32,513 nucleotides of DNA from Omnitrophica bacterium RIFCSPHIGHO2_02_FULL_51_18 (GCA_001804125.1 MHFI01000001.1:10884-43396), one strand, 5' to 3'; numbered from the stretch's first letter, positions 1-32,513 are shown. Notes: a model not told the origin generated them from the letters alone. Translations and numbers: made by a program.

Positions 1-1
1 T

Positions 2-250
2 CTCCTGGACGAGCCGTTTTCGGGGATTGACCCGATCGCCGTCTCGGACTGCCAGCACCTGATACAAGAACTTAAAAATAAAGGACTTGCGATACTCCTG
101 ACTGACCACAACGTGCGGGAGACGCTGGCGATCACCGACCGCGCTTACATCATGTACGAAGGTAAAATCCTGATTTCCGGCACCAAAGAGGAGCTGTTGA
201 CAAGCCAAGAGGCGAGGAGGATTTATCTGGGCGAGAAGTTTACGATGTAG
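2..250 (+). CDS. lptB: LPS export ABC transporter ATP-binding protein LptB, C-terminal fragment
   Basis: This is the 3' end of an ABC ATPase; the 5' part lies outside the window. The fragment opens in the Walker B / D-loop segment ([11 protein letters not shown]), continues into [10 protein letters not shown], and has the H-loop histidine in [11 protein letters not shown], followed by [15 protein letters not shown]. The GxDPIAV plus TDHNVRETL combination is typical of LptB, which powers lipopolysaccharide transport from the inner membrane with LptFG and LptC. That implies a diderm cell. About 82 codons are present, ending with TAG at 248-250. LivF-like amino-acid transporter ATPases are the nearest alternative, but the DHNVRETL stretch favours LptB. 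Confidence 0.85.
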
Positions 251-288
251 GTAAAATATGATACTATAAGTCGCTTAAAAACCTTGAA

Positions 289-332
289 AAAGGTCAAGGC
301 TCTCGAAGCAATGTCGCGGGGCCTTGACCTTT
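289..332 (+). terminator. Perfect 12-bp hairpin between lptB and hpf
   Basis: AAAGGTCAAGGC at 289-300 is exactly complementary to GCCTTGACCTTT at 321-332, with a 20-base loop. Only a short broken T run follows (TTTCGTTT), so it is a weak candidate for an intrinsic terminator of the lptB transcript. It could equally be a 5' UTR structure of hpf, whose preferred start lies 20 bases downstream. The hairpin is certain; its role is inference. Confidence 0.6.
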
Positions 333-352
333 CGTTTGAGAAAGGAAATAAG

Positions 353-670
353 GTGGAGATCGATATCAGCGGGCGTCATTTTCACGTGACGCCGGCGCTA
401 AAAAATCACGTTACGGAAAGGGTCAAGAAGCTGGACAAATATGCGTTGAAGCTTGAGACGGTTCATGTGGTTTTGGAGGTCCAGAAATTTCTGCATATTT
501 CGGAAATCGTGCTGCGCGGCAAGAACCTGCGCGTGACCGCGAAGGGTGAGAGCACGGACATGTATGCGGCTTTTGACAAAACTTTCGGCAATATCCAGCT
601 GCAGTTAGGCAAGCTCCATGAAAAGCGGAGGGACCATAAGGCGAGGCGTTACGAAGCCGAAGAAGTTTAA
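353..670 (+). CDS. hpf: Ribosome hibernation-promoting factor, short HPF / RaiA family
   Basis: Small ribosome-associated protein that binds the 30S decoding region and silences ribosomes in stress or stationary phase. I chose GTG 353 because AAGGA lies 6 bases upstream and the protein then begins (M)EIDISGRHFHVTPAL, the usual S30AE N-terminus (MxIxIxGxxxxVTxAL). The reading frame stays open back to TTG 284, but that extension would run through the hairpin at 289-332. The protein is about 105 residues, the length of short HPF/YfiA, and lacks the C-terminal dimerisation domain of long HPF. Conserved features are RVKKLDKYA and a basic C-terminus (KRRDHKARRYEAEEV). In many bacteria the gene lies beside rpoN and lptB; here it follows lptB directly. 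Confidence 0.9.
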   Translation: MEIDISGRHFHVTPALKNHVTERVKKLDKYALKLETVHVVLEVQKFLHISEIVLRGKNLRVTAKGESTDMYAAFDKTFGNIQLQLGKLHEKRRDHKARRYEAEEV

Positions 671-678
671 AACATGAA

Positions 679-725
679 CCCAGCCCTTCCAAAAGATATA
701 TTGAGCGACGCCCGGAAGGGCGGGG
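679..725 (+). repeat. Junction hairpin repeat, copy A1, at the tig start
   Basis: Left arm CCCAGCCCTTCC (679-690) pairs with GGAAGGGCGGGG (714-725) with one mismatch across a 23-base spacer. The right arm carries a Shine-Dalgarno-like GGAAGG with five bases before GTG 725, so the ribosome-binding site of tig would be locked in the stem. An ATG at 674, four bases after the hpf stop, opens a frame (MNPALP...RKGGVKS) that reads straight through the hairpin into tig. Related copies occur at 13137, 18480 and 19138. Confidence 0.85.
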
Positions 726-1984
726 TGAAGTCCCATATGAAAAAGCTTAAAGATTGTAAAATTTGCATGAGTGTGGAGGTTGAGGCGAAGCTTGTTGAAA
801 ATCGTTTCCAGGAGGTCTTAAGGGACATCCAACGGGCGGCGACGCTTCCCGGCTTCCGTCAAGGCAAGGCACCCATGGAGCTTGTTGAAAAGCAGTACAC
901 GAACGAAGTTTACGAAGAGGTGCTCAAGTCGCTTGTGCCGGAGGCGTACCATCAATCGGTAACGACGCACAAAGTTTCTCCGGTGTCCTTGCCATCCATT
1001 TCCAATATCAAAATGACGCGGGGATCCGCCTTAAGTTTTGCGGCTGAATTTGAAAATGCGCCCGAATTTAACCTGAGGAACTACAAAGGCCTCAAGATCC
1101 TGAGAGCGCCGGTTCAAGTCGCTTCGGAGGACGTGGAAAAGGGCCTGGCTTCGCTTTTGGAGGCACGCGCCGAGTTTGTGCCCGTTTTGGAATCGCGTGC
1201 GGTCCGTGAAGGCGATATTTTGCTGACCGACATCGAAGTTTGGAAGGGGGGTCAGTATCTCGAGGGCCGCAAGGGCGCTGCGCTGTCCGTGAAACCGAAC
1301 GCGACGGACGATTTTTTTGACAAAGTCGTCGGCGCCGAGGCGGGCCATTCCGTGGAAGTTTCCATGGAACCTACAGAAGAGGAAAAAAGACAGGGCGTTG
1401 TCGGAAAGAAGCCAATGTACCGGATCACGGTCCGCGAAATTCAGGAAAAACGTCTGCCTGTCCTCGATGATGAATTGGCGAAAGGTTTCGGCAAAGAGAG
1501 CGCCGAAGCGCTTAAGGAGGCGATCCGCACGGACGTTGCCGGCTACAAACAGAGTGAGTCTTACGAAAGCATGAAGGAACAGCTTTTTGAGAAACTTTTA
1601 TCGAGGGTGTCCTTTGAGCTTCCCCGGGGTCTTGTGCAAAAACAAAAAGAAAAACTGGTCGAGCAATCGCGGCGGCAGCTTGAAAAATTCGGGGTGCCTT
1701 CCGATCAAAGGGAGATTTTGGAGAAAAAGCTGCAGGATGCGGCGGACGTGAAGGCTGCCCGTCAGGTCAGGCTGTATTTTATCCTGCAGAAAGTCGCCGA
1801 GTTGGAAGACATCCATGCGGACGAGTCGGATCTGGAAAATCGTTTGAGGGCACTCGTCGAAGAGTCCGGCCGGCCGCTGGAGGAAGTGCGCTCCGTTTTT
1901 GAGGAGGATGTCCGGGAGAGTATGAAGGAGAAGAAAACCGTAGAGTTTTTGCTTGCCAACGCAAAATTAGAGGAGACAACATGA
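725..1984 (+). CDS. tig: Trigger factor, ribosome-associated chaperone and peptidyl-prolyl isomerase
   Basis: First chaperone to meet nascent chains at the ribosome exit tunnel. Starting from GTG 725 the protein has 419 residues. The N-terminal domain carries the ribosome-docking signature GFRQGKAP at residues 43-50. A PPIase domain occupies roughly 130-240, followed by the helical C-terminal chaperone arms, rich in K, E and R. GTG 725 is preferred because it puts six residues before the KLKDCK motif, as in typical trigger factors, and follows GGAAGG. Alternatives are ATG 737 and ATG 674; the latter adds 17 residues encoded by the hairpin repeat. The stop overlaps the clpP start as ATGA, so the two are coupled, as in the classic tig-clpP(-clpX) operon. 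Confidence 0.95.
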
Positions 1985-2586
1985 GTATCCTGATCCCGAT
2001 GGTGATTGAGCAAACCGGCCGCAGCGAGCGCGCCTACGACATTTATTCGCGGCTCTTGAAAGACCGCGTGCTTTTTATCGGCACGCCGATAGACGATAAT
2101 GTTGCGAATCTCGTGGTGGCGCAGCTTTTGTTCCTCCAAATGGAAGACTCGGAAAAGGAAATTCACCTTTATATCAATTCGCCGGGGGGTTCCATCACGA
2201 GCGGCCTTGCGATTTATGACACGATGCAGTTCTTAAAGTGCGACGTGTGCACTTACTGCATCGGACAGGCGGCCAGCATGGGCGCGGTGCTCTTGGCGGC
2301 CGGCACGAAGGGCAAGCGCTATTCACTTCCCAATTCGCGCGTGATGATCCACCAGCCGTGGGGCGGTGTGCAGGGCGTGGCCACGGACATCAATATTCAG
2401 GCGAAGGAAATACAAAATCTTAAAAACAGGCTGAATGAAATCCTGGCCAAGCACACGGGCCAGGCGGTCCAGAAGATAGAGAAGGACACGGACCGCGATT
2501 ATTTCATGTCTGCCGCCGAGTCCAAGGAATATGGCATCGTGGATGAGGTCGTGGCGAATATTCGGGCCATCAAGAAACAGCCATAA
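1981..2586 (+). CDS. clpP: ATP-dependent Clp protease proteolytic subunit
   Basis: Serine peptidase that forms the 14-mer chamber degrading substrates fed by ClpX, ClpA or ClpC. It has 201 residues, the normal length. The catalytic triad is visible: Ser99 in [14 protein letters not shown], His124 in MIHQPWGG and Asp173 in [25 protein letters not shown] is the usual substrate-channel segment. The start ATG overlaps the tig stop by four bases. In most genomes clpX comes next; here a serine-pathway aminotransferase follows after 22 bases, so the unfoldase must be encoded elsewhere. Confidence 0.98.
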
Positions 2587-2608
2587 GTAATAAGTTGGAG
2601 TTCAAATT

Positions 2609-3712
2609 ATGAGTGACTTTCTTCTTTTAACACCCGGACCCACAGGGGTTCCGCAAAGGATCTTGAAGGCATTAAGCCTTCCGATGATTCATCACCGCAC
2701 GAAAGAATACCAGGCGATCCTGGAGCGAGTGAACGCGAATCTCGGGAAAGTATTCCTGACCCGGCATCCGGTCATGACGTTTGCGTCTTCGGGAACCGGT
2801 GCGATGGAGGCTTCGATCACAAATTTGTTTTCACAAGGCGATCTTGTCCTGTCGTTCTCGGCCGGTAAATGGGGCGAACGCTACCGTGACATCGCGCGCG
2901 CTCACGGGCTTCAGGTTAAAAGTTACGAGAAAAAATACGCCGAAGCGTTTGAGGCGCAGGAGATTGCGCAAGCGCTCGAAGATCACCCGAATGCGAAGGG
3001 CGTTTTGACGACCCTGTGCGAGACCTCCACGGCCGTGGCTCACCCGATTCAGGAAATTGCGAAAGTCACGCGCTTGGGTCGCGCGATTCTTTTGGTCGAC
3101 GCGATCAGCGGGCTGGGCTGTGACATTTTCAAAATGGACGAGTGGGGTGTCGACGTCACGGTATGCGGAAGCCAAAAAGGGCTTATGCTTCCGCCGGGCT
3201 TGAGTTTTGTGGCGCTGAACGAGAGGGCGCAAGCGCTTGTCCCGAAGTCCGTGCTTCCGAAGTATTACTTTAATTTTGCCCAAACGCTCAAGGCGATGGC
3301 GAAGAACGACACGCCGTTTACGCCGGCGATCAGTCTGGTGCGGGGTTTGGAGGAGGCGCTTTTCATGATTCTCGAGGAAGGGCTTGAAAATGTCTGGAAC
3401 CGCCACGCCCGGATCGCGCATTTTGTAAGGAGCAAGGCCGCACAGATGAACCTTCAGATTTTTGCCCAATCACCGTCGAATGCCGTGACGGCGATCGGGA
3501 TGCCCGGGGGCATCGTTTCCAAAGACGTGATCAAGCACATGAGGGACGCGCATCAGGTGGTGATGGCGGACGGGCAGGGTGAGCTTCAGGGGAAGATCGT
3601 GCGTTTTGCGCACATGGGCTGCTGCACGATGAAGGACGCCGAACGGGGGATGCACGCGTTTCAGGATGCCCTGGCGAAGGCGGGCTATGAGATTCCGACA
3701 GGTGTGCTATGA
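2609..3712 (+). CDS. Class V PLP aminotransferase (serine-pyruvate / alanine-glyoxylate type)
   Basis: PLP-dependent aminotransferase of 367 residues. The start is supported by TGGAG nine bases upstream. It opens with LLLTPGPTGVP, the class V signature of the serine-pyruvate/alanine-glyoxylate branch. Asp164 (LLVDAISGLGCD) should contact the pyridine nitrogen, and Lys190 (VCGSQKGLMLPPG) is the expected Schiff-base lysine. Its TGA overlaps the serA ATG as ATGA. That coupling suggests it performs or supports the transamination of 3-phosphohydroxypyruvate in place of a SerC, as proposed for related proteins in some archaea and bacteria. Substrate specificity cannot be read from sequence; glycine/glyoxylate metabolism is the main alternative. 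Confidence 0.9.
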   Translation: MSDFLLLTPGPTGVPQRILKALSLPMIHHRTKEYQAILERVNANLGKVFLTRHPVMTFASSGTGAMEASITNLFSQGDLVLSFSAGKWGERYRDIARAHGLQVKSYEKKYAEAFEAQEIAQALEDHPNAKGVLTTLCETSTAVAHPIQEIAKVTRLGRAILLVDAISGLGCDIFKMDEWGVDVTVCGSQKGLMLPPGLSFVALNERAQALVPKSVLPKYYFNFAQTLKAMAKNDTPFTPAISLVRGLEEALFMILEEGLENVWNRHARIAHFVRSKAAQMNLQIFAQSPSNAVTAIGMPGGIVSKDVIKHMRDAHQVVMADGQGELQGKIVRFAHMGCCTMKDAERGMHAFQDALAKAGYEIPTGVL

Positions 3713-5292
3713 AAAAAATTTTAATTTGCGATGATTTGGCCGAAGAAGGCCTGAATCTTTTCCGCGGCGAAAAGAATTTCGAGGTTATCATTAAGACGAA
3801 GCTTCCGGTTGAGGAACTCAAGAAAGAAATCGCGGACGCGGATGCGTGCGTGGTTCGCTCGGGGACGCAACTGACCGCGGAAATCATAGAAGCGGCTAAG
3901 AAACTCAAAGTCATCGGCCGTGCCGGCGTGGGCCTTGACAATGTGGACGTCGATGCGGCGTCCAAGAAAGGGATTGTCGTCATCAACACGCCGGGGGGCA
4001 ACACGGTTTCGGCGGCTGAGCACGCATTTTGCTTGATCATGGCGCTCGCGCGCAACATCCCTCAGGCGAGTGTTTCGATGAAAAAGGGCGAATGGGAACG
4101 GAAGAAATTCACCGGGGTTGAGCTTTATGAAAAAACCCTGGGCGTGCTGGGCCTGGGGCGCATCGGCACCGAAGTGTCCAGGCGCGCGCAAGGCTTCGGG
4201 ATGCGCGTGATTGCGTATGATCCTTTCCTGCGCGTCGACAAGGCGAACCAAATCGGCGTGGAGCTGGTGTCGTTTGACGAGCTTTTGAAACGGTCTGATT
4301 TTCTGACGCTTCATATGCCGCTGACGGCCGAGAATAAAAATATGATCGGTGAGAAAGCGCTTCTGAAGATAAAAAAAGGCGTGCGGATCGTGAACTGCGC
4401 CCGCGGCGGCCTTATCGATGAGACTGCCTTGGTAAAAGCGATTCAAAGCGGCCAGGTAGCGGGGGCGGCGCTCGATGTGTTCGAAACGGAGCCGCCCGCC
4501 GGCAATCCTTTGATCGGTTTGCCTCAAGTGATTGCCACGCCGCATCTGGGTGCTTCCACGGAGGAAGCGCAGATCGCGGTCGCCGTGGATGTTGTTCAGT
4601 GCCTGATTGATTTTTTCAAGGGAAAAGGCACACGCAATGCCGTGAATGTGCCTGCCGTCGATCCCGAGGTGCTGGAACAGCTCCGGCCGTATCTCTATTT
4701 AGCCGAAAAGCTGGGCGCTTTGCAGGCGCAGCTCATAGACGGCCAGATTTTCCAGGTGGATATTCAATATTACGGTCAGGTCGTGGAATATGAGACGACG
4801 CCGGTGACCGTTTCGGTGATTAAAGGGCTTCTGACGCCGATTCTGGCGGAGAGCGTGAATTACGTGAATGCCTCTTTTTTGGCGAAGGAGCGCGGGATTA
4901 AAATTACCGAATCCAAGTCCTCCGGTACGTCGCATTACGCAAACCTGATTCAGGTGGAGGTCAAGACCGATAAGAGAAAAAGCCTGGTTTCGGGCACGGT
5001 GTTTACCCGAGAAGACGTGCGCATCGTGCGAATGGACCGTTTTGACGTCGAGGCGGTGCCCGAAGGCTATATGCTGCTTATTTCCAACCGCGACGTGCCC
5101 GGTATTGTGGGCCAGATCGGCACGTTGTTAGGCTCCAACCGCATCAATATCGCAGGCATGACGCTTGGCCGCGACGTGCCCGGCGGCGAAGCCAGGACCG
5201 TGCTTAAGATTGACAGCGTCGTTTCGGAGGAAATTCTGCAAAAGATCCGAAAAGCCGAAAATATCCTGGACGCGAAGCTTATTAAATTATAG
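3709..5292 (+). CDS. serA: D-3-phosphoglycerate dehydrogenase, long form with ASB and ACT domains
   Basis: NAD-dependent oxidation of 3-phosphoglycerate to 3-phosphohydroxypyruvate, the first step of serine synthesis. It has 527 residues, the size of the long (type I) enzyme. The Rossmann motif GLGRIG is at 148-153, and the catalytic trio is Arg232 (NCARGGLIDE), Glu261 (FETEPP) and His279 (ATPHLGAST). After the catalytic core (about 1-315) come the intervening ASB domain and a C-terminal ACT domain from about residue 453 (MLLISNRDVPGIVGQIGTLL), the usual serine-feedback site. It overlaps the preceding aminotransferase by four bases, so two serine-pathway steps are probably made together. A long repeat element follows immediately. 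Confidence 0.97.
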   Translation: MKKILICDDLAEEGLNLFRGEKNFEVIIKTKLPVEELKKEIADADACVVRSGTQLTAEIIEAAKKLKVIGRAGVGLDNVDVDAASKKGIVVINTPGGNTVSAAEHAFCLIMALARNIPQASVSMKKGEWERKKFTGVELYEKTLGVLGLGRIGTEVSRRAQGFGMRVIAYDPFLRVDKANQIGVELVSFDELLKRSDFLTLHMPLTAENKNMIGEKALLKIKKGVRIVNCARGGLIDETALVKAIQSGQVAGAALDVFETEPPAGNPLIGLPQVIATPHLGASTEEAQIAVAVDVVQCLIDFFKGKGTRNAVNVPAVDPEVLEQLRPYLYLAEKLGALQAQLIDGQIFQVDIQYYGQVVEYETTPVTVSVIKGLLTPILAESVNYVNASFLAKERGIKITESKSSGTSHYANLIQVEVKTDKRKSLVSGTVFTREDVRIVRMDRFDVEAVPEGYMLLISNRDVPGIVGQIGTLLGSNRINIAGMTLGRDVPGGEARTVLKIDSVVSEEILQKIRKAENILDAKLIKL

Positions 5293-5349
5293 CAGAAGCA
5301 AGAAATAGGAAACAGGAAGCACAAACAATTAAGCACGAAATACGAAACT

Positions 5350-5466
5350 CGAAATCCGAAACAATGACAGAAATTCAAATTAGTCAAACTCGAAACAAGC
5401 GTTTTGGTCATTTCGATTTTAATTATTCGAATTTGTTTCGGATTTCGGATTTCGGATTTCGGATTT
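5350..5466. repeat. AT-rich inverted repeat, copy B1, upstream of purA
   Basis: The 177-base serA-purA gap is filled with variants of CGAAATCCGAAACAA. One arm at 5350-5364 is exactly complementary to TTGTTTCGGATTTCG at 5433-5447. The right side continues as four tandem copies of CGGATTT (5439-5466), ending four bases before the purA ATG. The same element in diverged form lies upstream of proS. It has no stop in the purA frame, so automatic start calling could wrongly extend purA to 5404. Confidence 0.85.
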
Positions 5467-5469
5467 AAC

Positions 5470-6752
5470 ATGCCCAATACCGTCGTTGTCGGCGCGCAAT
5501 GGGGCGACGAAGGCAAGGGAAAAATCATCGACATCCTCTCCGAGCACGCGGATTACGTCGTCCGCTACCAGGGCGGCAACAATGCGGGTCATACGGTTGT
5601 CAAGGAATGCGGTGAGTTTGTGCTGCATCTTATTCCTTCGGGAATTTTTCACAAAGATGTTCGCTGCGTGATCGGAAACGGCGTGGTGATTGACCCAGAC
5701 GCGCTGCTGCAGGAAATTAACAACCTGAATAAGAAAGGGATCTCGGTCAAAGGGCGTCTCTTCATCAGCGACCGGGCCCACCTTATCTTTCCTTATCATA
5801 AAACAGGCGACCGCCTGCGCGAGTCCCAAAAAGGCTTCACAAAAATCGGCACCACCGGGCGAGGCATCGGCCCCAGTTATGCCGATAAGGCCTCGCGTTC
5901 CGGCATCCGTATCGCGGATCTTTGCGACGGGCCTCTTTTTCGCGAAAAACTCAAAAAAAGCCTGCTGGAAAAGAACAAACTCTTTGAGAAAGTCTACCGC
6001 GCGAAAGGTTTTAAGTTCTCCAAGATTCATGCCGATTACTTACGGTTTGCAAAAGCGATGCGGCCCTACGTGTGCGACACCGCCGTTTTACTGAACCAGG
6101 CCATTCGCAAAAAAAAATGCGTGCTGTTTGAGGGCGCCCAAGGCACGCACTTGGACGTGGACCACGGCACGTATCCTTTTGTGACTTCGAGCTACGTGAC
6201 CGCGGGCGGGGCGGCCGTGGGGACAGGCGTGCCGCCGACGGCCATTGACAACGTGATCGGCGTGGTCAAGGCCTACACGACACGCGTGGGGGAGGGACCG
6301 TTTCCGACGGAATTCGACACAAAGCTCATGGCCCGGATCCGGCGAAAAGGCAGGGAATTCGGCGCGACGACCGGGCGGCCGAGACGCTGTGGCTGGTTTG
6401 ACGCGGTGCTTGTGAAGTATTCATGCATGATCAACGGCATCCAAGAGATTGCCGTCACGAAGCTTGACGTATTGGACGATTTGAAAGAAATAAAAATCTG
6501 CGTCGCTTACCGCCACCGCGGAAGGCTTTACCGCCGTTTCCCCGCTTCGCTTACAACACAGTGGGAGGGCCGGCCGGTGTATGAAACGCATCGGGGATGG
6601 ATGGCTGACACCTCGCAGGCCAAGAAATTCTCGGGTTTACCTGAGAATGCGCGCAAGTACCTTCACCGGCTTTCAGAGCTTCTGGGAGTCCCGATCACGA
6701 TCTTGTCGATAGGCTCCCACGAAAAACAAACCCTTTATCTGCCCGCCAAACG

Positions 6753-6759
<7 letters not shown>
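5470..6759 (+). CDS. purA: Adenylosuccinate synthetase
   Basis: Joins IMP and aspartate with GTP to make adenylosuccinate, the first committed step to AMP. From ATG 5470 it has 429 residues beginning MPNTVVVGAQWGDEGKGK, the standard N-terminus. Catalytic Asp13 lies in GDEGKGK (12-18) and His41 in NNAGHT. Further signatures are QGTHLDVDHGTYPFVTSS, TTGRPRRCGWFD for IMP and aspartate binding, and NKMD-like VTKLDVLDDL for guanine. An in-frame ATG at 5404 exists, but its 22 extra codons come entirely from the upstream repeat. The end overlaps the uppS start by seven bases. Confidence 0.97.
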
Positions 6760-7555
<796 letters not shown>

Positions 7556-7559
<4 letters not shown>

Positions 7560-8374
7560 GTCCGGTTATAAAATTTGTGAATCGTGTTTTTACAAGCCTG
7601 TTACTGCTGAGCGTCACCGCTTACATCCTTTTTTTTACGAATGTTTTCTTTTTTGCGCTGGAGGTCATTGGTTTTACGGCGTTGGCGCTGTATGAATTTT
7701 TCAGTTTGCTTAAAGCTAAAGGCGTCCATATTTACCGGCTGTTCGGCGTTTCGATGGGAATTATTATTCCGTCCATCGTGTTTATGGAACTGGGGACCAC
7801 GCAGTCGGGCGAGATCCTGTTTCTCGTGTTGGGCTGCCTTTTCCTGTTTTTGCTCCAGTTTTTTCATAAGGACAATTCCCAGGCATTGACCGGAATCGCA
7901 GTCACGCTTTTCGGCGTTTTGTACGTGAGCTGGTTCTTAAGTTTTGTGATCAAAATCCGGTTCATGGAGAACGGGATGTTGTGGGTTGCGTACCTGGTGG
8001 CGGTCACGAAGGCCGCTGACATCGGGGCGTACAGCGTCGGCACGCTTTTTGGGCGTAAGACCCTGATTCCGCACGTGAGCCCGAGGAAAACAGTGGAGGG
8101 GCTCGTCGGCGGGATTTCCTTAAGCATCTTTGTTTCCGTTCTGCTCGGCAGGCACTTGCCGATAGACTTCACGCTTTTTCATTGGGTGGTGACGGGCCTT
8201 TTAATCGGCGGCGTGGGCCAGATCGGGGACTTGTCGGAGTCCCTGATAAAGCGCTTCTGCGAGGCTAAAGATTCGGGCCGTCTCCTGCCCGGAATGGGAG
8301 GCGTGCTCGATTCAATCGACAGCATTCTTTTTACGGCGCCCGTCTTTTACTTTCATTTGAAAATTTATGCGTAA
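7556..8374 (+). CDS. cdsA: Phosphatidate cytidylyltransferase
   Basis: Membrane enzyme making CDP-diacylglycerol from phosphatidate and CTP, the branch point for phospholipids. It has 272 residues and many hydrophobic helices, starting with LLLLSVTAYILFFTNVFFFAL. The CdsA signature is near residues 228-256: SLIKRFCEAKDSG...PGMGGVLDSID. In the textbook pattern the last part reads PGHGGxxDRxD; here Met and Ser replace His and Arg, a variation I believe occurs in related phyla. GTG 7556 overlaps the uppS stop and is preceded by CGGGAG. The 3' end overlaps dxr by eight bases. Confidence 0.93.
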
Positions 8375-9527
8375 AACGGTCACGATATTGGGCTCCACGG
8401 GTTCCGTCGGGCAGAACACGCTTCGCGTGATCGAGCGCGCCGTGGATCGTTTCGAGGTAAAAGCACTTGCGGCCGGCTCCCGGGCGGATATTCTGACCGG
8501 GCAGATTGAGCAGTTTTCACCGAAGAGCGTCTACTTGAAGGACTCCGGACTTTGCGCGGATCTCCGGAAAAAATACGCCGCACGCCTTGAAGTTTTTTCG
8601 GAAGCCGAGGGACTGAGGGAGTTCACGAAATCCGCGGATGCGGACATTCTCGTCGTGGCCACCAACGGCGCCAGCGCACTCCTGGCGGTCATGGACGCGA
8701 TCGAGCGTGGGAAGCGCGTTGCGCTGGCGAACAAAGAAATATTGGTGATTGCCGGCGCGCTTGTGATGTCCAAACTAAGGAGCCACCCTTCCGCCTCGCT
8801 TATCCCTGTCGACAGCGAGCACAACGCGATTTTTCAGTGCCTTCAGGGGAATTCCGAGAAATCGGTCGAGAAGATACTCCTGACCGGTTCCGGAGGACCT
8901 TTGCGGGAAATTGAGGAGCACCGTTTCGTTGAAATTTCAAAGGAACTCGTGGTGACGCATCCGAAGTGGAAGATGGGGCGTAAGATCAGCGTGGATTCGG
9001 CGACGCTGATGAATAAGGGCCTCGAAATCATCGAAGCGTCGTGGCTTTTTAGCCAGCCGATTGATAGAATACAAGTCTTGATTCATCCGGAAGCGATCGT
9101 GCATTCAATGGTGGAATTTAGGGACGGAGCGGTGATCGCGCAACTCGGCGTTACGGATATGCGGCTTCCGATTCAGTTTGCGCTTTGTTATCCGGAGCGG
9201 CTGGCCTGCGAGGCCGGGCTTAAACTCGATTTTTCGAAGATTTCCCAGCTTCGCTTCTCGGCCCCGAATACGAGAAAATTTCCATGCCTTGGGCTCGCTT
9301 ACGAGGCGGCCCGCCAATCCGGCAGTGCGCCCTGCGTGTTAAGTGCGGCCGATGAGGTGGCTGTGGGGGCCTACTTGGAAGACAGGATTCATTTTATGCA
9401 GATACCGAAGGTCATCGAAAAAGTGCTTTCAAACCACCGGTTCGTCAAAGATCCGGACATTTCACAGATCCAATCGATCCATGATTGGGCCGTTGAGGAA
9501 ACCAAGAGATTATGCCAAGTATCCTAG
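8367..9527 (+). CDS. dxr: 1-deoxy-D-xylulose 5-phosphate reductoisomerase
   Basis: Converts DXP to 2-C-methylerythritol 4-phosphate with NADPH, the committed step of the MEP isoprenoid pathway. It has 386 residues. The NADPH-binding loop GSTGSVGQNTL starts at residue 9. Metal ligands Asp149 and Glu151 are in VDSEHNAIFQC and Glu220 in MNKGLEIIEA. Active-site segments NKEILV and GSGGP are also present. Its neighbours uppS and cdsA use isoprenoid and lipid substrates, a common co-localisation. It overlaps cdsA by 8 bases and rseP by 16 bases, so the four genes read as one unit. Confidence 0.97.
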   Translation: MRKTVTILGSTGSVGQNTLRVIERAVDRFEVKALAAGSRADILTGQIEQFSPKSVYLKDSGLCADLRKKYAARLEVFSEAEGLREFTKSADADILVVATNGASALLAVMDAIERGKRVALANKEILVIAGALVMSKLRSHPSASLIPVDSEHNAIFQCLQGNSEKSVEKILLTGSGGPLREIEEHRFVEISKELVVTHPKWKMGRKISVDSATLMNKGLEIIEASWLFSQPIDRIQVLIHPEAIVHSMVEFRDGAVIAQLGVTDMRLPIQFALCYPERLACEAGLKLDFSKISQLRFSAPNTRKFPCLGLAYEAARQSGSAPCVLSAADEVAVGAYLEDRIHFMQIPKVIEKVLSNHRFVKDPDISQIQSIHDWAVEETKRLCQVS

Positions 9528-10597
9528 TATTTGTTTTTGTGCTCGGAGTGCTTGTGATTGTGCACGAGTTCGGCCATTTTTTGGCGGCCAGGCGTGTCGG
9601 CGTGCGGGTCGAGAAGTTCTCGATCGGGTTCGGGCCCGTGATATTCGGCCGGCGGTTTGGGGACACCGAATTCTGTGTGTCTCTCCTGCCGCTCGGCGGT
9701 TTTGTGAAACTGGCTGGAGAAAATCCTGAGGAAGCCAAAGGGCTTGCCTGGGAGTTTAACTCCAAGAGGCTTTGGGAGAAGTTTTTTATCGTGTTTGCCG
9801 GGCCTTTCATGAACGCATTTTTGGCGTTTGTAATTTTCTCGGTGATATTTCTCGTGGGCACGCCGACGATGACGACAAAAGTCGGCAAGGTGATGGATGG
9901 CACGCCTGCCAAAGAAGCCGGAATTGTGGAAGGGGACCGCGTGACGGCACTGAACGGCCAACCGGTTAAAGTCTGGGAGGATATTCTGGAGGTCGTGCAC
10001 AAGGCCGCGGGGCCTGTCGTGTTCAGCGTCGAACGGGATGGCGCCGCTTACCAGTTTTCGGTGATGCCGAAAGTAAGGGAGATAAAGGATATCTTTGGAA
10101 GGAAGAGCCGTCTTTCATTTGTCGGAATCGCGCCTTCCAACGAAATGATTTATCTGAAGAACCCGCCGCTTAAGGCCGTCGCACTTGGTTTTGAGCGCGT
10201 GTGGACGCTCACGACGATGATCTTTTACTCGCTGGCGCTGATGATTACGGGTGCTTTGCCGTTCAAAGATTCGGTGACAGGCCCGATCGGAATATTTTTC
10301 ATGACACAGGAAGCGGCCAAGATGGGAATCGTCACTCTTTTTTATTTCATGGGTTCCTTGAGCGTCAGTTTGTTTGTTTTGAATCTGCTGCCGATTCCGG
10401 TGCTTGACGGAGGGCACATCCTGTTTATTTTGATTGAAAAACTGAAAGGTTCTCCGCTCAAAGAGAGGGTCAAGGAGCGGATGACTCAAGGGGGGCTCGT
10501 GCTGCTTTTAGGTCTCATGACTGTCGTGATCCTGCAGGATGTGAACCGGTTCTCAATCGTGGAAAATTTTTTAAAAATATTTAGGCAAAATGGATAA
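9512..10597 (+). CDS. rseP: Site-2 intramembrane zinc metalloprotease, RseP family
   Basis: Polytopic protease cutting transmembrane substrates such as anti-sigma factors in envelope stress. It has 361 residues. The zinc motif HEFGH is at residues 18-22 in the first membrane helix, and the third zinc ligand is Asp299 in NLLPIPVLDGG (291-301). A single PDZ domain spans about 122-195 (GKVMDGTPAKEAGIVEGDRV), whereas E. coli RseP has two, so this is the shorter form. The start overlaps dxr by 16 bases. No anti-sigma factor gene is nearby, so its substrate is unknown. Confidence 0.95.
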   Translation: MPSILVFVFVLGVLVIVHEFGHFLAARRVGVRVEKFSIGFGPVIFGRRFGDTEFCVSLLPLGGFVKLAGENPEEAKGLAWEFNSKRLWEKFFIVFAGPFMNAFLAFVIFSVIFLVGTPTMTTKVGKVMDGTPAKEAGIVEGDRVTALNGQPVKVWEDILEVVHKAAGPVVFSVERDGAAYQFSVMPKVREIKDIFGRKSRLSFVGIAPSNEMIYLKNPPLKAVALGFERVWTLTTMIFYSLALMITGALPFKDSVTGPIGIFFMTQEAAKMGIVTLFYFMGSLSVSLFVLNLLPIPVLDGGHILFILIEKLKGSPLKERVKERMTQGGLVLLLGLMTVVILQDVNRFSIVENFLKIFRQNG

Positions 10598-10600
10598 TCT

Positions 10601-10738
10601 GAAGCACGAAATCCGAAATTCGAAATCCGAAACAAATTCTAATTTTAAAAATTCAAAATTTCAAAACACGTGTTTTGGATTTTGGTTATTTGGAATTTGG
10701 TCATTGTTTCGGATTTCGTGCTTCGGATTTCGGATTTA
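10601..10738. repeat. AT-rich inverted repeat, copy B2, upstream of proS
   Basis: The rseP-proS gap is filled by the same family as 5350-5466. CGAAATCCGAAACAA (10621-10635) is exactly complementary to TTGTTTCGGATTTCG (10704-10718). The centre is a perfect 16-base palindrome, CAAAACACGTGTTTTG (10662-10677). Additional copies of GCACGAAATCCGAA and CTTCGGATTTCGG flank the arms. It ends just before the proS ATG and has no stop in the proS frame. Confidence 0.87.
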
Positions 10739-10741
10739 AAC

Positions 10742-12511
10742 ATGCGCTGGACACAAACTTTAATCCCCACCCTTAAAGAAACGCCGCAAGAGGCTCAAAT
10801 CAAAAGCCACCGGCTCATGCTTCGCGCGGGGCTCATCCGTAAATTGGCCAGCGGCACGTACAGCTACCTGCCTTTGGGCCTTCGCGCGCTGCAAAAGGCC
10901 ACGCAGATCGTGCGCGAGGAGATGGACCGCGCCGGAGCGTTGGAAGTCCTTTTGCCCGCGATTCATCCGGCCGAGCTCTGGAAAGAAACAGGGCGCTGGG
11001 ACATCCTCGGCGAGGACATGATTCATTTCAAGGACAGGCACGGAAAAGAAAATGTGCTCGGGCCTACCCACGAAGAAATTATCACGGACCTGGCACGCCG
11101 CGAAATCCGCTCTTACAAACAGCTTCCGGTCACGCTTTACCAGATCCAGACAAAATTTCGAGATGAGATGCGCCCGCGTTCGGGTGTAATCCGCAGCCGT
11201 GAGTTCATCATGAAGGACGCTTACAGTTTTCACGCGAGCGCTGAGAGCCTGGATGAGACCTACCGCGCGATGAAAGAGGCTTATGAGCGTATTTTCACGC
11301 GGTGCGGGTTTGATTTCAATATCGTCGAGGCGGACCCGGGCGCGATGGGCGGCTCAGGCTCGCAGGAATTCATTCTTTTTTCGGATGCCGGCGAAGACCG
11401 GATGGTGCAGTACGGCGGCACGGATAAGGTTGTCAGCGTTGAAATGGCGTTCCGGCGGCTCAAGGGTCTTGAGTTTCCAAAAGATGCGCCCTCGGGAAAA
11501 TATTCGAAAGAATACACGCCCGGTCACAGCAGCGTCGAAGGGGTGGCCCCGTTTCTCAAAAAAACCCCCAAAGACTTGGTCAAGACAATGATTTATCAGC
11601 GCCCCGACGGAACCTTTTTTGAAGTGTTGGTTCGCGGAGATCACGAAGTCAGTGAATTCAAGCTCAGGAAAGTCGAGCCCGGTTGTTTTATGGCTTCTCG
11701 TGAATCTATCGAAAAGCTAGGTTTTGCGTTTGGGTTTAGCGGGCCGTTTCCGCCGAAGGCGGACCCCTGCCCGACCGGCAGGCGGGCGCCTACGGCGGGC
11801 GGCATCCTTAAAATTTACATCGATGAGGACATTCTCCAGATGCGAGATTTTGTGACAGGCGCGAACATCCGTGATCATCATTTGGTGAACGTTAATTTAG
11901 GTGACATTCAGGGCGGGGAAATTCAAGTGGGTGACTTCCGTCAAGCGGTCGAAGGGGATAAAGGCGAGTGGGGTGGCAGGGAGACCCCGCTTCATTTCAA
12001 GACCGCGATAGAGCTCGGGCATATTTTTAAATTAAATCTGCGCTATTCCGAGCCTATGAAAGCGTTGTTTGTCAATGAAAAGGGCAAGGCAAATCCGCTC
12101 GTCATGGGTTGTTACGGCATCGGCGTGAACCGTATCCTGGCCGCCGCGATAGAACAAGGCAGTGACGAAAAGGGGATCGTCTGGCCGAAAAACTTAAGCC
12201 CTTACCAGCTTTTGATTGTGGTGCTTGATCCCCGGGATGTCCAGTCCAATGAAATCGTGGATACCGTACTCCACTCAAAGGACCTGAAGGCCCAGGGCGT
12301 GGATGTTCTCGTGGATGACCGCCCCGAAACGGCCGGTGTAAAATTCAACGACGCGGACCTGATTGGTTTTCCCGTGAGGCTTATTTTAGGCCCCAAAAAC
12401 CTTAAAAACGACAAAGCTGAGATAAAGATCAGGAAAAGCTCCGAGACTCTTATAGTTCCCATCTCCGGGATTGTTCCCGAAATCCTTAAGGCGCTTGACA
12501 AAGTAGCCTAA
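10742..12511 (+). CDS. proS: Prolyl-tRNA synthetase, bacterial type with editing domain
   Basis: Class II synthetase charging tRNA-Pro. It has 589 residues from ATG 10742; the frame is open upstream to 10670, but only through the repeat. Motif 2 appears as KFRDEMRPRSGVIRSREF (FRDE at 139-142) and motif 3 as CYGIGVNRILAAAIEQ. A YbaK-like editing insertion lies between them, and an anticodon-binding domain forms the C-terminus (from about residue 490). Residues about 336-353 within the editing region are encoded by a GC-rich palindrome (PPKADPCPTGRRAPTAGG) and look like a foreign insertion that kept the frame. A terminator follows 39 bases after the stop. Confidence 0.97.
   Translation: MRWTQTLIPTLKETPQEAQIKSHRLMLRAGLIRKLASGTYSYLPLGLRALQKATQIVREEMDRAGALEVLLPAIHPAELWKETGRWDILGEDMIHFKDRHGKENVLGPTHEEIITDLARREIRSYKQLPVTLYQIQTKFRDEMRPRSGVIRSREFIMKDAYSFHASAESLDETYRAMKEAYERIFTRCGFDFNIVEADPGAMGGSGSQEFILFSDAGEDRMVQYGGTDKVVSVEMAFRRLKGLEFPKDAPSGKYSKEYTPGHSSVEGVAPFLKKTPKDLVKTMIYQRPDGTFFEVLVRGDHEVSEFKLRKVEPGCFMASRESIEKLGFAFGFSGPFPPKADPCPTGRRAPTAGGILKIYIDEDILQMRDFVTGANIRDHHLVNVNLGDIQGGEIQVGDFRQAVEGDKGEWGGRETPLHFKTAIELGHIFKLNLRYSEPMKALFVNEKGKANPLVMGCYGIGVNRILAAAIEQGSDEKGIVWPKNLSPYQLLIVVLDPRDVQSNEIVDTVLHSKDLKAQGVDVLVDDRPETAGVKFNDADLIGFPVRLILGPKNLKNDKAEIKIRKSSETLIVPISGIVPEILKALDKVA
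11749..11799. repeat. In-frame GC-rich palindromic insertion in proS
   Basis: TCCGCC/GGCGGA (11749-11763) and CCTGCC/GGCAGG (11766-11782) form adjacent hairpins, and a further GGCGG at 11794-11798 can re-pair with the first arm. The core is almost identical to 18618-18668 in scpB. The protein continues normally on both sides, so the element was inserted in frame. Confidence 0.85.
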
Positions 12512-12530
12512 TTTTGTTAACTTAACAAAA
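12512..12530. repeat. Short perfect inverted repeat after proS
   Basis: TTTTGTTAA and TTAACAAAA flank a single C immediately after the proS stop. It could be a protein-binding dyad or an RNA hairpin; no T tract follows. Confidence 0.5.
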
Positions 12531-12550
12531 GTCATCATAGTTTACTTGTG

Positions 12551-12577
12551 AAAAGTGGGTGAAGACCCACTTTTTTT
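12551..12577 (+). terminator. Intrinsic terminator between proS and rimP
   Basis: AAAGTGGGT (12552-12560), loop GAAG, ACCCACTTT (12565-12573), then further Ts to 12577. It is a textbook hairpin plus T tract. It separates the proS transcript from rimP-nusA-infB, or acts as a leader terminator of the latter, since hairpins of this kind precede rimP in other bacteria. Confidence 0.85.
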
Positions 12578-12632
12578 ATTGTCGTTCGCTTCTCGCTTAC
12601 GACAATATCCCGAGCGTAGTCGAGGGATAACC
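12577..12632. repeat. Intergenic palindromic repeats upstream of rimP
   Basis: TATTGTCG (12577-12584) and CGACAATA (12600-12607) form an 8-bp inverted repeat. It is followed by TCCCGAGCGTAGTCGAGGGA (12608-12627), itself partly self-complementary. The latter string resembles a repeat widely seen in intergenic DNA of uncultured bacteria. No promoter consensus was recognised here. Confidence 0.6.
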
Positions 12633-12650
12633 GTTCAAAGAACCATTTTT

Positions 12651-13115
12651 ATGCTGCCCATTGAAATTGAGTCCAGATTAGAGGATATTAAGAGCCAAAT
12701 TGAGGCGGCGGGCGCTGAACTTATTGACATAAGTTTAAGAAGATCAGGGGGTCGCGGCACTTTAACACTGCTTGTGGATAAGCCGGGCGGAATCACGCTC
12801 GACGAATGTGCGCTGATCAACGGCCGTCTGGGTACTTTTTTGGATGAGACGGGGTTCAGCGGCCGCCCTTATATCCTGGAAGTCAATAGTCCGGGCCTAG
12901 ACAGGCCGCTCAAGACCCAGAAGGATTTCCTGCGCGTGGTGGGGCAGAGGGTGCGGGTCGTGGCGCTCGATGCGTTGAAGAAAAGTTATGTGCATATCGG
13001 TCAGGTTCTGTCGGCGCAGGGAGGGGTTTTGGAATTAAAAACCCAGAAAGACGGGCAGACGCTTCGTTTGCCGCTTGCGGCTGTGGTGAAGGCGGTCCGT
13101 GAAATAAAAATTTAA
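12651..13115 (+). CDS. rimP: Ribosome maturation factor RimP
   Basis: Assists late 30S subunit assembly. It has 154 residues from ATG 12651 (MLPIEIESRLEDIKSQIEAAGAELIDISL), the usual length. The conserved core LTLLVDKPGGITLDECALINGRLGTFLDE matches the RimP pattern (DxxGGITxxDC), followed by YILEVNSPGLDRPLKTQKDF with the SPGLDRPL signature. The C-terminal SH3-like domain ends in AAVVKAVREIKI. The frame is open upstream to 12555, but that part is terminator and repeat DNA. It heads the conserved rimP-nusA-infB group. Confidence 0.95.
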   Translation: MLPIEIESRLEDIKSQIEAAGAELIDISLRRSGGRGTLTLLVDKPGGITLDECALINGRLGTFLDETGFSGRPYILEVNSPGLDRPLKTQKDFLRVVGQRVRVVALDALKKSYVHIGQVLSAQGGVLELKTQKDGQTLRLPLAAVVKAVREIKI

Positions 13116-13136
13116 AAACAGAGAAATTGCCATGAG

Positions 13137-13205
13137 TCCCGCCCTTCCAAGTGTTTTATGAGGGGCAGGATTTAAGCAAGTAAAACCAGATTAGGAAGGG
13201 CGGGA
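13137..13205 (+). repeat. Junction hairpin repeat, copy A2, at the nusA start
   Basis: TCCCGCCCTTCC (13137-13148) and GGAAGGGCGGGA (13194-13205) pair perfectly over 12 bp across a 45-base spacer. The right arm holds GGAAGG five bases before the nusA ATG, whose A is the last base of the stem. A mini-ORF starts just before the left arm (ATG 13132) and reads MSPALPSVL, stopping at 13161 inside the loop. Confidence 0.88.
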
Positions 13206-14452
13206 TGAGCACGGAACTTATATCCGTTTTAGAAAACATCGAAAGAGAAAAAGGGATCAGCCGGCAGGTGCTGATTGAATCCGTGGAGGCCGCGCTTGTG
13301 TCCGCGGCGCGGAAGGTCGTCCACGATAAAGACAAGGACATCCAGGTTAAGATTGACCTTGAAACCGGCCGCATCAAGATCCTTTCCGAAGGCAAGGAGA
13401 TCGTTTCGAACGAGTTTGGCCGCATCGCGGCGCAGACCGCCAAGCAGGTGATCTTCCAGAAAATCCGCGAGGCCGAGCGGGACGTTATTTTCAATGAATT
13501 CAATAAAAAATCAAACTCCATCGTCAGTGGGACCGTGTACCGCTTTGAAAAAGGGGCGCTCCTCGTGGATCTGGGGAAAACGGAAGGTATGCTTCCTAAA
13601 AGAGAGCTCTCGCCGCGGGACAGCTATCGCCAGGGCGATACGATACACGCCTATATCCTTGAGGTGAACAAGACCGCCAAGGGCCCGCAGATCCTTTTGT
13701 CCCGCAACCACCCTAATTTTGTTAAATGCCTTTTCGAGCTAGAGGTGCCTGAGGTGGCGGAGGGTATGGTCGAGATCAAGTCGGTGTCCCGCGAGGCGGG
13801 CGATCGCACAAAGATCGCCGTCTGGTCCAAGAATGAAAAGGTGGATTGCGTCGGCGCCTGCGTCGGCATCCGGGGGTCGCGCGTGAAGGGCGTTGTGAAG
13901 GAACTGCAGGGAGAAAAAATCGATATCGTGCGTTGGAGCGAGAACACGGAAGAGTTCATCCAGGCCGCTTTAAGTCCCGCCGAGATATCCTCGGTCAAGG
14001 TGCTTGACGGGGAAGAGAGAAAGGCGGAAGTGATCGTAGGTGACGACCAGCTTTCGCTGGCGATCGGCAAGAACGGCCAGAATGTAAGGCTCGCCTCAAA
14101 ACTGACCGGCTGGTCAATTGATATCCGCTCAAAGAAGGAGATTGTGAAGGAAAAACTGGAGTCCCAGATGGCGGAAGAGACCGGCGGTGACGATCAGGGT
14201 GTGGGGTCGATAGAAGGCGTGGGGCCCAAGACCGCACAGGCACTTTCGGAAGCGGGCTATAAGACGCTGGGCGATCTTAAGAACGCCAAAGAGGAAGAGC
14301 TTCTCAAGATCAAGGGGGTCGGGAAGAAGACGATAGAAAAGATTATGGGTAAGGTGCGGGGCGCCGCCGCTGCCGGAGACGCCGGAGAGGCCGGGGAAAC
14401 TGCGGCCGCCGAACCTCCTGAAACGGCAGCGCCAGAGGCGGAGGAAAAATAA
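13205..14452 (+). CDS. nusA: Transcription termination/antitermination factor NusA
   Basis: RNA polymerase-associated factor in pausing, termination and rRNA antitermination. It has 415 residues. Order of domains: N-terminal polymerase-binding domain (1-100); S1 (about 105-170); KH1 with GIRGSRVKGVVKEL (221-235); KH2 with SLAIGKNGQNVRLASKL (284-300); a helix-hairpin-helix pair (about 333-385: GVGPKTAQALSEAGY, KGVGKKTIEKI); and an Ala/Glu-rich tail. The HhH segment replaces the acidic repeats of E. coli NusA. The start is set by the right arm of the A2 hairpin. A boxA-like site ahead of the 16S gene in this window is a plausible site of action. Confidence 0.97.
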   Translation: MSTELISVLENIEREKGISRQVLIESVEAALVSAARKVVHDKDKDIQVKIDLETGRIKILSEGKEIVSNEFGRIAAQTAKQVIFQKIREAERDVIFNEFNKKSNSIVSGTVYRFEKGALLVDLGKTEGMLPKRELSPRDSYRQGDTIHAYILEVNKTAKGPQILLSRNHPNFVKCLFELEVPEVAEGMVEIKSVSREAGDRTKIAVWSKNEKVDCVGACVGIRGSRVKGVVKELQGEKIDIVRWSENTEEFIQAALSPAEISSVKVLDGEERKAEVIVGDDQLSLAIGKNGQNVRLASKLTGWSIDIRSKKEIVKEKLESQMAEETGGDDQGVGSIEGVGPKTAQALSEAGYKTLGDLKNAKEEELLKIKGVGKKTIEKIMGKVRGAAAAGDAGEAGETAAAEPPETAAPEAEEK

Positions 14453-14455
14453 TTC

Positions 14456-16714
14456 ATGTCGGTTCGGGTTCATGAGCTGGCCAAAAAATACAAACTGAGC
14501 TCGAAAGAGTTCATGGATAAGCTTAAGGCGCTCAAGATTGGCGCCAAAAGCCATATGAGTGTTTTATCCGGTACGGATGCCGAAAAAATAAAGACGGCGT
14601 TTGCGTCTGGAGCCAAGACCCCTTCCAAGCCACAAGCAGGCGCCGCTTCCAAAGAGCCGCCCAAGGTTCCTTCGTCACAGCCGGGCTCGATAGAAAGCGT
14701 TAAACAACAGCTTCTTTTGCAGCGCAGCGCCGCCAAAGCCGCCTCCGCTTCTTCATTCGCTGAGATCAAGTCGAGGCCCGTTTCGACCGCCGCTTCTTCT
14801 GTGAGTTCGACGCCGTCCTTTAGAAGACCGCAGACGGTTTTACCGCAGAGACCCAGGCCCCAGGCGCCGTCCATAAAAAAACATTCGATAGCTTCATCGC
14901 ATGGCTTGGCGGCGATGCCTTCCGCGTCCGCCGCGGTTGTGCAGGAGGCTCCGAAGGTCCGTAAGGTCCAGCTGCGGACGCCGATCACCGTAAAGGATTT
15001 GGCCGATGGTTTGACCGTGAGGCCCAGTGATCTCATCGCGCGCCTCATCAAAATCGGCATCTTTGCTAATATCAACCAGTCGGTGAATTTTGACGTGGCC
15101 AAGAAGGTGGCGCAGGAATATAGCGTCGAGCTGGAAGAGCAAAAAGCGGTCGTCGAGGACAAAATTTTAAAACCCTCGGATGAAATCAAGGACAAGTCAA
15201 AACTTGTGATTCGCGCCCCGATTGTTACATTCATGGGCCACGTCGATCACGGGAAGACCTCGCTTCTGGATGCGATCCGCAAGACCAAGGTGGCGGCAGG
15301 GGAAGCCGGCGGCATCACGCAGCATATCGGGGCTTATGAAGTATTTCTGCCGAAGGGCGCCGTGACATTTTTGGATACGCCGGGCCACGAGGCGTTCACC
15401 GCGATGCGCGCGCGCGGTGCGAGCGTCACGGATGTCGTGGTTCTCGTCGTGGCGGCAGATGACGGCGTCATGCCCCAGACGATTGAAGCGATCGACCATG
15501 CGAAGGCGGCGAACGTGCCAATCATTGTCGCAATCAATAAAATGGACCTGCCTTCCGCAAATTCTGAACGCGTGAAGAAAGCGCTCATGGAGCATGGCTT
15601 GATGTCGGAAGACTGGGGCGGAAAGACGATCATGTTGGGCGTTTCAGCCAAAACCGGAAAGGGCATTGATGAGCTTCTTGAGATGCTGGTGCTGGAATCG
15701 GAGCTTTTGGAGCTCCGCGCCAATCCTTTAGCGCTTGCGCGCGGGGTGGTGATTGAGGCGGAACTCTCCAAGGAAAGCGGGGTTCTCGTGACGATGCTTG
15801 TCGAGGATGGGACATTGCGGGTAGGCGACGCAGTGGTTGTGGGGCCCTATTCCTGCAAGGTGCGCGCGATGATCAATGACCGCGGGCAGCGCGTAAAAGA
15901 AGCGCTTCCTTCGATGCCGGTTGAGATTCTGGGCCTTCCCGGAGTTCCGAAGGCCGGTGACCGGTTTTATGTCGTGAAGGATGAAAAAACTGCCAAGGAA
16001 ATCATAGAGAAAAAGCTGGCAGGCCCTCAGGAGAAAGCGGTCCCCACTTCTCATATTACGCTGGAGCATCTTTACGAAGACATTAAGTCCGGCAAACTCC
16101 AGGAGCTCAACCTGATCATTAAGGCGGATGTCCAGGGCTCCGCCGAGGCGCTTCGCAGCACGCTCGCAAAAATTCAGGCCAAGGACGTGCGCCTCAACAT
16201 CATTCATACGGGCATCGGCGACGTGTCGGAGTCGGACGTAATGCTCGGCGCCGCTTCGAACGCGGTGATTATCGGCTTTCATGTCGGGATTGTTTCCACC
16301 GCCCGCGAGGCCGCCGAAAAGGAACAGGTGGACGTTCGTTTTTATGAAATCATCTATGAAGTCAAAAGCGCCATCGAAAAGGCGATGGAAGGGCTTCTGT
16401 CTCCCGAAATCAAGGAAGTGTTTGTCGGGACCGCGGAGGTTCGCCAGGTATTTAAAGTTTCAAAGATCGGGGTGATTGCCGGCTGTTCGGTGGTCAAAGG
16501 CAAGATCGTGCGGAATTTTCCCTGCCGCGTGAACCGCGGCGGCAAGAAGGTCCATGAAGGCAAGGTGGAAAGTCTGAAACGCTTTAAGGATGACGCGCGC
16601 GAGGTGCTGGAGGGTTTTGAATGCGGGATCGGCGTCTCTAATTTTGACGAGGTACTGGTAGGCGACCGCATCGAAGTGTTTGAAATCCAGAAAAAGGAGA
16701 GAAAGCTCGAGTGA
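14456..16714 (+). CDS. infB: Translation initiation factor IF-2
   Basis: GTPase delivering initiator tRNA to the 30S subunit. It has 752 residues. There are two IF2-N helical domains: residues 1-50 (VHELAKKYKLSSKEFMDKLK) and about 176-228 (TPITVKDLADGLTV...). A long Ala/Ser/Pro/Lys linker separates them. The G domain has GHVDHGKT at 261-268, DTPGH at 307-311 and NKMD at 361-364, followed by SAKTGKGIDEL. C-terminal domains end in VGDRIEVFEIQKKERKLE. It begins three bases after nusA. In many bacteria rbfA, truB or ribF follow; here trpS overlaps the stop by four bases. Confidence 0.97.
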   Translation: MSVRVHELAKKYKLSSKEFMDKLKALKIGAKSHMSVLSGTDAEKIKTAFASGAKTPSKPQAGAASKEPPKVPSSQPGSIESVKQQLLLQRSAAKAASASSFAEIKSRPVSTAASSVSSTPSFRRPQTVLPQRPRPQAPSIKKHSIASSHGLAAMPSASAAVVQEAPKVRKVQLRTPITVKDLADGLTVRPSDLIARLIKIGIFANINQSVNFDVAKKVAQEYSVELEEQKAVVEDKILKPSDEIKDKSKLVIRAPIVTFMGHVDHGKTSLLDAIRKTKVAAGEAGGITQHIGAYEVFLPKGAVTFLDTPGHEAFTAMRARGASVTDVVVLVVAADDGVMPQTIEAIDHAKAANVPIIVAINKMDLPSANSERVKKALMEHGLMSEDWGGKTIMLGVSAKTGKGIDELLEMLVLESELLELRANPLALARGVVIEAELSKESGVLVTMLVEDGTLRVGDAVVVGPYSCKVRAMINDRGQRVKEALPSMPVEILGLPGVPKAGDRFYVVKDEKTAKEIIEKKLAGPQEKAVPTSHITLEHLYEDIKSGKLQELNLIIKADVQGSAEALRSTLAKIQAKDVRLNIIHTGIGDVSESDVMLGAASNAVIIGFHVGIVSTAREAAEKEQVDVRFYEIIYEVKSAIEKAMEGLLSPEIKEVFVGTAEVRQVFKVSKIGVIAGCSVVKGKIVRNFPCRVNRGGKKVHEGKVESLKRFKDDAREVLEGFECGIGVSNFDEVLVGDRIEVFEIQKKERKLE

Positions 16715-17700
16715 CCCCGTCCCGCGTCCTTTCCGGAATGCGGCCTACCGGCCCGCTTCACCTGGGCCACTTGCTTGGAGCGCTGGAAAATTGGGTGAAG
16801 CTTCAGGCGGACCACGACTGTTTCTTCATGGTCGCGGATCTTCACGCGCTGATGGGTGAGTATGAAAACCCGAAAGAAATTAAAAAAAATTCCATTGAAA
16901 TGGTGATTGACTGGCTCGCGTGCGGGATCGATCCGGAGCGAAGCACGATCTTCGTGCAGTCCCAGATTCCGGAACATTCGGAGTTGGCCGCGATACTTGG
17001 GATGATCGTTCCGCTCGGGCGGCTTGAGCGCAACCCCGCCTACAAAGAACAGCTTCGCCAGATCCAGGGCCGGGACCTTATGACCTATGGGTTTTTAGGA
17101 TACCCGGTTTTACAGGCCGCCGACATTCTCCTGTATAAGGCCCATCAAGTGCCTGTCGGGGAGGACCAACTGGCGCATCTTGAGATCACGCGAGAAATCG
17201 TCAGGCGCTTTCGGTTTTTATATAAAAAGGATATTTTTCCGGAACCGGAGTCACTGCTCACAAAAGAAGCGCGGATCCTGGGAATTGACCGCCGTAAGAT
17301 GTCCAAGAGTTACGGCAACGCGATCAATCTCTCGGACCCCGAAGAGAGTGTGCATAAAAAAGTGCAGTCGATGATTACGGATCCTGAGCGCGTGAAAGTG
17401 ACCGACCCCGGGCATCCGGACATTTGCAATGTGTATGCCTATTATGGCATTTTCTCGGGGAATCGCCGGGTTCAGGAAGTGCAGGATTGGTGTACGGGCG
17501 CCAAAAAGGGATGCACGGACTGTAAGAGGGGTCTCGCGGACATCCTGGCCGAGAGGCTCCGTCCGCTTCGGGAGCGGCGCGGGAAAATAGCAAACGAGCC
17601 CGGCGCCGTGGAGAAAATTTTGGCAAAAGGAAAAGAAAAGGCAAGTGCCGTTGCCCGGCAAACAATCGCCGAGGTAAAAACGGCTTTGAATCTTTTATGA
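16711..17700 (+). CDS. trpS: Tryptophanyl-tRNA synthetase
   Basis: Class I synthetase charging tRNA-Trp. It has 329 residues, the typical bacterial length. The HIGH-type motif HLGH is at 17-20 (SGMRPTGPLHLGHLLG) and KMSKS at 196-200 (RRKMSKSYGN). PVGEDQLAHLE is also diagnostic. The start is GTG 16711, overlapping the infB stop (GTGA), with AAAGGAG upstream. A cysteine pair (CTGAKKGCTDCK, about residue 262) in the C-terminal region resembles that of some other bacterial TrpRS; its role is unknown. Confidence 0.96.
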   Translation: MTPSRVLSGMRPTGPLHLGHLLGALENWVKLQADHDCFFMVADLHALMGEYENPKEIKKNSIEMVIDWLACGIDPERSTIFVQSQIPEHSELAAILGMIVPLGRLERNPAYKEQLRQIQGRDLMTYGFLGYPVLQAADILLYKAHQVPVGEDQLAHLEITREIVRRFRFLYKKDIFPEPESLLTKEARILGIDRRKMSKSYGNAINLSDPEESVHKKVQSMITDPERVKVTDPGHPDICNVYAYYGIFSGNRRVQEVQDWCTGAKKGCTDCKRGLADILAERLRPLRERRGKIANEPGAVEKILAKGKEKASAVARQTIAEVKTALNLL

Positions 17701-17701
17701 T

Positions 17702-18478
17702 ATGTCTAAGCCGGTAAGAGTCAAGCTGGACGTTTTTGAGGGGCCGCTCGATCTTCTTCTTTATTTGATTAAAGAGGAAGAGCTGGATATTTATGATATT
17801 CCGATTACGCGCATTACGGAGCAATACCTTGAGTACCTGAATTTGATGGAGATGCTGGACTTGGGAGTGGCGGGCGAGTTTTTGGTGATGGCCGCCGAGT
17901 TGATGCACATCAAGTCGAGTATGCTTCTGCCGCCGGATCCCGAGACGCCGCCCGAGGAGCTGGACCCCAGGGGTGAGTTGGTGCGCCGCCTTTTGGAGTA
18001 CAAGACGTTCAAGGAAGCGGCTGACAGGCTTCGCCAGATGGGAGAGCGCCGCAGCGGTATTTTCGGACGTTTTGGCGTGCAGCCGGAACTTGAAGGCGGC
18101 GGCCTGCCTGCCGGCAGGCAGGACAGCCCGTTTGCCGAAGTCTCGATTTTTGATCTCATCAAAGCACTGTCCCGGGTCCTCATGGACATGCCTCGGCAGG
18201 ATATCCATGAGGTCCTGAAGGATGAGTTTACGGTGGCCGACAAAGTCCATGAAATTTTTCACCGATTGGTGAAGGAGCCAGTGATTTATTTCAGCTCGCT
18301 TTTCAGGGCGGCCAAGAACAAACTTGAGGTGATTACGACGTTTCTGGCGCTCTTGGAGCTTATCCGCTTAAAAGAGGTGCTGATCGCCCAGCACAATCAT
18401 TTTGATGAAATAGAGATCCGCCGGAATGTCGTGGCGCCGCGCGAGCTTAACACAGACGGGGAAGCAAAAAACCAATGA
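17702..18478 (+). CDS. scpA: Segregation and condensation protein A (kleisin)
   Basis: Kleisin bridging SMC heads, working with ScpB in chromosome condensation. It has 258 residues. The conserved N-terminus VKLDVFEGPLDLLLYLIKEEELDIYDIPI and the winged-helix C-terminus (LLELIRLKEVLIAQHNHFDEI) are clear. Residues about 134-141 (LPAGRQ context) come from a perfect 20-base palindrome in the flexible linker. The start is one base after the trpS stop. The stop TGA is shared with the ATG of an 18-codon mini-ORF that leads to scpB. No smc gene is in the window. Confidence 0.95.
   Translation: MSKPVRVKLDVFEGPLDLLLYLIKEEELDIYDIPITRITEQYLEYLNLMEMLDLGVAGEFLVMAAELMHIKSSMLLPPDPETPPEELDPRGELVRRLLEYKTFKEAADRLRQMGERRSGIFGRFGVQPELEGGGLPAGRQDSPFAEVSIFDLIKALSRVLMDMPRQDIHEVLKDEFTVADKVHEIFHRLVKEPVIYFSSLFRAAKNKLEVITTFLALLELIRLKEVLIAQHNHFDEIEIRRNVVAPRELNTDGEAKNQ
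18103..18122. repeat. Perfect 20-base palindrome inserted in scpA
   Basis: CCTGCCTGCCGGCAGGCAGG is fully self-complementary. Read in frame it gives L-P-A-G-R-Q, a peptide I associate with repeat-derived insertions in proteins of uncultured bacteria. It falls in the linker between the N- and C-terminal ScpA domains, where an insertion should be tolerated. Confidence 0.88.
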
Positions 18479-18531
18479 GCCCCGCCCTTCCAAAGTTCAT
18501 GCCTGAAGCTCGGAAAGGAGGGGCGGGGTGA
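18475..18531 (+). CDS. Putative 18-codon mini-ORF coupling scpA to scpB
   Basis: The ATG at 18475 overlaps the scpA stop (ATGA). The frame reads MSPALPKFMPEARKGGAG and stops at TGA 18529-18531, which overlaps the scpB start GTG 18528 (GTGA). It spans the whole A3 hairpin. A ribosome translating it would melt the hairpin and arrive on the scpB start. Its codons are repeat-derived, so it may act only by being translated rather than as a peptide. Expression is not shown. Confidence 0.5.
   Translation: MSPALPKFMPEARKGGAG
18480..18528 (+). repeat. Junction hairpin repeat, copy A3, at the scpB start
   Basis: CCCCGCCC (18480-18487) pairs with GGGCGGGG (18521-18528), and TTCC (18488-18491) with GGAA (18512-18515). 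Five extra bases, AGGAG (18516-18520), bulge out on the right side and create a strong AAAGGAG Shine-Dalgarno sequence seven bases before GTG 18528. This copy may therefore leave the ribosome-binding site partly exposed, unlike A1 and A2. Confidence 0.85.
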
Positions 18532-19226
18532 GCGACACAGAACTTAAATACGCGATCGAGGCGCTTTTATTTGCGAGTGAGCGGCCGCTGACCGTAGACG
18601 AGATCCAGGAGGCCTTCTCCGCCGAAGGCGGATCCCTGCCCGACCGGCAGGCGGGCGCCTCTGGCGGACAGGAAGGTGTCTCTGAGAAGGACGTACGGGA
18701 ATACCTGGCGGAGCTTAAGAAGGAATACGAAACACAATCCCGGGGATTCAAGTTGTTTGAGATTGCCGGCGGTTGGCAGCTTGTGACCGACGAGAGGTTT
18801 TCTTCGTACTTGAAAAAATTTTACCAGTCGAGGGAGAAGAAAAGACTTAGCCGGGCAAGTCTTGAAACGCTCTCGGTGATTGCTTACAAACAACCTGTGA
18901 CGAGGGCCGACATTGAGGCGATCCGCGGCGTAAACGTGGACGGCGCCTTAAAAACGCTTTTGGAAAAGGGGCTTGCCAGGATCGCAGGCCGCAAAGAGGT
19001 GCCGGGGCGTCCGATTCTTTACCGAACGACGAAGGAATTTTTGGAGCATTTCGGCCTGAATTCCGTAAAAGAGCTCCCGCCGCTCAAGGAATTCACGTTG
19101 AAGGATATTGAAGGTCATCTTTTACCGCCCGAGCTTAACCCCGCCCTTCCAGAGTCAAAAAAAACTTTGAAGAGCGGTGAAATATCCGATTGGAAGGGCG
19201 GGGTAAAAAGTGAGGCTAACCCATGA
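18528..19226 (+). CDS. scpB: Segregation and condensation protein B
   Basis: Partner of ScpA in the SMC complex, built of two winged-helix domains. It has 232 residues, somewhat longer than the common 180-200. It opens TELKYAIEALLFASERPLTVDEIQEAF; the second domain has LSRASLETLSVIAYKQPVTRADIEAIRGVNVDGAL, the family hallmark. The extra length comes from two repeat-derived pieces: residues 31-47 (GC-rich palindrome at 18618-18668) and the C-terminal tail NPALP...WKGGVKSEANP encoded by hairpin copy A4. The start GTG follows AAAGGAG. The end overlaps pheA by four bases. Confidence 0.95.
   Translation: MSDTELKYAIEALLFASERPLTVDEIQEAFSAEGGSLPDRQAGASGGQEGVSEKDVREYLAELKKEYETQSRGFKLFEIAGGWQLVTDERFSSYLKKFYQSREKKRLSRASLETLSVIAYKQPVTRADIEAIRGVNVDGALKTLLEKGLARIAGRKEVPGRPILYRTTKEFLEHFGLNSVKELPPLKEFTLKDIEGHLLPPELNPALPESKKTLKSGEISDWKGGVKSEANP
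18618..18668. repeat. In-frame GC-rich palindromic insertion in scpB
   Basis: TCCGCC/GGCGGA (18618-18632), CCTGCC/GGCAGG (18635-18651) and a closing GGCGGA (18663-18668) give alternative stem pairings. The core CCCTGCCCGACCGGCAGG is shared with the proS insertion. It is translated as AEGGSLPDRQAGASGG between the first helices of ScpB. Confidence 0.85.
19138..19204 (+). repeat. Junction hairpin repeat, copy A4, in the scpB 3' end
   Basis: ACCCCGCCCTTCCA (19138-19151) and TGGAAGGGCGGGGT (19191-19204) are perfectly complementary over 14 bp with a 39-base spacer. Unlike A1-A3 it lies inside the coding end of the upstream gene, 18 bases before the pheA ATG. Its frame gives NPALP on the left arm and WKGGVKS on the right, matching the A1 frame at tig (NPALP, RKGGVKS). 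Confidence 0.88.
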
Positions 19227-20302
19227 GTGTAGACAACGAAAGAAAAAAAATCGATTCGATTGATGCAAAAATTTTGGAGCTTTTAAATGAAAGAGCGCGT
19301 GCTTCACAGCATATCGGCAAGATAAAAAAGAAAAAAGGCGAAGGGATTTATTCTCCCGAGCGCGAGAAAGAGGTGCTCGAGCGCTTGAAATCCATAAACT
19401 CGGGCCCCGTTGCTTCCCAGGCCATTGACGCGATTTATCGCGAGATCATGTCCAGTTCCATCAGCCTCGAGAAGGAAGTCCGGATTGCGTACCTGGGCCC
19501 TGAGTTTACCTACACGCACCAGGCGGCCATGAAGAAGTTCGGCGCTTCCGTGAATTATTTCTCCTGTACGAACATATCGGATGTGTTCGCGGAGGTCGAA
19601 CGCGGCCGCAGTGACTACGGGGTTGTGCCGGTGGAAAACTCAAGCGAGGGCGCCGTGAACTACACGCTCGACATGTTCATTGAATCCGATCTCAAGATTT
19701 GCGCGGAGCTGTACCTGGCGATCAATCATTATCTCTTATCCAATGCCGTTTCGATAAAGAGCATCAACCAGATTTATTCGATTCCGCAGGCGCTGGCCCA
19801 ATGCCGCTTGTGGCTCGAGTCCAATCTGCCGGCCGCCAAGCTCGTGCCGGCCTCCAGCACCGCGGAGGCCGCGCGCACTGTGGCTACGCATCCGCAGTTT
19901 AAAAATGAGATCGCCTGCGTGGCGAGCCTGCTGGCCGCCAAAGAATACCGCCTGAAGGTGCTTGCGCCGTCCATTGAAGACAACGCAAACAACACGACGC
20001 GCTTCATCGTGATTTCACGCGCGGACTGCAGGCCGACGGCCAAGGACAGGACTTCGATTGTGTTTGCGGTCAAGGACCGGGTGGGCGCGCTGCACGACAT
20101 CCTGCTGCCTTTTCAGGCGCACAAGATCAATCTCACAAAGATTGAATCGCGCCCGTCCAAGAAAAGGGCATGGAACTACTACTTCTTTGTCGATTTCGAA
20201 GGACATGCCGAGGAACCCCGCGCGCAGAAGACGCTTGAGGCGCTCGAAAAAAACTGCACATTTCTCAAAATTCTGGGCTCCTACCCGAAGGCGGATATCT
20301 AA
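19223..20302 (+). CDS. pheA: Bifunctional chorismate mutase / prephenate dehydratase (P-protein)
   Basis: Converts chorismate to prephenate and then to phenylpyruvate. It has 359 residues. The N-terminal AroQ chorismate mutase (about 1-85) begins IDSIDAKILELLNERARASQHIGKIK. The prephenate dehydratase domain (about 86-268) has the catalytic TTRF at 258-261. An ACT domain (about 277-350) carries GALHDIL and ESRP (308-311), the usual phenylalanine-binding motifs, so feedback inhibition is likely. The ATG overlaps the scpB stop. It starts a run of aromatic amino-acid genes (pheA, hisC, aroF, tyrA). Confidence 0.97.
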   Translation: MSVDNERKKIDSIDAKILELLNERARASQHIGKIKKKKGEGIYSPEREKEVLERLKSINSGPVASQAIDAIYREIMSSSISLEKEVRIAYLGPEFTYTHQAAMKKFGASVNYFSCTNISDVFAEVERGRSDYGVVPVENSSEGAVNYTLDMFIESDLKICAELYLAINHYLLSNAVSIKSINQIYSIPQALAQCRLWLESNLPAAKLVPASSTAEAARTVATHPQFKNEIACVASLLAAKEYRLKVLAPSIEDNANNTTRFIVISRADCRPTAKDRTSIVFAVKDRVGALHDILLPFQAHKINLTKIESRPSKKRAWNYYFFVDFEGHAEEPRAQKTLEALEKNCTFLKILGSYPKADI

Positions 20303-20306
20303 CGCC

Positions 20307-21410
20307 ATGGAATTGTTTCCAACGGCTAAGCCGAATCTGGCCCGCGTCAAGAACTATCAGCCCGGCAAGCCGATCGAGGAGCTTGAGCGCGAATACGGCG
20401 TCCACAATGTCATCAAGATGGCCTCCAATGAAAACGCGCTCGGCGCCTCCCCGAAGGCTCTCGCGGCGGTCCGGAAGGCCTTAAAAAATATTCACCGATA
20501 CCCGGACGGCGGCTGTTTTTATCTTCGCAAGCGCCTTGCGGATTTCCTGGGCGTTGACCCCGGCAATCTCGTGTTCGGCAACGGCTCGGATGAGCTTTTG
20601 GTGTTTGTCGTGCGCGCGCTTGTAGGCAGGGGCGACGAAGTGATACTCGCGGACCCCACGTTTTTGATTTATGAAATTGCGACCCAGGTCGAAAACGGCA
20701 AACTGGTGAAGGTCCCGGTGAGAAATTTTCAGTATGACCTCGAGGGCATGAAAGACAAAATTTCCCCGAAGACAAAACTCATCTTTATCGCAAACCCGGA
20801 TAATCCCGTCGGCACCTATATTCCTCAGGAGCGATTGCTGAAGTTCCTAAAGGCGGTGCCGAGGGAAATTGTCGTTGTTTTGGACGAGGCGTATTATGAA
20901 TTCGCGAAGGAAAACTCGGATTACCCGGATTCACTCGAGTTTCTTGGTCTTTTTCCGAATCTCGTTGTCACGAGAACTTTTTCAAAAGCTTATGGTTTAA
21001 GCGGCCTGCGCGTCGGATACGCCGTCGCAGATGAGAAGCTTGTGAATACCTTGAATAAGGTGCGCGAGCCTTTCAACGTGAACCTCTTGGCGCAGGTGGC
21101 GGCGTTGGCGGCGCTCGATGACAAGGCGCACCTTAAAAAGACGCTTCAAGCGGTGAGGAGCGGGCGCAATTATTTGTACCGCGAGCTTTCAAGGTTGAAG
21201 CTTGAGATTGTCAAGACAGCCACCAATTTTGCGCTTGTGGATCTCGGACGCGACGCAAAAAACGTCTATGAAACACTTTTAAAAGCGGGCGTGATCGTGA
21301 GGCCTATGGGCGCATGGGGCCTTAAGAGTTTTATCCGCGTGACCATCGGGAAGAAACAAGAAAACGAAAGATTTATTAGGGCATTAAAAAAAGCGCTAAT
21401 GCAAAATTAA
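20307..21410 (+). CDS. hisC: Histidinol-phosphate / aromatic aminotransferase, HisC family
   Basis: Class I/II PLP aminotransferase of 367 residues. It begins MELFPTAKPNLARVKNYQPGKPIEELEREYG, as HisC proteins do. NPDNPVGT (163-170), DEAYYEF (193-199) and the PLP lysine Lys227 in TRTFSKAYGLSGLRVGYA are all present. No other histidine gene is nearby. Lying between pheA and aroF it probably also or mainly transaminates phenylpyruvate and hydroxyphenylpyruvate, as HisC does in Bacillus subtilis. ATG 20307 is four bases after the pheA stop. The last codons (MQN, stop) are read from the repeat that follows. Confidence 0.92.
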   Translation: MELFPTAKPNLARVKNYQPGKPIEELEREYGVHNVIKMASNENALGASPKALAAVRKALKNIHRYPDGGCFYLRKRLADFLGVDPGNLVFGNGSDELLVFVVRALVGRGDEVILADPTFLIYEIATQVENGKLVKVPVRNFQYDLEGMKDKISPKTKLIFIANPDNPVGTYIPQERLLKFLKAVPREIVVVLDEAYYEFAKENSDYPDSLEFLGLFPNLVVTRTFSKAYGLSGLRVGYAVADEKLVNTLNKVREPFNVNLLAQVAALAALDDKAHLKKTLQAVRSGRNYLYRELSRLKLEIVKTATNFALVDLGRDAKNVYETLLKAGVIVRPMGAWGLKSFIRVTIGKKQENERFIRALKKALMQN

Positions 21411-21512
21411 AAATGTAAAATTCAAAAAAGGGAGCCGCTAACGCGCCGATTATAAATGTCACGCAGTGACTCCAGAATTTTGCATTTTTCATTTTGAATT
21501 TTTAATTACTTA
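21401..21512. repeat. AT-rich inverted repeat, copy B3, between hisC and aroF
   Basis: The left side (GCAAAATTAAAAATGTAAAATTC, 21401-21423, quoted here only in part: AAAATTCAAAA) is largely complementary to the right side ending TTTTGAATTTTTAATT (21493-21508). The core contains GTCAC/GTGAC with a three-base loop (21458-21470). The architecture (AT-rich outer arms, different core) resembles B1 and B2, though the sequence differs. It ends before the TAGGAG ribosome-binding site of aroF. Confidence 0.75.
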
Positions 21513-21521
21513 GGAGTATTT

Positions 21522-22538
21522 ATGATCATCGTTTTTAAGACAGAAGCCACGAAGAAGGAAATCAATCACGTCGTCGAGAAAGTAAAAGAACTCGGTCTTA
21601 AGCCGATGCTTTCGGTGGGCGCCGAACGCACGATCCTCGGCGTGATCGGGGAGGAGGACAAGGCGCGCCTGCAGCCGTTTGAGGCGTTCCCGGGCGTTGA
21701 ACGGGTGATGCCGATCCAAAAGCCCTACAAGTTTGTCTCGAGAGAATTCAAAAAAGAAAACAGCGTTATCAAGATCGCGCCCGGCATCGAGGTGGGGGGC
21801 GAGAAAATCGTCGTGATGGCCGGCCCCTGCACGGTCGAAAACAAGGAGCGCCTCGTCCACATCGCCCAAAGCGTGAAAAAAAGCGGCGCCAAGGTCCTAA
21901 GAGGGGGCGCGTACAAGCCGCGCACGTCGCCTTATTCATTTCAGGGCTTAAAAGATAAAGGAATGAAATTTTTGTATGAGGCCAAAAAAGAGACAGGCCT
22001 CCCGATCGTGACGGAGCTGATGGACCCGAGAGACCTGCCGCTTTTCGTAAAATACGCGGATGTGATCCAAATCGGCGCCAGGAACATGCAGAATTTTGAG
22101 CTTCTGAAGGAAGTAGGGAAGACAAAGAAGCCCGTGCTTTTGAAGCGCGGCATGGCCAGCACGATCAAGGATTTTCTTTTGTCGGCCGAGTACGTGATTT
22201 CGGAAGGCAATCACAACTGCATCCTTTGCGAGCGCGGCATACGGACGTTTGAGGACGCGACGCGTTTTACGCTTGATATAAGCGCTGTGCCCGTGATTAA
22301 AAAATTGAGCCATCTGCCAGTGATCGTGGATCCGTCGCATTGCTCGGGGATCTGGGACTACGTGGCGCCGCTTTCGAAGGCCGCGGTCGCGGTGGGCGCC
22401 GATGGGCTTCTCGTCGAAGTGCATGATGAGCCTGAGAAGGCTGTGTGCGACGGCCCACAAGCGCTGAAACTGAACAAGTTTGACGTGCTGATGACCGAAC
22501 TTAAACTGATCGCGAAGGCGGTTGGGCGGACGATATGA
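21522..22538 (+). CDS. aroF: 3-deoxy-7-phosphoheptulonate (DAHP) synthase, type I-beta with N-terminal ferredoxin-like domain
   Basis: Condenses phosphoenolpyruvate and erythrose 4-phosphate, the entry to the shikimate pathway. It has 338 residues. The N-terminal ferredoxin-like regulatory domain (1-70: MIIVFKTEATKKEINHVVEKVKELG) is the form in which tyrosine or phenylalanine inhibits the Thermotoga enzyme. The barrel has the metal cysteine Cys103 in AGPCTVEN, KPRTSPYSFQG, QIGARNMQNFELL, CERGIRTFED and DPSHCSGIWD. TAGGAG precedes the ATG. The next gene of the pathway group, tyrA, is separated from it by the mazEF module. Confidence 0.97.
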   Translation: MIIVFKTEATKKEINHVVEKVKELGLKPMLSVGAERTILGVIGEEDKARLQPFEAFPGVERVMPIQKPYKFVSREFKKENSVIKIAPGIEVGGEKIVVMAGPCTVENKERLVHIAQSVKKSGAKVLRGGAYKPRTSPYSFQGLKDKGMKFLYEAKKETGLPIVTELMDPRDLPLFVKYADVIQIGARNMQNFELLKEVGKTKKPVLLKRGMASTIKDFLLSAEYVISEGNHNCILCERGIRTFEDATRFTLDISAVPVIKKLSHLPVIVDPSHCSGIWDYVAPLSKAAVAVGADGLLVEVHDEPEKAVCDGPQALKLNKFDVLMTELKLIAKAVGRTI

Positions 22539-22552
22539 GCTTACTCGCTATC

Positions 22553-22588
22553 TTGACATGAATTGGAATACAATGTATACTCATTGTA
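22553..22588 (+). promoter_or_regulatory. Sigma-70 promoter with embedded palindromic operator for mazEF
   Basis: TTGACA (22553-22558) and TATACT (22576-22581) are separated by exactly 17 bases. The -10 box forms the centre of an inverted repeat, TACAATG (22569-22575) and CATTGTA (22582-22588). This is the arrangement expected for autorepression by a MazE or MazEF complex. AGGAG follows just upstream of the mazE ATG. Confidence 0.85.
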
Positions 22589-22610
22589 GATACATATTAG
22601 GAGAGAAACT

Positions 22611-22856
22611 ATGAATGCTAAAGTGCAAAAGTGGGGCAATAGCTTGGCCTTACGGATCCCGATGTCTTTCGCCAAAAACATCCATATTCACCAAGGATCG
22701 GCGGTGGATCTTGTTATGGGTAAAGGCAAAATTGAGATTCGTCCAAAAAGTGCAGGTAAAAAATACGTTTTGTCTGAAATGCTTAAAAAGGTTACCAAGG
22801 AAAATATCCATCCCGAAGTGGATTGGGGCCCGCCGGTCGGCCGAGAAATAATTTGA
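22611..22856 (+). CDS. mazE: Antitoxin MazE, AbrB/SpoVT family
   Basis: Antitoxin of 81 residues. The N-terminal swapped-hairpin DNA-binding domain is MNAKVQKWGNSLALRIPMSFAKNI, very close to the MazE/ChpS pattern, followed by GSAVDLVMGKGKIEIRP. The C-terminal part (SEMLKKVTKENIHPEVDWGPPVGREI) is the flexible segment that neutralises MazF and ends with the acidic-aromatic pattern usual for MazE. It starts after AGGAG, downstream of its own promoter, and its stop overlaps the mazF ATG by one base. It probably represses the promoter through the palindrome at 22569-22588. Confidence 0.93.
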   Translation: MNAKVQKWGNSLALRIPMSFAKNIHIHQGSAVDLVMGKGKIEIRPKSAGKKYVLSEMLKKVTKENIHPEVDWGPPVGREII

Positions 22857-23194
22857 TGCAGGGTTCTCATTGTCCTGATCGAGGTGATATCGTTTGGATT
22901 GATTTCTCGCCGCAGGCTGGACATGAACAAGCAGGCGCCAGGCCAGCATTAACACTTTCTCCGGAGGGTTATAACCGTAAGCTGGGACTAATGATTTGCT
23001 GCCCAATCACAAGCCAGGCAAAGGGATATCCTTTTGAAGTCACGCTCCCCGAAGGGCTGAAGGTTCGTGGTGTGGTTTTGTCTGATCAAGCCAGAAGTAT
23101 GGACTGGCATGCGCGTCGCGCTCAATTTTGCTGCAAGGCGCCTCTTCAGGTGGTTTCGGAAGTACTGGCTAAATTAAATACGCTTTTAAATTGA
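22856..23194 (+). CDS. mazF: mRNA interferase MazF (ChpB-like)
   Basis: Sequence-specific endoribonuclease toxin of 112 residues. It shows the PemK/MazF fold signatures RGDIVWIDFSPQAGHEQAGARPALTLSP, CCPITSQAKGYPFEV and VVLSDQARSMDWHARRAQF. The closest pattern I recall is E. coli MazF/ChpB. The start at ATG 22856 overlaps the mazE TGA; the frame is open a little upstream (22823) inside mazE. The module interrupts the aromatic cluster between aroF and tyrA, suggesting acquisition. The target RNA motif cannot be inferred. Confidence 0.94.
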   Translation: MQGSHCPDRGDIVWIDFSPQAGHEQAGARPALTLSPEGYNRKLGLMICCPITSQAKGYPFEVTLPEGLKVRGVVLSDQARSMDWHARRAQFCCKAPLQVVSEVLAKLNTLLN

Positions 23195-23210
23195 AAATTT
23201 CAAATCAATC

Positions 23211-24056
23211 ATGGCAAAAAAACCTCTATTCAACAAGGTTGTGATTGTGGGTGCGGGTCTTATTGGCGGGTCGATCGGCCTCGCGGTTAAGAAACGGAAG
23301 CTCGCCAAGTTTGTGGCAGGTGTGGTGCGTCGCAGAGAAACCGCGATAAGGGTGATCGAGAAAAAAGCCGTGGATATGGCGACGCTGGATCTAGCCGAGG
23401 GTGTTCAAGGCGCGGACCTTGTGATCCTATGCGCACCGGTGTCCACGATCATCAGGCAAATACCGCTCATCAAACCTTACCTTAAGAAGAACGCGATTGT
23501 GATCGATGTTGGAAGCTCTAAGCGGCGAATAGAGTCAGCCGCCAGAAAACACCTTAAGCGGAATACGTTCGTTGGCTGTCACCCCATGGCAGGGTCTGCA
23601 TGCCTAGGGGTCGAACACGCGGACGCGGAGCTTTTTGACGGAGCTCAATGTTTTATTACAAGGTCCAATCATCGAGTCCACCGTCTCTGGAAGGCAATGG
23701 GTGCCCATCCAATCCTCTTGGATGCCAAATTGCATGATGCCTGGGTAGCGCGGGCGAGCTGCCTGCCGCATCTTTTGGCGTTCTCGCTTTTTCAAAAGGA
23801 GAGCTTTGGACGGTTTTCACTGACACGGCTTAAGGCATTGAACCCCAGTATCAAGGAATTGGCAAGGCTGGCCCATTCCGACGCTGCGCTTTGGTCCGAT
23901 ATTTTCATGTCCAATCCCGATACGATCAAAGCATTGTATGCGTTCGAAAAAAGCTTAGGTCGTCTTAAGAAAATCCTTCATTCGAAAAAGAGCGGCGAAC
24001 TTGAAAACTATATTCGCGTTTCGAACCGTATGGCCGCCGCCGTTTCTGCTCAATGA
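23211..24056 (+). CDS. tyrA: Prephenate (or arogenate) dehydrogenase
   Basis: NAD(P)-dependent oxidative decarboxylation of prephenate or arogenate for tyrosine synthesis. It has 281 residues with no ACT domain. The Rossmann loop is VGAGLIGGSIG (13-23), DVGSSK follows at 99-104, and the catalytic histidine is His124 in GCHPMAGS (122-129). The C-terminal part is helical and acts in dimerisation. No good Shine-Dalgarno sequence is seen before ATG 23211. With mazEF inserted upstream, tyrA may depend on read-through from the mazEF promoter. Its stop overlaps the cmk start as ATGA. An aroA gene, often next to tyrA in such clusters, is absent. Confidence 0.95.
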   Translation: MAKKPLFNKVVIVGAGLIGGSIGLAVKKRKLAKFVAGVVRRRETAIRVIEKKAVDMATLDLAEGVQGADLVILCAPVSTIIRQIPLIKPYLKKNAIVIDVGSSKRRIESAARKHLKRNTFVGCHPMAGSACLGVEHADAELFDGAQCFITRSNHRVHRLWKAMGAHPILLDAKLHDAWVARASCLPHLLAFSLFQKESFGRFSLTRLKALNPSIKELARLAHSDAALWSDIFMSNPDTIKALYAFEKSLGRLKKILHSKKSGELENYIRVSNRMAAAVSAQ

Positions 24057-24748
24057 TCAAAGCTTATCGCCCTTCGTCAAAATTAATCATTGCGCTTGAC
24101 GGCCCCGCGGGGAGCGGCAAATCTACAACCGCAAGGGCGCTTGCTCAGCAATTAGGCGTTCCTTACATTGACACAGGCGCCATGTACCGCGCCGCGACGC
24201 TCAAGGCGATGCGCGCGGGCATTGATTTAAAAGAAACGAAGAAGCTGATAAAGACAGCGCGGTCGGTGTCCATCCGCTTTGAGGAAGGACGCGGGGGAAA
24301 ACAGCGCGTCATTTTGGACGGTAAGAACGTGACGGACGCTATTCGCCGGCCTGAGCTTACCAAGAACGTGTTTTATGTGGCGCAGGAGCCGCTTATCCGC
24401 CGGGAAATGGTGAAAAAGCAAAGGGAGCTCGGGAGGAAGGGCGGTGCCGTCATGGAGGGTCGGGATATTGGGACCGTGGTTTTCCCGGATGCGGACTATA
24501 AGTTTTTCCTGGATGCAGATCCGAAGTTAAGAGCCAAACGGCGCTATAAGGAGCTGATAGCGGCAGGTAAGCGCGTGACTTTTGAGAAGGTGTTAAACGA
24601 CTTAAAAAGGCGAGACGCCACGGATATACACAGGAAGGAAGGACCGTTGCGGCCTGCGAAAGACGCGATTAAGATTGATACGACTTCATTGACAATCCAG
24701 GAGACAGTTGATAGAATTCTCCACGTCATAAAGCCTGTTAGAAATTAA
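24053..24748 (+). CDS. cmk: Cytidylate kinase
   Basis: Phosphorylates CMP and dCMP using ATP. It has 231 residues. The P-loop GPAGSGKS is at 17-24, then DTGAMYRAAT binds the nucleotide and GRDIGTVVFPDADYKFFLDA is the CMP-specific signature. RAKRRYKEL is the lid region. The start ATG overlaps the tyrA stop. The cmk-plsC-rpsA order is conserved in several phyla, and this is one of the most stable parts of the window. Confidence 0.96.
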   Translation: MIKAYRPSSKLIIALDGPAGSGKSTTARALAQQLGVPYIDTGAMYRAATLKAMRAGIDLKETKKLIKTARSVSIRFEEGRGGKQRVILDGKNVTDAIRRPELTKNVFYVAQEPLIRREMVKKQRELGRKGGAVMEGRDIGTVVFPDADYKFFLDADPKLRAKRRYKELIAAGKRVTFEKVLNDLKRRDATDIHRKEGPLRPAKDAIKIDTTSLTIQETVDRILHVIKPVRN

Positions 24749-24749
24749 C

Positions 24750-25406
24750 ATGGCTAAAGCGGATAACCCAAAACCCCAGTTCAAGTTATGGGTTTATCGG
24801 CTAGCACAGGTTGTTCTTTATAGTTTCTATAGAATTTGCTTTAGATTTCGAGCGTTTGGCACTGAAAACTACCCCAAAGACTCTCGCGGCGTTATCTTAG
24901 CGCCCAATCACGCAAGCTATCTAGATCCGCCGATCTTAGGTATTTCGCTGAAAAAACCGGTAACTTTTTTAGCTAAAGACTACCTGTTTAAACCGTTTGT
25001 ATTTGGGCGCGTGCTTCGCTGGCTTGGCTGCATTCCCATTAAGAGCGAGAGTGAAGATTTTAGAAGTATGCGCCAGCTTTTTAGGGCCCTGAAAGAGGGA
25101 AAGAGCATTTTGATTTTCCCCGAGGGGACGCGCACCGAAACAGGTGAGATGAGAGAACCCGAGCCCGGAGTCGGCTTTTTAGCCGTCAGAAGCCAGGCCT
25201 ATGTGTGGCCGCTTTATATCAAGGGAAGCTTTAAGGCATTCCCCAAGGGAGTGAAGCGGTTTAAGTACACATCGGTCAGCGCGCATTTCGGTAAACCATT
25301 CATTCCGGCATTGGATGCTGAGTTGATGGCGAAGGAAAATCCGTACCAGGCAGTCAGTCAGCGGATTATGGAAGAAATAAAAAAGATTAAGGAGGAAGTA
25401 AATTAG
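24750..25406 (+). CDS. plsC: 1-acyl-sn-glycerol-3-phosphate acyltransferase
   Basis: Adds the second acyl chain to form phosphatidate, the substrate of CdsA encoded upstream. It has 218 residues. The acyltransferase H(X4)D motif is NHASYLD (His54, Asp59), and the glycerophosphate-binding motif FPEGTR is at 123-128. A hydrophobic N-terminal helix (about 17-33) suggests membrane anchoring. It starts one base after the cmk stop. Its first part is visibly more AT-rich than cmk. LysM-type or lipid A acyltransferases are less likely given the motif spacing. Confidence 0.93.
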   Translation: MAKADNPKPQFKLWVYRLAQVVLYSFYRICFRFRAFGTENYPKDSRGVILAPNHASYLDPPILGISLKKPVTFLAKDYLFKPFVFGRVLRWLGCIPIKSESEDFRSMRQLFRALKEGKSILIFPEGTRTETGEMREPEPGVGFLAVRSQAYVWPLYIKGSFKAFPKGVKRFKYTSVSAHFGKPFIPALDAELMAKENPYQAVSQRIMEEIKKIKEEVN

Positions 25407-25408
25407 TT

Positions 25409-27019
25409 ATGGCGCATGGCATTCAGCGTTTGTTTTTATCGGAAGAGTCGGAAAACGGGGGGCATTCCCAGTCGTCGATTGACTATGATCAGACGTTCAA
25501 ACGGATCGGCGAGGGAAACGTAGTCAAGGGATTCATCATTTCCATAACCCAGAAGGAAGTGGTGGTGGACATCGGCTTTAAATCCGAGGGCGTTATTCCC
25601 GCGCACGAATTTGATTCCATTCAGTCTCTCAAAGTAGGCGATGAAATTGAGGTACTCCTAGAAGAGACCGAGGACCAGCAGGGCCGCATCGTGCTTTCGC
25701 GCAGAAAAGCCGAGAGAAGCCAGGGCTGGGACCGTGTCGTCGAACAGTATGGCGAGGGCGACACCGTGGAGGGAAAGGTGACCCGCAAAGTAAAGGGCGG
25801 CCTCATGCTTGATATCGGCGTCGAGGCGTTTTTGCCGGCGTCGCTCGCGTTTTTGAAGGGTTTCGGCAGTCTCAATTCACTGGTCGGCCAGACGATTCAG
25901 GTCAAGGTCGTGAAGATCAATCCCGCAAGAAAAAATATCATCGTTTCGCGCAAGGATCTTTTGGAAAAGGAAAAGCAGGTTTCCAAAGCCAAGATGATCG
26001 AGGAGCTTGAGGCCGGCTCGATTCGCAAAGGCACCGTGAAAAACATCACGGACTTCGGCGCGTTTGTGAACCTCGGCGGCATCGACGGCCTGCTTCATAT
26101 CACCGATATGAGCTGGGGCCGCATCAGCCATCCTTCAGAACTTGTAAAAGTCGGCGACAGGATCGACGTGAAGATTCTTTCGTTTGATAAGGAGAACATG
26201 AAAGTTTCCCTCGGCCTTAAGCAAAAAGAAGCCAATCCGTGGGTGGATTCCGACCAGAAGTATCCGGTGGGCTCCCGGGTGAAGGGCCGCGTGGTGAACG
26301 TGGTGCCTTACGGGATCTTCGTCGAGTTGTCCAAGGGCATCGAAGGTCTCGTGCACGTGTCCGAGATCTCATGGTCCAAGCGAATCACAAATCCCGCCGA
26401 GATTTTTAAAGTCGGCGATGAGGTGGACGTGATCGTGCTGAATGTCGACAAGGAGCATGAAAAGATATCGCTCGGCATGAAAGAGGCTTCCTCCAATCCC
26501 TGGATCGGCGTGGAAGAGCGTCATCCTGTCGGCAAGAAAATAAAGGGAATCGTGCGCAATCTCACCGAGTTCGGCGCGTTTGTCGAGCTGGAGGAGGGCG
26601 TCGATGGCCTGATTCATGTTTCCGATATGTCTTGGACCAGAAAAGTCAATCATCCGAAGGACATCCTTAAAAAGGGCCAGGAAGTGGAAGCGGTGGTGCT
26701 GATGGTGGACCAGATTAACCGCAAGCTTTCACTGGGCCTGAAGCAGCTCATCACGGACCCCTGGGAAGAAATTGCTTCAAAGCTTTCCGTCGGGTCTCTC
26801 GTGATGGGCACGGTGATGAAGGTGGCCAGCTTCGGCGTTTTTGTGGAAATTGAAAAGGACGTCGAAGGTCTTGTCCATATTTCCGAAACAGATCTTCAGT
26901 CCGCACAGGCAATTGAAACGACGTACCCTGTCGGGACCAAAGTGCAGGCGCGCGTCGTCAAAATAGATCCGCAAAACCGCAAGATTGCCCTAAGCACCAA
27001 AGGGGTTTCACAAGCTTAA
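25409..27019 (+). CDS. rpsA: 30S ribosomal protein S1
   Basis: RNA-binding protein that helps load mRNA on the 30S subunit. It has 536 residues and six S1 (OB-fold) domains, near 36-105, 120-185, 205-275, 292-360, 378-446 and 462-532. Domains 3-6 have the strong pattern GxVxxxxxxGxFVxLxxxxxGLxHxSxxSW, while domains 1 and 2 are divergent, as is usual for ribosome-binding repeats. AAGGAGG lies about 14 bases before ATG 25409, a long spacing. S1 is the factor that normally unfolds structured ribosome-binding sites, relevant to the hairpin-covered starts in this window. Confidence 0.96.
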   Translation: MAHGIQRLFLSEESENGGHSQSSIDYDQTFKRIGEGNVVKGFIISITQKEVVVDIGFKSEGVIPAHEFDSIQSLKVGDEIEVLLEETEDQQGRIVLSRRKAERSQGWDRVVEQYGEGDTVEGKVTRKVKGGLMLDIGVEAFLPASLAFLKGFGSLNSLVGQTIQVKVVKINPARKNIIVSRKDLLEKEKQVSKAKMIEELEAGSIRKGTVKNITDFGAFVNLGGIDGLLHITDMSWGRISHPSELVKVGDRIDVKILSFDKENMKVSLGLKQKEANPWVDSDQKYPVGSRVKGRVVNVVPYGIFVELSKGIEGLVHVSEISWSKRITNPAEIFKVGDEVDVIVLNVDKEHEKISLGMKEASSNPWIGVEERHPVGKKIKGIVRNLTEFGAFVELEEGVDGLIHVSDMSWTRKVNHPKDILKKGQEVEAVVLMVDQINRKLSLGLKQLITDPWEEIASKLSVGSLVMGTVMKVASFGVFVEIEKDVEGLVHISETDLQSAQAIETTYPVGTKVQARVVKIDPQNRKIALSTKGVSQA

Positions 27020-27020
27020 C

Positions 27021-28202
27021 GTGGACCCCGAAAAGGCACTCACCGAGCTTTCTCGAAACGCCATTGATGTCATTTCCAGAGGGGAGTTTGAAGGCCTCCT
27101 AAAAACTTCCGAAAAGGAAAAAAGGCCGCTCAGAATCAAAGCGGGTTTTGATCCGAGTGCGCCGGATATCCATCTCGGACACACTGTCCTCTTAAGAAAG
27201 CTCCGTGAATTTCAGGATCTCGGCCATAAGGTCGTTTTTATTATCGGCGATTACACGGCGATGATAGGCGATCCGACAGGGAAGACCCAGACGCGGCCCG
27301 CGCTCTCCCAAGCCGAAGTCGAAAAAAACGCAAACACTTATCAAGAACAGGCTTTTAAGATCCTGGACAAAAATGCCGGGAAAATAGAGATCGTTAAGAA
27401 CAGCGATTGGTTAGGTAAGCTCAGCTTAAAGGATTTTCTTGAAAATGTGGCCACGCGTTTCACGATCGCGAGGATCCTGGAGAGGGACGATTTTGAAAAA
27501 AGAATGGCCGAGAACCAACCCTTAAGCTACCGCGAATTCACTTATCCGCTTTTACAAGCGTATGACTCGGTGATGGTGAAAGCGGATGTTGAGATTGGCG
27601 GCAATGACCAGAAATTCAATCTGTTGGCGGGCCGTGACCTCCAAAAAGCTTTTGGCCAAAAGGCACAGGTTGTTCTTACTTTCCCTCTATTAGTGGGCCT
27701 TGACGGCACCCAGAAGATGTCCAAATCCCTCGGCAACTCTATCGCTGTAAATGACTCCGCCAAAGACATGTTTGGCAAAGTGATGTCTATTCCCGATACG
27801 CTGATGCCGATGTATTACGAACTGCTCACTAACGAGAAGCTTGATAAAAATTCGCATCCTCGTGATGCAAAAGTGAAGCTTGCGTCCTCCATCGTCTCCT
27901 TTTACTATGGCGAAGGCGAAGCCAAAAAGCAGGTCGACGAATTTGAGCGCGTTTTCAGCCAGAAGCAAGATCCTCTTGAGCCCGAAACGGTTTTTGTGCC
28001 CGTAGAAATTGACTCAGCAGGTTTATTGAAGCACGTAGGTGCGGCAAAATCTTCCAGTGAGGCCTATCGCTTGATTCAACAAGGAGCTGTTACTCTTGGA
28101 GATAAAAAAATAACAGATCCCAAACTTAATCTAATAATCGAGAACGGCAGTTTATTAAAAGCTGGAAAAAAATTCTTCAGAAAGCTGATTATTAAAAAAT
28201 AG
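27021..28202 (+). CDS. tyrS: Tyrosyl-tRNA synthetase
   Basis: Class I synthetase charging tRNA-Tyr. It has 393 residues. The HIGH-type motif is HLGH (51-54) in FDPSAPDIHLGHTVLLRKL, and KMSKS is at 232-236. A C-terminal S4 RNA-binding domain (about 330-393) contains SSSEAYRLIQQGAVTLGDKKI. The HLGH form and the length suggest the TyrZ-like group. GTG 27021 follows the rpsA stop by one base. It ends the long + strand block. The 144 bases after it show no convincing terminator. Confidence 0.96.
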   Translation: MDPEKALTELSRNAIDVISRGEFEGLLKTSEKEKRPLRIKAGFDPSAPDIHLGHTVLLRKLREFQDLGHKVVFIIGDYTAMIGDPTGKTQTRPALSQAEVEKNANTYQEQAFKILDKNAGKIEIVKNSDWLGKLSLKDFLENVATRFTIARILERDDFEKRMAENQPLSYREFTYPLLQAYDSVMVKADVEIGGNDQKFNLLAGRDLQKAFGQKAQVVLTFPLLVGLDGTQKMSKSLGNSIAVNDSAKDMFGKVMSIPDTLMPMYYELLTNEKLDKNSHPRDAKVKLASSIVSFYYGEGEAKKQVDEFERVFSQKQDPLEPETVFVPVEIDSAGLLKHVGAAKSSSEAYRLIQQGAVTLGDKKITDPKLNLIIENGSLLKAGKKFFRKLIIKK

Positions 28203-28346
28203 AATGCCGTTCAACGCCACAAAGCGGCGCTCCAGCCCGCTCTTCAAAGTCGGCAAGAAAATATTTATTAAACTCGTCTAAAACGTCGAACGCCTACCTT
28301 TTGCAAGTATTAAACCCAGCGAAACCGAGAGTAAGAGCAAATACAG

Positions 28347-29909
28347 TTACCGTGCAGTATTGCTCAAAACTTTTTCTGGAGCAGCGGTCACTGGGAGAGT
28401 GGCGTTGTCAGAGTCAACGCTTCTTTTTTCAATTTCCCTGATAAGGCCGTTGAAAATATAATGATGAAATGGTGCCATCAGGTACCAATAGAGAACACCA
28501 AACACGGATTTGGTATCGAAATAAGCAGTCAACGTCAGCCGGGTTTTAAGACCTTTCTCGATCAGAAATTCGAGCCATGCCTTTCCGGGCAGTTTCATTT
28601 CGGTTCTCAGAAGGATCCGGGCGTTCACATCAAGGTTTTCCACTCTCCAGAAGTCGATCACGTCATTCACCTCCAAGCGAGATGGGTCCCTTCGGCCGCG
28701 TCTATCTCCAGCCCCGAGCAGGAGTTTGTCAAGAAGCCCTCTGAGGCGCCACAACCAGTTGCCAAAGAACCATCCCTGCCGGCCTCCGATCTTGGAAATG
28801 CAGGCATAAAGCGTTTCGGCGCTTTTGTCGGTTGTCAGGGAGTAGCGCGCCCGATAGCGGGGACCATTCTTTAGTTCCGAAAGCTTCATGGCAAGGTCGT
28901 GGGCCGGCGGGTATGAATCTGTCCAATGCGAATGGACCCAGTCCTGCTCATCGGGCGTCATGGCTTCCAACAGCTGTTCCTTGTAGGAAAGCGGTGTAAA
29001 AGGGATCATTTGCCTGAGGCCGCTTTCATTGCACACCGCGTCATTCTGCAGGCTCTCAAAAAGACACCGGATGACCGTATACGGAGTGGGGGTCACCAGC
29101 GCGGCGATGTAAGAATAGAGTGAAACAGCGTTGAACGGCAAGGGCGCGAAGAATATTTTTCGCTTCAATATTTTTGCATACTCCTTAAGCATCGTCTCGT
29201 AGGTGAGGACATCCGTCCCGCCAATATCAAAATACCCGTCAGTCGTCTCGGGAGCTTCTAGAACACCGACAAGGTATTTGATGACGTCTCGTAGCGCGAT
29301 GGGTTGACATTGGCTTTTGCGGGCCCATGGCGGAGGCAGCATGGCCGGCATTCGCTTCACCAAATGGTGGATGATCTCATAGGAAGACCCGCCTGAGCCG
29401 ATCACCACGGCGGCCCTTAAAGTCGTGACAGGTACTCTGCCCATCATGAGCCGTATGGAGGTATCGATACGGCTGCTCAAGTGGTGAGAAAGAGCGTCGC
29501 CAACTTCTCCCAATCCGCCTAAATAGATGATGCGTTTTGCGTGGTTGATTTCAGCGGCTTGCCTGAAGTTGTCAGCGGCTTCAATATCGGCTGACTCGAA
29601 AGCTTTTGGGCCGAGATTCAGCGAATGGATCAGGTAATAGGCGACGTCAATCCCGCGGAGCGCTGTTTCCATTTCGTAATAGTTGTGTACATCCGCCGTG
29701 ACAAGCTCGGTGTTTGGCCAGCGGCGCTTGTAGGCTTCGACGTTTCCGCGCACCATGAGACGCAGGGGATAGCCCCTTTTTTGGAGCTCAAAGACAAGGC
29801 GCCCACCTACGTACCCCGTGGCTCCGGCGATCAGGATTTTTGGGCGGGGCTGCAACGGTCGTGTCGGCAAGTCGCCGCAGTAGAGGTCTTGGGGCTTAAG
29901 GATCGTCAC
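28347..29909 (-). CDS. SDR-type NAD(P)-binding protein with C-terminal DUF2867 domain
   Basis: A 520-residue protein in two parts. The N-terminal half is an atypical short-chain dehydrogenase / NmrA-like fold with the glycine motif GATGYVGGRL (about 29-38), then LVTADVHN, YYLIHSL, AADNFRQAAEINHAKRIIYLGGLG and the LRAAVVIGSGGSSYE segment. The C-terminal part resembles the DUF2867 domain commonly fused to such proteins, with WFFGNWLWRLRGLLDKLLLG and the final FGVLYWYLMAPFHHYIFNGL, which may associate with membrane. The start GTG 29909 overlaps the STAS gene stop. The reaction is unknown; a redox-sensing or lipid/quinone-related role is only conjecture. Confidence 0.85.
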   Translation of the reverse strand: MTILKPQDLYCGDLPTRPLQPRPKILIAGATGYVGGRLVFELQKRGYPLRLMVRGNVEAYKRRWPNTELVTADVHNYYEMETALRGIDVAYYLIHSLNLGPKAFESADIEAADNFRQAAEINHAKRIIYLGGLGEVGDALSHHLSSRIDTSIRLMMGRVPVTTLRAAVVIGSGGSSYEIIHHLVKRMPAMLPPPWARKSQCQPIALRDVIKYLVGVLEAPETTDGYFDIGGTDVLTYETMLKEYAKILKRKIFFAPLPFNAVSLYSYIAALVTPTPYTVIRCLFESLQNDAVCNESGLRQMIPFTPLSYKEQLLEAMTPDEQDWVHSHWTDSYPPAHDLAMKLSELKNGPRYRARYSLTTDKSAETLYACISKIGGRQGWFFGNWLWRLRGLLDKLLLGAGDRRGRRDPSRLEVNDVIDFWRVENLDVNARILLRTEMKLPGKAWLEFLIEKGLKTRLTLTAYFDTKSVFGVLYWYLMAPFHHYIFNGLIREIEKRSVDSDNATLPVTAAPEKVLSNTAR

Positions 29910-30271
29910 GATGGAATGCTGCAGTGTTCCTGGAGGTAGTGATTGACATCGGATCTGGAGTCCAGCACCTCGAGAACGGATGTTAGGCGCATAATCTCAA
30001 GAACTTTTTTCACTTGCGGTTGGAGACCAAAAAGAAGAAAAGGACTTTTACGGTTTTTGAGTATCTTCATGCCGTCGATCAAAACCCTTATCCCGATACT
30101 GCTGACATAGTCAACGTCACCAAAGTTGAGGCTGACGCTTCGCGCCCCGGCTGCCTCAGCTTTCTTTATCTCGTTGTCAAGATTCCCGTAAGTATCGGAG
30201 TCGATCGAGCCCTTGAGCTCAAAAAGATAATTTTGATCGTGGTCTTTTTCAGATCGGATGTGTAGTGGCAT
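29906..30271 (-). CDS. STAS-domain protein, anti-sigma factor antagonist type
   Basis: A 121-residue single STAS domain. It begins MPLHIRSEKDHDQNYLFELKGSIDSDTY and has the phosphoacceptor loop LNFGDVDYVSSIGIRVLIDG, with Ser57/Ser58 at the position phosphorylated in SpoIIAA/RsbV proteins. ATG 30271 is preferred: GGAG lies upstream and a TATAAT sits about 22 bases before it. The frame remains open to 30319, but that would include the promoter. No kinase or sigma factor gene is adjacent. The 4-base overlap with the SDR/DUF2867 gene suggests they function together. Confidence 0.88.
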   Translation of the reverse strand: MPLHIRSEKDHDQNYLFELKGSIDSDTYGNLDNEIKKAEAAGARSVSLNFGDVDYVSSIGIRVLIDGMKILKNRKSPFLLFGLQPQVKKVLEIMRLTSVLEVLDSRSDVNHYLQEHCSIPS

Positions 30272-30298
30272 GGCAATGACTCCAAAGATGGAATATAC

Positions 30299-30333
30299 AT
30301 TATAGATTCCAAAAGACAAGTGACGAAAGTCAC
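30299..30333 (-). promoter_or_regulatory. Candidate promoter and palindrome of the STAS-SDR operon
   Basis: On the minus strand a perfect TATAAT (30299-30304) lies upstream of the STAS start. A palindrome GTGAC-GAAA-GTCAC (30320-30333) occupies the region where the -35 box would be; no clear TTGACA is seen. This suggests a promoter needing an activator or blocked by a repressor. It supports the STAS start at 30271. Confidence 0.5.
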
Positions 30334-30416
30334 GTTATCTAAGATTTTTAACGTTTAACATAATTTACAGGCGAGTTTTGGCGCGTTTATTTTCCGAAGT
30401 CCGGTGTAACAGTTTA

Positions 30417-30562
30417 GTCATTTCGAGCGAGCGTCCGCCAAACAGCGCGTCGGATCTGTCCACAAAGCGCTGTTTCGGACGGATCCGCCAGCTCTTTGTG
30501 GCGGAAGAAATCTCATCGAGTCGTGTGATGAGATCTCTCGTCGCTCCGCTCCTCGAGATGAC
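30417..30562. repeat. Nested palindromic intergenic element D1
   Basis: The 392 bases between STAS and the next gene (30320-30711) are mostly this element. Ends GTCATTTCGAG (30417-30427) and CTCGAGATGAC (30552-30562) are complementary with one mismatch. Nested inside are AAACAGCGC/GCGCTGTTT (30440-30475), TCCGCCA/TGGCGGA (30484-30504) and ATCTCATC/GATGAGAT. Further out, GTAACAGTTTAG (30406-30417) is inverted relative to CTAAACTATTAC, which occurs twice (30582 and 30622). No gene is supported here; the open frame across it is repeat-derived. Confidence 0.8.
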
Positions 30563-30659
30563 AGAGGAAGACTTGCGGCGACTAAACTATTACGACAGCC
30601 GTCAGAAGCGGGTGGTAAGGGCTAAACTATTACAGTCCGGTATGGGTATATAATATTGT

Positions 30660-30688
30660 TTGACATAATGTCTAACATTATGTAGACT
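30660..30688 (+). promoter_or_regulatory. Sigma-70 promoter with palindromic operator for the Phd-PIN module
   Basis: TTGACA (30660-30665) and TAGACT (30683-30688) are separated by 17 bases. The spacer is almost entirely an inverted repeat, ACATAATG (30663-30670) and CATTATGT (30676-30683), five bases apart. This fits autoregulation by the antitoxin. AGGAGG precedes the antitoxin ATG. Confidence 0.82.
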
Positions 30689-30711
30689 TTGTGGACTAGG
30701 AGGAGTTTAAG

Positions 30712-30942
30712 ATGACACAGGTGACGATACGACAGCTCACCCATGGGTTTGCCGGCTACCTGCGGGCTGTAAAACAAGGGGAGCGGATAGTCATTCTTGA
30801 ACGGCGCACGCCGGTGGCGGATCTGATTCCTCATAATGAGAATCTGGCCCAGCCTGGCTGGAAGCGGCCGATTTCCAAGATAAAGTTAAAAGGCATGAGC
30901 ATGTCTAAATTGGTGTCCAAGATGCGGGCTGAAGAAGCGTGA
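30712..30942 (+). CDS. Type II antitoxin, Phd/YefM family
   Basis: A 76-residue protein starting MTQVTIRQLTHGFAGYLRAVKQGERIVILERRTPVADLIP, the Phd/YefM N-terminal DNA-binding fold. The C-terminal tail (KRPISKIKLKGMSMSKLVSKMRAEEA) is the likely toxin-binding segment. A strong AGGAGG lies before ATG 30712. Its TGA overlaps the toxin GTG as GTGA. It should bind the palindrome in the promoter. VapB is a functional name often used when the partner is a PIN toxin, but the fold looks like Phd. Confidence 0.88.
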   Translation: MTQVTIRQLTHGFAGYLRAVKQGERIVILERRTPVADLIPHNENLAQPGWKRPISKIKLKGMSMSKLVSKMRAEEA

Positions 30943-31352
30943 GGTATTTTATCGACACGTCCTCCCTTTTCAAAAAATATATAGACGAGCATGGAAGTGA
31001 TGAGTTTGGAGAATTAGTTTCGAAGGCCTCGGAAATAGCAGTGTCCCCTATTGCATGGATTGAAATGAACGCGGCCATTGCGAAGGCCCTGCGCAGGAAG
31101 TTGTTGACCTCTGAAAACGCGCAGCGATTGCAAAGCGAAATGCGCAGGGATTTTAGCTTTTTCTCGGTATTGGCTTGGAATGAAAATCTGGAAAATAAAA
31201 CCGTTGAAATTATTTTTCAGCATGCCTTAAAAACAATGGATGCCATTCAGTTGGCATCCGGATTTCTCTCAGACTCGGGTATCTTTGTGACCTCGGACCG
31301 CCAGTTATATCGGGCAGCCAAGAAAACCCTGCGGCATGTCCGGTTTGTTTGA
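30939..31352 (+). CDS. PIN-domain ribonuclease toxin, VapC family
   Basis: A 137-residue PIN-domain protein. The acidic metal-binding residues are visible: Asp6 (RYFIDTSSLFKKY), Glu42 (AWIEMNAAIAKAL), Asp101 (TMDAIQLASG) and Asp120 (FVTSDRQLYRAAK). VapC toxins usually cut initiator tRNA or the sarcin-ricin loop; the target here is unknown. The start GTG overlaps the antitoxin stop, so it is translationally coupled. The module lies in a repeat-rich stretch directly upstream of an rRNA operon. Confidence 0.9.
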   Translation: MRYFIDTSSLFKKYIDEHGSDEFGELVSKASEIAVSPIAWIEMNAAIAKALRRKLLTSENAQRLQSEMRRDFSFFSVLAWNENLENKTVEIIFQHALKTMDAIQLASGFLSDSGIFVTSDRQLYRAAKKTLRHVRFV

Positions 31353-31508
31353 AAAATATAAACAGGCTTTCAATTTGCGCCCCCGCTTCGGCGGAGTTAG
31401 ACTGCCCCTAACGTGTCCCCAAAACACCTTTTGGGACGGGGTCCGGTATATATAGGGGGATATGGTCGCCAAAGGAAAAGGGAGTAAGCTTGGGAACACC
31501 TAGGGTCT
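31353..31508. other. Gene-free stretch with small hairpins after the PIN toxin
   Basis: CCGC-TTCG-GCGG (31383-31394 region) is a compact tetraloop hairpin. CCCAAAA-CACC-TTTTGGG (31419-31436 region) is a second one, extendable with a bulge to GTCCC/GGGAC. Neither has a clear T tract. GTCCGGTAT at 31441-31449 also occurs at 30635-30643, on the other side of the toxin-antitoxin module. I see no gene. Confidence 0.5.
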
Positions 31509-31669
31509 GGCGACGGGTGACGCCGGAGGAGCTCTATTTTCCTCAATAGAGTCTTTTTTCACAGATCAATGAATTGACTAATCTCATTGCGTGAGCCCAC
31601 GCTTTTATTCACTAAGCTTCTCAAGGAATTGAGGAAAATAGAGCTCCGCAGGCGGCAGGACCCGTCGCC
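31509..31669. repeat. 161-base inverted repeat with internal terminator-like hairpin
   Basis: GGCGACGGGT (31509-31518) matches ACCCGTCGCC (31660-31669). A 20-bp perfect stem follows inward, 31528-31547 (GGAGCTCTATT...) with 31628-31647 (...AATAGAGCTCC), leaving unpaired 9- and 12-base segments between the two stems. The 80-base centre is unrelated sequence. A 64-codon minus-strand frame (31559-31753) crosses the right arm, but nothing supports it as a gene. Confidence 0.8.
31532..31559 (+). terminator. Terminator-like hairpin nested in the left arm of the inverted repeat
   Basis: CTCTATT (31532-31538), loop TTCCTC, AATAGAG (31545-31551), then TC and six Ts (31554-31559). It uses the bases that could instead pair with the distant right arm, so the two structures exclude each other. 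It could terminate the toxin-antitoxin transcript. Confidence 0.6.
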
Positions 31670-31731
31670 CTTAAGCGGTTTTGTACGGTACACAACCGTG
31701 CTAAATTCACTCAAAATCGTTGAAATACCAT

Positions 31732-31761
31732 TTGACATTAATTCACCCCCCATGGCATAAT
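31732..31761 (+). promoter_or_regulatory. Candidate sigma-70 promoter 1 upstream of the 16S gene
   Basis: TTGACA (31732-31737), 18-base spacer, CATAAT (31756-31761). Transcription would start near 31768. It may drive the rRNA operon or a short RNA ending at the terminator at 31868-31893. Confidence 0.55.
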
Positions 31762-31827
31762 CTCACCACTTGAATTGGTCTTCTGACAGGGTGTGTTTTA
31801 CCCTTTATAGAGGTCTATTTGATCCGA

Positions 31828-31855
31828 TTGACATAATTTATAGATAACATAGATT
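31828..31855 (+). promoter_or_regulatory. Candidate sigma-70 promoter 2 upstream of the 16S gene
   Basis: TTGACA (31828-31833), 16-base AT-rich spacer, TAGATT (31850-31855). It would start transcription at or just before the terminator hairpin, so its product would either stop at once or begin within the hairpin. Confidence 0.4.
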
Positions 31856-31867
31856 CGCTGATGGTGT

Positions 31868-31893
31868 AAAGGCATCCATCGGATGCCTTTTTT
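31868..31893 (+). terminator. Intrinsic terminator upstream of the 16S gene
   Basis: AAAGGCATCC (31868-31877), ATC loop, GGATGCCTTT (31881-31890), continuing to six Ts (31888-31893). It is a strong canonical terminator located between the promoter-like sites and the 16S gene. Confidence 0.88.
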
Positions 31894-31944
31894 ATTGCCT
31901 ACTTCTTATAAAGAATATTGGGCAGCATCTTTGGATAAAAGTAC

Positions 31945-32011
31945 GTCATCCTGAGGCGCGAAGCGCCGAAGGATCTCAAAGTTCGGGATTCTTCGCTTCG
32001 CTCAGAATGAC
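31945..32011. repeat. Palindromic intergenic element D2
   Basis: GTCATCCTGAG (31945-31955) and CTCAGAATGAC (32001-32011) are complementary with one mismatch, and an inner GGCGC/GCGCC-type hairpin (31956-31969 region) is present. It has the same GTCAT...ATGAC ends as D1. Sequences like this are widespread in intergenic DNA of uncultured bacteria. Confidence 0.8.
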
Positions 32012-32036
32012 ACAATTTTTGCAAGACAAGTTTATC

Positions 32037-32050
32037 GCTCTTTCACAATT
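32037..32050 (+). promoter_or_regulatory. boxA-like rRNA antitermination site
   Basis: GCTCTTTCACAATT differs by one base from the E. coli rrn boxA core GCTCTTTAACAATT. It lies about 127 bases before the 16S 5' end, the expected place for NusB/S10/NusA-dependent antitermination. Confidence 0.7.
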
Positions 32051-32080
32051 GAATAGCTTATATTGAAAGTGCGGAAATTC

Positions 32081-32162
32081 TCGTTTAACTTTTTGAGCTA
32101 AACGAAGTTTCTATATTTGCCAGAAGCTCAAACATTTGCCCTTAAGTCTCCAGACTTAGGGG
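32081..32162 (+). other. Pre-16S leader hairpins
   Basis: TCGTTTA/TAAACGA (32081-32105) and CCCTTAAGTCT/AGACTTAGGGG (32139-32162, one mismatch, CC loop) form two hairpins between boxA and 16S. They probably take part in leader folding or RNase processing; the partner strand downstream of 16S is outside the window. Confidence 0.5.
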
Positions 32163-32176
32163 AGCCAATTTTCAAA

Positions 32177-32513
32177 TAATTGGAGAGTTTGATTCTGGCT
32201 CAGAACGAACGCTGGCGGCGTGGTTCAGGCATGCAAGTCGCACGATCCTTCGTAGCCCGTAAGGGCGAAGGAGGATAGTGGCAGAAGGGTTAGTAACACG
32301 TGGGTGATCTACCCTCGAGGCGGGGATAACATTTCGAAAGAAGTGCTAATACCCGATGACATTATCGAAACATAAGTTTTGATAATCAAAGGTAGCTCTT
32401 GAAGGGCTGTCGCTTGAGGAGGAGCCCGCGGCCTATCAGCTAGTTGGTGAGGTAACGGCCCACCAAGGCTTTTGACGGGTAGCTGGTCTAAGAGGACGGT
32501 CAGCAACATTGGG
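32177..32513 (+). rRNA. rrs: 16S ribosomal RNA, 5' part (truncated by window end)
   Basis: The 5' end is placed by alignment with E. coli: GAGAGTTTGATTCTGGCTCAG corresponds to positions 7-27, giving a start near 32177. AACGCTGGCGGCGTGGTTCAGGCATGCAAGTCGCACG and the later GGTGAGGTAACGGCCCACCAAGGC are clearly 16S (quoted in pieces; the key blocks are GCTGGCGGCG, CATGCAAGTCG and GGCCCACCAAGG). About 337 bases, through the helix-12 region, are present. The 27F primer site has T in place of C (GATTCTGG). The GGCGTGGTTCAGGCATGC block fits PVC-type bacteria, but no database comparison was made. Confidence 0.97.

What the first reader, a model, noticed from the sequence alone, without database searches (positions are those of the whole stretch)
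674..19204. A family of hairpins that carries the ribosome-binding site of the next gene
Four hairpins share arms CCCCGCCCTTCC / GGAAGGGCGGGG (679-725, 13137-13205, 18480-18528, 19138-19204) but have unrelated loops of 20-45 bases. At tig, nusA and scpB the right arm provides the Shine-Dalgarno sequence and its last base is the first base of the start codon (GGGCGGG then GTG or ATG). The left arm would sequester it. Same-position placement at three unrelated genes, all for growth functions, looks like a mobile or spread element that became a translation control module. Conservation of arms and not loops fits selection on pairing. The function is inference.
Basis: partly seen in the sequence, partly recalled or inferred. 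Interest (0 to 1): 0.85.

Follow-up and report, generated by a model that had tools for sequence, protein, structure and literature searches.

The report
Mobile hairpins inserted at start codons
Short mirror-image DNA insertions have spread through genomes of the bacterial phylum Omnitrophota and sit right on gene start codons, where one arm of the insertion becomes the gene's new ribosome-binding site; they look like mobile elements that carry a translation signal with them rather than a conserved regulatory switch.

Summary
The four hairpins are real. They belong to a family of about 13 exact or near-exact copies in this Omnitrophota-type genome. Ten of the 13 are flanked on both sides by the same four bases, TGAA or TGAG, the signature of a target-site duplication. 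The start codon of the next gene is the last base of the right arm plus the TG of the duplicated target. Relatives from the same order lack the insertion at the same junctions; nusA shows the empty site base for base. The same element occurs across Omnitrophota: 36 of 47 copies lie on the start codon of a real reading frame, against 5 of 34 for a sister palindrome family whose arm is not a ribosome-binding site (Fisher 2.8e-8). A third family with a perfect Shine-Dalgarno arm also sits at starts. In two orthologue panels of about 30 genera each, presence is sporadic, one start was hit twice independently, and old copies decay without compensating changes. So this is a mobile, miniature inverted-repeat-like element that carries a ribosome-binding site and replaces the one it lands on. 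The hairpin would hide that site in RNA, but a conserved control function is not supported. No mobilising enzyme was identified.

The parts
675..678 (+). left target-site duplication TGAA (tig copy)
   Evidence: equal 4-bp flanks
679..725 (+). element copy upstream of tig: arms CCCAGCCCTTCC / GGAAGGGCGGGG, loop 23
   Evidence: absent in G002, G005, G009, G012
725..727 (+). tig start codon GTG = last base of the right arm + TG of the right duplication (726-729 TGAA)
   Evidence: tig by NCBIfam TIGR00115
13133..13136 (+). left target-site duplication TGAG (nusA copy; ancestral start ATGAG)
13137..13205 (+). element copy upstream of nusA: arms TCCCGCCCTTCC / GGAAGGGCGGGA, loop 45
   Evidence: 13 relatives lack it; most keep the single empty site ATGAGCACNGA
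13205..13207 (+). nusA start codon ATG formed by element base A + TG of the duplication (13206-13209 TGAG)
18476..18479 (+). left target-site duplication TGAG; its TGA is the stop codon of scpA
18480..18528 (+). element copy between scpA and scpB: arms CCCCGCCCTTCC / GGAGGGGCGGGG, loop 25; right arm region AAAGGAGG is a full Shine-Dalgarno
   Evidence: duplex with anti-SD -16.8 kcal/mol
18528..18530 (+). scpB start codon GTG
19139..19203 (+). element copy inserted in frame in the 3' end of scpB (65 + 4 bp, multiple of 3), flanks TTAA / TAAA; encodes NPALPESKKTLKSGEISDWKGGV in the ScpB tail
   Evidence: relatives' ScpB lacks the insert
7471..7539 (+). second family (F2): arms CCCCACCACCTGTTTT / AAAACAGGTGGTGGGG with two inner hairpins, flanks TGA 7468-7470 / 7540-7542, in frame in the 3' end of uppS, just before cdsA
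   Evidence: absent in relatives

Best explanation
The hairpins are copies of a small non-autonomous mobile element of 46-90 bp. It has a 12-bp terminal inverted repeat YCCCGCCCTTCC..GGAAGGGCGGGR around a variable loop, and it inserts at TGAR with a 4-bp target duplication (shown). When the target is the RTGAR start of a gene, often an ATGA stop/start overlap, the left duplicate keeps the end of the upstream gene. The right duplicate plus the last purine of the element rebuilds an ATG or GTG start codon, and the purine-rich right arm supplies a new Shine-Dalgarno sequence. Both genes therefore survive and the element is tolerated or favoured there (placement shown, reason inferred). In the transcript the left arm can mask the new ribosome-binding site; probably this only tunes translation down or couples it to the upstream ribosome, as a by-product of the inverted repeat (inferred). 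Afterwards the copy decays: pairing is lost and the upstream gene can read through it as a C-terminal tail, while a purine-rich leader before the start often remains.
For: Equal TGAR flanks in 10 of 13 copies here and 38 of 47 equal 4-bp flanks across Omnitrophota. An arm-blind scan gives the same result (TGAA/TTCA by far the commonest flank). Relatives have empty sites at tig, nusA, scpB, pheA and cdsA. A sister genome in the same genus has an empty nrnA site, and there are two independent insertions at the same base of another gene among about 30 genera. Copies are present in 15 of 384 Omnitrophota genomes, scattered over families. Start-codon placement is 36/47, against 5/34 for the non-SD family F3 (Fisher 2.8e-8), although start codons make up only about 12% of the non-coding-or-start TGAR sites (104 vs 774). 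F2, an unrelated arm with AAAGGAGGTGG, also sits at starts. Anti-SD duplex energies: F1 -12.0, F2 -17.9, F3 -4.5 kcal/mol. Decayed nrnA copies pair 7/12.
Against: No transposase or autonomous partner was found. The Y1 transposase family occurs in 10 of 11 genomes whether or not they carry the element, and the single long arm pair with equal flanks turned out to be two separate copies. Arms are nearly invariant while loops are highly variable, which is unusual for a simple MITE and partly reflects searching with exact arms. Three of 13 copies here lack matching flanks. Genomes are draft bins; start codons are predicted.
Confidence: 0.78

Rival explanations
1. A conserved cis-regulatory RNA hairpin: the left arm masks the Shine-Dalgarno sequence and host selection keeps the pairing in order to control translation of growth genes.
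For: Strong predicted stem with the SD arm unpaired only 0.05% of the time. Covarying terminal pair: C-G 39, T-A 5, T-G 2, C-A 2. Two nrnA orthologues 79% identical in protein keep 52 of 53 element bases. A third at 57-59% protein identity keeps all 24 arm bases while the loop diverges.
Against: Hairpin absent at the same genes in all relatives tested and sporadic elsewhere. Decayed copies lose pairing without compensation. Target genes are functionally mixed. Orthologues with intact arms were found by exact arm search, so they are a biased sample. No Rfam match.
Confidence: 0.1
2. A translational-coupling device between operon neighbours: the upstream ribosome stops at the TGA at the left foot, melts the left arm and frees the ribosome-binding site at the right foot.
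For: In 12 of 46 copies the upstream stop codon is exactly the left TGA. The hairpin separates genes that overlap as ATGA in relatives.
Against: Many copies have the upstream stop 4-25 bases or more away or no upstream gene (XRE copy). The geometry follows automatically from duplication of an ATGA overlap. Not conserved in relatives.
Confidence: 0.12
3. REP/REPIN-type palindromes spread by a Y1 (RAYT) transposase as single-stranded hairpins.
For: Conserved ends, variable spacer and compensated end pair resemble REPINs (PMC3116915). Y1 transposases are present in this genome.
Against: A 4-bp target duplication is not expected of Y1 enzymes (established knowledge). Y1 genes do not track the element. 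Location is intragenic-start rather than extragenic.
Confidence: 0.1

Closest known systems
Prokaryotic MITEs (e.g. MITEAba12, RUP, Correia/NEMIS, ERIC)
   Same: short, non-coding, terminal inverted repeats, target-site duplication, multiple copies, stem-loop when transcribed (PMC10969869, PMC3049150, PMC6382973)
   Different: here the ends are a ribosome-binding site and the copies sit on start codons; known ones favour intergenic or 3' regions (e.g. pneumococcal repeats are enriched between convergent genes) and no parent transposon is found
Rickettsia palindromic elements (RPE)
   Same: palindromic insertions that survive inside or at the edge of genes, some in frame as extra peptide (PMC10969869); the scpB 3' copy and the uppS F2 copy behave this way
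   Different: shorter (46-90 bp vs about 150 bp), TGAR duplication, preferred site is the start codon
REPINs
   Same: conserved ends, variable spacer, compensatory changes between the two ends (PMC3116915)
   Different: target duplication present, not extragenic, no link to RAYT seen
Shine-Dalgarno-sequestering hairpins / translational coupling hairpins (general knowledge)
   Same: anti-SD arm pairs with the SD immediately before the start codon
   Different: those are conserved at a given gene; this one is spread over unrelated genes and absent in relatives

Membership tests
MITE | terminal inverted repeats, short, no coding capacity | tested here: met
   12-bp ends, 46-90 bp
MITE | target-site duplication | tested here: met
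   TGAR on both sides in 10/13 here; 38/47 equal 4-bp flanks in the phylum
MITE | empty sites in relatives | tested here: met
MITE | same ends as a transposase-encoding element | tested here: inconclusive
   no long arm pair with a gene between the arms in the loci held; whole genomes not scanned for it
MITE | copies homologous over their full length | tested here: not met
   loops of 22-66 nt, mostly not alignable; only ends shared in subsets. So 'MITE-like', not filed as a standard MITE
REPIN | extragenic location | tested here: not met
   36/47 on start codons
REPIN | association with a RAYT (Y1) transposase | tested here: inconclusive
   Y1 in 10/11 genomes with or without the element; absent from a 75% complete carrier
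Rickettsia palindromic element | in-frame insertion inside protein-coding genes | tested here: inconclusive
   met by the scpB 3' copy and the uppS F2 copy; most copies are at starts
Known structured RNA family | match to an Rfam model | tested here: not met
Conserved cis-regulatory hairpin | structure kept at orthologous genes with compensatory changes | tested here: not met
   absent or decayed in relatives, 7/12 pairs left

The most novel reading that the evidence does not exclude
Two or more unrelated palindrome families in Omnitrophota have evolved ends that are ribosome-binding sites, so that insertion into a start codon hands the target gene a new, structured translation start. In some hosts the hairpin, together with a second degenerate right arm inside the loop, works as a two-state switch opened by the upstream ribosome.
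Probability: 0.15. Interest if true: 0.85.

Novelty: new variant of a known kind. Interest (0 to 1): 0.62.

Why it matters
Mobile elements are known to bring promoters and terminators, and to add peptides; an element whose ends are a ribosome-binding site and whose target is the start codon itself would be a mobile translation start. It lets insertions settle inside tightly packed operons of essential genes without breaking either neighbour, it explains sudden changes of gene starts and C-terminal tails between species, and it misleads start-site annotation. The comparison of three palindrome families, two with an SD in the arm and one without, gives a clean way to separate insertion preference from selection.

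Tried and rejected
(1) Conserved regulatory hairpin: rejected as the main explanation after the orthologue panels. (2) Translated leader peptide MNPALP..: the left ATG is in frame with the gene at tig, but at nusA and scpB the spacing is not a multiple of 3. (3) Same repeat in Erythrobacter and Geminicoccaceae: these hits have longer, fully palindromic arms and no TGAR flanks, so they are a different repeat. (4) Autonomous partner: the one candidate, L179 1.7 kb, is two separate copies. (5) Y1/RAYT link: not discriminating. (6) Literature: no paper found that describes an element of this kind at start codons or in Omnitrophota; the library is open-access only.

Full report
What is there. The four hairpins of the finding exist as described, with small corrections: 679-725 (tig), 13137-13205 (nusA), 18480-18528 (scpB) and 19139-19203 (inside the 3' end of scpB). 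The arms are YCCCGCCCTTCC / GGAAGGGCGGGR with a few changes: tig has CCCA on the left, scpB has GGAG on the right, and nusA has T..A at the ends. The window is a housekeeping gene block (raiA, tig, clpP, serA, purA, uppS, cdsA, dxr, rseP, proS, rimP, nusA, infB, trpS, scpA, scpB, pheA) from a 1.53-Mb genome. The named organisms that share the element are Omnitrophota, and the window's own genome falls in the same phylum set.

The overlooked feature. Just outside the arms lies a direct repeat: ATGAA[..]GTGAAG at tig, ATGAG[..]ATGAGC at nusA, ATGAG[..]GTGAGC at scpB. Over the whole genome there are 13 such copies, including pgsA, a tandem pair before pdxJ, acpS, xerC/D, a DUF177-like gene, rodA, uvrC and an XRE-type regulator (names by NCBIfam; coaD, uvrC and the DUF177-like gene named by eye). 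In 10 of 13 the four bases next to the element, TGAA or TGAG, are the same on both sides. A scan of 404 kb that used no arm sequence, asking only for inverted repeats bounded by equal 4-bp flanks, recovered this family as the main hit.

It is an insertion. The same operon was fetched from 14 genomes of the order. At tig, nusA, scpB, pheA and cdsA the relatives have no hairpin. For nusA most relatives start ATGAGCACNGA right after rimP; in the window this start is duplicated around the element. The element therefore inserted into RTGAR with a 4-bp duplication of TGAR. The start codon used now is the last purine of the element plus the TG of the right duplicate, and the purine-rich right arm is the new Shine-Dalgarno. 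At scpA/scpB the left duplicate TGA is also the stop codon of scpA. Duplication of an ATGA overlap thus leaves both genes intact.

Phylum-wide. An exact arm-pair search over GTDB genomes found about 32 stretches in named Omnitrophota bins among the loci examined, nearly all with RTGAR flanks on both sides, in front of genes recognisable by eye as pgsA, queA, nrnA, coaD, mreD, purN, pyrC, xseB and ruvX. Fifteen of 384 Omnitrophota genomes of a spread sample carry exact copies. Hits in Erythrobacter and Geminicoccaceae are a different, longer palindrome without the flanks.

Internal controls. Two further palindrome families turned up. F2 has arms CCCCACCACCTSNTTT / AAANSAGGTGGTGGGG and inner hairpins that vary with compensating changes; it has TGA flanks and sits at starts of a cdaR-like gene, an aspartokinase, a rodZ-like gene and an rsmD-like gene (names by eye). 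F3 has arms CCCGTTAGAA / TTCTAACGGG, flanks mostly TAAA, and occurs in 63 of 384 genomes. The predicted duplex with the anti-Shine-Dalgarno is -12.0 for F1, -17.9 for F2 and -4.5 kcal/mol for F3 (a standard anti-SD was assumed, as the 16S 3' end is outside the window). Copies whose right flank opens a reading frame of more than 60 codons: F1 36/47, F2 6/10, F3 5/34; F1 against F3, Fisher p = 2.8e-8. In 404 kb there are 7657 TGAR sites, 774 of them non-coding, and only 104 gene starts of the form RTGAR, so harmless insertion anywhere outside genes would not give this placement. The simplest reading is that arms carrying a ribosome-binding site are retained at start codons. A targeting preference at starts cannot be excluded, but F3 argues against it.

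Is the hairpin conserved for control? Two orthologue panels were read without regard to arm sequence. At rbfA/nrnA (32 loci, mostly different genera), intact copies occur in three, a genome of the same genus as one of them has the empty site, and three others have decayed remains that pair at only 7 of 12 positions; in these rbfA reads through in frame, and a purine-rich stretch (GGAAG) is still present before the start codon. At an NGG1p-like gene (name by eye) the element is present in two genera and the other genera, including one of the same genus as a carrier, keep the plain start ATGAARYT or a close variant; two independent insertions at the same base are simpler than about 27 exact losses, although precise excision between the duplicates is possible. 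Against this, exact arms persist between nrnA orthologues 57-79% identical in protein, but those were found through exact arms. The terminal pair covaries (C-G 39, T-A 5, T-G 2, C-A 2; Fisher 2.4e-4), which could equally reflect a hairpin needed for mobility, as proposed for REPINs (PMC3116915).

Mechanism, shown and inferred. Shown by sequence: insertion, target duplication, start-codon reconstruction, SD in the arm, decay. Predicted: the arm masks the SD (folding of the four window copies). Inferred: translation of the downstream gene is reduced or coupled to the upstream ribosome until the left arm decays; selection tolerates or favours copies at starts. Unknown: the enzyme. Y1 transposases are present in most genomes with or without the element, and no autonomous copy was seen. 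The variable loop is unexplained; outside the window's genome many loops contain a degenerate second copy of the right arm (mean best match 7.3/12 against 6.1 in shuffled loops, Wilcoxon 1.8e-6 over all 48 loops), perhaps the trace of tandem insertion as seen before pdxJ.

Novelty. No Rfam family matches and no open-access paper found describes it. It works like a MITE and shares traits with Rickettsia palindromic elements and REPINs, but fails one usual MITE feature (full-length homology of copies) and the REPIN feature of extragenic location. It is filed as a new variant of a known kind. Limits: draft bins, predicted starts, exact-match searches, ORF-based gene calls, 404 kb of the own genome scanned without bias.

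Noticed in passing
window 7468-7542: Second palindrome family (F2), 69 bp, with two inner hairpins (three-way-junction-like), in frame in the end of uppS; other copies in the genome carry AAAGGAGGTGGTGGGG directly before GTG starts, with compensating changes in arms and inner stems.
   Followed up: partly
L111, L122, L129, L138, L196-L225: Third palindrome family (F3), arms CCCCGTTAGAA/TTCTAACGGGG, 4-bp flanks mostly TAAA, in 63 of 384 Omnitrophota genomes, often inside reading frames.
   Followed up: partly
loops of copies such as L111, L115, L155, L178, L179: Loops contain a degenerate second right arm (e.g. GGAAGGATGGGG), giving the left arm two possible partners; could be an alternative hairpin or a remnant of nested insertion.
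   Followed up: partly
L009, pdxJ junction (G000:C16:27102-27217): Two elements in tandem sharing a TGAA duplication: the second inserted at the first one's start-codon duplicate.
   Followed up: no
L015 (xerC/D) and L022 (uvrC): Copies without matching flanks; the gene starts at an ATG inside the loop and, at uvrC, the upstream murJ-like gene ends inside the element, perhaps recombination between two copies.
   Followed up: no
window 5329-5468 and 10596-10737: Tandem/inverted AAATCCGAAA (FGFRISDFGF-coding) repeats upstream of purA and proS.
   Followed up: no
window 18100-18120, 18640-18660, 12590-12620: Other short palindromic inserts coding LPAGRQ / PDRQAG / YPERSRG peptides in scpA, scpB and the rimP upstream region.
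   Followed up: no
L061 13112-13152 and 19188-19222, L062 16411-16470: REP-like palindromes GGGACACCCATTT..AAATGGGTGTCCC, likely linked to the genome's Y1 transposases.
   Followed up: no
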